NCBI GenBank assembly: GCA_946122785.1
Contig: CAMGYJ010000006.1
Location: 41,436,066-41,500,065 of the forward strand
DNA from: Linum tenue
Lineage: Eukaryota; Streptophyta; Magnoliopsida; Malpighiales; Linaceae
Direction of reading: 5' to 3'
Length of the DNA stretch: 64,000 nt
Shown piece by piece: positions 1 to 64,000 of this stretch. The notes under the pieces are model-generated. The model was not told the DNA's origin, did no database searches, and worked only from the letters and a program-made list of their open reading frames with translations. Within the stretch, counting starts at the first letter, position 1; each line of letters begins with the position of its first letter. The position numbers were made by a program, and so were the translations under genes.

Positions 1-710
1 AACTAGAATTATGTGAATGTTAGTAAGGATTGCATGACTTGTGTGTGGTTGTGTTTTAATGCATGTATTGAGGTATTTTCATGAAGGTTGTGTTGTGTTT
101 TCCATTTCCAACTCTTATGCAGGTAGAGGGAAATTCCCTTCTTGCTAAGAGGCTTATAAAAAGCTGGAATTCCTTAGGCAAATTGAATCACCTAATAAGG
201 TCAAATTAGGGCAAATGTCATACTACATTTTAGAACCTTGGGTAGGTTGTATGTTGGCCGTCCGGGCTACGGTTTGAGGGCGAAGCCTAAGGAACCCTTA
301 GTCGATTGTCCAAGAGAGCTACTTGGGTAGCTTAATTTGATATCCCTTGGCCTAGTGACCGAGAGAGTGATGCATGTTCACTTGTTGCGCTTCCCTGCGG
401 TTTACAACCGGTTTTACCACACATTTCAATTCGGTCCAACAAATTGTAATTACTAGCTAGGGGGAGCAACACCTGAGTGAAGCTTTCTCGATTAATGTTA
501 AAAACCATTTACATTTCCAATTGCTTTCAAATTTAGTTCATAGTTTCAACTCAAACTCGATTGCAAGATAATGTTTCAAATAGTTGAAGTAGGGGTGCAT
601 GGATCGGCCAGGTTGTGACTTTTAAAACATACTTGCCCTATATTGCACCCGGCTAAGGTTAATACTTGGGTCTTAATCGGGATTTTAATTGTGATATTCG
701 GGACGAGTCA
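1..710 (+). repeat. Element D (Athila-type) 5' LTR, 3' part only
   Basis: The segment aligns by eye, in order, with 37080-37708, the end of the second D LTR. Shared blocks include the GCTAGGGGGAGC block at 457-468, the GCTAGATAATG block and a closing run up to GAGTCA at 705-710. The LTR start lies left of the window. It is followed by a degenerate primer site and a gag start, so this is the 5' LTR. Confidence 0.8.
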
Positions 711-717
711 TATTTTT

Positions 718-735
718 TCGCGCGGTGGCAGGGAA
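718..735 (+). other. Degenerate primer-binding site of element D
   Basis: The 18 bases lie 7 bases after the LTR end, where the other Athila elements of the window have a tRNA-Asp site. About 13 of 18 positions agree with TGGCGCCGTTGCCGGGGA, so this is a decayed or variant site. Confidence 0.45.
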
Positions 736-861
736 CTTCGGTCCATTATTTTGAAAAGATTGTTTGGTGTTAATCTAGCGTTTACTTTTTGTTTTGTTGA
801 GTGTGAATATTGCTTGTGTTAGACGAGTTGTGTTTCTTTGAAGTGTGTGCATGAGGGTGTA

Positions 862-966
862 TTACTCGGAGTAATCCGACTCCTTTGGTGCCACTAGACG
901 AGAACCTTAACCGCACTCTCCGACTCTTGGCTCGTGAGAGGGAGCTGGTAGAATCAAGAAGGATAG
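862..966 (+). pseudogene. Element D gag N-terminal fragment
   Basis: The frame starting at 862 begins TRSNPTPLVPLDENLNRTLR. This parallels the gag starts of A and B (TRSQSGGLMPLDPEIERTC and TRSQSGDLLPLDQELERTC). The usual ATG is not in a clean context. The reading frame stops abruptly where the CACTA transposon enters at 967 and resumes at 34802 in degenerate form. It is a structural nucleocapsid precursor fragment with no remaining function. Confidence 0.65.
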
Positions 967-980
967 CACTACAGGAAAAC
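967..980 (+). repeat. CACTA terminal inverted repeat, left
   Basis: CACTACAGGAAAAC, preceded by the TAG target duplication. It pairs with the complement at 34788-34801. Confidence 0.85.
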
Positions 981-1371
981 AAGTTTCTAGTGACAGGATC
1001 TTATTCACGGGAAATTGTCCCGTACTAAGAAGTGCCTAATAGTCACAGGGAATGTTCCTGCAATTAGTTATACAGTTCTAATCACGGGAATTAATTTACG
1101 TGTTTTTGTTCTTTTTATTTTCCGTGATTAATTGTTAGTCATGGTTAATTACCGCGAATAATGTGCAAATTTACCTTTTCAGATTTTAGGTGAAAATAAA
1201 AAAAAGATTTCTAAGAAAAATATATCACAAATGAATAAAGTTTTGCTCCTTCATTATTCTAAAAAAGGAGTTTAGAATGAATACATTTTTTTATTGCCCT
1301 TTTCAATAAATAATTCAAGAGCTGGGACCTTTGGTTTTGTCCGAAAATTCCGTCATAGGAATTTAGATGCC

Positions 1372-1620
1372 TGATGACATGATATATACACATGTTTTTG
1401 TCCACCATTCCTCTATCGTTTGAGTCTCATCTCTCGTGTTTTAGGCCGATTTCACGCTAGTTTATTCGTATTTGTGATATTTCAGGTCCTAGTATGTGAA
1501 GGAAGGTTCGGGCAGGAGTTCGGAGTCGATTGGACGAAGTTGGAACGATTGACAGGAAGCTGGGAAACCACACGGCCAGACCTAAAAACCACACGGCCGT
1601 GTGGAATCCCTTTGCACGGG
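1372..1620 (+). repeat. Element B 5' LTR, left part
   Basis: The segment matches 29368 onward. It contains the perfect palindrome CCACACGGCCGTGTGG at 1589-1604 and ends at the ACGGG target site (1616-1620) of element A. The LTR resumes at 11040. Confidence 0.85.
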
Positions 1621-2962
1621 TGATAGACCGATAATTACACATGTTTTCACCCCTATTCTGAAGCCGTTTGTGATGTGGAATCTCGTGTTTTAAGCCGATT
1701 TCACGCTAGGTTGTGTGTTTATGTCATATTTCAGGACCCGACGTTGGAATTGAGGCGGAGAAACGAGTTCTGGGTCGAAAGGAGCGAAGTTGGGACGAAG
1801 GAGGCTGATGGATGAAAATACCCGGCCATGACTAAGAATACCCGGCCGGGTATTATTCCTTTGGGCGCCCCGCGAGAAACAAAAGGGCGCCCGGGCAAAT
1901 GGCTTAAATCCCCGGTCGGGGATTATGGAAAGAGACCGGGGATTTTCCCTGAGGCCGAAACGGTGCGTTCAATTTGTACCCGGTCGAGACCCAAAATACC
2001 CGACCGGGTATTTCGACCGGGTATTGCGACCTGGCAGCTGATAAAAGGAAAAGAAGGCCAACTTTCAAGGGTTCCGAATTTTTGAGAGAGAAAGCGATTC
2101 CTAGAGAGAGAAAGCGACGAACCAGAGTTCCCAAGTGCCATTGCTTGGTCTTCATCACCATTGGAGCCCGGTGTGAGCTTGGAGAAGTGCCGATTAAACG
2201 TCCAGGAGCAGAAATCCATCTTCACAGTATGATTTCCGCGTCTGAATCCGCTTTTGCTTCTTTCTCTATGGAGTAGTTCCCCCATTCATCTGGGTATGGG
2301 GAACCTTAGATTTGTATGCTAGGTCTGATTGTATGAACCCAAGTACAGAGTTTGTGAATTGATTATATTTGATTGAGGTTTGAATGATTGAATGACTTGA
2401 ATCCTGATCAAATTCCTATTGTTTCTGCTTTGACCTAGAATGAGAATATCTGCCTAGGTTGATAGAGTATCCTTAATCGAAGGTGGTGAATTGGTAACTT
2501 TAGTCGAGGAGCCAACTCGCTATTCTGTACCGAATTCAATTCGGTAGTGGAGGTTTGGTTCGTTAGGGCCTCAATCTGTTTACTCCGGTGGAGGTTAGTC
2601 GCCCGCTAGAGACTCAGATTGAGAGGGTCTGGAGACCTTTAGTCGAGACTTTAGACTATTTAAGAACCTTCCGCAGTATAACTTTCATAAAAACTAAACT
2701 TGGTAAATTGCAATCCGACTTAACTGCAGTCTAGGGGGAACCATATCCGGGTGACCTCTCTTGACTTGAACAACCGTTTAACTTGCTTTGTGTTTTTGTT
2801 TGCTTGAATCTGCACTAAAAGTTCACTGCTAGATAACGAGAATTCACCGAGTAGTCATCACATCTAGGACCTGGGTTGACAATAAAACCCAAACCCGCTA
2901 TACTACGCTTTAGGAAGTGGTTACACTTGGCCATTTTCTAGAGTGACAGTAGGAGTGAGTCA
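1621..2962 (+). repeat. Element A 5' LTR
   Basis: It begins TGATAGACCGATAATTACAC and ends GAGTCA. U3 carries the perfect 18-bp palindrome AATACCCGGCCGGGTATT (1837-1854), the near-palindromes AATCCC-CGGTCG-GGGATT (1907-1924) and AATACC-CGACCG-GGTATT (1995-2012), then an A/T-rich ATAAAAGG (2041-2048) as possible TATA. The leader has ATGGAGTAG at 2268-2276 and the inverted repeat TACCGAATTCAATTCGGTA at 2528-2546. Confidence 0.92.
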
Positions 2963-2967
2963 AGTTT

Positions 2968-2985
2968 TGGCGCCATTGCCGGGGA
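2968..2985 (+). other. Element A primer-binding site (tRNA-Asp)
   Basis: TGGCGCCATTGCCGGGGA has one mismatch to the complement of the tRNA-Asp 3' end and lies 5 bases after the LTR. Confidence 0.88.
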
Positions 2986-3109
2986 CGGCTAGGCTGTTGA
3001 AGAAAAGTGATTTCTGTTACTTTAGCATTTTCATTTTCGCATTGAGTGTTTGTTCTTTCCCACTTGTGCCTTCACGGGTTTGCATTGCTTGATTGTGTGC
3101 AGATAGTGC

Positions 3110-4963
3110 ATGACCCGTAGCCAGTCGGGAGGTTTAATGCCGTTGGATCCAGAGATTGAACGCACCTGCAACCAACTTCGGAGACAACAGCGAGCTAGAC
3201 TGGCTACGGTGGAGCGCAGAGACGGCCAATTGAGCAGCGAATCCGAGGACGAGTACGAGATGGAAGGCGATCAAAACCCACCTCCGGTGAACCAGATCCT
3301 GGGGAACGACCCCAATCCCCAGGGAGCTGGGGTCCATCATCATCCACCACCATCGGGTCCCACCTTGGAGTACTACTATACTCCACGGATTGCTGACATC
3401 CGCTCGGTCATCCTCTATCCACCCATTCCTGCAAACAACTTCGAGATCAAGCCATGCTGGATTCAACTCATTACATCCTCTATCCAGTTCCATGGCTTGA
3501 AGGATGAGGAAGCCCGGGTACATCTTTCCCATTTTCTGCAGCTGACGAATAGGTTCAAGCTGAACGGTGTCCCGGATGACGCAATCCGCCTTCACCTCTT
3601 CCCCCATTCCCTGGCGGGGAATGCTAAGAGGTGGTTGGAGACCCAGCCCCCATTGTCCATCACTTCTTGGGACGATCTGGCTGACAAGTTCGTGCATAGG
3701 TACTATCCGGCATCGAAGACCACAGAGATTCAGCGGGAGATCACTCACTTCCGCCAAGAGCCAGATGAGTCCCTTTGTGATGCATGGGAGCGGTACATGG
3801 GATACTTCTGGCAGTGTCCCCATCATGGCTTCAGCGATGCATTCACAGTGGGGAACTTCTACAGCGCCCTCACTCCAGACAGCCAGAGGGTGATTGAGTC
3901 TCTATGCCCAGGAGGGGATATTCTTACTAAGACTCCACCCGAGCTGAACCAGATGATTAGTACCCTGGCTGCCCGAGATCATTCTTGGGGACAGAACAAC
4001 AGAGGCAGGAATTCCCGGGACCGGGGTGTGCATGCTATGGAGGCCAGGTCCGGGTTAGAGCAGCAGGTGGTTGAGTTGGTGCAGACGTTGAAGCAGCCCA
4101 ACAGTCTCCTTCCGGGCCGAGGTGTAGCTACGCCTCCAGTAGCTCAGTGTCAGTGGTGTGAGAGCCTGAATCACCTGGTGGAGGATTGTCAGTCTATGAG
4201 GGAATCTTCTACTCCCCAAGAGCAGGTGGACTTCATCGCCAATGCTCGGCGCCTGGACCCGTACAGAAACACCTACAACGAAGGATGGCGCCAGCATCCC
4301 AACTTTGCCTGGAGCAGCAACACCAACAAACCACCTGGTTTCCCAGCATCAGCAGGTGGTTTTTAGCAGAGGCAGCCCTTCCAGGGTAGGCAGGGGCCAC
4401 CACCACAGCAGCAGCCCTACCAGCCTAGGCAAGGGCAGCCATTCATGCAGCCCCAGTGTCAGTATGCCGAGCCAGCAGCAGCGCCAACTCCCGATAATCA
4501 GATGACTGAGCTGAAGAACATTTTTGCGGCATTCATGACCATCAGCCAGGCAAATTTCACAAGGGTGGACCAGAGCATAGCCTCACTGGAGGCAGGACAG
4601 AGGAACCAGGGTGCCATTCTGCAAGATTTACAGAACCAGGTGGGTGTCATAGCTCGCCAAATTACTACCCGGGCCCCGGGGACTCTAGCTGCCACCACTG
4701 TCCCCAATCCACGTGATCCGCACGAGCAGCTGGATGCTATCTTTACCAGGAGAACCACGACCATCATCGCTGATCCTGCCCGGCCGGGCAGGAAGAACCT
4801 CTGCCTGCTTCAGCACTTTCAGCTGTTGATGCAAAAGTGCGGGTGGAGAAGGAAGCTTCTACTCCCAAGCCACAACCAGTGGTTAAGGAGCATGTGCCCC
4901 AGCTTCCCTTCCCCACTCGCCTACATAAAGATAAGCTGGAGACTGAGTTTGCCAAGTTTATGA
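3110..4963 (+). pseudogene. Element A gag, one in-frame TAG
   Basis: The start MTRSQSGGLMPLDPE (3110) matches B and D. The frame is open for 418 codons, with the capsid domain (WIQLITSSIQFHGLKDEEA to TLAARDHSWGQ) and a complete CCHC zinc knuckle CQWCESLNHLVEDC at about 4150-4191. A TAG at 4364-4366 interrupts; the frame then continues (QRQPFQGRQGPPPQQ) to a frameshift near 4790. The stop is explained by CAG to TAG. Gag proteins form the cytoplasmic particle and bind element RNA. Except for the stop this is the best-preserved gag in the window, so a shortened product could still be made. Confidence 0.88.
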
Positions 4964-5524
4964 CAATGTTGAAGCAGCTCAACATCAGCGTACCATTTGT
5001 GGAGGCACTGTCGAAGATGCCTAAGTACGCAAAGTTCATGAAAGATCTTTGCACCAACAAGAAGAAACTTGGGGATCTCTCGACAGTGCTGCTGAGCGAG
5101 GAGTGTTCTGCTGTCCTGCAGAACAAGCTGCCCGAAAAGCGCAAGGATCCAGGGAGTTTTACTATCCCTCTTACTATTGGCAGCATGCATGTAGGAAGTC
5201 CTTGGCGGACCTAGGCGCTAGCATTAATGTCATGCCATATAAACTGTTCAAAAAGCTAGACCTAGGTGAACTTAGCCCTACTAGGATAGCATTCAGCTAG
5301 CTGATCGTTCTGTTGTGCATCCTAGGGGTATCGTAGAGGATCTGCTTGTTAATGTGGGTGCATTCACATATCCTGTTGATTTTGTTATCCTAGACATAAA
5401 TGATGATGTGGATGTGCCTTTGATTCTGGGTAGACCATTTCTTGCCACCGCCAAGGCACTTATTGATGTGCATGATGGTAAACTGATTCTGCGTGCTGGG
5501 AATGAACAAGCTACCTTTCTGTGA
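4837..5524 (+). pseudogene. Element A protease region, frameshifted
   Basis: The linker (KEHVPQLPFPTRLHKDKLE) is in one frame from 4837. The catalytic block SLADLGASINVMPYKLFKK (about 5194-5250) is in a second frame, and DVPLILGRPFLATAKALIDV (from about 5412) in a third. At least two small indels (about 5190 and 5300) therefore break it. Sequence is close to the protease of B. Confidence 0.8.
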
Positions 5525-5949
5525 CTGAATTCGATCACTGTGCTATGATTGCTGTCACACCGGTGCATGCTATTTCTGACCAGATGCACGAGCCTGTCGT
5601 GTATCCTTCTGCACTTCTCATTTTGCAGGATCCCCCACTCACCCCTTCGCCGCCACTCACTCCAGCCTCACCGCCGAATAAAAAACCCAAAGAGGAGTGG
5701 CGGCCGAAGCAGCAGGTGCCTAAGCCCACTCGGAAGAAAGGTGGAGACCACTATGAGCTGGTCCCACCTCCTGCATCCCGATCACCCTGGCCATCCGTGT
5801 ACTCACTTGCCTGCATTCTGCCGGATGGCCAGGTCGAGCTAACCAATGCTGGTGGTGGCACCCGTCGGGTGCACGGTCACCACCTGAAGCTGTACCTCAA
5901 GAGTGACGTGGATCCGCTCTTGGAGGCACCTGTTCTCTCGGACCCTTAG
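5525..5949 (+). pseudogene. Element A integrase C-terminal tail joined to protease end (pol core deleted)
   Basis: The ORF at 5521-5949 begins a few codons after the protease and is proline/lysine rich (PLTPSPPLTPASPPNKKPKE). It ends GGTRRVHGHHLKLYLKSD, the VNGHRLKLYL end of Athila integrases. Everything from reverse transcriptase to the integrase core, normally over 3 kb, is missing. The join is in an open frame, so a short protein of unknown use could be made. Confidence 0.7.
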
Positions 5950-5992
5950 TTCCGCCATGGGCGTCCAGCTAAAAGACGGTAAAGAAGCGCTT

Positions 5993-6010
5993 GTGGGGAG
6001 GCAACCCCAC
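5993..6010 (+). other. Hairpin GTGGGG-AGGCAA-CCCCAC after the integrase stop (element A)
   Basis: A perfect 6-bp stem and a six-base loop lie 44 bases after the ORF stop. Element E has GTTGGG-AGGCAA-CCCAAC at 48106-48123: both arms changed together and the loop is identical. This supports an RNA structure. Confidence 0.7.
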
Positions 6011-6171
6011 CACGGTTTGCATTTTCTTTTCCCTTTTCCTGAGTTTTTTGTGTCGTGTCGAGTCAGTTGCATGTCTGTAGTGAAGTTCGGTCGTCTGTGA
6101 TGCCTCGGTTTGGTGTTTTCGTGCAAGAGAGGTCGAAATTTTGGAGAATGAGAATTTTGGGCGGAAGGGTA

Positions 6172-6490
6172 AAATACCCGGTCATGAGCCAAAATACCCG
6201 ACCGTGTATTTTTGGCTCGTGCCCGGGCCCCCTTCTGCCTTCCGGGGCGCCAAAAGGTCAAATCCCCGACCTCGGGCAAAAAATACCCGACCGGGTATTT
6301 TTGGCTCGAGACCGGGGATTTCCTGGCCTTGATACGCCGCGTTTAGGGAACCCCCGATCTCTCGCCAAAAATACCCGATCGGGGATTTTTGGCGCGAGAC
6401 CGGGGATCCTCGCTCCTATAAAACGCGGAGTTTGACGGACCCCCGGCCGTGGACTCGAAAATACCCGACCGGGTATTTTTGCTATAAATA
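6172..6490 (+). promoter_or_regulatory. Element A internal promoter for the 3' ORF: CGRYCG palindromes and two TATA boxes
   Basis: Palindromes AATACC-CGACCG-GGTATT occur at 6282-6299 and 6460-6477, with partial copies at 6172-6220 and 6368-6386. They are identical in type to the LTR U3 of A. TATA boxes are TATAAAA at 6417-6423 and TATAAATA at 6483-6490. A CT-rich leader follows. Activity is inferred. Confidence 0.65.
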
Positions 6491-6764
6491 GCAAACCCCC
6501 GGTCAGTTTCTCTCTCTACCCTCATTTTTCCAAAATTTCCCCTCTCTCTACTCTCAAAACCTCTCCCCTCTCTCCTCTTTGGCCGCCGCCGCCCCTCCGC
6601 CGCCGCCGGCCGCTCCTCCGCCGCTGCCGCGCCGCCGTCGCCGGTCATTTTCCGCCGACTCGCCGGCCATTTTCCGGCGAGCCTCCCGGGCAATTTTTTT
6701 CGCTCCCCCTCGCGTCCCTCACCCTTTCTTCGCGTCCTAGCTACAGTTCTCCTTGTGTTTCCAG

Positions 6765-7059
6765 GTGTGTTTCTTGTTCATTGCTCGTTTCATGGAAAAC
6801 CGAACTGTAGATTATAGGATCGAGAACTGTGTTTGCCTGCCTGATTTAGAGTAGGGTGAGGGATGACTTGAGCTACCCGTGTACTTATTGTGGTTGGTTC
6901 TGTGGTCTTGCCTTGAGTCCGGTTGAGTTGATTTCGATTCAACCGGCTGTGCTTAACTGTTAGCCTAGGTGAGCCTTGAGTGTGGGGGAAGTGATGAACC
7001 CATACTGTTGGTCCTGACGAATTTTTCTTGGCTCCACTTTTGGTTTGTTGATTGTGCAG
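6765..7059 (+). other. Possible intron in the leader of the element A 3' ORF
   Basis: TTTCCAG/GTGTGT at the left and TTGTTGATTGTGCAG/G at the right look like good plant splice sites. The ORF ATG follows 5 bases later (7064). Same position as in B. Confidence 0.4.
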
Positions 7060-7063
7060 GACC

Positions 7064-8458
7064 ATGTCCTTCGATCATCCGTTTGTGCAGGGCTTGCGCC
7101 TGCACCGGGAGTACGCGGACCAGTTCCACAAGGTGATTCGAGGGAAATTGGAGCGCCACCACCATCTCGAGTGGGCCGTGTTCGAGCAGCTCCACTGCCT
7201 GCAGGAGCTCAGCGCCGCCATCAGTCACCGCGATTGGCGGACGCTGCTCACCATAGACGAGCCCACCTACACGGAGCTGGTGTGGGAGTTCTACACCACA
7301 TTTCAGTATGACCACAAGGAGCCCCGGGACGCCAATGCGGTGACATTTAGGATGGGTGGCCATCCCCGGGAGCTGACCATTGACGGGTTGGCCTACGCAT
7401 TGGGGATCGAGTACCACCTGTTCGATGGCCACACGGTCGAGATCCCGAACCCGACCGACTGGAACCAGGATCATTTCTACAGACGTGTAGTCCGGCACGC
7501 CTATCGGGATGACGTCTTCGAGGCTGGCCAAACCTACGTCAGCACCCTCAGGCCGGAGTGGCACATTCTGAACCTGCTGATCACCCGCTCCATCGTCCCC
7601 AACGCCACCGGCTCGCATAAGATTCCGAAGCGGGTGTTGTACGCCATGTCCTCGATGCCACGGGAATCCCACCCACCTCTTCTGTGGTCCCTTAATCACC
7701 CGGCTAGCTCGCCATTTCGGCATCAGCTTCGAGGGGCTTCAGGATGCTTCTGCACAGGGCGGCTCCGCACCCCTCAGTCGGGACTTGCTCCACAGCGCAC
7801 GCCTCCTGGCCACTGATGACATCCGTACATGGGTGGACGGGCTTTCTATGCCCCCTGAGAGGTTGTGGATCTTGATGAGGACGAGGAGGACGATGACTAC
7901 TCAGGCGAGGAGGTGGATGAGGATGCAGATGATGATGACGGCGCCATGGATGCCGATGAGCCAGAGCCCTCGCTCTCCCCACCTGGGGACCTTCGGCCTC
8001 GATGGAGACCGGTGAGAGGTGAGTCCTCCTCTGGTCCTTCTGGTCCGTCGATGGCTTCCGGCCCATCGATGGACTTCTTCACGGAGCAGTTCCAGCAGAT
8101 GGGGCTCCAGTTCCAGCAGCTCGGTCTTCAGAACCAGCAGCTCATGGACCATCAGGTCTAGTTTTACCAGCAGTATTCGGCCCACCAGGCCGAGTACCTA
8201 TCCAGGATGGCGGGAGTTGACGAGCGCCTTGGCCGCCTGGAGACCCACATGGGAGTCACTAGTGCTCTCATCGAGCGGGAGAGAGATCGTGGCCGCCGCC
8301 TGATGGAGTACTCGGAGCACCTGCTCCAGGCTTGTCATCCTCCAGAGGAGCACCACTGGACCACCCGGCGGGATCATTCGTTACCACAGCAGCCACCGGA
8401 GGATGGCGACTACGACCTCATGAACCAGATCGACTTCTCCGGTCTTGGCGGGCCCTAG
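7064..8458 (+). pseudogene. Element A 3' ORF (Athila ORF1-like, env position), two frameshifts
   Basis: It starts MSFDHPFVQGLRLHREY at 7064. The N-terminal globular part contains TIDEPTYTELVWEFYTTF, VTFRMGGHPRELTIDGLAYA and ILNLLITRSIVPN, matching the 3' ORF of B. The frame changes near 7685 and again near 7860. Then comes an acidic stretch (DEDEEDDDYSGEEVDEDADD) and a glutamine-rich coiled coil (FFTEQFQQMGLQFQQLGLQ). A CAG-to-TAG stop is at 8159, then DERLGRLETHMGV and an end at 8456-8458. No signal peptide or membrane span is seen. The family resembles the Pfam Athila ORF-1 family; its role is unknown. Confidence 0.72.
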
Positions 8459-9676
8459 GGGCGTGTTTTGAGTGTTTTTCTCTTTGTCAGCATGCAAACT
8501 TTTTGTCTTATGTCGGTTTTGTTTTTTTTTTCTTTTTGGATGTTGTACTATTGGGCTGACCATTGGACCTAACATATGTGTTTGAGCTCTTTGGTTTTCC
8601 TTAGCTGTGCTTGTGTTCCCGACTGGTCCTCTCTCCAGTCCGTTCCATCCTGACTGGTCCATTTCCAGTCTCCTGCAGTCTGTGCACACCGTTAACATCG
8701 TTCCGCTTTCCTTCCCTCTTCTCCATTGAGGGCAATGTCGATCTTAAGTGTGGGGGGATGTTTATCTTTTGACTGCATTAGATCTGTTTGTGTGCTTGGA
8801 GCCTAGTCCATTGTCCAAATTTTTAAATTTGAGGGCTCCAAGTACGTGTTCCTTGCAATTGCCTGCTCAGTATGCTTTGAATTGACAGTCTCTGTAGTGA
8901 TTTGCAACCTAGGGAGGTAGTGTAGCACTATGGAGGATGTTGATGCATTTAAGAAGTCTCATTTCTTCTTCATATTGTGTTGGTTGATTGAGTGAATTAG
9001 TGATCTTAGGACCCTTGAATTGTGTGGTGTTGTGGACTCTCTGCCTGTCATGGACTCGTGTATCATGTTTTGAAAATAACAGGTGCTCAAAAATGTGCTT
9101 TTAATTAACGTCTCCCGTGCGAATAGGGCGAAAGTGTGTAAGGGGAGACGGGAATCCGTTCCCAATTTCCACCTACTACCTCCAGCCCCCTTACATGTCT
9201 TTCCCCCGCACGAGGCTCGAGACACCCGCTCCTGGCATGGCCGGTAAGAGTCGGGCTCCCGCAAAACCTTTGCTACGTGGGAGCCCCCGTTTTCTGCAGA
9301 AACAGGTTGGAACCCTTGAAAAAAGAAAAAAAAACAGAAAAACAGAAAAACAAGCAAAAAGAAGAAAGAAAAGGGGTTCCAACCATCTTCAAGAAGAAAA
9401 TCGAGCACCTTGAAAAATGTGAGTCCATGATCTTTTGTTTTTGAGAGTCTCTTCATCCACGATTCATTTGTCCTCTGTTCACTATTTTCCATGATGCCGA
9501 CTCGAGACTAGTGCTCTCGCCGAAGAAGCTATGAGATGACTTGTGCGTCGGTTGACCTCGTAAGTTGCTAAATGATCTAGGAAGTCCTCTACCTACGATC
9601 GAGGTTGTTTGTTGCTATAGAGGTCTGGAGAGTTGCATTGGTTTGAGTTAGGTTTGCTTGGGGACAAGCAAATGGT
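8459..9676 (+). other. Element A structured 3' non-coding region
   Basis: No gene is seen. Landmarks: CCATTGAGGGCAATG and CTTAAGTGTGGGGGG (8743-8757), the CTTGGAGCC/GGCTCCAAG hairpin (8795-8842), an 11-bp perfect stem GGTTGGAACCC/GGGTTCCAACC around a 58-base A/G-rich loop (9305-9384), and TTTGCTTG-GGGA-CAAGCAAA (9653-9672). Confidence 0.72.
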
Positions 9677-9692
9677 TAAGTGTGGGGGAGTT
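9677..9692 (+). other. Element A polypurine tract
   Basis: TTAAGTGTGGGGGAGT-type purine run immediately before the 3' LTR at 9693; it primes plus-strand synthesis. Confidence 0.8.
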
Positions 9693-11034
9693 TGAAAGAC
9701 CGATAACTACACATGTTTTCACCCCTATTCTGAAGCCGTTTGTGATGTGGAATCTCGTGTTTTAAGCCGATTTCACACTAGGTTGTGTGTTTATGTCATA
9801 TTTCAGGACCCGGCGTTGGAATCGAGGCGGAGAAACGAGTTCTGGGTCGAAAGGAGCGAAGTTGGGACGAAGGAGGCTGATGGATGAAAATACCCGGCCA
9901 TGACTAAGAATACCCGGCCGGGTATTATTCCTTTGGGCGCCCCGCGAGAAACAGAAGGGGGCCCGGGCAAATGGCTTAAATCCCCGGTCGGGGATTATGG
10001 AAAGAGACCGGGGATTTTCCCTGAGGCCGAAACGGTGCGTTCCATTTATACCCGGTCGAGACCCAAAATACCCGACCGGGTATTTCGACCGGGTATCGCG
10101 ACCTGGCAGCTGATAAAAGGAAAAGAAGGCCCATTTTCAAGGGTTCCGACTTTTTGAGAGAGAAAGCGATTCCTAGAGAGAGAAAGCGACGAACCAGAGT
10201 TCCCAAGTGCCATTGCTTGGTCTTCATCACCATTGGAGCCCGGTGTGAGCTTGGAGAAGTGCCGATTAAACATCCAGGAGCAGAAATCCATCTTCACAGT
10301 ATGATTTCCGCGTCTGAATCCGCTTTTGCTTCTTTCTCTATGGAGTAGTTCCCCCATTCATCTGGGTTTGGGGAACCCTAGATTTGTATGCTAGGTCTGA
10401 TTGTATGAACCCAAGTACAGAGTTTGTGAATTGATTATATTCAATTGAGGTTTGAATGATTGAATGACTTGAATCCTGATCAAATTCCTGTTGTTTCTGC
10501 TTTGACCTAGAATGAGAATATATGCCTAGGTTGATAGAGTATCCTTAACCGAAGGTGGTGAATTGGTAACTTTAGTCGAGGAGCCAACTCGCTATTCTGT
10601 ACCGAATTCAATTCGGTAGTGGAGGTTTGGTTCGCTAGGGCCTCAGTCTGTTTACTCCGGTGGAGGTTAGTCGCTCGCTAGAGACTCGGATTGAGAGGGT
10701 CTGGAGACCTTTAGTCGAGACTTCAGACTATTTAAGAACCTTCCCCAGTATAACTTTCATAAAAACTGAACTTGGTAAATTGCAATCCGACTTAACTGCA
10801 GTCTAGGGGGAACCATATCCGAGTGACGTCTCTTGACTTGAACAACCCTTTAACTTGCTTTGTGTTTTTGTTTGCTTGAATCTGCACTAAAAGTTCATTG
10901 CTAGATAACGAGAATTCACCGAGTAGTCATCACATCTAGGACCCGGGTTGACAATAAAACCCAAACCCGCTATACTACGCTTTAGGAAGTGGTTACACTT
11001 GGCCATTTTCTAGAGTGACAGTAGGAGTGAGTCA
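9693..11034 (+). repeat. Element A 3' LTR
   Basis: It has the same length (1342 bp) and landmarks as the 5' LTR, including ATGGAGTAG at 10340-10348. The start reads TGAAAGACC rather than TGATAGACC. It ends GAGTCA and is followed by the ACGGG duplication. Confidence 0.92.
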
Positions 11035-11039
11035 ACGGG

Positions 11040-12035
11040 AAAACCCAGAGACCTGGGCAGGCCGAGATTCCACACGGCCGTGCGGTTCTGGCCGTGTAGC
11101 GTGCATGAAGGAACATAAGTGAAACGTAGAGTTTTACACCTCCACACGGGCAGCTATGAATTCTACACAGCCGTGTGGCCTGGCTGTGTAGTCGCGGAAT
11201 TCTAGGCTTTAACCCAATTTTGGATCTTTTGAGAGGTGAATCGATTTTCAGAGCTAGAAACAGAGTCCTAGAGAGAGAAATTGCGAAGAAAACACCCTAG
11301 AGGTGATTTTGGAGCTGGGTTTCCTCAATCAAGCTTGGATTTCATCCTTGGAGTGAAGATTATCATCCCATAGCAGATTCTTCCCATCTTGATGAGTATC
11401 GATTGTAATGACGTTTGGATAGTGATACTGCTTGATTATAATCGATTGAAGTGTTTTGATTGAGTCAATTGAAGCCTGATCATCTTCTATTGATTTCTAC
11501 TGCAACCTTAGATAGATAGAATCTGATTAGGTTTTTAGAGCTTCTTCAATCGGTAGTAGTGAATCGATTAACGAGAGTTACTCGATTCACTGCTTTGTAC
11601 TGGAATCCAATTCCAGTAGTGGAGTTCTGTGTTTATTGCTTCAACATTCTATCCCAGTGAAGGCTAGTCGCCTGCCGGTTAGTCTGTCTGAGAGGGCTTG
11701 GTCAGCTTAAGAGATTCCAAGCTACTATCGGATCGTCTTCAGTTTAATCAACAGTAAATCAACCAAAGGTAATTACAACTTTGACCTAACTAAGGAGCTA
11801 GGGGGACTCATTCCCAAGTGACTGCTCCCCTGCTTAAGAACTTCGAACCATTTCCTGATTTCTTACTGCTTTAGCTAAAATCACATTCACTCAACTTACT
11901 TTGCTAGATAATAAATCATCACGGAGTAGGCAGTAGATCTAGACCCTGGGTTGATAAATAGAACTTGCCACTATTTTGCATTTCCAGACTGCGATTACAC
12001 TTGGTCGCAGTTTGGTGTTGTGTTTTAGTGTGTCA
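11040..12035 (+). repeat. Element B 5' LTR, right part
   Basis: The LTR continues after the second ACGGG of element A (11035-11039) and ends TGTCA at 12035. Compared with the 3' LTR it lacks about 115 bp at about 11399, a gap that includes the CT repeat and the ATGGAGTAG leader motif. The joint shows short shared bases (GTAT/GATAT), so this looks like a simple deletion. Confidence 0.8.
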
Positions 12036-12041
12036 AGTTTT

Positions 12042-12059
12042 TGGCGCCGTTTCCGGGGA
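12042..12059 (+). other. Element B primer-binding site (tRNA-Asp)
   Basis: TGGCGCCGTTTCCGGGGA has one mismatch to the complement of the 3' end of plant tRNA-Asp(GUC), which includes the CCA end. It lies 6 bases after the LTR. Confidence 0.85.
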
Positions 12060-12179
12060 CTCTAGGTTATTGTGGAAACATGAAAGTTTGTTATTCTAGC
12101 TTTTTCTTTACTACATTCTCTCTCTCTTCCATCTTTGTGCCTTCACGGGTTGTGTTTGCATTATGTGTGCAGGTAGTGC

Positions 12180-13403
12180 ATGACCCGTAGCCAGTCAGGA
12201 GACTTACTGCCATTAGACCAAGAGCTTGAACGGACTTGTAGGAACTTCAAGCGGGCTTTAAAGGCACGACTGGCTGCGGAGGAGGCTCTAGCGCAATTGC
12301 AGATCAACCAGGAGGAAGACATGGGTGAGCCTCAAGACAATGATGTGGTCATCCCCCATGAGCACACCATGGGGTATTACTGGAGAGCCAGAGCCGCGGA
12401 CATGAGGTCGCCCATCCAGCAACCTCAAGTTCCAGCCAATAACTTCGAGGTGAGCACCTCTGTCATCACCATGCTGCGCGGCTCAGTGGTATTCCGTGGC
12501 AAAGAGGGGGAGTGCCCCATATCGCATCTGCGGCAATTCCATGAGCTCATTGATGGGATCAAGATAAATGGGGTCCCAGCCGATGCCATCCAGCTGAGGT
12601 ACTTCCCATTCACTCTGGTGGGGCAAGCTAAGGAGTGGCTGGACACTCTACCTCCAGGACCGATCACCACGTTTGCCAACCTGGCACACAAGTTCCCCAC
12701 CCGCTATCATCCTCCGTCCAAGATGGCGAACCTGTAGAAGAAGATCACCCATTTTGCCCAGGAGGAAGATGAAACCATTCGGGACGCTTGGGAAGGATAC
12801 ACCAGTCTTTTCCTGAAATGTCCCAATCATGGGTTCAATTACGCCTTCAAGGTGGGCACTTTTTACCATGCCCTCTTCGCATAAGATAAGCAGCTGATTG
12901 ACTCGGTCTGCGGCGGGAACATGCTAACCAAGACCCTGCCGCAGCTGAATCAACTCTTTGAAGAGATGGCAGAGCAGGGATATGATTGGGGAACTTATAG
13001 GAGATCGAGACGAGCACCAGGTCGGGGTGTGCATGCTGTGGCCACCCCGTCGTCTGAGTTGGTGCAGGTGATATCTAAGCTGGTCTCAGCCATTGATCAT
13101 TCTGGAATGGTTTTAGGGGCAGGACAGCAGCAGGCAATGCATTGCGAGTGGTGCGAAAGCTCCCATCACACTGTGGAAGACTATCAGGCGATGAGGGAGT
13201 TGACTACTCCCTAGGAGCAGGTGGACTTCATAGGCAATGTCAGGCGTTTCGACCCCTACAACAACACTTATAACGAGGGGTGGCGCCATCATCCCAACTT
13301 CTCCTGGAATGAACCTAATCCTCGACCACCAACCTCCCAGGGACCGCCAGGCTTTCAGAGGCCTCCTTACCAGCCCATGCAAGGGCAATTCCAGCAGAAA
13401 TAG
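12180..13403 (+). pseudogene. Element B gag (capsid and nucleocapsid), with in-frame stops
   Basis: One frame carries recognisable gag along its whole length, starting at ATG 12180 (TRSQSGDLLPLDQ). It is interrupted by stops near 12735 (TAG), 12882 (TAA), 13212 (TAG) and 13401 (TAG). Nearly all can be explained by CAG or CAA glutamine codons changed by one C-to-T step. The capsid block (PISHLRQFHELIDGIKINGV; ITTFANLAHKF) is the plant Retrotrans_gag family. The zinc knuckle at about 13141-13185 reads C-X2-C-X4-H-X4-Y, with the last cysteine replaced by tyrosine, so nucleic acid binding is probably damaged. The product would assemble particles in the cytoplasm. Confidence 0.85.
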
Positions 13404-13626
13404 CCTCTTTACTCGCCCAGACAGGGGCCAGTACCTCCTCAGTCATATATGCGGCCATTTCAGCAGTCAGGTGTAGCCCCCGCAGCCCCAATGTAGAGTG
13501 ATCCGATGGCCGATTTGCAACATGGAGCATTTCATGGAGAAAGCTTCAGGTAAATTCTTGGAGCTAGAAGCTGGCCAGAGAAACACACAGGTTGTGCTGC
13601 GGGATATCCAGACCTAGCTCGGGAGT

Positions 13627-14528
13627 GTGGCCCAGGCTGTAGCACAGAGGGCTCCGGGTTCTTTACCCAGGCAGACCATTCCCTATCCGCAGGACCTAAA
13701 TGAACACTACCAGGCCATTACTACCAGGAGTGGCAAAGTGACTGCGGATCCACCTGTCTGGGCACGACAGGAGAGAGAGGCCCTTGCTTCGGCACTTCTA
13801 GCTAACGAAGAAGAAATTGAGAAGGAGGTTTAGGTGCCTACTCCTGAGCGCAACCAGTGGTGAAGGAGTATGTCCCTCAGCTCCCCTTTCCTACTCGGTT
13901 GCACAAAGACCGACTGGAGACTGAGTTTTCCAAACTCATGGCAATGCTGAAGGAGGTAAACATCAGTATGCCCTTCGTGGAGGCATTATCGAAGATGCCC
14001 AAGTATGTTAAGTTCATGAAGGATCTCCTCACCAACAAGAGGAAGCTTGGGGAGCTATCGATGGTGAACCTCAACGGGGAGTGTTCTGCCATCCTACAGA
14101 ACAAGCTACCTGAGAATCGCAAAGACCCAGGGAGTTTTACTATCCTTTGCATGATTGGTAGGTTGCATGTAGGAAATTCCTTGGCGGATTTAGGCGCTAG
14201 CATAAACGTCATGCCATATAAAATGTTTAAAAAGCTAGGCCTAGGTGAACCCAGTAATACTAGGATGAGAATTCAACTTGCTGATAGGTCCATCGTGCAT
14301 CCTAGGGGCATTGCAGAGGACTTGATAGTCATAGTAGGGCCATTCTCATATCTTGATGATTTTGTTATTCTTGATATAAATGAGGATGTTGATGTGCCTT
14401 TAATACTGGGTAGACCTTTTCTCGCCACTACCAAGGCACTTATTGATGTGAATGATGGAAATTTGATTATGAGGGCAGGTGGTGTTCAAATCACCTTCTC
14501 TGTTTATGATAATATTAAACACCCCTAG
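13627..14528 (+). pseudogene. Element B gag-pol linker and aspartic protease
   Basis: The first part (13627-13833) ends in a stop. The second frame (13857-14528) holds the linker (KEYVPQLPFPTRLHKDRLE) and a retropepsin-like domain. The active site triplet lies in LADLGASINVMP at about 14182-14217, and the conserved C-terminal VPLILGRPFLATT is at about 14394. DLGAS instead of D-[ST]-G is the normal form in plant Ty3/gypsy proteases. A frameshift between the two pieces breaks continuity with gag. The domain would cut the polyprotein. Confidence 0.8.
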
Positions 14529-14755
14529 TTCCATGATGATCTAGACTATTGCGATTTTATTGCTGATTTTGAGACCACACCCGCCATCACGAGTGCGGGT
14601 ACTGATGATTTCCTCGAGCGTTTTCTTTTGCTAGGGGAACAAGCATTGCAGGAGTTGCAGCTGGAGGAGTAGCTCCGGAGCTAGACGAAGCCGCGATCGA
14701 GGGGCAAGAGAAACCATTCAAACTGATCCCTATCTCGCCCCGGATCGCCACATCA

Positions 14756-16432
14756 TTGGAGGAGCCACCAGAGCTGGATCTTAAACCATTCCCCTCTCAC
14801 CTGGAGTATGCATTTCTCCGGGAGGGGAATAAGCTCCCGGTCATTATCAGCTCGGATCTGACACCCAAGCAGAAGAGCAGATTGGTGGCTCTGCTGCAGA
14901 AGTATGCCCGGGCCATGGCGTGGAAGATAACAAACATTAGAGGCAAAAGCCCATCCTTCTGCTCCCACAGATTTCTGATGGAGGATGAGGTTAAGCCAGT
15001 CAGGCAGCCACATCAGAGATTGACTCCTAACTTGGGGGCAGTGGTCCGGGCAGTGATGGTGAAGCTGATGGATGCAGGAATCATCTTTGCTATATATGAT
15101 AGCAAGTGGGTCAGTCCCACTCAGGTGGTTCCGAAGAAAGGCGGGATGACTGTGGTCCCGAATGAGAAGAACGAGTTGATCCCGATGCGGACCATGACTG
15201 GCTAGAGAGTCTACATCGATTACAGCGCCTGAACGACGCCACCAGGAAGAACCATTTTCCCCTACCTTTCATTGATCAAATGTTGGAGAGTTTGGCTGGC
15301 CATGAGTTCTATTGCTTCCTGGATGGCATGTCTGGCCACTTCCAGATTCCAATCGTGCTGGAGGATTAGGCAAAGACCACATTCACTTGCCCCTTCGGTA
15401 CTTTTGCTTACCGGAGGATTCCATTCAGGCTGTGTAATGCACCAGCGACCTTCTAGGGATGCATGCTGGCGATCTTCTACCGACTGGTCGGAGAGATCAT
15501 GGAAGTCTTCATGGATGACTTCTCGGTTTACGGATTCTCCTTCACTCATTGTCTCCATAACCTGGAACTGGTCCTGAAGAGATGCGAAGAGACTAATCTG
15601 GAACTCAGCTGGGAGAAGTGCCATTTTATGGTTCGTGAGGGGATTGTGCTTGGGAACAAGATCTCCAAGCAGGGGATTGAGATGGATCGCGCAAAAACAG
15701 AGACGATTAGTAAGCTACCTCCTCTTGTTTCTGTGAAGGGGATCCGCAGCTTTCAGGATCATGCAGGCTTCTACCGGCACTTCATCAAGCACTTCCAGCC
15801 CATGTACTCCGCGTCGAAGACCTTGAACGATGCACAAGAGAACTACACCACCATTGAGAAAGATCTACTGGCCGTGGTGTATGCATTTGATAAGTTTCGA
15901 CCCTATCTAGTTGTCTCCCTTGTGGTGGTCTACACCGATCACTACGCGATTCGCTATGTGGTGAGTAAGGCTGATGCTAAGCCTAGGCTCATCCGCTGGA
16001 TCTTGCTTCTGCAGGAATTTGATATCGAGATTCGGGATAAAAAGGGAACCGAAAATGTTGCTGCAGATCATCTTTCACGGGTGGAAGCCCCTCTAGTTGA
16101 CAAATTCGTGGAAGAGATCAACGACTCCTTCCCGGGTGAGCGATTGCTGACGATGACCTTGGTAGAGAGCGTGGCCCCTTGGTATTCTGACTTTCCCAAT
16201 TATCTGGTGGCCAAGAAGCTAACAAAGGGGATGGCCACTCATGCAAAGCGCAAGTTCTTCTCCGACCTAAAGCATTACTTCTGGGATGATCCTTACCTCT
16301 TCAGGATCAGAGCAGATGGTATGATCTGGCGCTGTGTCATGGAGCATGAGATGGGAGACATCCTGTCTCAATGCGGCGAGGGACTAACTACGGTCTCCAT
16401 GGAGGGAACCGCACGACGCGGAAAGTGCTACA
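14756..16432 (+). pseudogene. Element B reverse transcriptase / RNase H / start of integrase, broken
   Basis: The reverse transcriptase starts near ELDLKPFPSHLEYAFL (14769) and includes WVSPTQVVPKKGGM and the catalytic FMDDFSVYG at about 15511-15537. Stops at 15203 (TGG to TAG), 15367 and 15454 (CAG to TAG) and frame changes interrupt 15200-15460. From 15463 the frame is open to the copia insertion. Immediately after the thumb ([17 protein letters not shown]) it jumps to [15 protein letters not shown]. An in-frame stretch of roughly 75 codons is missing, including the first RNase H aspartate (the MCDAS motif). The integrase zinc region begins just before 16433, where element C enters. Confidence 0.85.
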
Positions 16433-17330
16433 TGTTGAGTGAAGCTATGTCAGCTGGCGTCGAGAATTTTGAGGAAAGAATTGAGACAACATCAGAATTA
16501 GAAGCAGAAAAGGAAAGATGTAAGGATTCTACTAAATCAAGGATATCAAGCTGATTGATTCTCCAAATCACAAGTTAACGGCAGGGAAGCAGCTGGTATA
16601 AAAGAGAAAGGGTTTGGGTAGTATAGCATCCTTTCAAAAAAAAGTTTGATTCAAAATCATAGCTAGGGCAAGAGTGTCTGTTTTGAAAGAAAGGAAGTGT
16701 GAGCTATCAGGAAGATAGTTTGTGTGTGATCTATAGGCTGAAAGCTTGGCAGGGAGCTAAGTTTTAGCAGGGATTCTGATCTTTGACCGTCAAAGATCTT
16801 GTGACGGGGAGTTGCAGTGAGATCATCATTGTACCTTGTAACAGAAAACACTATCATAGTAGATCGTCAAAGGACTCAAATCAGAGTGCCTTTGACCGTG
16901 GACTAGTCGATACTGATTCATCAGTATCGGAAACCACGTAAAAATCGCCGTGTTCCTTGCACTCTTTATTCGTTTTGTTTGGCTGTGTGATTTGACTCTG
17001 TTTTTGCAGAAAAGACTCTGTTTTGTTTGCAGGTTGTGTTCTACGACAAGAAGGTGAAGCAGTAGCAAATAACGTCGTAAAACGTTGTCAGTTTGGAGAC
17101 TAACTGGGCTGGAAGTGTGTGGACATTAACTAAACTGTGAACGGGCCTCAAGCCCAAACAAACCAATCCAGTGAAGTGCATAATCCACATTTGTCATTCA
17201 TTTTACATAATCAATCTAACCCTTCACTGTGTCTTTGTCAATTTTCTTCTTCGATCTTCTGCCAAAGAAATTAGGGTTCGAGAAAAACCTAAATCGAGTA
17301 GGTTCATACTCGCGCTCGTCTGCACCAACA
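16433..17330 (+). repeat. Element C 5' LTR
   Basis: It starts TGTTGAGTGAAGC and ends CTGCACCAACA. The GGTATAAAAGAG stretch at about 16591-16602 is a likely TATA box. The inverted repeat GATACTGA/TCAGTATC lies at about 16909-16929. Confidence 0.92.
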
Positions 17331-17332
17331 AG

Positions 17333-17348
17333 TGGTATCAGAGCCCGG
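17333..17348 (+). other. Element C primer-binding site (tRNA-iMet)
   Basis: TGGTATCAGAGCCCGG lies 2 bases after the LTR and is the standard copia site for initiator tRNA-Met. Confidence 0.93.
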
Positions 17349-17383
17349 CTCCGACGAACGAGGGTTAACCGCCTCCGGAGACA

Positions 17384-18994
17384 ATGAGTTCGAGCGCCAG
17401 TACAGGAGGAGTCTTTATGGCAGATGGGTTCTCTCAAACAAGGCCACCACGGTTTGAGGGAGTACATTACGGGTATTGGAGAAATCACATGGAGTTGTTC
17501 ATTGGGTCAACTGATCCAGATCTCCGGAACATCGTCTTGGATGGACCGTTGGAAGTAAAAGAAGCCCGAGGAAAATGGACTGAGGAAGACAAGAAAAATT
17601 TCCAGCTGAATTCAAAGGCGACCAACCTAATGTACTGTGCTCAGGGGCCTGAAGAATACCATCGCGTTTCAGGATGCAAGTCAGCAAAAGAAATCTGGGA
17701 TAAATTACAGATTGCTCATGAAGGTACTTCGCACGCCAAAATCTCTAGAATAAATAGTCTCAAGCAAGAATTTGAGGCTTTTGTGATGAAACTAGAGGAA
17801 TCTATCAAGGAGATGCAAGATAGATTTACTACTATAGTCAATAGTCTGAGGAACCTAGAGATTGAATATACTAGTGCTGATCTGGTCAGAAAGATACTGT
17901 GGGCGTTACCCAAAAGGTGGACACCCAAGGTGACCGCAATAGAAGAGTCGAAAGACCTAACCAAGCTCAGCTTGGATGAATTGATGGGTTCGCTAATAAC
18001 ACATGAAGAAAAGCTGAGAAGAGAAGAGAGTGAGGAACCAAGAAAAGAAAAACGAAGTCTGGCTTTCAAAGTTTCTGAGCAAGAAGATGAATTCGATGCA
18101 CTGGAAGATATGGAAGATGATGAGTTGGCTATCCTGAGTAAGCATGTTGCTAAGCTTTTGAGGTTGCGGAAGGAAAGAAGAAGAGGAAATTCTAACAATC
18201 GGTCAAAAGATGCTGATTCTGACAAAGATCAATTCAGGGCATCTCGGTAGAGTTCAAGATTCAGAAGGGAGACAACTGGAAATGACAAGAATACCTCCCA
18301 AACAGGATGCTTCAAGTGTGGAAGAAGTGGACACATAAAAGCCGAGTGTCCACAAATGAAAAAGGAAAAAGCATATGCAGCAACCTGGAGCTGCAGTGAA
18401 GACGAGGATGATGAAGTAGAATCAAGCAGAAGGCAAGAAGCTTACATGGCTATTGACAGAAGTGACGATGAATGCCACTCGTCTCAGGTAAGAACACTAG
18501 ACTATTACTCAGATACTGATTGTGAAAGTGATCAAATTGATGAAACCATTAGGGATATACAGATAGAATTAAAAAATGTGAAAATTAGACATTCGAAGCT
18601 TAAGTTAGAATTTGAAAGTTTGACAGAGAAGTATAATAAGCTGAAGGAAGAAAATTTAGACTTAGAAACAAAATTAACTGAAGCTGTAAAAAGAAATGAT
18701 GTTTTATAAAACGAGCTAGTTGGTCATAAGAAAGGTAATAATGCAAAGGTTAAGAACATAGGGGTTAAGGTAAGAAAAACAGATTGCAAAATCCATCACA
18801 AAGAATGTTTTTACTGTCACCAAGAGGGACATTATATTGCCAACTGTAAGAAGAGAAGAGATAAAGAAACCCGACTTAGATCGGCTGTATGTTTTAACTG
18901 TCATGAAATTGGACATATAAGTTATGGTTGCACCAATTTAAGACTAAGGGTGAATGGTCCAAAATTGGTATGGCTGTCAAAGATAAGATAAAAG
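17384..18994 (+). pseudogene. Element C gag with three zinc knuckles and two internal stops
   Basis: The ATG at 17384 opens a 288-codon frame of the copia UBN2-type gag (FEGVHYGYWRNHMELFI; KAKEIWDKL-like block). A TAG at 18248-18250 interrupts. The same frame continues with CFKCGRSGHIKAEC, a coiled coil (18356-18706), a TAA at 18707-18709, then CFYCHQEGHYIANC and CFNCHEIGHISYGC up to a stop near 18990. Three CCHC knuckles are typical of the SIRE lineage. Both internal stops are one C-to-T step from glutamine codons. The gag and pol frames differ. Confidence 0.88.
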
Positions 18995-19022
18995 ATACTT
19001 GTGTAATTAGGTCTGCTTCCAA

Positions 19023-21071
19023 GTGAGCATGGAAGACAGCGAGTGGATTCTGGATAGTGGATGCTCACACCACATGACAGGGAATGAAAAACTCTTTACA
19101 AACTTGGTTAAAGGTAGGAAAGGTAAAGTTTATTTTCGTGATAATTATTCAACTGATATTTTAGGTAAAGGAGAAGTAGGAAATGCACCTAAAATAAAAA
19201 ACGTGATGCTTGTATATGGATTGAAACATAACCTGTTTTCCATTAGTCAAATGTGTGGTGAGTCAAATAGAGTTGTTTTTGAACCAATTGGTTGCTATGT
19301 GGAAAATATTAAAAGTAGATCAATCATTTTTTCTAGGAAAAGAAAGGGAAAACTGTTTTGCATAAATTTGAGTGAAAAAGACATGTTTAATGAAATGTGC
19401 CTAGTTTCTGTCGACAAAAATGTTCAGTTAGAATGGCATAGAAGATTGGGTCATGTAAGTGTAGGAACATTGTCAAAACTGGTCAGTCTGAATTTAGTTA
19501 CAGGAATTCCTAGAGTTAATTGCAAGAAGGAATTTTTCTGTGAAGCTTGCACTAAAGGAAAGCAAGTCAGGTCATCCTTTAAAAGTAAACCAGTTATTTC
19601 AACATCAAAACCTCTGGAATTGTTGCATCTAGACCTTTTTGGTCCAAGTAATGTCCTGAGTCTAGGAGGAAAAGCTTATGCTTTCGTGATTGTTGATGAT
19701 TTCTCAAGGTTTACCTGGGTACTGTTTTTAGGAAATAAGAGTGAAGCTTATAAAAACTTTAAAAACTTAGTCAGACGACTTGAGAATGAAAAGGAAACCA
19801 AAGTTATAAATATTAGAAGTGATCATGGTGGTGAGTTTATATCAGAGAAGTTTGAACATTTTTGTGAAAAATCTGGAATTGCACACAACTTTTCTGCAAC
19901 TAGGACTCCACAGCAAAATGGTGTTGTGGAAAGGAAAAACAGAACGTTGATAGATATTGCCAGAACAATGCTAAATGACTATGGCATTCCTAAACATTTC
20001 TGGGCTGAAGCTGTAAATACAGCTTGTTATATCATAAATCGTGCCTTAATCCGATCCAAACTTAATAAAACTCCTTATGACTTATGGAAAGGTAGAAAGC
20101 CGAATCTAGGGTACTTTCATCCCTTTGGATGCAGATGCTTCGTGCTAAACACTAAGGATAACTTAGGAAAATTTGATTCTAGATCGGATGAATCAACTTT
20201 TCTGGGTTATTCAAAAAATAGTAGAGCTTATAGAATTTATAATAATCGGACTCGCAAGGTTGAAGAGTCCATAAATGTGGTATTTGATGAGTCCTCAAGT
20301 CAGTGTGCAGTTACAATTGACGAAGATGATGATCTGGGACTTGGACATCACACCAACAACACACTAAAAGCTGGTGATGAGGAGAACAAGTTAACTGAAG
20401 TAACACAGAGTTCAAGTGAAGTCAAAGAAGCTGAGAGATCTTCAGCTCCTCCACATATACAGAAGCGGCATCCACCTTCACTGATTATAGGTGACATGAA
20501 TCAAGGTATGACTACTCGATCTAGAATGTCTGCTGCAAACACTGCTTTTGTGTCTTTAATTGAACCTAGGAATATTCAGGAAGCTTTAGAAGATGAATTT
20601 TGGATAGCTTCCATGCAAGATGAGTTAGGATACTTTGAAAGGCTACATGTATGGGATCTGGTACCTAAACTTGAAGACAAACCAATAATAGGAACAAAAT
20701 GGGTTTACAGAAATAAAACAGATGAAATAGGGGATATAGCTAAGAATAAATCTAGGCTAGTAGCTCAGGGATATAGTCAAGAAGAAGGAATCGACTTTGA
20801 TGAGTCTTTTGCTCCTGTAGCTAGATTAGAGGCCATTCGACTTTTGTGTGCCTTTGCTGAGTCTTTTGCTCCTGTAGCTAGATTAGAGGCCATTCGACTT
20901 TTGTGTGCCTTTGCTGCGTCAAAAGGGTTCAAATTATTTCAAATGGATGTTAAAAGTGCGTTTCTAAATGGGGAATTAAAAGAAGAGGTATATGTAGCTC
21001 AACCTCCAGGATTTGAAAATCATAAGTACCCAAATCATGTTTATAAACTGAATAAAGCTTGTATGGGTTAA
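19023..21071 (+). pseudogene. Element C pol, first part: protease, integrase, start of reverse transcriptase
   Basis: The frame opens with the protease motif [13 protein letters not shown] (about 19044). A GAG-pre-integrase domain ([15 protein letters not shown]), the HHCC finger and the integrase core follow: [18 protein letters not shown] and [12 protein letters not shown] supply the D, D and E. The reverse transcriptase begins near [20 protein letters not shown]. It contains an exact 57-bp tandem duplication (20802-20858 and 20859-20915) that repeats 19 residues ([19 protein letters not shown]). A one-base T deletion near 21059 changes KALYG to KACMG and causes a stop at 21069-21071. Confidence 0.9.
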
Positions 21072-22156
21072 AACAAGCTCCAAGAGCGTGGTATGACAAG
21101 TTAAGCAACTTTCTCATTACTGATGGGTTTCATAGAGGGTCTGTGGATAAAACCTTATTTATAAAATCAGAAAAAGGACATACTATATTGGTCCAAATCT
21201 ATGTCGATGACATTCTATTTGGATCATCTTGTCCTGATCTATGCAAGGAGTTCGAAATGACAATGAAAGGTGCCTTTGAGATGAGTCTTATGGGAGAATT
21301 AAAACAATTCCTTGGTCTGGAAGTTAAACAAACTAAAGCTGGCACATTCATTAGTCAATCAAAATATCTTGTAAACATGTTGGAAAAATTTGATCTTCGA
21401 AATCTTAAAGCTGCTCAAACTCCAATGGGGTCAACAACTAAGTTAACACAAGATGAAAGTGGAGTTTCAGTTGATGTTAAGATGTTTCGTGGAATGATTG
21501 GGTCCTTGCTATATCTCACTGCTAGTAGACCTGACATTGTCTATAGTGTAGGAGTCTGTGCTCGGTTTCAAAGCAATCCTAAAATGAGTCATTTGACTGC
21601 TGTAAAGCGAATCTTGCGCTATCTGTCTGGTACACAGTCATTAGGATTGTGGTATTCTAAGGAATCTAGTCTTGCACTTCTCAGCTATAGTGACTCTGAC
21701 TATGCTGGTTGTGTAATAGATCGAAAAAGTACCTCTGGCACATGCCATTTTCTTGGCACGTCCTTATTCTCTTGGGCAAGCAAGAAGCAAAGCTCTGTAG
21801 CGCTATCTACTGCTGAGGCAGAATACCTAGCGACAGGGCTTAGCTGTACCCAGTTGTCTTGGCTAAAATACCAATTCCAAGACTATGTCATAGATGTAGG
21901 AACTCCTTCCATTCTCTGTGATAACACCAGCGCCATAAATATGACCAAAAACCCTGTTCAACATTCTCGTACCAAGCATATTGAGGTACGTTATCACTTC
22001 ATTAGGGATCTCGTTCAAGAAGGAAAGATTCAATTGGAATTTGTAAGTACTGAAATGCAATGGGCGGATATTTTTACTAAGCCTCTCGGGGCAGAAAAAT
22101 TTCTTTCCATTCGAAGTGAACTTGGTTTATTTCGTGCAAATGACATTGAATCTTAG
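21059..22156 (+). pseudogene. Element C pol, second part: reverse transcriptase active site and RNase H
   Basis: The shifted frame runs 365 codons from [14 protein letters not shown]. It has the catalytic YVDDILFG at about 21200, KKFDLRNLKAAQTPM-like thumb sequence, ASRPDIVYSVGVCARFQ, and the RNase H domain with SYSDSDYAGC, STAEAEYLA, and the C-terminal WADIFTKPLGAEKF. Except for the upstream frameshift the domains are complete. The protein would copy element RNA into DNA in the cytoplasmic particle. Confidence 0.9.
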
Positions 22157-22260
22157 AAAATCCCTTGATTGCCTGAATATCCACCTTCCATATCTCACTT
22201 TCTTAGTCCTTCCACCTTCTTTATCTTTCCTCCCGGTCTAGTCTAGGGTTTCCTGCAGGC

Positions 22261-22268
22261 TATAAAAC
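22261..22268 (+). promoter_or_regulatory. TATA box ahead of the element C 3' ORF
   Basis: TATAAAAC in GGCTATAAAACC lies 64 bases before the ATG at 22332, with a pyrimidine-rich leader between. It suggests separate transcription of the 3' ORF, as in A and B. Confidence 0.5.
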
Positions 22269-22331
22269 CTATTCACCTTCCTCCGACTTTCTCATCCAAG
22301 AAAACCTAGCCATCCTATAGCAGTTCTCCTC

Positions 22332-23450
22332 ATGGCTCCCAAAAATGCCCAATTGCACTCTGCTGTGGTGTTCAATAACAAAGGCTTTACCAATGCAGCT
22401 GCTTACTCTCGCTATCTTCGACGGTTCTGTGATCGTCCCATCTTTCCCTCCTTCTCCGTACATCCTTCTGGTTTCTCTAAATATGAGATGAACATCCCGG
22501 AGCTTCTTCACGGTCTTGGGTGGGGTTCCCTCGTCGAGGATATGCGCTTTAGCTACTGTCCAGAAGTTGTGCGCCTTTTCTATGCTAATATCAAACGTGG
22601 TCCTGGCCATACTCCTGCCTTCTTTCACACTACTGTCTTCAACTATGAAATTAAGGTCACCCCCGAGCTTTTGGCAACAGCTCTTGATCTGCCTCACTCC
22701 GGTCTACGTGCTGGAACTGACAGTGAGTTTGTGGATCAGGGGTTCGACTTTGAAGCTGCCTTAGAGTCTCACACTAGAGACATTGGTCAGTATTTCCCTT
22801 CTCGCCTGGCTGCTGGGCGCTTGCCGGATGATCTTAAGGTTCTCCACTTATATATCACCAGAAGTTTCCTGCCTCGAGATCTCTCTTGCACCGACGTTCT
22901 TCATTCCTCTGATTTGTGGGTTCTCTCTCATGCTCGAGCTGGTCGTCAGATCAGTTATGCATCGCTTATGTTCCATCACATGCTCTGTTTTGGGATGGAA
23001 TATTTCCGCGGCCCTCTGCCTTTTGGCCGACAAGTCACCAAGTTACTCTATTTGTTGCGTATTGATTTACGTGACAAACTTCATCAGTGCAATGTCTTGG
23101 ATGATATACGTCCTCAACATGTACTTGCCAAGCTCGATGCTCTTGTGGGACCCCATAAGCCCATCACTGGCTCAAGGGGAGTCAGGATCAGCCCTGCATC
23201 TTATGCATCTGGACGTCTGGCAAATGCTCTGGTTGATGCTGCTGTCACTGTCATCAAGCGCGAGACTTCAAATGCAGAGAAACAGTCTGCAACTGTGAGC
23301 AAGCTTAGAGCGGAGGATCTGATGTGGCCTAAGTTTATATATGAGTCTGGATCAGTCAATGATCCAATTAGTTCTGGGTCTGAATCTAGTGAGTCAAGTG
23401 ATAGTGATGGTGTGTCTGAGTATGAGTCTCCACCAAAATATCCTTTCTGA
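22332..23450 (+). CDS. Element C 3' ORF: intact plant transposon protein in env position
   Basis: An uninterrupted 372-codon ORF lies between pol and the 3' LTR. It starts MAPKNAQLHSAVVFNN. Recognisable blocks are NIPELLHGLGWGSLVE, CPEVVRLFYANIKRG, VFNYEIKVTPELLATALDLP and LHLYITRSFLPRDLS. These resemble the family Pfam calls putative plant transposon protein, found downstream of pol in many SIRE elements. The C-terminus is serine/acidic (SSGSESSESSDSDGVSEYES). I see no signal peptide or strong membrane span, so the envelope label often used for SIRE does not fit from the sequence. It is the only full-length intact element ORF of the nest. Function unknown. Confidence 0.75.
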   Translation: MAPKNAQLHSAVVFNNKGFTNAAAYSRYLRRFCDRPIFPSFSVHPSGFSKYEMNIPELLHGLGWGSLVEDMRFSYCPEVVRLFYANIKRGPGHTPAFFHTTVFNYEIKVTPELLATALDLPHSGLRAGTDSEFVDQGFDFEAALESHTRDIGQYFPSRLAAGRLPDDLKVLHLYITRSFLPRDLSCTDVLHSSDLWVLSHARAGRQISYASLMFHHMLCFGMEYFRGPLPFGRQVTKLLYLLRIDLRDKLHQCNVLDDIRPQHVLAKLDALVGPHKPITGSRGVRISPASYASGRLANALVDAAVTVIKRETSNAEKQSATVSKLRAEDLMWPKFIYESGSVNDPISSGSESSESSDSDGVSEYESPPKYPF

Positions 23451-23469
23451 ATGTTGGACTTTAAAACTT

Positions 23470-23477
23470 AGGGGGAG
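23470..23477 (+). other. Upstream second polypurine tract of element C
   Basis: AGGGGGAG in CTTAGGGGGAGC repeats the core of the terminal tract at 23673-23681, about 205 bases earlier. It could be an extra plus-strand primer. Confidence 0.45.
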
Positions 23478-23672
23478 CAGGGTTAGTAGTCGCAGTAGGT
23501 CTCTTGATGTTTTGGGTGTCATCATCTGGAAAGCTTCTAATAAATAAAATGAATTGTCTTGTCTTTCTATCTCTTGTTTTGAAAATCTCGGTTTATATGA
23601 TTGGAACAGACTGCACCAATGTGTGTGTTGAGCATGTGCAGGACAGGTAAAGGAATTGAGCCAGTGACAAGC

Positions 23673-23684
23673 TTAGGGGGAGTT
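23673..23684 (+). other. Element C polypurine tract
   Basis: TTAGGGGGAGTT abuts the 3' LTR start at 23685. Confidence 0.8.
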
Positions 23685-24583
23685 TGTTGAGTGAAGCTAT
23701 GTCAGCTGGCGTCGAGAATTTTGAGGAAAGAATTGAGACAACATCAGAATTAGAAGCAGAAAAGGAAAGATGTAAGGATTCTACTAAATCAAGGATATCA
23801 AGCTGATTGATTCTCCAAATCACAAGTTAACGGCAGGGAAGCAGCTGGTATAAAAGAGAAAGGGTTTGGGTAGTATAGCATCCTTTAAAAAAAAAAGTTT
23901 GATTCAAAATCAGAGCTAGGGCAAGAGTGTCTGTTTTGAAAGAAAGGAAGTGTGAGCTATCAGGAAGATAGTTTGTGTGTGATCTATAGGCTGAAAGCTT
24001 GGCAGGGAGCTAAGTTTTAGCAGGGATTCTGATCTTTGACCGTCAAAGATCTTGTGACGGGGAGTTGCAGTGAGATCATCATTGTACCTTGTAACAGAAA
24101 ACACTATCATAGTAGATCGTCAAAGGACTCAAATCAGAGTGCCTTTGACCGTGGACTAGTCGATACTGATTCATCAGTATCGGAAACCACGTAAAGATCG
24201 CCGTGTTCATTGCACTCTTTATTCGTTTTGTTTGGCTGTGTGATCTGACTCTGTTTTTGCAGAAAAGACTCTGTTTTGTTTGCAGGTTGTGTTCTACGAC
24301 AAGAAGGTGAAGCAGTAGCAAATAACGTCGTAAAACGTTGTCGGTTTGGAGACTAACTGGGCTGGAAGTGTGTGGACATTAACTAAACTATGAACGGGCG
24401 TCAAGCCCAAACAAATCAATCCAGTGAAGTGCATAATCCAAGTTTGTCATTCATTTTACATAATCAATCTAACCCTTCACTATGTCTTTGTCAATTTTCT
24501 TCTTCGTTATTCTGCCAAAGAAATTAGGGTTCGAGAAAAACCTAAATCGAGTAGGTTCAGACTCGCGCTCGTCTGCACCAACA
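23685..24583 (+). repeat. Element C 3' LTR
   Basis: It is 899 bp, nearly identical to 16433-17330, and is followed by the CTACA duplication and the resumed integrase of element B. Confidence 0.92.
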
Positions 24584-24588
24584 CTACA

Positions 24589-25600
24589 GTCACGCTTCTA
24601 CTGGCCCTCACTCTTCAAGGATGCAGACAACTTCGCACGACAGTGCAACCGCTGCCAGAGGTCAGGTAACATTTCCTCCCGGGATGAGATGCCCCAACAT
24701 ATATCTGTTGTTTGTGAAATTTTTTATGTTTGGGGCATCAATTTCATGAGCCCATTCCCTCCATCTTTTGGCAATTTGTATATATTTGTTGCAGTAGACT
24801 ACGTCTCGAGGTAGGCAGAAGCTCAAGCCATGCCCACCAATGATGCAAGACGGGTCTGCTCATTTCTGAAGCAGTTGTTCTCCCGGTTCGGGACACCTCG
24901 CGCCATCATAAGTGATAGAGGAACCCATTTTCAAGGGCAATTCACTAAGCTCCTCTCTCGCTATGGTGTTAACCATCTGGTGTTGGTGGCTTACCATCCC
25001 CATACAAATGGTCAAGCGGAGCTGACAAACCGGAAGCTTAAAAGAATAATAAAAGAGACGGTGGATCAGTCCCGCAAGGGTTGGTCCACCAAGCTCGATG
25101 ATGCTCTCTGGGCATATAGGACAGCCTACAAAAACTCAATTGGTACTTCACCCTATAGGCTTGTCTATGGGAAGGCGTGTCATTTGCTAGTAGAACTAGA
25201 GCACAAGGCCTTCTGGGCCCTTAAGTTGCTAAATCTGGATTTGAGTGTTGCAGGTACTGTATGTAAGCTGCAACTGCTGGAGTTGGAGGAATGGCGTTAC
25301 CACGCCTACGAGAACACCCTACTCTAATGGGAGCGAACCAAGCGTCTCCACGACGCTCGGTTGAAGAGCCCAAAGGAGTTTCAGATAGGTGATCGTGTTC
25401 TTCTCTTTAATGCACGCCTGAAACTCATTCCGGGCAAGCTGCATTCGAAGTGGTCAAACTCATTCCGGGCAAGCAATGTTCGAGGTGGTCAAGACCCTTC
25501 ACGGTCATCCAAGTATTCCCGCATGGTGCGGTGGAGATCAGCAATGCTCAAACTGAGTCGTTAAAAGTGAACGGCCACCTCTTAAAGTTGTATTAGGGGG
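24589..25600 (+). pseudogene. Element B integrase, continuation after copia insertion
   Basis: The frame resumes with FYWPSLFKDADNFARQCNRC (second half of the HHCC zinc finger). The catalytic core follows. The first aspartate position reads VWGINFMSPFP, so Asp is Asn. The second is present in [13 protein letters not shown] and the glutamate in [13 protein letters not shown]. Stops at about 24813 (TGG to TAG) and 25326 interrupt it. Between 25419 and 25475 an 18-bp stretch (AACTCATTCCGGGCAAGC) is directly repeated, disturbing the C-terminal domain. The tail ends in the usual VNGH-L-KLY block near 25570. Integration activity would be lost. Confidence 0.85.
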
Positions 25601-25659
25601 GTGAGGTCGAGCATGCATAGTCGCTTTTGAGCGAAAACTGGTCGAATCCGATGCTCTAG

Positions 25660-25870
25660 AATTCCACACCGCCAGGTCTAAATTCTGCACGGCCGCATGG
25701 AATTCCCCCTTGGTCGTGTGACGCTCCTGAATTTCCACATGGGCGCAGGGGTCCGCCACACGGCCGTGTAAAAAACTCGGCCAGCCCGTGTGGATTTCTC
25801 GGAGCCACATGGGCAAAAATCTGCTCCACACAGCCGTGTGGTGACCCGCGCGGCTATAAAAAGCCTCACA
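25660..25870 (+). promoter_or_regulatory. Element B internal promoter for the 3' ORF: CGGCCG palindromes and TATA box
   Basis: Repeated motifs of the type CCACA-CGGCCG-TGTGG (for example 25756-25770 and 25826-25841, with one or two changes) use the same vocabulary as the LTR of B. They lead to TATAAAAA at 25855-25862 inside GGCTATAAAAAGCC. A pyrimidine-rich leader and the 3' ORF follow. Promoter activity is inferred from position and motifs. Confidence 0.6.
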
Positions 25871-26145
25871 CGGCCGCGTGTGTTCAGAATCTCAAAACTC
25901 CTTGCCGAAAAACCGCGATTTTTTGGAAATTTTTTGTCGGTTTTTCACCAAACCAACACCATACACAATCTTCCCTCCTCATTTTCGGCCTTCCCTTGAT
26001 TTTTGGGGCGATTTGGGCCGGCTTTTGGTCACCGGAGGAGACTCCGGCGAGGCTTCGACGAGCAATTTTCAGGCATAAATTCGGGTTTTCGTCGCTTCCA
26101 TTTCCTTCCCCTCATCATCCCCTACACTTCTACTTGTGTCTCCAG

Positions 26146-26640
26146 GTTTGATATTGCCCTTTACCTTGTGAATTATGGAGAATTGGGTGTTAGGGTGTGT
26201 ATTTGGAGAACCTCATTGAAACATGCGATTTGATTGCAATTGATTGAGGGGAAGGCTTGGTTTATGTGTGGAATATGTTGGGCAATGTTTCCCTTGCTTG
26301 ATTGAGCCCTTGTGTGCTAGGAATTTTCCCATTCTATGCTTAATTTAGAAGTGCACACAAGGTGTTCGATGAAATGCTAGTTTTTCATACCATTTTGTAG
26401 GAGTCGGTTGGGGCCCTTAATGATGTGCTTTAATGGTATTTTGGCTATGGATGTTAACCTTGAGTTGCCTACTTTATTGTGAATGTGCGCCCCTGCCCAG
26501 ATTGTGCTTGTTTGCTCAAGTTATTTTACCCTGAACTATGGATGAAACTAGGGTTCGACTGTTTTCTATTATTGAGTGTGGGGGTGTGATTGACCGTTCC
26601 TATGACTCTTTTGGCTCCACTTTGGTTTAATTTCTTGAAG
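26146..26640 (+). other. Possible intron in the leader of the element B 3' ORF
   Basis: A donor-like TCCAG/GTTTGA at 26141-26151 and an acceptor-like TTTCTTGAAG ending at 26640 bracket the leader, five bases before the ORF ATG (26645). Element A shows the same arrangement (6765-7059). The prediction is by eye only. Confidence 0.35.
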
Positions 26641-26644
26641 GTTC

Positions 26645-27951
26645 ATGTCGAAACCAGATCTTAAGCATCGGGTCATCCATGATTTGAAAAGGGGCTCGCA
26701 CAAGGATCACTTTAAGCGCGTCCTGGCCTGTAAGTTTGGGGAGCATTACTCTTGGACCAGGGGGAGTTTCAGAAGCTGAATTGCTACGACTACTTCATCA
26801 CTATTGCTACCAACCGTGCATGGCGCCGGCTGTTGTCTGTGCACGAGAAGGTCTACCATAAGCTGGTGGTAGAGTTCTACACTACCTTTAGGCACGAAGA
26901 GACCACCGACTGGGCGGACAATGAGGTCGTCAAGTTCAGGCTAGGTGGTGAACCTCGATCCATGAGCTACCACGAGTTGGCTGTGGCTCTGACCTCGACA
27001 TGGCCGATGATGAGGATTATTTCATCGAGGTCACTAATCCAGTCGGTGTATCCTTCAAGGCTCTGTACACCCGGCTAGCTCAGCCCGTTCAGGACCCCTT
27101 CACTGCGGGGCAGACAAAGTCTTGCACTCTACAGCTCGAGAATGGCTTGCTCCACCACTTACTCGCGAAGTCTATGTACTTCATCCACTTGATCCGCACT
27201 GAGCACCATGCTCTCCACCTGGGTTCTGTGGTGGCGAGGACTATGGACAAGAGTGCTATTACTCTGGGGACCCTCCACTGCACCCCACTCATCACCCGCA
27301 TGGCAACCTATTTCCAGATCCCCTATCAGGATTGCACTGAGCAGGGGGGACACCTGAGTTTTCGTAGAAGAGACGATCTTGAAGATGCACCTCTTGAGAG
27401 TCGAGCGCGGTGTAAAGAGGATTGAGGGCTTTCCTGTTCCCCCCATCCCTGCGGAGGATCAGCCCGCAGTTCCTGAGGATGCTGCCACCAAGGATGTCAA
27501 CCCCGATGATGTGGACGCTGCTCCCGACCACCCCGCCCCTTACCAGAGCACCTATGAGCATGGGGGTGGTAGCTCTACATTTCCATCCCTTGACTACTTC
27601 GCTCACCAGTTCCAACAGATGAATCTACAATATCAGCAGCTCCTCGAGCATCATGTCTAGTTCCAGCAGTAGTACTCGGCCCACCAGGCCGAGTATAACA
27701 CCCGGGCGTCTGCATATGATGAGCGTCTCGGCCGCATGGAGGCCCAGCAGAGGGTCACCCTTGCTCACATTGAGAGGGAGCGTGGCCGGGCTCGTCGTAT
27801 GTAGAAGGTCCAGCAACACCTGCTCCATCTGATACTGGGCGATCAGCCAGTCTGGAGGACTCCCTGGGAGGATTTCCCACTACCACCCCCACCAGCCAGT
27901 GACGATGCCTTCATGGGCGACATCAACTTGGATAATTTTGGTGACGAGTAG
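26645..27951 (+). pseudogene. Element B 3' ORF (Athila ORF1-like protein in the env position), frameshifted
   Basis: It starts MSKPDLKHRVIHDLK at 26645. The frame changes near 26780 and 27000. Blocks that match the 3' ORF of A include KLVVEFYTTF, VKFRLGGEPRSMSYHELAVAL and TAGQTKSCTLQLE. The C-terminus (27379-27951) has a proline/acidic linker, FAHQFQQMNLQYQQLLEHHV, two CAG-to-TAG stops (27658, 27670), and DERLGRMEAQQRVTLAHIER with predicted coiled coil. I see no signal peptide or membrane span, so this is not a classical envelope. The family resembles what Pfam calls the Athila ORF-1 family. Function is unknown. Confidence 0.7.
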
Positions 27952-29352
27952 TTTGTACTTGTCGCCTCTTCGAGTGTGTTTGTTTTTTGGATTTTTCATG
28001 TTTGCTCCATGTGTGTGAGGAGCTTGAACTGAGTCTTTTGTGTGTTTTTCTTTTGTGGATTTTCCGTTTTGTGCCCATCTGAGCTGACTCTGATCCCTAA
28101 CGCACAGTGTGCTAGTGTGTTATTTATGTTTCCCTCGTTCAACACTGTTCCATCGTTCCGTCTGTCCCCCAATGACTGGTCCATTTCCAGTTCTCCTGGT
28201 AACGTCGTTCCCCGTTCTCCCGGTAACGTCGTTCCCCTTATCTTTCCCTCTTCTCCATTGAGGGCAATGTCTTGCTTAAGTGTGGGGGTGTTTCTCTATC
28301 TTTTACTGCTAGATGAGTTTGTGCGCTTGGAGCCTAGTCCACTATCCAATTTGATGAATTGAGGGCTCCAAGTATTGTTCCCTGCAAAATCCTGCTCAGT
28401 ATGCTTTGAATTGACAGTCTTTAGGGTGATATGCAACCTAGGGAGGTAGTTGTACCACTATGGAGGATGTTGAAGTATAAGATTTTTCCTATCTATCTCT
28501 CTGCTGTGCCGGTTGATTTTGTGAACTAGTGGATTTAGGACCGTTGATTCATGTGGTATTGATGACTCCTATTATGTTGTGTTGTGGACTCGTGTATCGA
28601 AAAAGGGTGCTCATATGTGAAATGAAAAGGCAGTTGGTCCTCCATGTTAACAACTTTGAAATCTTAAGACATGGGGTAAGCCCGACGTGTGTGGCACCGT
28701 TCATTGCACAAAATCGGGTTTTGGAAGAGATTTTAGTGATCCTTGGTGGGGTAGGCCTACAAGGTGAAGCTAAGTTGTCACTAGTACAAGTAAAATTTCC
28801 ACTCGTTGAACGGTTTGCCTACTTGAGGATGTGTTTTTAAGGGCACGGATAGAGCTTCCGACCCCCCTTAATTCCATTGACCCTCCAAACAAAGTGAGGA
28901 ATAGGAGTTAAAAGAAGTACTATGGCGAGCGAAAAATGTACATAAATTGCTCTTGTCACCTAATAAGGGCAGACCGTGCATACAAACTGCAGTTGGAACC
29001 CCAGCAAGGTAAAACAAAAAGAAAAAAAAGAAACAAATAGTAAGAAGAAGGGGTTCCAACAAGTGAAATGAAATGGAAGAGCCCCCGATACAATGAGTCC
29101 TTGGTTGTTGAATGGTGTGAGTCTCCTTATCCATGAATTGACTGTCTTAGTTCCACTGCTTCTCATGATCCTGGATTGATTCTAGTACTCGCATTGAGAG
29201 AGATAGGGGGCGTCTTAGAAGACCAATTGACCTCATAAGTTGCTAAATGATCGAGAAAATCCTCTGCCGATGATCGGGGTTGCATGTTGCTATAGAGGTC
29301 TAGAGAGCTGCATTGGTTTGAGTCAGGTTTTCTTGGGGACAAGCAAACGGTT
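27952..29352 (+). other. Element B structured 3' non-coding region
   Basis: No gene is seen. In order it holds: a CCATTGAGGGCAATG mini-hairpin and CTTAAGTGTGGGGG (28275-28288), the CTTGGAGCC/GGCTCCAAG hairpin (28326-28372), an 11-bp perfect stem GTTGGAACCCC/GGGGTTCCAAC around a purine-rich loop (28992-29060), and a hairpin with a GGGA loop (29328-29347) just before the polypurine tract. The same order occurs in A, E and, in part, F and D. Confidence 0.7.
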
Positions 29353-29367
29353 AAGTGTGAGGGAATT
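29353..29367 (+). other. Element B polypurine tract
   Basis: AAGTGTGAGGGAATT lies directly before the 3' LTR. The T/A change within the G run differs from the AAGTGTGGGGG of its relatives and may be damage. Confidence 0.7.
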
Positions 29368-30753
29368 TGATGACTTGATATATACACATTTTTGTCCACC
29401 ATTCCTCTATCGTTTGAGTCTCAACTCTCGTGTTTTAGGCCGATTTCACGCTAGGTTGTTCGTGTTTGTACGTGAAGGAAGGTTTGGGCACGAGTTTAGG
29501 GTCGATTGGACGAAGTTGGAACGATTGACAGGAAGCTGGGAAACTACACGGTCAGTCCTAAAAACCACACGGCTGTGTGACGTGGCCGTGTGGAATCCCT
29601 TTGCGTGGGCAAACCACATTGGTCATGCAAAGGACCCCTTGTGGCCGTGTAGAAATCCCAAAGACCTTCACACGGGCATGCCGAGATTTCACACGGCCCT
29701 GCGATTCTGGGCGTGTAGCGTGCATGAAGGCACATAAGTGAAACGTGGCGTTTTACACCTCCACAGGGGCAACTGGGAATTCTAAACTGACGTGTGGCCT
29801 AGCCGTGTAGTCGCAAAATTCTGGCTTTTAACCCAATTTCGGGTCTTTTGAGAGTTGAATCGATTTTTAGAGCTAGAAACAGAGTCCTAGAGAGAGAAAA
29901 TGCAAAGAACACACCCTAGAGGTGATTTTGGAGATGGGTTTCATCAATCAAGCTTGGATTTCATCCTTGGAGTGAAGATTATCATCCCAGAGCAGATTCT
30001 TCCCATCTTGATGAGTATGAATGCTTTTTTTTCCTGTTTCCCTCTCTCTCTCTCTCTCTCTCTATGGAGTAGAACCCTCTCTGACTTAGGTATGAAGAAC
30101 CCTAGTTCCATGTGTTAGGGATATCAATTGTAATGACGTTTGGATTGTGATACTGCTTGATTATAATCGATTGAAGTTTTTTTAATTGAAGCCTGATCAT
30201 CTTTTATTGATTTCTGCTGCAACCTAAGATAGATAGAATATGATTAGTTTGTTAGAGCTTCTTCAATCGGTAGTAGTGAATCGATTATATGAGAGTTAGT
30301 CGATTCACTGCTTTGTACTGGAATCCAATTCCAGTAGTGGAGTTCTGTGTCTATTGCCTCAGCAGTCTATCCCGGTGAAGGCTAGTCGCCTGCCAGTTAG
30401 TCTGTCTGAGAGGGCTTGGTCAGCTTAATAGATTCCAAGCTACTGTCGGATCTTCCGCAGTTTAATCAACTGTAAATCAACCAAAGGTAATTTCAACTTT
30501 GACCTACCTAAGGAGCTAGGGGGACTCATTCCCGAGTGACTCTTCCCCTACTTAAGAACTTTGAACCATTTCCTGCTTTCTTACTGCTTTAGCTAAAATC
30601 ACATTCACTCAACTTAGTTTGCTAGATAATAAATCATCACGGAGTATGTAGTAGATCTAGACCCCGGGTTGATAAATAGAACTTGCCACTATTCTGCATT
30701 TCCGGACTGCGATTACACTTGGTCGCAGTTTGGTGTTATGTTTTAGCATGTCA
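29368..30753 (+). repeat. Element B 3' LTR
   Basis: It starts TGATGACTTGATATATACAC and ends TGTCA (1386 bp). It carries the leader motif ATGGAGTAG at 30064-30072 next to a CT microsatellite (about 30041-30063). No primer site follows, and the next bases (ATGTC) are the target duplication. Confidence 0.85.
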
Positions 30754-30758
30754 ATGTC

Positions 30759-31780
30759 CCGCACTTGTTTCCGTCTCCCCAATCTTGAAATTTTGGATCT
30801 ACCGCGATCCCAAAATTTTGGCTCGAGAAAATGACTCCACAATTCTAAAAGTTTAGCTTTCCCTCTATTTGTTTTCGCAAGATAAACACTCAAGTATAGG
30901 AAAATAAAGCATAGTCGTTCCCCCTTCTTCCCCGATAACCCTCCCCTACTGGCTTCTGGTACTCGTTCTACCTTCCTCTCCTTAACAGTTCCGTCGACTT
31001 CTTTTTCTGCTTTTCTGCTCAACCCAACCATTAATACACTCACGCACAAACCCTGCCCTCTCAAATCCAAGTTTCCATCGCCTCCGCCTTGCACAAGCGA
31101 CAACCTTTGCCTCAACGCCCCTTCTCCATGGGACAAGTTACAATCATGGTCCTCCTCCATTCACAAACCCTTCTTCTCGATGGGTATCAAGGGTTGGTTT
31201 TCACTCCTCTTTATATTTTTTAAGATTGGGATGGTTTGGTTTCGATTTCATTCCGTAACTAATCAAATTGCAGATTTTCAGTTCTTTCCAAATTAAACCT
31301 TTCTCCTTCCGATTGAACATGAATTTGATCCCAACAATGATTTCTAACATCTTTTGATACTCAATTTCAGCTTTTACATTTGATTAACTATTTTTGTTAA
31401 TAAAAAATTAGGGTTTTGTTTAGGGTCAGTTGTGGGTTTTGAGCAATCGCACGTATGACTTTACTAACTAGCTGTTCACTTCTCTTCAGCAGAGTTCTGC
31501 TTTAAAATGATCACGTGGTTAGGTCTTCCTGGTCGAGGAGAAGGTAACCCATTTTCATTTATGAACTTATCAAAGCTCTTCGCTTTTCCTTTTTCTCCCA
31601 TTTGAGTATGTTTTTGTGTGCTACTTATTATGGGTGTTTCCCTGATTCGGGTTTCAGTAATCGTCCAATTGAAAGCCACCGCTGATGCTCTCATACTCAA
31701 ATAAACCAAGTTCAAGGTATTCTCTATATCTTGCATAAGATAACCCTTCCCCTTTGTTCTGATTTCTTCTTGTTCAACAG
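30759..31780. other. CACTA interior, no supported gene
   Basis: A pyrimidine-rich stretch with gene-leader character and possible small exon-like segments (for example 31491-31540, bounded by CAG and GT). I cannot link it to a known protein. It may be the 5' part of the captured phosphatase gene. Confidence 0.35.
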
Positions 31781-32260
31781 CCAGAGCTACTTTCATTCTC
31801 AAATAGGGTGGCGTCCTCTAATCCAAACACACCAGTCTACCCTCGCCTGCCGAAATGAAATAAAAGCAATCCTCCTCTTTCCTCAACTGCTCAAATATTT
31901 TTTTATCTTTGTTATGTGCTTTTATATGTTGGATGCAACAGATGACCGTAACGTGGACAAGCGGGTATGGAATCAGTGAAGCAGAACCATTTGTTGAATG
32001 GAGGTGCCTAGGGGGGATGAAGATGACTGTCCTCCCAATGGTTAACTGCCGAGACCCTGGTTTTTGGTCAAAGAACCATGTGGTGAGTCATTCATAACCC
32101 TTTTTTCTGCAATTCCTTCTTCAAAACTAATTCTTAAAATGGGGTACTTTGACGATGACTTCACAGTAGGCTTTATTTTCAGTCAATCCGTCAGGTGCCC
32201 TTGCAAGAACAGTGGGATGCAAGATCCTGGATATATCCATACCAGCTTTCTGAAGGAGAA
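31781..32260 (+). pseudogene. Captured purple acid phosphatase gene fragment inside the CACTA element
   Basis: Three exon-like blocks read in order as a plant purple acid phosphatase N-terminal region. 31781-31855 (after TTCAACAG) encodes SNRVASSNPNTPVYPRLPK. 31942-32082 (after GCAACAG, before GTGAGT) encodes MTVTWTSGYGISEAEPFVEW. About 32184-32257 encodes, with a frame change, ALARTVGCK and DPGYIHTSFLKEN. These match the family's fibronectin-like domain that precedes the metallophosphatase domain. The metal-binding motifs are absent. A stop closes the first block and a frameshift the third, so no enzyme is made. Introns are retained, so the capture was at DNA level. Confidence 0.75.
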
Positions 32261-34400
32261 TGTATATTAGTATCTTTGTCATTAAACAATGGACTCGACT
32301 GAAATTCCTTGGTATATCCCTTCTTCCCATTTTTTTTGCTCGGAGAACTAGTCTATTACCTCCGATTTGATTCATGTATGACTTTGGTTAAGCTTGGAGA
32401 TTTGAATGAATATAGGATGCATGTAGCAGATCGCAAATTTTGAGGGCGAGGGGATGCTTATGTTTCATTTTGATTCTTAGTGATTATATGCCTTAGTCAA
32501 GTCATGGTTGTTTCTGTTTTGTGGGTATCTCGATTTTTGTATATGCTAGCTGTTGAGATGGCTGGTATATGCTATTTGTTTTCATTTATGTCCAACTATG
32601 ACATTGTAGTTGGAAAATTGTTCTTATAATATGAATTTTGTGTTTCTCCTATGTTTTGTCTTGAGTACAAGTGTTTATGATATGTAGTGTACTGGAAATT
32701 AGTAAGATTGAAATCATCTCCTCGACCAGTTTCAGAAGATCAAGGTATGTTGTATAATAGTGCTAATTTGTTTCATTATGAATCAGCCAATTCCAGAGCT
32801 TGAATAATGCCACTTGATATGCTAATGTGAATGAATACATCAAATTTTGAGAGGTGTGTATGTACTCCATCGAATGGCATGGAATGCCTCTTGAGTATAT
32901 GGTTTGACAAACGAGCTTAAAGTGTATTTCTGTTAATGATGCATGCTCTTATTCTTTCTTGCTTTTAGTCAATAGGAAAATAGTTCAGTGTTGTTTGTAG
33001 CCTCTTGATGAAATGCTATTCTTCAAAACGAACGTAAAAACCAAAAAAAATCTCAAAGCAAGTCAATCCTAATTCTCGAATGTTTAATTTCCAAAAGATT
33101 TAAGATTTCAGCTTTTTCTGTTCTTATATTCTACTATCAATGTGTTGCTAGTGTTAGTTAGAGAATAGCAATATCACCATCAGTAATAACTGCAACATAG
33201 CAATAGCCAGCAGTAGTAGAAGTTGTATTAGCAGCAGTTGAAATAATATATTACTGTGTTCTAATTGAACTTTGAATAACCAATGTGTCCCTAACAGCAA
33301 CCAATGCAAGTCTATAGCATATTCTAAGTTCTTACAATTTTTCGTTTACTACAGCTTTCTGGTTTATTTGGCAGGTTTTGCTGGGTTTACTACAAATGTA
33401 ACAGCAACAAAAACATTACAACTAGCAGCACTAGAAGTAGTAGGTTACCATGTGTCCTATTCAAAGGTTGAATCATGATATGTATCATAACTGAAATTTA
33501 ATGCAATTTAGGTTCTCCTTGGTCACCTTGGTACCAGAAACTCTAGTCTTGTTCTATGATTCATTAAAGGGCAGTTTGTTGAATTTTAGTTTAGTCCAAG
33601 GAAGAATTTTGAGGTTCATAACATAGTCATTGCTCAAGCTAGTTTTGAGATAGTTTTGCTTGTTTAAACCGAACATGCAAAGAAAGTCTGGTCTTTTTTC
33701 ATATGTTTTGATAAAGACAAGATATTTATGTTGCATTTGAAGTATATTTGTTGTGCTCCTGTTATGGTGACAACAGGGTCGTCGTTATAACAAGTTGCTC
33801 TTCTTTTATTTCTATTTATATTTTTATGGTAGATGGTATAGATGGACATTGTTGTTTTGTTTCAATGATCAAAACAAAAAGAAACCTTTATGGCTAGAGA
33901 ATCCAGAACACCTCATGAAACTGTATGCTAGAAGAATTAGTTCTTTTGATTGCATGTTATTAAGTAGTTAAAAGTATGATTTCTTCCCTCTTGATATAGT
34001 TTTTGCCTACCACTTGACAAGTTTCAGTTTTTGAAATATTGCATCTTATTTCAAATTTGTTACTATGTTTTGTCAGGACTAGAATGACATGAAGATTCCG
34101 AAGTTATGGATATTGAAGCTACTCAAGAATATTTTGTAGAAATATAGACCAAAGAATCGTATGACTGATTGGATTTGTAGTTGATTTTTATAGCGTCGAA
34201 CTTTTATGCTACAATAATTAGTTTTTTCAATTATATGTTCATTAGCATTGATAAATAAATGTATTTGAACTAATTGTACTTTTAATAATGATAAAATTTC
34301 ATGCTATAAAACTTGATATTTTCAATTATATATTAATATACGAGATCTTAAGAAACATGAGAAAATATTTTGGTTAGTGATTCATAATTAGTCATAGAAA
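32261..34400. other. CACTA interior, AT-rich, no gene seen
   Basis: A long AT-rich, intron-like stretch. I find no coding block that resembles a known family on either strand. It may include intron sequence of the captured gene. Confidence 0.4.
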
Positions 34401-34787
34401 AATACCGTGACCAATTGCTAGTATCTAAACACGGGGAAACCAACCAAAATACACTGACTAATGATTGTCATCTAGTCATGGGAATCTATTTTGTCATGGT
34501 AAATACTGTGTTCAAAAGATGCACATTCGGTCTCTAAATTACTTTTTTATGGGTTTTGTGTGCCAAGATTTGATATTACTCATGGGGCTCACCGTGATGT
34601 GATGAATATGGTACAAATTATCATGGGAAATTATACTGTGACGATTTATAACTAGTCATGGTGCAAATTTCCTGTGACCTTTACAATTAGACACAGAGGT
34701 ATATATTACGGTAATTTTCCCATGATTAACAGTATTAAACACGGGAAACACCCTTTCAAACACGGTATCTCCCGTGATTAGAGGATC
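34401..34787. repeat. CACTA 3' subterminal repeats
   Basis: Degenerate motifs such as ACACGGGGAAACC, GTCATGGGAATC, CATGGGAAATTA and ACACGGGAAAC recur many times, related to the motifs at 1001-1160 at the other end. Such arrays bind transposase in characterised CACTA elements. Confidence 0.6.
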
Positions 34788-34801
34788 TTTTTCCTGTAGT
34801 G
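34788..34801 (-). repeat. CACTA terminal inverted repeat, right
   Basis: The segment reads TTTTTCCTGTAGTG on the plus strand, the complement of the left terminus apart from its innermost base. It is followed by TAG at 34802-34804. Confidence 0.85.
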
Positions 34802-35040
34802 TAGAGGAGAGGGGACACAAGTTGGTCCCGAAGTTGAAGAAATTGTAGTTGAGGAGGAATCTGAATTGGAAGAGGAAGGAAGTGAAGCCGAGATGGCGGA
34901 AAATCATACCGACCAAGGGCAAATGAGGAACCGAGGACCATGGGCTACTATATGGCTCCACGGGTAGCGCATATCCAACTGACCATCTTACATCCACCTG
35001 CTTGGATCGCTCCACCGAACTTCTAGTGCGGATTGCCCGC
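34802..35040 (+). pseudogene. Element D gag, continuation after the CACTA insertion
   Basis: After the CACTA 3' end, D sequence resumes with the duplicated TAG and an acidic stretch. It then reads MGYYMAPRVAHIQLTILHPP at 34940, the homologue of the A gag region YYYTPRIADIRSVILYPP. Several frame changes and stops separate these blocks. Most of gag and all of pol are missing after about 35030, so D is an internally deleted relic. Confidence 0.6.
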
Positions 35041-36675
35041 AAGCAGGGTGTTTTGACCGACGAGGAGGAGGAGGACTGACCTGGGACCAGCGATAGGTAG
35101 TCGACCGAGTGAAACATATGGGAGAGCCAATTTCTTGCGCCCCACTTCTCCACTTGAAACCCTTTTTCTTTTGTGTGTGAACTAGTATATTTGTGAGCTT
35201 TTCTTCCTTTCATCGTGATGTGGAATATTTTTATGTGCAATAGCCTCACCTCGAGCGAGAATGTGCTTGTGTTTTGTATGTTTACTCCTCATCTTTGGAA
35301 GCTCAAATCTCCTACCCTGGAAACCATCCAACTTTCACTCGCCAAACCTTGTGGTAACATCGCTCTACCACGTATTTTACGCCATTGATGGGAATGTCGA
35401 GCTTAAGTGTGTGTGTGTGGGGGGGGGGGTTAGTAGATTATTGTGATTTTTCTTGTGATTGGTTACTTGGAGCCTTGATATGCCCAAATTTCCAAATTTG
35501 ACGGCTCCAAGTGTTGCATGATCAAAGTGGCCGGTTTGTGGGTGAATCTCATGTTTATTGGCATTGGCCATGAATCGATTGCATGTGATTGAGTGTGTCC
35601 TATGATGATTACTGAGAATTGCATTAGGGGTGTGCAAAAGTCTTGTTCTCATGTGTGCCTAAATGAATGGATGTCTTGACTTGGTTACTTTTTTTTATCA
35701 CAATTGCCTTGCATAGAATTTTATGAAATTGGAATAGATGATTGATTGATTAGGAATCCATGTGAGTTTTGTGTCGATCATCTTCTTCTTGTGTTCTTAG
35801 ATCCCTCTTACAATGGCAAGCAACATTCACCTTTGTCACAAGTGAGTATGATGGAGGCATAGGATTAGTCCACGATAAAAAGTTGATTGTCCCGAAACAT
35901 CTTATCACCTAGTCAACCCCTTTAAGTCGTATGACTTTGGGGGTCGTTCTAATATAAAGAGCTTTGTGCTTGTTGAGCTTAATGGTGATTGATAGAACGA
36001 CCGCATCTCCTTTCTACGTGTCAAAACGTGAGTCATCCTTGTGTCCCGGAGCTTTCCCTTTTTGAGCTCCATTGAGGTTCTACATAGGACGATTTTGCAC
36101 GGTTCTTGCTAGGAATGAAAAAGTAGTGTTGGAGGAAAGTCTTAATAGAGAGCATTGTTCGTTAAGTGTCAAGTTGGCAAGTGTTTAACTGTGTAGTACC
36201 CCACTCGAAAAAAGAAATAAAATAAAAGAAAAAGAAATTGAAAGTAGAATAAAAAAGGAAACGAAAAAAGGTAATAAAACGGGGTAAATAAAAGTTGAGA
36301 GTTGCCACCAAAGTCTAAGTGTATGCTCTAGAAAGAGTTTCTTGGCACTCAAGACATTGAAATACCTAAGATTTTTTAACCTCCTTCACTACTATGATTG
36401 AGATGTGGATACCAAGAATGAATCTGGGAAGTGTGCTAGAATGTAGTTCATGTTTGGTAATGGTTTGGGAGAAGGGAAGAGGGATTTTTGGCCGTTGCTA
36501 GTGGTCGTTGATTGTAGGAAAGGTTCTGTTGAAACCATGGAACCTTTGGTTTTAGGTTGAAGATGTAGGACCTCATGCTATGTTTTCCACCTCCCAAAAG
36601 GCCTTTTTCCCATGTCCAAGACAATAGCCAATCATTTGAACCCAAGCCTAAGAGCTCCGCACATGCTAGTGATGA
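35041..36675 (+). other. Element D 3' internal region (non-coding, structured)
   Basis: No open gene is visible. The order of landmarks matches the 3' regions of A, B, E and F: a CCATTGATGGGAATGTC block followed by TTAAGTGTG and a long G run at 35383-35430, the CTTGGAGCC/GGCTCCAAG hairpin at 35466-35511, and an A-rich tract bounded by TACCCC and GGGGTA at 36197-36286. The block at 36600-36672 matches F at 53341-53425. Sequence between this block and the LTR is shorter than in F, so the start of the 3' LTR is probably deleted. Confidence 0.6.
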
Positions 36676-37708
36676 ACAAAACTAAGTGAAACGATTCGGA
36701 TTTGCTCGACATCAAGGTCGAGGAAGGATGTTCACGGTCGTGAACTGAGATCGTGAATTGACCGCGACCAGGTATAAAAGGAGGGTTGAGCTGAAGGAAA
36801 AAGGGAGAGACCTAGTTTGAGAAACTTCTTCTTCTTCAGCTTTCTAGAGAGAGAAATTGACGAACTAAAGAGGAGAAGTGGTTAGGGTGTCAACTCCAAG
36901 CTAGTTTTTGGGAATTTCTTCCACAAAGGATGGTCTCTACAACAAAAGGACCAAGGCCAGCATCTCCAAGATGATTTTCCTTCTTCTCCCTTGTGTTTCC
37001 TCATTGCCTAGCATGGAGTAGTTTCTCTTTTCACTTGGGTGTGTGTAAACCCTGGCTATAATGATGTGAATATTTGTATGGATTGAATGATATGTGTGTG
37101 GGTTTGTTTTACAACAAAGTTTCATACAATCAATGGAGAATCTCCTTTGAATAGAGGCTAGTAAAAGTTGGATTTCCTTGGGCCATCTTTGTCTCCTACT
37201 TAGGTTAAATTAGGGCAGACTCTTAATTCGTATTACCACCTAGGGTTGGTTGTAATTTGGCCATTCGAACTCTGATTTGAGGTTGAAGTCTTGGCAACCC
37301 TTGGTTGATAAGTCAAGAGAGCTACTTTGGTAGCTTGAATCGATTCCCTTGACCTATTGACCGAGAGAGTGGCGTTTGTCAACTAGTTGCACATCTCAAC
37401 TGTTTACAATCGCTTTTTCCACACCTATGAATTCGATCCGACAAGTCATTATTGTTAGCTAGGGGGAGCTACACCCATGTGAACCCTTTTCAATTAGTGT
37501 CCAATCTATTTACTTTTCCAAACGTTTTAGTTATAGACCATTGTTTTCACCAAAAACCAATTGCTAGATAATGTTTCAAACAATCAAAGTAGGGGTACAT
37601 GGTACGGACTGGGCTGATATTTAAACATACTTGCCCTATATTGCACCCGATTAAGGTTTATACTTGGGCCTTAATTGAGATTTTTACTGTGATATTTGGA
37701 ACGAGTCA
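36676..37708 (+). repeat. Element D 3' LTR, probably lacking its 5' end
   Basis: 37080-37708 matches the window start (1-710) and ends in GAGTCA like the 5' copy. U3 carries the 16-bp near-palindrome GTTCACGGTCGTGAAC at 36730-36745 and a TATA box, TATAAAAG, at 36773-36780. The leader holds ATGGAGTAG at 37013-37021. No primer site follows, so this is the 3' LTR. The left boundary is uncertain. Confidence 0.7.
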
Positions 37709-37828
37709 AATTCACTCTTCATCATCTTCTTCCTCCAGCCAAAGCAATCCCTAACTACCACTTATCAAGATGAAATACTCCTACCTGGAATAAGAACGCA
37801 ACACTAAATAACTAAAGGGGTAAGACAA

Positions 37829-38000
37829 TAGACTTGTGGTGTACTTTTACGAACTTGTTGTGTCCTTTTATAAACATGTAGTCTGCTTTACATTACTTGT
37901 GGCATACTCTAATAAACTTGTCGTGTGCGTTAATGGGATTGTGATGTTCTTTAAAAAACTTATGGTGTGTTTTTTTAATCTTGTGGTCTGCTTTGTGTAA
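37829..38000. repeat. Imperfect short tandem repeat
   Basis: About seven degenerate units of roughly 25-28 bp related to ACTTGTGGTGTGCTTTAA. No function is apparent. Confidence 0.5.
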
Positions 38001-39540
38001 CCGTGTTAGAGAGAAAGGCGGCTGGTGTACATTGGCTCTCGATTTGGGCCAATGGCTATTGTCGCAGATGGCTAACGGGAACTGAAAAGGAATAATGAAA
38101 GAAAAAGAGTGTGTATATCAAAATCGCTTGGATCAAATTTAAAGAAAAAATGGGGTTTTGAATCCAATCCAAAATACCGGAATGAAATTGGAATTGATTC
38201 AAAGTGGACTCAAATGTAGAAATGAAGCAGGCGGTGAGAGAGCAAGAGAGATTGAGAGAGATGGGAGATAGAAACAGAGAGCAAAAGCACGACAATGTGA
38301 GATGGAGGAAGGGCTGGCGGTTTGAGTGGAGGAGAAAAGAGTTGGATGGTTTGCAGAAAAGGGTTGGGTCATCTGCCCAAAACTTGACTTTGGTTCGTAC
38401 GTCCTAGCCGACCATCCCATGGAAGTGGATTACTATGTAATATTTTTGGGTTAGGGGACTAGTAGTGTATTTTATTTATAATTTCAATTAAAACAGAGGC
38501 CACAAATTATCTCTTCCTTCTCTTTCTAGTTTCTTTCCCCCTCTTCTCCACTCTCATCTTCTCCTTCATTTTTCAAGCGACTGAATCCAGCTCTTAAGCC
38601 CATCACTCTTCAATTGCGCCCCTTCCTCCTCCCTCCCTGCCCTCTTTCTCTCATCGGTCTTTGCCCTCCTCCAAACCTCCACTTCTAGCAATCCCGCTAT
38701 TACCACTGTAACTCTCCTCTCGGCCTGATAAAGTTCTGATTCGACGCAGTTGAAACCCTCCCACCCCGCTTCCCTATCTTTATGAAACCTTTATCACATC
38801 CATCCACATCTTTGCATGCTAACCCTAACGTTCATTTGGTTAATGTATATTTGCGGGCTCGGAAATGGGGCATCAAAACTTGAGGGATGATATGGCAGGA
38901 AATAACAATAAAGATGAATGGAAAAAGGGTTCCTGATCCAACTTGTAGAACTCCAAGATCTGGAGTTTTGGATTTCCTGCTCTCGAATGGTTTGTTTGGA
39001 ATGATCGCATGCGGTCATATAATTTTCATTCTCATGCTCAGAGTTGCAGAGAAATCGTAAAGTGAAGTTCTACTAAGACCCTTCAAGTTTCTACAAACGT
39101 GCTGGGGTAAATGCAAATATCATATGTTCGTAGTGGGGAACCGTGTGATGATTGAAGAGAAAGAATGATCGTGGATCTGATTTGAATTCTGGAGAAACAA
39201 TATGAAAATAGTATAATCAGAAGGCCCATCACACAAATCCTACCCCAAGTGCAAAAGCTACTAAAACTCATTAGCAAGCCCAGTTCAAAGAGCTTACACG
39301 TAACTAAGCACACATAATTATCCGTTCTTAGGAAATCATAAGCTGGATTTAGCTTTATATATTAATAGAAGACATAATGCAAAACTCATTAATATTTGAG
39401 TAAATACAAAAATGATTCAAAAATAATTACCCTATTATAGTCATATTTTAATTAAATTAATTAGTGAAAGCTTGAGGCTTGTGTAATTGTACATTAGTTT
39501 TCCTCTTAGTTAAATTCTAACATGGCCATAATATATATTG
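38001..39540. other. Flanking single-copy-like DNA, no supported gene
   Basis: Short ORFs occur on both strands but none resembles a known protein. 38507-38740 is strongly pyrimidine-rich on the plus strand after an AT-rich TATTTATAA-like stretch, so a leader of an unrecognised transcript is possible. Confidence 0.35.
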
Positions 39541-39561
39541 CGTTATGTCTCATGGATTGGC

Positions 39562-40059
39562 TTACTCATCATCCTTCTTTGCCATGGGATTGCTACCTTT
39601 CTTCTCACCTTTCTTTTCGCCTTGTTCAACACCATTCTCTTCTCTGTTGTGGTCATTGTCCTTATTTTCCTTTTCGTTTTTGTTAGTACTACTTTTCTTC
39701 TCATCCTTTTCCTTGCGATTTTCTTTATCGTCATCTTTCTTTCTCTTTGCATCTTTCCCGTCACTCTCGTCGTGTTTATTATCGTCATTACTAATGTGGA
39801 CATGTTTATCGTCTTCGTTCACCTCCTCTATAGATTCAGTTGGCCCTGATCCACGACATTTGTTTGCTTTGTTACAACCTCGGTTATAGGGGTTAGCAGG
39901 TACCTTCTGGCATGGTGGTCCTTTATTAAACCGCCCACATTGCTTATTCTCTCCCATGGCTCCATTGCTGATTGATCCAGCTTCAGCTTCTCTCGCAATG
40001 AAGGCAAAAACCAAAACTGTTGAAATGACAAAAATTGTGACAACCTTGAAAGTCGCCAT
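39562..40059 (-). CDS. RALF-like peptide hormone precursor with long charged C-terminal tail
   Basis: A 165-residue single-exon ORF on the minus strand. Residues 1-27 form a signal peptide (hydrophobic VVTIFVISTVLVFAFIA, likely cut after AEA). Residues 28-70 are RALF-like: four cysteines at 41, 50, 62 and 68 and the signature NPYNRGCNKANKCRG. RALF peptides are secreted ligands of CrRLK1L receptor kinases such as FERONIA in known plants. Unusually, 95 residues follow the last cysteine, almost all D, E, K, N, R and S and probably disordered. Most RALFs end within a few residues of the RGC-x5-C motif. There is no dibasic RRxL cleavage site before the core, as in the shorter RALF clades. It is the only intact host gene seen. 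Confidence 0.8.
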   Translation of the reverse strand: MATFKVVTIFVISTVLVFAFIAREAEAGSISNGAMGENKQCGRFNKGPPCQKVPANPYNRGCNKANKCRGSGPTESIEEVNEDDKHVHISNDDNKHDESDGKDAKRKKDDDKENRKEKDEKKSSTNKNEKENKDNDHNREENGVEQGEKKGEKKGSNPMAKKDDE

Positions 40060-40142
40060 TATTATTCTGGAAACAATACGATACTTAAAAGATTATTTTA
40101 TTTTTATTTTTTATGGGAACTAGGGTAACTGTATATTGGAAT

Positions 40143-40155
40143 TAAATATATAGCA
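40143..40155 (-). promoter_or_regulatory. Possible TATA box of the RALF-like gene
   Basis: On the minus strand GCTATATATTTAA lies about 85-95 bases before the ATG at 40059, a normal distance allowing a short leader. Confidence 0.45.
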
Positions 40156-40599
40156 TCAGTGGTTACTCGTTTTAGCAATAGTACAGTTCCTAAAATAGGA
40201 AACCCTGCCAAGTAAAACCTATATTTGGTACAAATTAGATGATTGGGTACCAATGCTTTTGTAATGTGCAAATTCTTCAATCGAAAAGGGGCACAAATTG
40301 TAAATTATTGCTTCATTTCGCTAATCCATCTCAATAGGTTTATTATAAGAGATCTATTAATAGGCCTTCTTAAAGTGGAAGGTTTTCTTATAGTCCTCCT
40401 TGGATACTTCTAAGTTAGTATATGACTTTACCCTGATTGGAGCTACTTGTATGATTGTTTTTCCTTTTGTGATCTCACTAATGTGATTGGATGCTTATTT
40501 TATATTTTACTTTTGCCCAAAGCTCTCAATTTTTGCCATTAGTTTTAAAAGAATCTTGATTGAGTTTATAACATTTATCGGAACTATGAGGCTAATGAA

Positions 40600-42057
40600 G
40601 TAATCTTTAAAAATTGGACTTTCCTCAATGCTACTGCTCGATCTCGCCTGTGTTGGGGATGATAGAGTATCCTCTATGGCCGACAGTTATTGGTGATGGG
40701 ACTACGATGGCAAATTGGCAATGGTCAGACAACCTCTCTGATTCATTCCAACTAGATTCCTTGTTTACATCCCTATACCCCAATGTACACCCTCCAAGTG
40801 CTTCCTGAAGGAGGGAACCTGCTAATGGCGGAGGTCCTTTTCCAAGGGGAGGGGTGCTGGTGTGACTTGAAACATGGCCAGTGGTTTGACCTAGCGAATT
40901 GTCGTGCCATCAAAGCAATTCCTCTTCCTCGTCAAGAGGTTGAGGATTAATTGATCTAGCATGGCACGTCTGACGAGGTTTTCACCATTAAATCGGCCTT
41001 TGCTGTCTTGTTAGATAATTCGAGTTATCGATGGTAATGCATGGCTAATTGGATGGATAGGTCCAGCTGGATTCAATTGTGGGAAGCCAATATTACAACC
41101 AAGTTGAAAGTGTTTGTATGGCATATCTTCAACTGAATCCTGCCAACAACGGATGCCCTGATCGAGAAATGTTCATGTGCTTCCTAAGTGTTCGGTTTGT
41201 TGGGCGGAATCGGAAACAATGTAACATTTGTTTCATGATTGCCCAGTGGCCAGGGCCTTATGGGATCACTTGGGACTCTATTATCTTGGTTAAGGGCTTC
41301 CTTGCCGCACTTTCATGTTCTTCCAAAAAAAAAGTTGATGTTACTCTTAAATCAACCCCAACTTTTCATGGAGGTTGTTGCGATCCTTTGGAGGATTTGG
41401 TGGTCACAAAACTGGGTTCTCTTCAAGGGCACACAGTTTGGATCCCATCGCTAATGCGGCAATTCAATCACCAGTACCAGGAGTGTGTTAGTTTGCCCGT
41501 AGACCGAGGTTTCCATTCTTCCATCCCACTATCACGCCCATTGGATGTTGTGCATCCAAATGCGGTTGTCTGTATGTTGGATTGGGAAACTAAGAGTGAG
41601 TCCCATTCGGCAGGCGGGATGATTATTCTAAATCAAGATGGGGAAGTCCTCTTGGCTAAAGGGGTGTAGTGCAGTTTCCGGAGATTGATGATCCTACGGT
41701 GGTGAAGCTGCTCATTCTCCGGGAGGTGATTCTCTGGTGTCTAAACTAGGGATTTACGGGGATGAGATGTGAAGGTGATGCCAAAGTGTTCATTGAGAAG
41801 ATCAATCGGGTTGATACCTGAGATAATCGGATGTGGACCATTCTCGATGAGGTCGTGCATTATTTCGCTATTCACAGTGGCCTTAGTGTGCGATTTGTTG
41901 GTCGACGTAGCAATATGTAGCCCATTTGGTGGCAAGAAAGGCCATTTCACTATACCCGACTGCAAATCATTTCTTTGATTTTCTAGACTAGATTAATTCC
42001 AGGATGTAACTACCTATTATTCCAATCAATATATATGATTATATTTTGTAAGAAAAA
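40600..42057 (+). pseudogene. LINE (L1-type) relic: zf-RVT and RNase H end of the second ORF
   Basis: Several frames together read as the C-terminal part of a plant LINE polyprotein. PTVIGDGTTMANWQWSDN (about 40679) resembles the post-polymerase GDG block. KLKVFVWHIFN and ILPTTDALIEKCSC (about 41105-41170) are zf-RVT. SAGGMIILNQDGEVLLAKG (about 41609) and RCEGDAKVFIEKIN resemble an RNase H (RVT_3) domain. Many stops and frameshifts occur. It is 5' truncated and ends with an A-rich run at about 42051-42057, as expected for a LINE. Confidence 0.65.
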
Positions 42058-42926
42058 AAGAAGTGTTCTTTAAAAATTTCATATGATTTTTCATTATTGC
42101 TAACATCAAATAGCACAACACTCATCGGCCCTTCATGACTCCTCAAATTTTGCCAACATAATTGCTTGAACTATCCATAATATCACTTCTTTCTTCCTAG
42201 AACATCGATCTTTGCAATTGTAGATTTACCACCTTTCTCCGTCTCTCCCGGGTTAAGATCTCATGACTAGAGGTCATTAGCTAAGTGACTATTCTCTCTA
42301 AACTTTATATAAGGTTTTATATATGCAACGGTTAAGTAGGAAAATAGATTTTATTAAATATTGAGGTATTTTATATATGCAACGGGAAGATTTATTTAAA
42401 TTGAAATTGAAATTTTTATTTTTAATTTTATTTCTAATTTTTTCTTTTCTCGTCCACTCTCTCTTTGCATGTCTCTCCATTCTTATTTATATCATAAAGA
42501 AGAAAATTTCAATGAAATGGGGTTTTGTAGTCATACAAAATCTAATCCAATTGTTGTATTTGGGAATAAAATATCTAATGGTCCATATCATAAAGGGGTA
42601 AGGAGGGAAATAATAGATTTTATGTCGAGATGACCGAATTAGGGTGGGTTTGCACAGATTCCCAGGTGGTTGTTAAACTTGTTTACAAATCTTATATGAA
42701 AATTCAACAGACCTTAGCTAATTTGGTTTATATCATATTTAAAAAACATTGCACAGAAAAATCAGATTTTTTGCCCTTCACATGATGTTTATATGATAAT
42801 GGTATAATGTTGATATAATATCATCTTATCATTGTCATATAACTATATTATCAATAATTGTGGTATGATTTCATAGTGGAATGATGTTGATATAATATCA
42901 TGATATGATCCACTGATATGCTGTTG
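42058..42926. repeat. AT-rich spacer with short direct repeats
   Basis: No gene is seen. TTTTATATATGCAACGG occurs near 42313 and 42369. An exact 18-bp repeat, ATGTTGATATAATATCAT, occurs at 42807-42824 and 42884-42901 and could belong to a small decayed element. No terminal inverted repeats with target duplication were found. Confidence 0.4.
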
Positions 42927-44476
42927 TGATAACACCTAAATTAGTGTTATTTAACCTTCATATCAAGGTTTGTTGCGTGCAAATTCATGTGCATAATTGC
43001 TTGAACATTATCGTTTGCATTCCTATTTCGTTCCTATTTGAATTCGATGTGATTTTATGGTGTATTAGACGATATATGCGAATTAGGTACAAAACAAGGT
43101 CGCAAGGGGGCAATAAGTTGAAGATTGTGGCCTGGAAGCTAAAGATCACGGCTGGGAACATAGACCGCAAACTCAAGATGAAGATCGCGGCCCAGAAGCC
43201 CCAGATTGTCACCACAAATTGGAGGGCTCAGGGCGCGAACTTCGCGAGGAAGGAGCTAAGGACAAACAAAGACTTTCCCTAGTCGAATCACGGCCACAAC
43301 ATTATTTGACCGCGAGGAAGATCGCGACCGCAACTCATGGATCACGACTGTGATGTCAGCCCGCAATCTCCTCATTTTTGAAGGCTTGGATGACAGCATT
43401 TCACGATCGTGGCCTCACTTCTGAAGATCACGACCGCGATCGCTGTGCTTTTGGCCGCGAACTTCTCCTTCCCTAGATTGCCTATAAATAAAAAACCCCT
43501 TTTCCCCTTTTAGAGGAGCGCATTTTGAGATAAATTTCTAGTTTTAGAGAGAGAGAAGAGAGATAAGCTGAAGGACGGAGTAGGAAGGAGAAAAAGGAGC
43601 TAGAAGAGAGGGATCATCTTCCTCAACCCAAGTTTTCTTCAATTTCTTCTATGTTTCTTTTTCCCTCCTTTATGGAGTAGTCCTCTAAGGTACTAGGGGT
43701 TCTAAACCCCAAACCCTAGTTTTAGGGTTTATTATGTATGTATGAATATTTAAGGGTTTGAATGAATGAACGTGTTTATCTAGTTGATTCTATTGCTATT
43801 CTATCATTGATTGTGTTTGGGTAAGTCGCCCTAATCTTCTCTATTAGCCTACTTTATACCTCTACGTTGGGTATGGAGTTCTAGGGTTAGACGGGTATGA
43901 GCCACCAAGCAAATTGAGATAGATGTATAAATAGGAACCTATGGTGGTCGAGGTAACCGAACCCCTGTCGTAGGTTAGCCGTCCTAGATAGAACCCGGAT
44001 GAAACCTTGGTGTAAACGGTGGATAGTATCCATTGAAAGGATCTACAAGCTTAATGCCCCAGATACGATAGCCTAGATCAATGTGACTTTATATGGTTTT
44101 AGGGTAGGTGTACTCGGAGGCGTGTGGATTACCACGAAAGCCCATCGAAAAGTGCTCACTCACCACATTCGACAACCCTAAGTATTTATGCGTGCATAGT
44201 AACCCTAGACTAGGGGATGATTAGTTCCCCAAAGTACCTGCGTTTATCTTTGATCAATCTCTAGTCTAGTTATCCACTCAACTCCTCCACTAAGACCTCC
44301 AAAACCGATTAACTAATTAGCAACAAGGTGGGAAGTAGGCTAGGGAACTAGGACCCGAGTAAAATACGACCTTGATTACCACTATACGACAATGCCATCT
44401 TAGGTTAAACTTGGCTTACGATGGGGTAGCTGTTGACAAGTGCTAACCATTGACAAAAATCTGCACGGATTGACCA
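42927..44476 (+). repeat. Element G 5' LTR
   Basis: It starts TGATAACACCTAAATTAG and ends GATTGACCA (about 1550 bp). U3 has CG-rich near-palindromes: TCACGATCGTGG (43401-43412) and GATCA-CGACCG-CGATC (43426-43441). A TATA box TATAAATA is at 43493-43500 and the leader motif ATGGAGTAG at 43672-43680. The start is inferred from TG and cannot be checked against a partner. Confidence 0.65.
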
Positions 44477-44483
44477 AGCTTTT

Positions 44484-44501
44484 TGGCGCCGTTGCCGGGG
44501 A
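44484..44501 (+). other. Element G primer-binding site (tRNA-Asp)
   Basis: TGGCGCCGTTGCCGGGGA is a perfect 18-base complement of the plant tRNA-Asp 3' end. It lies 7 bases after the LTR. Confidence 0.9.
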
Positions 44502-44701
44502 ACCATGGTAACTATTAGAAAATCATTAAGTTGTTAGTTAGTCTTTACCTTGGTTTTTTTGTTTGTTTGTTTCATTTTTTGTTTTTGCTATTTTTGTATG
44601 TGTTTCATTATCAAACTTCGTATGTCATGGGTTGTTCAGGTTGTGCTTTGTAGTACCTTTGTTTGCGAAGAAGGGATTCTTTGCAGTACCTTTGTTTTGT
44701 A

Positions 44702-45266
44702 GTACCTCTTGATACAGAAATCGAGAGAACCCTTCGGGATCTGAGAAGAGTTACAAGACCTCAAACTCCACCGATGGCGGATCTGCAAGCTAAAGTTCCT
44801 TCGAGGACATGAACAATATTCAGTCCCCAATCCTATACCCGACTTCACAGGGCAAGAGTACGATATCACACCGGGTATGATCTCTATGATCAAAACGGAT
44901 TACCAATTCAAGGGATTAAAGGATGATCATCATGTGGAGGAATTTCTTCTACTAAATAATCGGATGAATGTGAATGAAGGCGTTAGGGAATTGACTCGCC
45001 TACGCCTTTCCCCTTCTTGCTAGTTGAAAATCGAGAAAGTGGTTCATGATCCAACCCCACCATTCCATCACCTCATGGGAGGAGCTTTGCAATAAATTTA
45101 TGAACAGATTCTATTCCCCCTCCAATACCATAAACATGCGAGCTATCATCAACACATTCAAGCAAATGGAGCAAGAGACTTTGGGCGAAGCATGGGAGAA
45201 ATTCAATGTTCTGCTCTATAAGTGTCCCCATCATGGTGTTGAAGACTGGAGAAAAGTAGAGCTTTT
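44702..45266 (+). pseudogene. Element G gag, N-terminal half
   Basis: Blocks in different frames: VPLDTEIERTLRDLRRV (44702), YQFKGLKDDHHVEEFLLL (about 44912) and SITSWEELCNKFMNRFYSPS (about 45064) to KVELF at the E/F insertion. They correspond in order to the gag capsid domain of A and B. Stops at 44810 and near 45021 and frame changes inactivate it. A threefold repeat around AGTACCTTTG lies just upstream (44644-44709). Confidence 0.75.
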
Positions 45267-46721
45267 TGATGACTTGATATTTGCACATATTTTCCCCTTT
45301 GTTTCTTGATTGTTTGAGCTTTAATTATCGCGTCTTTGGCCTATTTTATGCTAGGTTGTGTTCCTTTGTCACATTTCAGGTCCTAGCACATAAAGTGAAG
45401 CGTAGACGCAAGTTTCAAGTCAATCGGAGATCATTTGGCAATTCGGGAGAAGAAACACGAGCATGACCTGAGGAATAATGGATTTCTACCTCATATTATG
45501 GACAAATTATCATGGAAGTTTGTTATGAAAAGAAAGAGGACGATAATACGAGAGTCTGGGTTCAAACGACAACTGATTTGGAGTCCGGACGAGGGAGAAA
45601 CGAAGCTTTGAACAGGAGCGGAGGTAGAATTACGGGCAGGAGAATTACGACCGTAATTTGGCCTCCCATGCCCGTATTTTCACTGCCGAGAGCAGCTTTG
45701 GGTGCGCTGAAACTTAACCAAAACGCTTGTTTTGGGCAAAATACGGGCATGGAAGAATTACGACCGTAATTCAGCCCGTAATTCGCCCAGAATCGGGTTA
45801 TTGAGGCAGATTAGAGCCAAAGGAAAGGGCATTCGAGTTTCTAGAGCAAAAACAGAGTTTTAGAGAGAGAAAGAGCGAAGAATAAACCCTAGGAGCTATT
45901 TTGGAGTGGATTTCTCACCATTAAAGCCCAGATTGCGTCCCCAGGAGTGAAGATTGACATCCCAGAGCAGATTTTCCTCATCTTTACGAGTATGACTACT
46001 CTGATTTCTGTTTTCCTTTCTCTCTCTATGGAGTAGAACCTTTCTCTCACTTGGGTATGAAGAACCCTAGTTCCTTGTGTTAGGGATTTGATTGTAATGA
46101 CTTGGGATGATTATACTGTTTGATTTTAATCGAATGATGCATGTTTATTGAATTGATTGAAGTCTGATAAGCTTTTCTTGATTTCTGCTGCAACCTGAGA
46201 TAGATAGAATCTGATTAGGTTGTTAGAGCCTCTTCATTCAATAGTAGGACATTGGCTATACGAGAGTTAGCCAGTTTACTGCTTTGTACTGGAATTCAAT
46301 TCCAGTAGTGGAGTTCTGTGCTTATTGCTTCAGCTTTCTATCCCGGTGAAGACTAGTCGTCTGCCGGGTAGTTAGACTGAGAGGGCTTGGTCAGCTTAAG
46401 AGATTCCAAGCTACTATCGGATCTTCCGTAGTCTAATCAACAGTGAATCAACCCAGGGGAATTACAATTGAACCTAACTAAGGGGCTAGGGGGACTCATT
46501 CCCGAGTAACTCTTTCCTGCTTTTGAAAACCGAACCATTTCCTGCTTTCTTACTGCTTTTGCTTTAAACAACAATCAATCTAATTAGTTGGCTAGATAAT
46601 AGACAATCACGGAGTAAGCAGTAGATCTAGACCCCGGGTTGATAATAGAACTTGCCTGTTACAGCATTCCCGGACTGCGATTACACTTGGTCGCAGTTTG
46701 GTGTTGTGTTTTGGCTTGTCA
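45267..46721 (+). repeat. Composite E/F LTR1 (element E 5' LTR, left and right both E type)
   Basis: It starts TGATGACTTGATATTTGCAC and ends TTGTCA, 1455 bp. U3 has two perfect 16-bp palindromes AATTACGACCGTAATT (45643-45658 and 45756-45771). The leader has ATGGAGTAG at 46028-46036 and the hairpin TACTGGAATT/AATTCCAGTA at 46287-46307. Confidence 0.9.
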
Positions 46722-46727
46722 AGTTTT

Positions 46728-46745
46728 TGGCGCCGTTGCCGGGGA
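46728..46745 (+). other. Element E primer-binding site (tRNA-Asp)
   Basis: TGGCGCCGTTGCCGGGGA is a perfect complement of the plant tRNA-Asp 3' end. Confidence 0.9.
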
Positions 46746-46857
46746 CTTTCTAGATTATTAGGAAAGGCAGAAGTTTGTTACTTTAGCGTTTTCTTTTGTT
46801 TTCCGCCCTTGCTTTTCACTTGGGTGTTTTTTGTTTTTGTTGGTGCAGATCTGAATC

Positions 46858-47168
46858 ATGGACTCTCATGGCTTCTCCAATCATTGGGGGTATCCACCAC
46901 CATCCGAGTGGTATTACCCCGAGACTCCCTGGAGTAACCAAGGAGGAGAAGACTATGGAGTCGTTTTTCAGTACCAACCCCCTACTACGAAGAACAATCA
47001 GACCCCTGGGTATTGCAAGAACAATCTCCTTATCAAGAAGAATTCCTCCCACATCAAGAAGGGCCATCAGATGTTGAGTTCGCCACAGCCTTCCCGGGCG
47101 ATCCGGCAGAGCCATGCTACACTCCACCGCCAGATCCAAACTATCACTTGAGGCTTCTCGTGGAGTAA
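46858..47168 (+). pseudogene. Element E ORF, N-terminal part (frameshift and TAA)
   Basis: ATG at 46858 opens MDSHGFSNHWGYPPPSEWYY, a tyrosine/proline-rich start. Near 46986 the sensible frame shifts to YEEQSDPWVLQEQSPYQEEF and runs to a TAA at 47166-47168. It then continues in the same frame as the ORF at 47202. The TAA is one C-to-T step from CAA. It is not gag-like. It is probably the first quarter of one ancestral protein of about 400 residues. Confidence 0.6.
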
Positions 47169-47201
47169 ATTGCTCGAGTACCTGAGAGATCCTTTCCCGA
47201 G

Positions 47202-48068
47202 ATGGATCCTCATATACAGGCCATTGCCCAAACTGACTTCTCTTTTCCCCGTGAAATAGAGGATACCCTTCGGAGCATAAAGAAGCACATAGAGGTCATT
47301 GAGAAAGCTTGTTTACAGTTTTCTCTAGACAACCTTTATGCTGCCATACAAGTAGAGGAGGAGGAAGAAGAAGGCTACAAGGACATTGTGGAGCACACTA
47401 AAGTTGTCACAGAGAGCTCCTGTGATGATCATGATCAGGAATGCCCTGTCGTAGCCGACCACACCTTCCCACGTCCCAAACTGAGCTTTGAAGAGGCGGG
47501 CATGAGTGAGGAGATGCAAGAAGATCTCATGAAAGAAATTGCTTGGAAACTTGCTCTCCAATCCGTGCTAGAAGAAGAAGAGCGAGAAAGGGCGCTGAAA
47601 GAAGTTGTGGAGGGTGACGAAAGTGAAGCAGAAGGAGTTCTTGATCATTTCCCAGGGGTGATACCACTTGAAGAAGAAAGGGAGGTTGAAGAAGCAATTG
47701 GCGTCCAGGCTGAGGACGGAGTTGAGGTGGAAGAGGCTTGCACCGGCCATGAGTTACATGTGATATCTCCACCAAACTTCGAGGAATTGCTTAGCAAGGA
47801 CCCATTTGCAGTGTCTCTTTGCCAGACTAAGGCCACATCGACATCGGTCCCTCTTGGTGGACGCGATGGTAGTAAATCGATGCTGTTATATCTAGTTTGG
47901 GGCAATGAGACGAGAGGAGAGAAGAAGAGGTCTCGAGGGTGGAGACTTCATCTACATCAAGCGCATGAGCTTCCATCACCTGTCATACCACATGCTCGTG
48001 ACTTGAGACTCCACCTCATTGACGAGAACCTCAACTTCAAGGAGGTTTTGGGGTGGACCGAAACTTAG
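47202..48068 (+). CDS. Element E ORF: 288-residue acidic protein of unknown function replacing gag-pol
   Basis: An open frame from MDPHIQAIAQTDFSFPREIE to the stop at 48066-48068. It holds a helical N-terminal segment (SIKKHIEVIEKACLQFSLDN), a strongly acidic middle with predicted coiled coil (SVLEEEERERALKEVVE), and a basic C-terminus (GEKKRSRGWRLHLHQAHELP). No gag, protease or polymerase motif is present. It occupies the place of gag-pol between primer site and the AGGCAA hairpin, so E is non-autonomous (LARD-like) with its own protein. I do not recognise the family. The true start may be upstream (46858) if the frameshift is young. Confidence 0.6.
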   Translation: MDPHIQAIAQTDFSFPREIEDTLRSIKKHIEVIEKACLQFSLDNLYAAIQVEEEEEEGYKDIVEHTKVVTESSCDDHDQECPVVADHTFPRPKLSFEEAGMSEEMQEDLMKEIAWKLALQSVLEEEERERALKEVVEGDESEAEGVLDHFPGVIPLEEEREVEEAIGVQAEDGVEVEEACTGHELHVISPPNFEELLSKDPFAVSLCQTKATSTSVPLGGRDGSKSMLLYLVWGNETRGEKKRSRGWRLHLHQAHELPSPVIPHARDLRLHLIDENLNFKEVLGWTET

Positions 48069-48105
48069 GAGCCATCGTCCGGCTCACGACGCGAAAGAAG
48101 AGCTT

Positions 48106-48123
48106 GTTGGGAGGCAACCCAAC
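48106..48123 (+). other. Hairpin GTTGGG-AGGCAA-CCCAAC after the element E ORF
   Basis: A perfect 6-bp stem with the same loop as A (5993-6010) but both arms altered in step. It lies 37 bases after the ORF stop. Confidence 0.7.
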
Positions 48124-49432
48124 CAGTCGGTTTGCATTTCTTTCTCTTTTTCTCCTCGGTTGAGTCAGTTTTGTTCTTTGATTTTAGAGTCAATAACTCA
48201 ACCTTTGTGAGATTTTGTGTGGTGTTTGTGTTCCGACTACTCTCTCCTCCTGGAATGCACCGCCTGCCCCGTCCACCATCATTCACCCTTGATCTGGTAA
48301 CTTCGTTCTACCCTCCTTATCTTTCCTCCATTGAGGACAATGTCGTGCTTAAGTGTGGGGGTGTTCGATTATGTATGCGGGTGAATATTTGGCTGTTTGT
48401 GTGCTTGGAGCCTAGTCCACTGTCCAAAATTTTAAATTTGAGGGCTCCAAGTACGTGTTTCCTTGCAAATTACCTGCCCAGTATGCTTTGAATTGACAGC
48501 CTCTATAGTAATGTGCAACCTAGGGAGGTAGTGTAGCACTATGGAGGATGTTGAAGTATAAGATTTTTCCTATTTAGCTCTCTGCTGTGCTAGTTGATTT
48601 TGTGAATTAGTGGAGCTAAAACTGTTGAATTCATGTGGTAATGGTGACTCTGTTTGGATTGTGTTATGGACTCGTGTATCGAACAGGGTGCTCATGTGAA
48701 AAAAGAAAAGCAGTTGGTCCTCCATGTCAAAATCATTAAATCTTAAACATGGGGTAAGCCCAACGTGTGTGGCACCGTTCATTGCACAAAATCAGGTTTT
48801 GGAAGAGATTTTAGTGATCCTTAGTGGGGTACTCCTATAAGGTGAAGCTAAGCGGTCTCTAGTACAAGTAAAACTTCCACCCGTTGAACGGTTTGCCTAC
48901 TTGAGGATGTGTTTTTAAGGGCACGGATAGAGCTTCCGACCCCCTTTAATTTCATTGACCCTCCACACGAGTCGAGGAAAAGGAGTTAAAAGAAGTACTT
49001 TGGCAAGCGCCAGATGTACAGAAATTGCTCTTGCTCGACTAATAAGGGTCGACTGTGCAAAAGACTGCAGTTGGAACCCCCGCTAAGTGAATGAGAAAGA
49101 TAAAAAAAGAAGTAAAGTGAAAGTGAAAAAGGGGTTCCAACGGTGAAATGAAGTGAAAGAGCACCCCAGTACAACGAGTCCTTGATTGTGAATGGTGTGA
49201 GTCCCTTTATCCATGAACTGACCGTCTTACTTCTACTTCTTCTCATGATCCTGGCTGGAGTCTAGTACTCGCATTGAGAAAGATAGGGGACGTCTTAGAA
49301 GACCAGTTGACCTCTTAAGCTGCTTTATGATCTAGAAAGTCCTCTACCGACGATCGGGGTTGTTTGCTGCTATAGAGGTCTGGAGAGTTGCATTGGTTTG
49401 AGTCAGGTTTGCTTGGGGACAAGCAAACAGTT
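48124..49432 (+). other. Element E structured 3' non-coding region
   Basis: No gene is seen. Landmarks in order: CCATTGAGGACAATG with CTTAAGTGTGGGGG (48348-48361), CTTGGAGCC/GGCTCCAAG (48404-48451), GTTGGAACCCC/GGGGTTCCAAC (49070-49141) around a purine-rich loop, and GTTTGCTTG-GGGA-CAAGCAAAC (49407-49428). Confidence 0.72.
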
Positions 49433-49447
49433 AAGTGTGGGGGGATT
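49433..49447 (+). other. Element E polypurine tract
   Basis: AAGTGTGGGGGGATT-type tract directly before LTR2 (49448). Confidence 0.8.
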
Positions 49448-52086
49448 TGATGACTCGATATTTGCACATATTTTCCCCTTTGTTTCTTGATTGTTTGAGC
49501 TTTAATTATCGCGTCTTTGGCCTATTTTATGCTAGGTTGTGTTCCTTTGTCACATTTAAGGTCCTAGCACATAAAGTGAAGCGTAGGGGCAAGTTTCAAG
49601 TCAATCGGAGATCATTTGGCAATTCGGGAGAAGAAACACGAGCATGACCTGAGGAATAATGGATTTCTACCTCATATTATGGACAAATTATCATGGAATT
49701 TTGTTATGAAAAGAAAGAGGACGAGACTACGAGCGTCTGGGTTCAAACGACAACTGATTTGGAGTCCGGACGAGGGAGAAACGAAGCTTTGAACAGGAGC
49801 GGAGGAAGAATTACGGGCAGGAGAATTATGACCGTAATTTGGCCTCTCATGCCCGTATTTTCACTGCCGAGAGGAGCTTTGGGTACGCTGAAACTTAACC
49901 AAAACGCGTGTTTTGGGCAAAATACGGGCATGGAAGAATTACGACCGTAATTCAGCCCTTAATTCGCCCAGAATCGGGTTATTGAGGCAGATTAGAGCCA
50001 AAGGAAAGGGAGAGCTGGGTTTTTGGTTCCCAAACACCCAAGGGACGAACCCTAGAGAGAGAGAGCGACTTGGGAACATTCTTGGAGCTATTTTGGAGGA
50101 TTTCTTTGCCATTGGAGCTCGGGAATCAAGCTTGGAGATGGAGATTGAAGATCTAGATCAGATTTCTGCAGTCTCTCTCTTCTCTATGGAGTAACTTCCC
50201 TTCACTTAGGTTTTGAGGAACCCTAGTTCCATGTGTTAGGATCTTTCTTGTATGAAGTTTTGGATGCTATATTGTTTGATTATAATCGATTGAGGCATGA
50301 TTTATTGAGTCAGTTGAATCTTAATCAAATTCTCTTGATTTCTGCTTTAACCTATGATAGATAGAATCTGATTAGGTTAAGAGAGCTTCCTTGATTGATA
50401 GTGGTGAATTGGTTGTGCGAGAGTCAAACAATTCACTGCTTTGTACTGGAATTCATTCCAGTAATGGAGATCTGTGTGAATCGCCTTATCAGTCTATCCC
50501 GGTGAAGGCTAGTCGCCTGCCGGGTATTCTGTCTGAGAGGGCTTCGTCAGTTTATGAGATTCCAAGCTAATTTAGGATCTTCCGCAGTTTAATCAACAGT
50601 AGATCAACCAAAGGTAATTGCAACTTGGACCTAATCGAGGAGCTAGGGGGAATCATATCTAAGTGAGCAATGCAGTCAAAAGCGCGATTCTACCTAGAAA
50701 CGGTGAAGGGGTAAAATCGTAAAGCGTAAAATCGAAGCGTAAAAGCGTAAGTTTTTAATGCATCCTGTAAAATTTCATTCCATCCCTTCGCCCCTAATTT
50801 CCCTTACTACCAATATAAAACAAAGAAAAGTCATACACATTATTGAAATAAGATAAGCTTGTTCTTATCCAACAAAATTTGAAATTTTCCATATAAGTGA
50901 AGCTTGGAGGAGAGCAATGATGAATAGAATGGAAGTCGGCCAGGAATCAGAGTAGTGACTAGTGAGTGAACAAAAAGAGAATAAATGAAAGGGTCAAGTC
51001 TCTGCTCATAAAAAAAAAAAAGAATATCATCATCAATCCATCATCAATCATCAACGTGTATTCAAAAGGGAGATTGAGTATTGATGGAAATGTCCAAATC
51101 TCTACTCAAGGATAAATGAAAACAAAAGCAGGGGATCACATATAACAATAAAACAGCTCCGGTCCATTTTAGATAATATATGCATACCAACTGGTAGCTA
51201 GCTAGCTAATTGGAGCACCGAAAATTAAAACCCCCCACAACCACTCGACATGAAAAGGACCATTCAACTTGCTAGCGAGCGCGGGAGTTGCGCTAGGATA
51301 ATGAAAATGTTCTTACATCGGCAGATGTGTGTTGGAGCGGTGAGTTTTGCAGTGGCAGAGCGTGGTGGAGAGATGTTCTACAGCTGGCTGGTGACAAAGA
51401 GACTGGCTTATGCAGTCGAGACATATTTTGCAACTGCTGTCACCAATTCCTGCAGCGACCAGTGGTGGAGTAGGCCGACAAAAAGTGAACGGGCGGGAAG
51501 AACTGGAGAAGATGAGCGCCGAGCGGCCTGGACTTCGAGGAAAGGAGGTTAGGGTTCTTGGCAAAATTGAATCCTCCTCTCATCTCTCGACAGTAGATAG
51601 ATGGCCCGAGTCCTTACATTTTTCTTTTGAGTTAAAACACCGTAAAACGGCGCCATTTTGGCTAAATTAAGCCATTTTTATGGCTTTCTCAAAAACGGAT
51701 AAAAGCGTAACAGAAACGCGATTTTATCGTTTTTTTGCGTTTTTACCGCTTTTACCACCGTTTTTATATGCTTTTATGTACAATACGACTTTAGGTAGAA
51801 ACTGAAGCGTTTTTGTGGTTTAGATAGGTAGAAACGTACGATTTTACGCTTTAAAGCGCGATTTTGACTACACTGTAAGTGAGTTCCCAACTTGTAATTA
51901 GTAGAGTAGTCAGTAGAGTAGTTTATAAATCAATCCTTAATCTAGTTTGCTAGATAATGAACTGAAGTTGAGTAATAGTAACTCTAGAGACCCGTGGATT
52001 CGATATTTATTACTTGTGCCACTATACTGCAGTCCCTTTCATTGGTTACACTTGGCCATTGTTAGGTGTTGTGTTTTAGCGTGTCA
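49448..52086 (+). repeat. Composite E/F LTR2 (E-type left half, F-type right half, hAT inside)
   Basis: 49448-50010 is almost identical to 45267-45829. From 50011 (AGAGCTGGGTT) it departs sharply from LTR1 but stays homologous at LTR-family level, with landmarks such as ATGGAGTAA (50186-50194) and the hairpin TACTGGAAT/ATTCCAGTA (50444-50463). A hAT element is inserted at 50668. It ends GTGTCA and is followed by a primer site. Without the hAT insertion and its extra target copy it is about 1423 bp. Confidence 0.88.
50668..51875. mobile_element. Non-autonomous hAT transposon in LTR2
   Basis: A perfect 8-bp duplication TAAGTGAG (50660-50667, 51876-51883) is typical of hAT. Ends are CAATGCAGTCAAAA and the complement of CAGTGTAGTCAAAA, a 14-bp inverted repeat with two differences. 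The 1208-bp interior has dense subterminal copies of CGTAAAATCG/GCGTAAAAGCG motifs at both ends. A short ORF at 51250-51552 resembles nothing I know, and no hAT transposase is present. It inserted after LTR2 formed. Confidence 0.88.
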
Positions 52087-52092
52087 AGTTTT

Positions 52093-52110
52093 TGGCGCCG
52101 TTGCTGGGGC
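52093..52110 (+). other. Element F primer-binding site (tRNA-Asp, two mismatches)
   Basis: TGGCGCCGTTGCTGGGGC lies 6 bases after LTR2. Its presence shows that LTR2 is the 5' LTR of an F interior. Confidence 0.8.
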
Positions 52111-53899
52111 ATGAAGACTACTACCCGCCTCCCACTGGCGATGGAGGCGATGAGCTGTGATCTGGTTTTGTTAGCCCATCGAGTTGGGGCTTGGCTTTTG
52201 TCTTTCTTTCCAGACTTAGACTCCGTATTGTGTTTGGTTTTTATTTCTTGTTCCCGTTGTGTGGATTGTTGACTTGGAACTATGATTTCTTTCACCCAAT
52301 GTGTGTGTTTTGTTGACTCTAGCTCTGTGCCCGTCGTACTGGTCCTTGTCCAGTCCTCTGCTATTGAGTGGTCCGCCATCCAGTCAACGTTCCTGACCAC
52401 TGTTTCACGGTAACATCGTTCCCCTTCCCTCGGCTCCATTGAGGACACTGTCGCATCTAAGTGTGGGGGGTTCTTTGTATTTATTGGAACGTATATATGG
52501 GTGCTTGGAGCCTAGTCCGCTGTCCGAATCTTATGATTTGAGGGCTCCAAGTACTGCTGTTTGATCATATTGGCACTGTGTTTTGATTGATGAATTGAAT
52601 GGTTTTCGGATTAATGCATGACAACTTGTTTGTGACTAGGACAACCTATGATGAGGACTGAGATGTGCAGTAGAACGATGTAGGGGTTCAGTTTTTCAAC
52701 TGTTTGCTTACCAACTGTGACTTGATTTGATCACTTGTTCTTGACAGTCGTTTATGCATCTAGTTCAGGGTATCAGAATGTGAGATAGAGCATATAGGTA
52801 GCCATGTGAGATTTGAGCCTGCTCGTTTCTTTCTTGTGCCCAAATTGACTGTCCTGATGTGTCATATCCTCAAGTCATCCCCTTTGAGTCGTGTGTTATC
52901 CTTTCTTTTTTATCTATAACGAAAAAAATCACCCTTTTTGCATCTTTTAGAAGGTTCCACAGAGTGGTATTTACATGTTCTCTGCTGTTTCTGCTAAATT
53001 TGTGATGTGAGTGTTGGAGGTAGTGCTTAAAAGTTGGGCAGGTGTTTGAAATATGTGCAGAAGTGGTGGCTCTCTTAAGAAATGAAAAGAAAATGAAAGA
53101 AAAACAAAGAAAAAAATTGAAAGCAAAAGAGAGCCACTACCAAAAAATCTGAATAATGCACAGTAAGTAGTGTTTCTTAGAAGTCTGGCTTGGAAATGCT
53201 GACATTTATACCTCCTTCGCTCTTGTGCTCTTGAGATATTGAGTATTGCAGAATAGCAGAAAGGGAATACTGGTTTCTTTGATTGTGATTGTGTGGGTTT
53301 GGAAATGTGGAACCTTGTGCTATGAATACTTCCACCACCTAAAAGGCCTTTTCCCCATGTCCAAGACCCTAGCCAGTCATTTGAACCTGTGTCTAAGACC
53401 TCGTGATTAGTTAGTGATGACAACCCATATGTGAACTCTAGCATTTAGAGGCTGCCATCATGGTGAAGAGATGCTAGGGATTGAGAGAAATAGCATGCAC
53501 ATTTTTCGCATTAAATTGTCCTGACCCCACTGGTCGAGAGTGAGTGATTCATCTTCATATTCTTTATACTCTTGTACCCTGGTGAGGACCTAGATTGCTC
53601 GGTCTCTGTTCTGATGTCTTGAGTTGGATGCATGAGTTGACTGTTTTGCGTGAGTGGTTGAGTCAAGTCTGGGTTGGTTGGTGAACAGAAGGGAGACCCT
53701 TCCGTTGCTCGATTTTGCTGCACTCGAATGTCCTTTGTAGTGGTTGTCCAGGTTGCTATTGAAGTTGTTCATGTGTTGATGTTTGAAAACCAGTACGATT
53801 CACGTGTTCTGTGCCTTTATGACTTGTCCCCAATGTTGGTTGATTGAAATATGTGAGCTTACCTTGTGTATTACTTGGTTTGCTTGGGGACAAGCAAAC
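52111..53899 (+). other. Element F interior: coding region deleted, structured 3' region kept
   Basis: After the primer site only a fragment resembling the start of the element E ORF remains (EDYYPPPTGDGGDEL then stop, about 52112-52159). The rest is the 3' region: GAGGACACTGTC with CTAAGTGTGGGGGG (52457-52470), CTTGGAGCC/GGCTCCAAG (52504-52551), a purine-rich loop bounded by the 11-bp stem GTGGCTCTCTT/AAGAGAGCCAC (53066-53137), and GTTTGCTTG-GGGA-CAAGCAAAC (53878-53899). F has no coding capacity. Confidence 0.72.
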
Positions 53900-53901
53900 A
53901 G

Positions 53902-53918
53902 TTAAGTGTGGGGGAATT
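53902..53918 (+). other. Element F polypurine tract
   Basis: TTAAGTGTGGGGGAATT-type tract directly before LTR3. Confidence 0.78.
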
Positions 53919-55306
53919 TGATAGCATTGTATTTGCACATGTTTTCAATCTGGTTTCCTGTCCATTTTGGCTCGAATTGATTGTTCCTTGGCCTATTTTA
54001 CGCTAGGTTGTGTTGTTTTGTCGTATTTCAGGTCCTAGCAAGTAAAGAGGTGCATAGGCGCAAGTTTCGGGTCATTTGGAGGTCAGATGGCGATTCACAG
54101 GAGGAATTACGGGCAGCCCTTGCCAAATTACGACCGTAATTGGTCAGGGCATGCCCGTAAAATAATTGCCGAGCCTTTTCCCCAAGATTTCTTCTCGGCA
54201 CTAAAATTACGGGCAAGCCTCCAGAGAATTACGACCGTAATTCCTAAAATACTGGCGGTAATTGTGGAATTACGGGCGTGGATCCTCTTCTTTCAGAGTA
54301 ATTGAAACGTGCGTTTTGGGGCGATTTACGGGCAGGCAGTGATTACGGCCATAATTCTTCCCGTAATTTGCCCAGAGTTGGGTTTTTCGAGGCAGATTCG
54401 AGCCAGGGAAGGGGCATTCGAGTTTCTAGAGCAAAACCAGAGTTTTAGAGAGAGAAAGAGCGAAGAACAAACCCTAGGAGCTATTTTGGAGTGGATTTCT
54501 CACCATTGAAGCCCAGATTGCGTCCCCAGGAGTGAAGATTGACATCCCAGAGCAGATTTTCCTCATCTTTATGAGTATGACTACTCTGATTTCTGTTTTC
54601 CTTTCTCTCTCTATGGAGTAGAACCTTTCTCTCACTTGGGTATGAAGAACCCTAGTTCCTTGTGTTAGGGATTTGATTGTAATGACTTGGGATGATTATA
54701 CAGTTTGATTTTAATCGAATGATGCATGTTTATTGAATTGATTGAAGTTTGATTAGCTTTTCTTGATTTCTGCTGCAACCTGAGATAGATAGAATCTGAT
54801 TAGGTTGTTAGAGCCTCTTCATTCGATAGTAGGAGATTGGCTATACGAGAGTTAGCCAGTTTACTGCTTTGTACTGGAATTCAATTCCAGTAGTGGAGTT
54901 CTGTGCTTATTGCTTCATCTTTCTATCCCGGTGAAGACTAGTCGTCTGCCGGGTAGTTAGACTGAGAGGGCTTGGTCAGCTTAAGAGATTCCAAGCTACT
55001 GTCTGATCTTCCGCAGTCTAATCAACAGTGAATCAACCCAGGGGAATTACAATTGAACCTAACTAAGGGGCTAGGGGGACTCATTCCCGAGTGACTCTTT
55101 CCTGCTTTTGAAAACCGAACCATTTCCTTCTTTCTTACTGCTTTTGCTTTAAACAACAATCAATCGAATTAGTTGGCTAGATAATAGACAATCACGGAGT
55201 AAGCAATAGATCTAGACCCCGGGTTGATAATAGAACTTGCCTGTTACTGCATTCCCGGATTGCGATTACACTTGGTCGCAGTTTGGTGTTGTGTTTTGGC
55301 GTGTCA
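53919..55306 (+). repeat. Composite E/F LTR3 (F-type left half, E-type right half)
   Basis: It starts TGATAGCATTGTATTTGCAC, unlike LTR1, with AATTACGACCGTAATT palindromes at 54126-54141 and 54227-54242. From about 54415 (CATTCGAG) it is nearly identical to LTR1 from 45830 to its end. It ends GTGTCA and is followed by the CTTTT duplication. The leader motif ATGGAGTAG is at 54613-54621. Confidence 0.88.
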
Positions 55307-55311
55307 CTTTT

Positions 55312-56000
55312 CTTTAAGGGAATCACAACCGAAGAGAAGAATCACATCTTAATGACGGCAGGCGGAAATTTGAAGAGTAAGGCACCAGGGGATGTTTTGA
55401 ATCTCTTGCAGGACATGGCAAAAAATGAGCATGATTGTAAGGACTTACAAGAAGAAAAGGGGTAGAACTCCATCCTCATTTCATCACTTCAGCTAGAGAA
55501 TGAAGGGAGCAAGTGGCTCACACCACCTGGTCAGCATCAAGTTACAACCACTCTACCTCCACTAAAACATGTATTTAAAGAGAGGTCATTCTCGGAGGCA
55601 GAATTCGAAGTACCCTCCCAGGCTCTGCAATTGGAATTAACCAACAGTGAAAACGATGTTGAGACTCCTCCAAGTGATGTAGAGGAGCTAGATGTTTTCT
55701 TGTCTCAATTTCAGGAAGCTGCAAGGGAGAGTCTTGACCGGAAAAAGATAGTAGAAGATCTCCGTGTAAATTTTTCGACTAATCTCCAGGAATTGGAGAA
55801 GAACCAAGAACGTAATGAAATGGGACTCCAGGTTCTATAATAGAAAATCTCTCAGCTAATGCAGCTAGTGAAGGGGAAGGAAAAAGGGAAAGATGGGGAG
55901 AGCACTTCCCCCATATTAGAAAAAGCTGGGGACTCGAATAACACTAATTCACCAACGCTAGAATCCCTGGCTTTCGGATCGTCATCCCATTTTTGGATGT
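55312..56000 (+). pseudogene. Element G gag, C-terminal half
   Basis: After the CTTTT duplication the frame resumes with FFKGITTEEKNHILMTAGGN, the capsid end. A TAG at 55463-55465, a double stop near 55838 and others interrupt. 55631-55840 is acidic with a coiled coil (ESLDRKKIVEDLRVNF). I do not see a zinc knuckle. Confidence 0.7.
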
Positions 56001-56111
56001 CGTGACTTAGATTCCAAAATATTCAAAACATGTGAAGAATTTTCTTCCCCGCACTTTAGAGCACGCTCCTAGAGAAGACGGAGCGATCCAAGGAGTTTCA
56101 CTTTACCTTGC

Positions 56112-56450
56112 ATGATTAATGGTTTCTTGTTTAAGAAATGCTTAGCAGATTTAGGGGCTAGCATTAATGTCATGCCATATCAAGTATTTAAGAAGTTAGA
56201 TGTAGTTGAACTAACTCCTACTCAAATGAACATCCAACTAGTTGACAGGTCTATTGTTTTCCCTAAGGGCATAGTTCAGGATTTATTTGTTTAGGTATAT
56301 AGTTTCATATTTCCAGCTAATTTTGTTATCATGGACAGGCCTGGAGATGTCGATGCCCCTCTCATTCTTGGTAGACCATTTCTAGCAACAACTAAATTTG
56401 TTATTGATGTTCACAATGGTAAAATGACACTAAGGTTAGGGAAATGAAGA
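56112..56450 (+). pseudogene. Element G aspartic protease
   Basis: CLADLGASINVMPYQVFKKL (about 56139) carries the active site, and DAPLILGRPFLATTKFVIDV (about 56353) the C-terminal block. A TAG at 56292-56294 splits it. It is close in sequence to the proteases of A and B. Confidence 0.78.
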
Positions 56451-56582
56451 AGTCACATTCACAAATCAAGCTAGGACGCAACCCAATGAAGAGTGTGATG
56501 AGTTGCATTTATCAGAAGATTTACCTAATTTATATAGTGTATCTTCTTCCCTTTACACTGAATCTGATGATCCTCTTGAACA

Positions 56583-58231
56583 ATGTCTTGTACTAGATAT
56601 GGAGATTTATTGGAGATGAAGTTGAACGAGCATCTGGATGCATTGAATAGTGGAATTGGTGAAGAAGCAGATGAGAAGGTGGAACCTCTGCAGGAAATAA
56701 AGCAAATTGCACCATTAATCGAGGAAGCACCGAGCCTAGAGTTGAAACCCTTACCAGAGCACTTTAAATATGCCTTATTTAGGGAGTACTCAAAACTTCC
56801 GCTCATTATCAATGCGAATCTCACAGTTGACCACAAGTCAGCCCGCATTCAACTGCTAAGGAAACATGAAAAGGCTATTGCTTGGAAAATAGCAGACATT
56901 CAAAGGACCAGTCCATCTTTATGCACCCACAAAATCAACATAGAGGACACGAGCAAACCTGGGATTCAACCTCAACGAGTCTCAATCCAAACATGGTGGA
57001 AGTGCTCAAGGGAGAAACAATCAAGTTGCTCGACGCAGGTATCATCTACCCTATTTCGGATAGCAACTGGGTAAGTCCAATTCAAGTGGTACCCAAGAAA
57101 GGAGGGATGACAGTTGTCCCAAATGACAACAACGAGCTTATTCCTACAAGGACGGTCACAGGATGGCGGCTTTGTATCAACTATCGAAGGCTTCATGAGG
57201 TTACAAGCAGGGATCATTTCCCACGTCCATTCCTCGACCAAGTGTTGGAGAGACTTGTTGTTCATGATTACTACTTCTTCTTGGATGGGATGTTTGGTTA
57301 CTTTTAGATCCCCATATCCCCCAAAGACCAAGAGAAGACTACTTTGATTTGCCCCTTTGGAACATTCGCCTACAGAAGAATTTCCTTTGGTCTCTGTAAT
57401 GTCCCTACAACATTCCAACGTTGCATGATCGCTATTTTGGATAAATTGATTGGAGAAATAATGGAGGTTTTCACGGCTGATTTCTCTGTGTTTGGGGATT
57501 CTTTTGGCCTTTGCCTTCAAAATCTGGAGAAGTTGTTGGAGCGATGTGTAGAGACTAATATCTCACTCAATTGGGAGAAATGCCACTTCATGGTTCAAGA
57601 AGGGATAATACTCGGACACAAAATATCCAAGAAGGGTATTGAAGTGGATAGGGTGAAGGTCAAAACCAATAGCAAGTTGCCTCCGCCAACTTTTGTAAAG
57701 GGAATTCGGAGCGTCCTCGGACATGCCGGTTTTTAAAGGAGATTCATACAAGATTTCTCAAAGATCGCTCTCCCTCTCACAAAATTACTTGAGAAGGACG
57801 CAGTTTTTCATTTTTCTGACGAATGCAAGAAAGCTTTTGAGACATGGAAGAAACAGCTGACAACTGCACCAATTATGGTAACACCGGATTGGACACTTCC
57901 TTTCGAGTTGATGTGCGATGCAAGCAACTTCGTTGTGGGAGCAGTTTTGGGTCAGCGAAGAGACAAGAAATTTCAACCCATTTGCTATGCAAGTAAGACT
58001 CTGAATGATGCTCAAGAGAATTACACAACCACAGATAAAGAGCTACTTGTGGTGGTTTTTGAATTCTATAATTTTCGTCCCTACCTGGTCCTCTCGAAGG
58101 TGATTTTCAACACTGATCACTCAACTCTCCGTTACTTGATGACAAAGACCGATGCTAAACCTTTCCTTATCCGGTGGGTACTCATACTACAAGAATTTTA
58201 TATTGAAATCAAGGATAAAAGGGGAGTATAA
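56583..58231 (+). pseudogene. Element G reverse transcriptase and RNase H, active site altered
   Basis: Reverse transcriptase begins near LELKPLPEHFKYALFREYSK. A frameshift near 56965 moves to the frame with WVSPIQVVPKKGGM and CINYRRLHEVTSRDHFPRPF. TAG at 57306 (GYF-stop) and TAA at 57734 interrupt. The catalytic motif reads VFTADFSVFG (about 57463) instead of [10 protein letters not shown] as in B, so the first aspartate is alanine. RNase H keeps [18 protein letters not shown] and [15 protein letters not shown] stop follows at 58229. Confidence 0.85.
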
Positions 58232-59649
58232 AACCTTGCAACCGATCATCTCTCTAGACTGGAAGGTCCAGAAGCTAAGGAAGAGTCAAGGAGAGAAATC
58301 AATGATTCATTCCTCGATGAAAAGCTTTATACTATTCAAACATGGGATGACCAACCCCCATGGTTTGCCGATATGGCAAACTACCTGGCCACAATACAAC
58401 TCCCCAAGGACATGACTAGACTTGATAGGGATAAATTCTTTTCAGATATTAAGCATTACTTTTGGGATGATCCTTATTAATTCAAATTAGGAGCCGACGG
58501 GATGATTATAACAATTGTGGATTCAGAGGAAGCAAGGGAGATTCTTTCTCATCGTCACATTGGAGCTGCAGGTGGACACCACGACGGGCGTCGGACAGCA
58601 ATGAAGATACTACAGTCTGGGTTTTTTTGGCCAACCATTTTCAAGGATGCCATCGAGTTCATCAGTCGTTGCGATCAATGTCGAAGATTAGGAAACATGT
58701 CCTCGCAGGAAGAGATGCCCCAAAACATCTCCATAACATGTGAGATCTTCGATGTATGGGGTAATGAATTTATGGGTCTATTTCCCTAATATTTTGGATG
58801 AAAACACATTCTCGTGGTTGTTGGATTATGCATCAAGGTGGGCCGATGCTCGAGCACTCCCAACGAATGACTCTTGCCAAGTTTGCAAATTTTTGAAGAA
58901 ATTATTCTCTAGATTTCGTACGTGAAGTGCGATAATTAGTGATCAAGGGACACACTTCCAAGGGAAATTCGAGAAATTGCTAAGCAAGTATGGTGTCCAT
59001 CATTGAATTTTACGTCTTATCATATCCCCAAATAAGTGGCCAAGAAGAGTTGACCAATCATGAGTTGAAACAAATTCTTGAGAAGACTGTTTCACAAACT
59101 AGAAAATATTGGTCTCTTCACCTAGACGATGTTGTGTGGGAAAATTGGACAACATATAAAACACCAATTGGCACCTCACCATATCGCTTGGTTTTCGGGA
59201 AGGCTTGTCACCTTCCGGTGGAAATGGAGCATAACGCATATTGGTCAATCAAGTTCCTCAATTACGATAAGACACTCGTGGGAAAGGAATGGAAGCTACA
59301 GTAAATGGAGCTCGAAGAGTGGCGACTTCAAAATTATGAGAACACGAGAATTTACAAGGAACGAACAAAACGATTCCATGATTCTCGGTTTTGACGACAC
59401 AAGGAGTTCAAAGAAGGAGACAAAGTGCTCCTTTACAACTCCAGACTTTGATTGTTCTCGGGGAAACTTAAATCCAGGTGGTACGGACCTTTTGTAGTCA
59501 CTAAAATGTTCCTATATGGAGCTGTTCCAATTGCCAATGCCGAAAGAGGGGAATTCAAAGTTAACTCTCATCGACTGAAGCTCTATCTCAATGGTGTACC
59601 ACATAAGGTTGCCGACCTTCTTCTTTTATCAGAACCTTGGAATCCATAG
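58232..59649 (+). pseudogene. Element G integrase
   Basis: It includes an HHCC finger (HRHIGAAGGHH to CDQCRRLGNMSS, about 58550-58695). The core reads VWGNEFMGLFP, where Asp is replaced by Glu. AIISDQGTHFQGKF is at about 58930, and the downstream glutamate block reads [13 protein letters not shown]. Stops at 58478, 58922 and 59303 and two CGA-to-TGA changes (about 59393, 59448) occur. The C-terminal tail ends FKVNSHRLKLYLNGV (about 59557) and stops at 59647-59649. Confidence 0.82.
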
Positions 59650-60083
59650 TACTTCTGTCTAGCTTATGATGTTAAAAAAGCATGTCGATATTGTTAATGA
59701 TTTTTCAATTTTTCATCGTCGAAGTATAATTGTAACTTTTATTCTATTTATGTTTCAACCCTTTCGCTATCGTAATTTTAACTACTAGTAGTATTTGTAC
59801 TTATATTATATACTTATCGTACCTATAAATCTTAATCGTCTTCCACTCTATCTTATGCTCTTTATCGTTGTGAAAACCACCAAGAAGACATAGACCTACA
59901 CTTGTGTTCGTTCACCAACTCACAACCAAAACATATGGTAACCCTCACAATCTTCTCTTATGAAACTCCCACATTGAGGAGAATGTGTTGCTCAAGTGTG
60001 GAGGGATGTGTATGAAGGTAACCCCCTTGTCCTTCTCGTCACCGCCGACCATACTCAAAATAGGTACTAGAACGTATTCACAA
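59650..60083 (+). other. Element G 3' non-coding remnant
   Basis: An AT-rich spacer without a gene. Near its end the ACATTGAGGAGAATGT inverted repeat and CTCAAGTGTGGAGGGATG match the first landmark of the 3' region of A, B, E and F. The later landmarks are missing. Confidence 0.5.
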
Positions 60084-60094
60084 CTCTAATACCA
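60084..60094 (-). other. Possible tRNA-iMet primer site of a minus-strand copia relic
   Basis: CTCTAATACCA is the complement of TGGTATTAGAG, one change from the copia site TGGTATCAGAG. It directly abuts a TG start of the putative LTR at 60095. Confidence 0.4.
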
Positions 60095-60540
60095 TGATAA
60101 AAACATAAAGCAGAAAGGTAAACTAACACCAATTTATGTGGTATTCTCGTTCTTACCGTGGACGAGACTAATCCACGGCAAGCTCACACAACGAGCTTGC
60201 GACTCCTCTTATTAGGTTTTCGACCAATACTTGCAGATTGACAAGGACTCGACTACTATAAACATATATATACTACATGGCTAAACTACTAGGGTTAATA
60301 GCCAAAACAAATAACTTGGTCAATTACCAAGCGCTACCCAAACTACACAATTAATTGAACACGTCCCAATCTCACGGTCGTGAGATGAGGCCGTGAGATA
60401 CACTGTCTTCCTAACACCCACCATACTGGTCTCACGGGCAGAACTCACGACTGTGAGATTACATGCAGAAATCATGACCAACAACATTCCTTTCCTTCTT
60501 CTTCCATTTCATCCACTTTTTCTTTCTTCTCTAACGTGAA
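60095..60540 (-). repeat. Possible minus-strand copia-type LTR with CGGTCG palindrome
   Basis: From the primer-like site the segment begins TGATAAAAAC. On the minus strand it has a TATA-like TATATATATG near 60262-60275 and, upstream, TCTCACGGTCGTGAGA at 60370-60385 plus partial copies to about 60460. The right end and target duplication could not be fixed, and no partner LTR is in view. Confidence 0.35.
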
Positions 60541-61033
60541 GCAAAACAAGGGAGGTGAGTGTCGGGCATTTGGTTGAGAGAAGGGATCGCTGGGGTTGCT
60601 TCTGTTTTTGTTGTTGTTGTTGTTGTTGTTGTTGTTGGCTCTCCCATGTCCCTGCTTGCTTCCGCTAGCAACGCTAGTCTCCTCACGAGAAAGGAAGGAA
60701 CCCGAAAGTCGTGGTGGGCTTCTTTCTCTTTCCTTTCCTCCCTTGAAAGCTGCTTCTGTTGTTATAAAAGGAAATGGGAACGTTGGGGAGAAATTCTTCA
60801 GTGATCCTGTACCACCACGTCAGCTTGCTTATTTGGTGCTCCGGCCCAATAGCTAGCTGACACATGTACCTATCTTTTCCTATTCGTTCTCTTTCATGCG
60901 TTAAGCTGCGAGCTCGTAACATGGATGAAACTCATCTTTTCATTGCACAATCAAAATATAGAGATACGCCACAGCGAGTCCAAACAACCCGCTAATTAGC
61001 ACAAGCGAAACAGATCTAACCCTAACAACACTC
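60541..61033. other. Unique-looking DNA with (GTT)n microsatellite, no supported gene
   Basis: A run of about nine GTT units lies at about 60609-60638. Short ORFs across it are low complexity on both strands. Nothing resembles a known protein. Confidence 0.5.
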
Positions 61034-61364
61034 AAACAATCTTCAATTTCATAAAATGAGAGAAATCAGAATAAAAACGAAAGGTTTCAACTCATAAATC
61101 ACATTCGTAGATAAGGAAACCCGCAAAAAATCTCAAACCCAACTAACCGAACAAGTTTAGGCCACCGAAGGATTTTGTTTTCCTTTCACGGGACGATCAA
61201 CACACCCCGACGGAGGGCCTTTATATATATCTTCTTTTTCTGATCGCCTCTCTGTATTTATATATTATACTAATAATAAATCTCTAACCCCTATATTTGA
61301 AAAACTTTTGCTAATAAACATACTAAATCTTTTGGTTAATTAGCGTAGTCATTGATTTCTAAGG

Positions 61365-62726
61365 TGACTCGCTCCTACCGTCACCCTAGAAAATGGCCAA
61401 GTGTAACCACTTCATAAAGCGTAGTATAGCGGGTTTGGGTTTTAATGTCAACCCGGGTCCTAGATGTGATGACTACTCAGTGAATTCTTATTATTTAGCG
61501 GGAAACTTTAGTGAAGGTCCAAACTAACAAACAAGCAAAGCAAAGCAAGAAGGTTGTTTTCAAGTCGAGAGAGGTCACCCGGATATGGTTCCCCCTAGAC
61601 TGCAGTTAAGCCGGATTGTAATTTACCAAGTTCAGTTTCAATGATAGTTATACTGCGGGAGGTTCTTAAGCAGTCTGAAGTCACGACTAAAGGTCTCCAG
61701 ACCCTCTCAATCTAAGCCCCCAGCGGGTGACTAACCTCCACCGAAGTAACCAGATTGAGGCCCTAACGAACCAAACCTCCACTACCGATTAAATTCGGTA
61801 CAGAATAGTGAGTTGGCTCCTCGACTAAAGCCGGCAAATCCCTACCTTCAATCAAGGGTGCTCTATCAACCTAGGCAGATATTCTCTTTCTAGGTTAAAG
61901 CATAAACAACAGGAATTTGATCAGGATTCATGTCATTCAACAATTCAAATCTCAAATGCATATAATCAAATCTTAGAATCTGTACTTGGGTTCATACAAT
62001 CAAACCTAACATGCAATTTTAGGGTTCTCTATACCTAGATGAATGAGGAAGTTACTCCATGGAGAGAGAAGCAAGAGCAAGCTCAGATGCAGAAATCATG
62101 TTGTGAAAGATGGGTTTCTGCTCCTGGTCGTCAATCGGCACTTCTCCAAGTGTGAGCTGAGCTCCAATGGTGTTGAAGATCAATCTAGGGCACTTGGGAA
62201 CTCTGGTTCGTCGCTTTCTCTCTCTAGGAATCGCTTTCTTTCTCTAAAACTCGGAACCCTTCATTTTTAGCCTTCTTTTCCCTTAAAAAGCTGTGTGTCG
62301 CGACCCCGGTCTGAATACCCGGTCGGGTATTTTGGGTGGCGACTGGGTATAATCAAAACGCACCGTCGGGTGACAGGGGAAAATCCCCGGTCAGGTCCAA
62401 GAATCCCCGATTGGGGATTTCTGCTCACTACCCGGGCCCCCTTCTGCTTCTCAGAGACGCCCGAAGCGACAAATCCCCGGTCTGCTCCAAATAATACCCG
62501 GTCGGGTATTTTTGCCCATGATCGGGTATTTTGCTCCTCCAGCACACTTCGACCCAACTTTGCTCCTTTCGACCCAAAACTCGTTTCTTCCCCTCGATGC
62601 CAACGCTAAGTCCTGAAATATGACATAAACGCACAACCTAGCGTGAAATCGGCTTAAAACACGAGAATTAACATCTCAAACGGCTCAAGAATAGGGGTAA
62701 AAACATGTGTAATTAATGGTCTATCA
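61365..62726 (-). repeat. Solo LTR of the element A family, minus strand
   Basis: On the minus strand it runs from TGATAGACCATTAATTACAC (62726 leftward) to GCGAGTCA (61365), 1362 bp. It matches the A LTR throughout. The 5-bp duplication TAAGG flanks it (61360-61364, 62727-62731), so it is a solo LTR left by LTR-LTR recombination. It carries AATACC-CGGTCG-GGTATT at 62314-62331 and ATGGAGTAA (62052-62060, minus). Confidence 0.88.
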
Positions 62727-62731
62727 TAAGG

Positions 62732-62910
62732 AAAATTAGGCTTTAGGGTCAATCAATTGAAGCCTGGAAAGCCCGCCAAGGTTTTCAGTTTTCTAGTCAT
62801 ACCGTTAAAATTTTTTTAGCTTTTTTGGGACAAATTAAAAGAACCCAACCCAAATAATTAGTTAACACTTGTTTTATAGAGACAATTTTTCATACGTGTC
62901 CCCTAAATGA
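62732..62910. other. Spacer between the duplicated units
   Basis: 179 bp of AT-rich DNA; no gene or repeat landmark seen. Confidence 0.5.
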
Positions 62911-63241
62911 AAACAATCTTCAATTTCATAAAACGAGAGGAATCATAATAAAAACAAAAGGTTTCAACTCATTAATCACATTCGTAGACAAGTAAACTCG
63001 CAAAAAATCTTAAACCCAACTAACCGAACAAGTTTAGGCCACCGAAGAATTTTGTTTTCCTTTCATGGGACGATGAACACACCTCGACGGAGGGCCTTTA
63101 TATATCTCTTCTTTTTCCGATCGGCTCTCTGTATTTATATATTATACTAATAATAAATCCCTAACCCCTATATTTGAAAAACTTTTGCTTATAAACATAC
63201 TAAATCTTTTGGTTAATTAGCGGAGTCATTGATTTCTAAGG

Positions 63242-64000
63242 TGACTCGCTCCTACCGTCACCCTAGAAAATGGCCAAGTGTAACCACTTCCTAAAGCGTA
63301 GTATAGCGGGTTTGGGTTTTAATGTCAACCCTGGTTCTAGATGTGATGACTACTCAATGAATTCTTATTATTTAGCGGTGAAACTTTAGTGAAGGTCCAA
63401 ACTAACAAACAAGCAAAGCAAGCAAGAAGGTTGTTTTCAAGTCGAGAGAGGTCACCCGGATATGGTTCCCCCTAGACTGCAGTTAAGCCGGATTGTAATT
63501 TACCAAGTTCAGTCTCAATGATAGTTATACTGCGGGAGGTTCTTAAGCAGTCTGAAGTCTCGACTAAAGGTCTCCAGACCCTCTCAATCTGAGCCCCCAG
63601 CGGGCGACTAACCTCCACCGGAGTAAACAGATTGAAGCTCTAACGAACCAAACCTCCACTACCGAAGTAAATTCGGTACAGAATAGTGAGTTGGCTCCTC
63701 GACTAAAGTCGCCAACTCCCTACCTTCAATCAAGGGTGCTCTATCAACCTAGGCAGATATTTTCTTTCTAGGTTAAAGCAGAAACAACAGGAATTTGATC
63801 AGGATTCAAGCCATTCAACAAATCAAACCTCAATTGAGTATAATCAAATCATAGAATCTGTACTTGGGTTCATACAATCAAACCTAACATGCTATTCTAG
63901 GGTTCTCCATACCCAGATGAATGAGGAAGTTACTCCATGGAGAGAGAAGCAAAAATAAGCTCAGATGCAGAAATCAAGCTTTGAAGGATGGGTTTCTGCT
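63242..64000 (-). repeat. Second copy of the A-family solo LTR, cut by window end
   Basis: It matches 61365 onward at an offset of 1877, including the ATGGAGTAA leader motif (63930-63938, minus). The U3 half lies outside the window. Confidence 0.85.

Follow-up and report, generated by a model that had tools for sequence, protein, structure and literature searches.

Family-specific composite palindromes in the LTRs and upstream of the 3′ genes of Athila-type retrotransposons from Linum tenue

A stretch of 64,000 nucleotides from Linum tenue (contig CAMGYJ010000006.1, positions 41,436,066 to 41,500,065; hereafter the window) holds LTR retrotransposon families whose U3 regions carry short palindromes, and the question raised by this locus is what these palindromes are and which protein might read them. 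An earlier note on this DNA had described them as arm-CGRYCG-arm′, with a constant centre and family-specific arms, in every Athila-type U3. All nine of its palindromes are present at the positions it gave, including that of element G (dyad 43431) with the one arm mismatch it had reported. Occurrence in every U3 is, however, an overstatement: the dyad of the B 3′ LTR has decayed to CGGCTG (29570) and one dyad in the second E LTR reads TGACCG (49829).

A scan for perfect inverted repeats with arms of at least 7 nt and a 2-nt spacer recovered 27 in the window, 19 of which have a CG-RY-CG centre, whereas 200 dinucleotide shuffles gave a mean of 4.94 inverted repeats (maximum 12) and a mean of 0.015 with this centre (maximum 1). 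The centre is RY in all 19 perfect inverted repeats that possess an inner CG. CGRYCG itself occurs 46 times, against 15.7 expected (maximum 27). Chance clustering in CpG-rich DNA is ruled out by this shuffle test, together with the spacing and consensus-match tests described below.

The invariant element is nevertheless not CGRYCG, as had been proposed, but the half-site arm-CGRNC, two copies of which overlap to give CGRYCG. CGACCG and CGGTCG are not self-complementary; the full site is an inverted repeat with a 2-nt spacer. Among 46 solitary half-sites, 43 have a purine at position +2 (G in 35) and 36 have C at position +4. Further half-sites in the same sense lie outside the dyads at fixed distances: when the 46 flanks of 23 dyads were searched from 8 to 60 bp, all 31 matches to the dyad's own arm fell at 12–17 or 20–22 bp, with 21 at 20–22 bp. 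Control arms taken from dissimilar dyads gave a mean of 2.35 matches overall and 0.146 at 20–22 bp (maximum 2 in 500 trials), and in a less redundant set of twelve clusters the distance was 20–22 bp for 16 of 27 same-sense matches. The sites are composite, consisting of two head-to-head, overlapping half-sites plus one or two same-sense half-sites outside them.

Element A (plus strand, as are all features below unless otherwise stated) is bounded by LTRs at 1621–2962 and 9693–11034, identified by self-BLAST and 97.5% identical, and sits inside the 5′ LTR of element B, with the target-site duplication ACGGG on both sides; its Pfam domains include a Ty3-type gag. The U3 operator cluster of the 5′ LTR (1800–2040) contains dyads at CG positions 1843, 1913, and 2001 and outer half-sites at 1823, 1937, 1981, and 2018, with a TATA-like box, GATAAAAG, at 2040; its counterpart in the 3′ LTR (9872–10112) has dyads at 9915, 9985, and 10073. 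An internal cluster at 6165–6500, upstream of the 3′ gene, comprises dyads at 6199, 6288, 6376, and 6466 with symmetrical outer half-sites, a period of about 88 bp, and a TATA box (TATAAATA) at 6483. The 3′ gene itself (7064–8455; A-type, with a weak match to PF20167) has a broken reading frame and is preceded by a splice-donor-like CAG/GTGTGT at 6765 and an acceptor-like AG ahead of its ATG. An A-type U3 cluster is also found on the minus strand at 62290–62560, with dyads at 62320, 62408 (decayed), and 62499. The LTR that contains it (61365–62726) had been called a solo LTR, a status that is not established: this minus-strand LTR belongs to a 1.88-kb tandem duplication, the second copy of which runs past the window end. 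A further perfect dyad at 4774–4793 falls within an ORF and may be a chance occurrence.

The B 5′ LTR is split by the A insertion into a left part (1373–1620), with a half-site at 1573 and a dyad at 1594 (CCACACGGCCGTGTGG), and a right part (11036–12036), with a cluster at 11036–11240 (dyads 11075 and 11168). The B internal cluster, again upstream of the 3′ gene, occupies 25640–25890 and has dyads at 25690, 25761, 25831, and 25871 as well as outer half-sites; one of its 13 half-sites matches the consensus exactly and the other 12 have one or two mismatches. A TATA box (TATAAAAA) at 25855 stands between the last two dyads, and a splice-donor-like CAG/GTTTGA at 26146 precedes the interrupted 3′ gene (26645–27948; B-type, whose relatives match PF20167 weakly). 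The B 3′ LTR (29369–30754) retains a decayed operator cluster at 29560–29860, and Pfam domains identify a pol with RVT_1 and RNase H.

Further clusters belong to other elements. That of D (36690–36790) has a dyad at 36735 (GTTCACGGTCGTGAAC), a half-site at 13 bp, and a TATA box (TATAAAAG) at 36773; the G U3 cluster (43150–43480) has dyads at 43345 and 43431 (the imperfect one), outer half-sites at 20–21 bp, and the same TATA box sequence as the A internal cluster (TATAAATA) at 43483. AATTACG arms characterise the U3 clusters of the first E LTR (45610–45800; dyads 45648 and 45761) and of F (54080–54380; dyads 54131, 54232, and 54346), and the second E LTR has its cluster at 49795–49990 (dyads 49829, decayed, and 49942). 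Beyond these, H (60340–60500, strand unassigned) displays another arm type, ATCTCACG, in dyads at 60375 and 60448, with half-sites at 13 bp. TATA boxes adjoin the clusters in A, D, and G and both internal clusters, the box of the A U3 being TATA-like; by the pattern used, none was found in the B LTRs, E, or F.

Assignment of every family to the Athila type, as earlier claimed, is supported for A, B, G, E, and the F side, which carry primer-binding sites of the TGGCGCC type with 0–2 mismatches at 2968, 12042, 44484, 46728, and 52093, respectively, matching TGGCGCCGTTGCC..., which we take to be the Athila consensus. It is confirmed neither for D nor for H, no primer-binding site with up to four mismatches having been found beside either. 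Of A, B, E, and F, the elements with these arms whose interiors could be compared, only A and B were found to have an internal cluster, and these are the two that keep a 3′ gene. Tblastn with 3′-gene proteins gave hits in A and B only; in E and F neither the gene, of which a far-diverged version like that of the copia element below would escape, nor an internal cluster was found. The array is not tied to every PF20167 gene, since a nested copia element has a PF20167-like 3′ ORF and a TATA box without such an array.

Arm identity follows family closely in three groups. AATACCCGRYC occurs 23 times, always in A clusters, both LTR and internal; all 11 occurrences of CACACGGC lie in B clusters, again both LTR and internal, and all 13 of AATTACGG in those of E and F. 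When two mismatches were allowed, the A consensus found 10, 11, and 15 sites in three A clusters and the B consensus 3, 7, 10, and 13 in four B clusters, where shuffled sequence gave means of 0.13–1.68; the cross-test gave no B-consensus site in A clusters and one A-consensus site in B clusters. The claim of one arm preference per family applies clearly to A, B, and E/F, but the consensuses of D and G cross-match (at two mismatches, 13 D-consensus sites in the G cluster and 12 G-consensus sites in F). Likewise, the two arms of a dyad generally agree, as the earlier note had it, except at 6376, where AATACC is paired with AATCCC. The A and B U3s are homologous even with the motifs masked (score 33, reached by none of 200 shuffles), and in the module that they share the arms differ in concert at all three half-sites. 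Arm-family match, concerted change between A and B, and spacing are what one would expect of sites for a dimeric sequence-specific protein with family-diverged arms—the reading originally offered, albeit with a core other than CGRYCG—and the pattern suggests that every family may have a DNA-binding protein of its own that controls it.

The 3′ gene product is the best candidate for such a family-specific trans-acting regulator, in a circuit that would resemble that of foamy virus Tas. The window's A ORF matches PF20167 at E 5e-6 and relatives of the B-type down to E 2.7e-7, all matches in these scans lying below the Pfam cut-off of 45 bits; the precomputed list of the protein database assigns PF20167.4 to most relatives. 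The 3′ proteins form two types, A in element A and B in element B, which are 38% identical in the PF20167 region. A divergent N-terminal part beside a conserved C-terminal one was considered and not upheld, the C-terminal part being 40% identical between the types, hardly more than the 38% of the PF20167 region. Each type has a 60-residue acidic stretch (net charge −15 and −16), the PF20167 region carries almost no net charge, and a long C-terminal helix is predicted at residues 331–411 (B-type) and 355–443 (A-type) in low-confidence AlphaFold2 models, which were built from Linum sequences only and are unreliable (pLDDT 36 and 48). Foldseek comparison of both models with the PDB returned nothing at E ≤0.001, a PDB sequence search gave a single chain at E 0.29, and no recognised DNA-binding domain was found in the protein. 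Protein searches, one of which scored only the 7987 best of its candidates, gave as relatives only Linum trigynum proteins and one Tanacetum ORF; scans of viral contigs yielded none. Long relatives with unbroken reading frames are present in the databases. The candidacy of the 3′ ORF, already raised in the earlier note, is somewhat strengthened by the presence of each family's own arms ahead of this ORF in A and in B. The coupling of protein and motif has these two cases behind it, A and B being the only families in which the arms and a 3′ gene are both retained; the B internal array is degenerate, and copying of U3 sequence into the interior may account for part of the match.

We infer from these sequence features a circuit in which the half-site, a family-specific arm of 5–6 nt joined to constant CGRNC, would be the unit of recognition. 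Two such half-sites placed head to head form arm-CG-RY-CG-arm′, with one or two further same-sense ones 20–22 or 12–17 bp outside, and these operators are repeated beside the LTR promoter and, in A and B, beside a putative second promoter for the 3′ gene. The 3′ product would act in the nucleus as a coiled-coil regulator with sequence specificity, most likely activating transcription or countering silencing; by binding the two promoters of its family it would feed back on its own gene and drive the genomic transcript, and selection would maintain the internal clusters. Arms and arm preference would evolve together, precluding cross-activation among families, and elements without a 3′ gene (E and F) might borrow the protein of a family that shares their arms. 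The account as a whole, composite operators at two promoters read by the family's own 3′ protein, has in our judgement slightly less than an even chance of being right.

Symmetry of this kind might instead serve RNA hairpins or siRNA and chromatin signals, the inverted repeats acting as folded RNA or as silencing targets. Good RNA folds are predicted at 6255–6325 (z −6.8), 6345–6415 (z −5.0), and 54100–54170 (z −5.7), and a connection to siRNAs has been made for the LTR palindromes of maize Sireviruses. A 2-nt centre is, however, too short for a loop, yet CG-RY-CG is kept; the same-sense half-sites at 20–22 bp are left unexplained; five of 15 folded modules have z above −2; and a spacer complementarity score of 5 is reached by only three of 28 dyads, all in the A internal cluster, versus 1.0% of cross-family pairs. 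Hairpins are thus rejected as the main cause of the symmetry, many modules folding well but only the A internal spacers being complementary, and we consider this explanation very improbable. The match between LTR and internal arms could also reflect nothing but U3 pieces moved inside, leaving the internal sites without selection. The A internal cluster, itself built of 88-bp tandem units, has a 40-bp block in common with the A U3 in inverted orientation (z 10.2), and the module of the B U3 can be matched to the first module of the B internal cluster at the level of single letters, across the spacer and the 3′ flank as well, so a common origin, old or recent, is likely there too. With motifs masked, alignment of the B U3 with the B internal cluster found no homology of the flanks in direct orientation (scores reached by 127, 87, and 56 of 200 shuffles), and in reverse the alignment is borderline (18, 196, and 26 of 400). 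Copying plausibly contributed to both internal clusters, but recent U3 copying as the sole cause fails, since it explains neither the concerted arm change between the homologous A and B U3s nor a single spacing rule across families with differing arms; we regard it as improbable that the internal clusters arose so and are free of selection.

The sites may alternatively be read by host transcription factors, Athila families having recruited different members of one factor family with a common CGRNC contact. E and F have arrays with no detectable 3′ gene, as this would predict, and the CGG-CCG palindromes of Sireviruses occur in monocots as well as eudicots and gave matches to sites of stress factors in PLACE (PMC2829016). 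Several arm types with one core and spacing in one genome would, however, oblige a host family to diverge in step with the elements, and the finding of internal clusters, among A, B, E, and F, only in the two with a 3′ gene goes against a host reader, which we judge unlikely. A further alternative is anti-silencing of the VANC type, in which the protein would bind its sites to strip methylation from them, direct activation of transcription not being its task. VANC motifs, too, are short and particular to one family, and they form clusters in non-coding DNA (PMC5735166), and the clusters here keep their CpG (observed/expected 0.69–1.62 versus 0.64 for the whole window). VANC sites are, however, spread in tandem repeats and never termed palindromes in that text (PMC5735166), whereas dyads with fixed spacing and an adjoining TATA box (A, D, G, and both internal clusters) look like promoter operators; a purely anti-silencing role is somewhat unlikely.

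For Sireviruses, palindromic repeats have already been published, both in the LTRs and ahead of env, and the Athila-type pattern adds to them. In Bousios et al. 2010 (PMC2829016), the repeated motifs are dyad palindromes; 12 of 13 elements share a CGG-CCG core, and the outer letters differ per element; LTR clusters lie upstream of the TATA box and resemble CpG islands, and in nine elements with an ENV gene the motifs also lie upstream of ENV (77 of 79 linker copies). Its authors found neither a common binding factor nor a conclusive internal promoter, and regarded the motif as Sirevirus-specific and absent from classic retrotransposons (PMC2829016). In A, D, and G the window's dyads similarly form LTR clusters that precede a TATA box, and they recur upstream of the 3′ gene in A and B, E and F being without detectable gene or internal cluster. 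Unlike Sireviruses, which are Ty1/copia, the carriers here are Ty3/gypsy of the Athila type, and they differ further in a constant 2-nt RY centre with a spacing rule for outer half-sites, in the TATA box and the splice-like sequences that precede the 3′ gene, and in homologous U3s with concerted arm change within one genome. As to the core, G is the commonest letter at +2 of the solitary half-sites (35 of 46), and in the CGACCG and CGATCG forms CGG does not stand on both strands.

The parallel with VANC proteins drawn in the earlier note holds for short family-specific motifs, but Sireviruses are closer at the cis level and foamy virus Tas is closer as a circuit. Motif binding and demethylation by VANC have been demonstrated for VANDAL DNA transposons, and the available text does not call the VANC21 motif YAGTATTAY a palindrome (Hosaka et al. 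2017, PMC5735166). Both systems would share an accessory protein, here putative, and short, fast-evolving, family-specific motif clusters in non-coding DNA; unlike the Mutator-like VANDALs, the present elements possess LTRs, gag, and reverse transcriptase. In foamy viruses an internal promoter lies upstream of a 3′ regulatory gene, sites that respond to its DNA-binding product Tas are found in this promoter as well as in the LTR, and activation by Tas is experimentally established (PMC8670036). Common motifs and TATA boxes in U3 and upstream of the 3′ gene recall this arrangement at the sequence level, although the foamy viruses are unrelated vertebrate viruses and the plant 3′ protein is a candidate only. 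Gomez-Orte et al. reportedly described in 2013 a 3′ accessory gene of Grande, which is a maize element, unlike those of the window, and to our knowledge no matching operators are known for it. The 3′ ORF of sunflower Athila 14, like the window's 3′ gene an Athila additional ORF with a PF20167-like match (partial there), is predicted to be nuclear; neither cis-motifs nor a function are proposed for it in the available text, unlike the operators here (PMC11728184). Titles and abstract openings among the papers listed from the Athila literature on palindromes, additional ORFs and DNA-binding, anti-silencing, and internal promoters, with few subscription papers among them, report no such sites.

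The role of the 3′ genes of plant LTR retrotransposons is an old question. That the 'env-class' 3′ gene of Athila and Sirevirus elements alike should be a family-specific, self-regulated DNA-binding factor rather than an envelope, reading arm-CGRNC operators at two promoters and diverging fast enough to give each family a private transcription code, is a generalisation that we think rather unlikely. If both promoters were readable only by the element's own 3′ protein, the 3′ genes would be transcription regulators, and each family would form a closed circuit in which protein and sites can be tested against each other. The palindromes of Sireviruses, which had no binding factor when they were described in 2010, would then be joined to a candidate kind of protein, and the separateness of related families within one genome would be explained.

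An earlier note had described palindromes with a constant CGRYCG core and family-specific arms in every Athila-type U3 (the promoter part of the LTR), and its nine examples were all found exactly in place. A motif-free scan of the window for perfect inverted repeats with arms of at least 7 nt and a 2-nt spacer returned 27, with a CG-RY-CG centre in 19; the means over 200 shuffles were 4.94 and 0.015, respectively, and the observed counts include LTR pairs and repeated units, which are non-independent copies. Dyads of the form arm-CG-RY-CG-arm′ are abundant; the constant unit, however, is not the CGRYCG core but the half-site arm-CGRNC, as seen where it stands alone. Half-sites were counted as solitary if they had no more than one arm mismatch, an intact CG, and no second CG at the dyad distance; of the 46 that qualified, 43 have G or A at +2, 36 have C at +4, and 35 have A or T at +5. 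Judging from sequence, CGRYCG is the overlap of two arm-CGRNC units.

The arms are AATACC or AATCCC in family A, CCACA in B, AATTA in E and F, GTTCA in D, GATCA in G, and ATCTCA in H, the last being an addition to those already described. Matches to a cluster's own consensus exceed the maximum of 200 shuffles in all 12 clusters. Family specificity is sharp for A, B, and E/F, but D, G, and partly H and E/F overlap at two mismatches. Across the window, all 23 copies of AATACCCGRYC lie within A clusters (7 internal), all 11 of CACACGGC within B clusters (3 internal), and all 13 of AATTACGG within E/F U3s. Shorter words are less specific, with 2 of 25 occurrences of AATACCCG, 1 of 12 of CCACACGG, and 2 of 20 of AATTACGR falling outside their own clusters; the words of D and G lack specificity.

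Half-sites are also regularly spaced around the dyads. Matches to a dyad's own arm plus CG (at most one mismatch, same sense, outside the dyad, 8–60 bp away) were counted for 23 dyads, a set that takes in both A LTRs, both E LTRs, and one dyad inside an ORF. The 46 flanks hold 31 matches, at 12 (two), 13 (four), 14 (one), 15 (one), 17 (two), 20 (nine), 21 (eleven), and 22 bp (one), and none at 23–60 bp; control arms from dissimilar dyads (500 trials) gave means of 2.35 matches overall and 0.146 at 20–22 bp (maximum 2). A second count, using family consensuses over 12 clusters and 22 dyads at 5–60 bp, the A 3′ LTR and E2 being excluded, found 27 same-sense matches (16 at 20–22, 7 at 12–14, 3 at 15–17, and one at 42 bp) and 8 opposite-sense matches scattered over 21–56 bp. 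Modules in which a dyad is flanked on both sides by a half-site at 20 to 22 bp are present in the internal A and B clusters, in F, in the minus-strand A-type LTR and, at two mismatches, in G; the A and B U3s mostly carry a single outer half-site per dyad. The 20–22 bp spacing can be read simply as two helical turns, a reading that does not extend to 12–17 bp.

The window consists of nested plant LTR retrotransposons. Element A (LTRs 1621–2962 and 9693–11034, 97.5% identical; target duplication ACGGG) is inserted into the 5′ LTR of element B (1373–1620 plus 11036–12036; 3′ LTR 29369–30754). The primer-binding site TGGCGCCGTTGCC, which we take to be Athila-like, is found with 0–2 mismatches in A, B, G, and E and on the F side; the gag of A is Ty3-type, and the pol of B comprises RVT_1 and RNase H. 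Element A (1621–11034) contains gag, a protease-region match, and the 3′ gene, with no similarity to the reverse transcriptase/integrase region of B in a self-comparison of the window, and is probably a deleted copy that retained its 3′ gene. LTRs of the E/F region lie at 45225–46722 (LTR1), 49406–50720 (LTR2), and 53877–55306 (LTR3); LTR1 is a mosaic, 95%–99% identical to LTR2 from 45325 to about 45825 and 95%–99% identical to LTR3 beyond. The switch point may be the U3/R boundary, and reverse transcription may thus be a step at which U3 is exchanged. The minus-strand A-type LTR lies within an approximately 1.88-kb tandem duplication (61034–62726 and 62911–64000, 94.6% identical) that extends past the window end. 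The short E element has a 299-aa acidic ORF (47169–48065, +) without a Pfam match, and the ORF at 39562–40089 (−), apparently a host gene, encodes a RALF peptide domain (PF05498, E 8e-8) together with a long charged tail.

Both A and B carry a second arm cluster, at what may be a second promoter, upstream of the 3′ gene (A, 7064–8455; B, 26645–27948; both now broken). That of A (6165–6500) has the TATA box TATAAATA (6483) at its end, and that of B (25640–25890) has the TATA box TATAAAAA (25855) between its last two dyads. The B cluster is degenerate, with 13 half-sites at up to two mismatches, one of them exact (shuffle mean 0.42, maximum 3). A splice-donor-like block, CTACA.TTCT.CTTGTGT.TCCAGGT, is conserved in A and B between the TATA box and the ATG. 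The A U3 and A internal cluster have a 40-bp block in common, in inverted orientation (z 10.2). With half-sites masked, the B U3 and B internal cluster showed no homology in direct orientation (scores reached by 127, 87, and 56 of 200 shuffles) and a borderline result in reverse (18, 196, and 26 of 400); the first internal B module can nevertheless be aligned base for base to the B U3 module, and the match takes in the spacer and the 3′ flank. This alignment and the A block suggest that the internal clusters probably derive from U3 sequence, and the case for selection on them, as seen in these two elements, is the weaker for it.

The A 3′ ORF matches PF20167 weakly (E 5e-6, falling short of the Pfam cut-off), and PF20167.4 is given for most relatives in the protein database's precomputed list. 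All 12 matches in a protein search with this A ORF are from Linum trigynum, the six best being 71%–80% identical over 63%–81% of the query, and Linum is the probable source of the window. Linum 3′ proteins can be divided into two types, an A-type that matches element A and a B-type that matches element B; the types share 38% identity across the PF20167 region. Each shows an acidic stretch, whose net charge over 60 residues is −15 in one type and −16 in the other, as well as a long C-terminal helix predicted in low-confidence models (pLDDT 36 and 48); no DNA-binding domain was recognised in either. For a sunflower Athila 3′ ORF, the same partial Pfam match is reported, with predicted nuclear localisation (PMC11728184). 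A nested young Ty1/copia element (LTRs 16433–17330 and 23685–24583, 98.2% identical) also has a PF20167-like 3′ ORF (22266–23447, +, E 2.2e-8), immediately preceded by a TATA box near 22261; PF20167-like 3′ genes are therefore found in both LTR superfamilies within the window. No such arrays were found beside this ORF, and hence protein family and array are not always paired. Within the copia LTR itself, downstream of its TATA-like box, are two other long inverted repeats, GATCTTTGACcGTCAAAGATC and CGATACTGATtcATCAGTATCG (16778–16930 and the 3′ LTR copy).

In the titles and abstract openings of papers listed in literature searches on Athila, no report of such sites was found. According to Bousios et al. 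(2010, PMC2829016), Sirevirus LTRs and the region upstream of ENV carry palindromic motifs with a CGG-CCG core, and an internal promoter was suggested but not conclusively found; this is cis anatomy of the same kind in the other superfamily. VANC offers a parallel in family-specific motif evolution (PMC5735166) and foamy virus Tas one for a two-promoter circuit (PMC8670036). The sites very probably serve a sequence-specific protein, and the candidate 3′ gene product has about an even chance of being that protein, which may act by activation, by repression, or by removal of silencing. The probabilities of the rival readings overlap, since one and the same protein would underlie an anti-silencing role and since copying does not preclude function. 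With half-sites masked, the A and B U3s are homologous (score 33, reached by none of 200 shuffles), and within their shared module all three half-sites differ in concert. This concerted change between homologous U3s is the strongest sign, at the level of sequence, of a trans-acting partner that changes.
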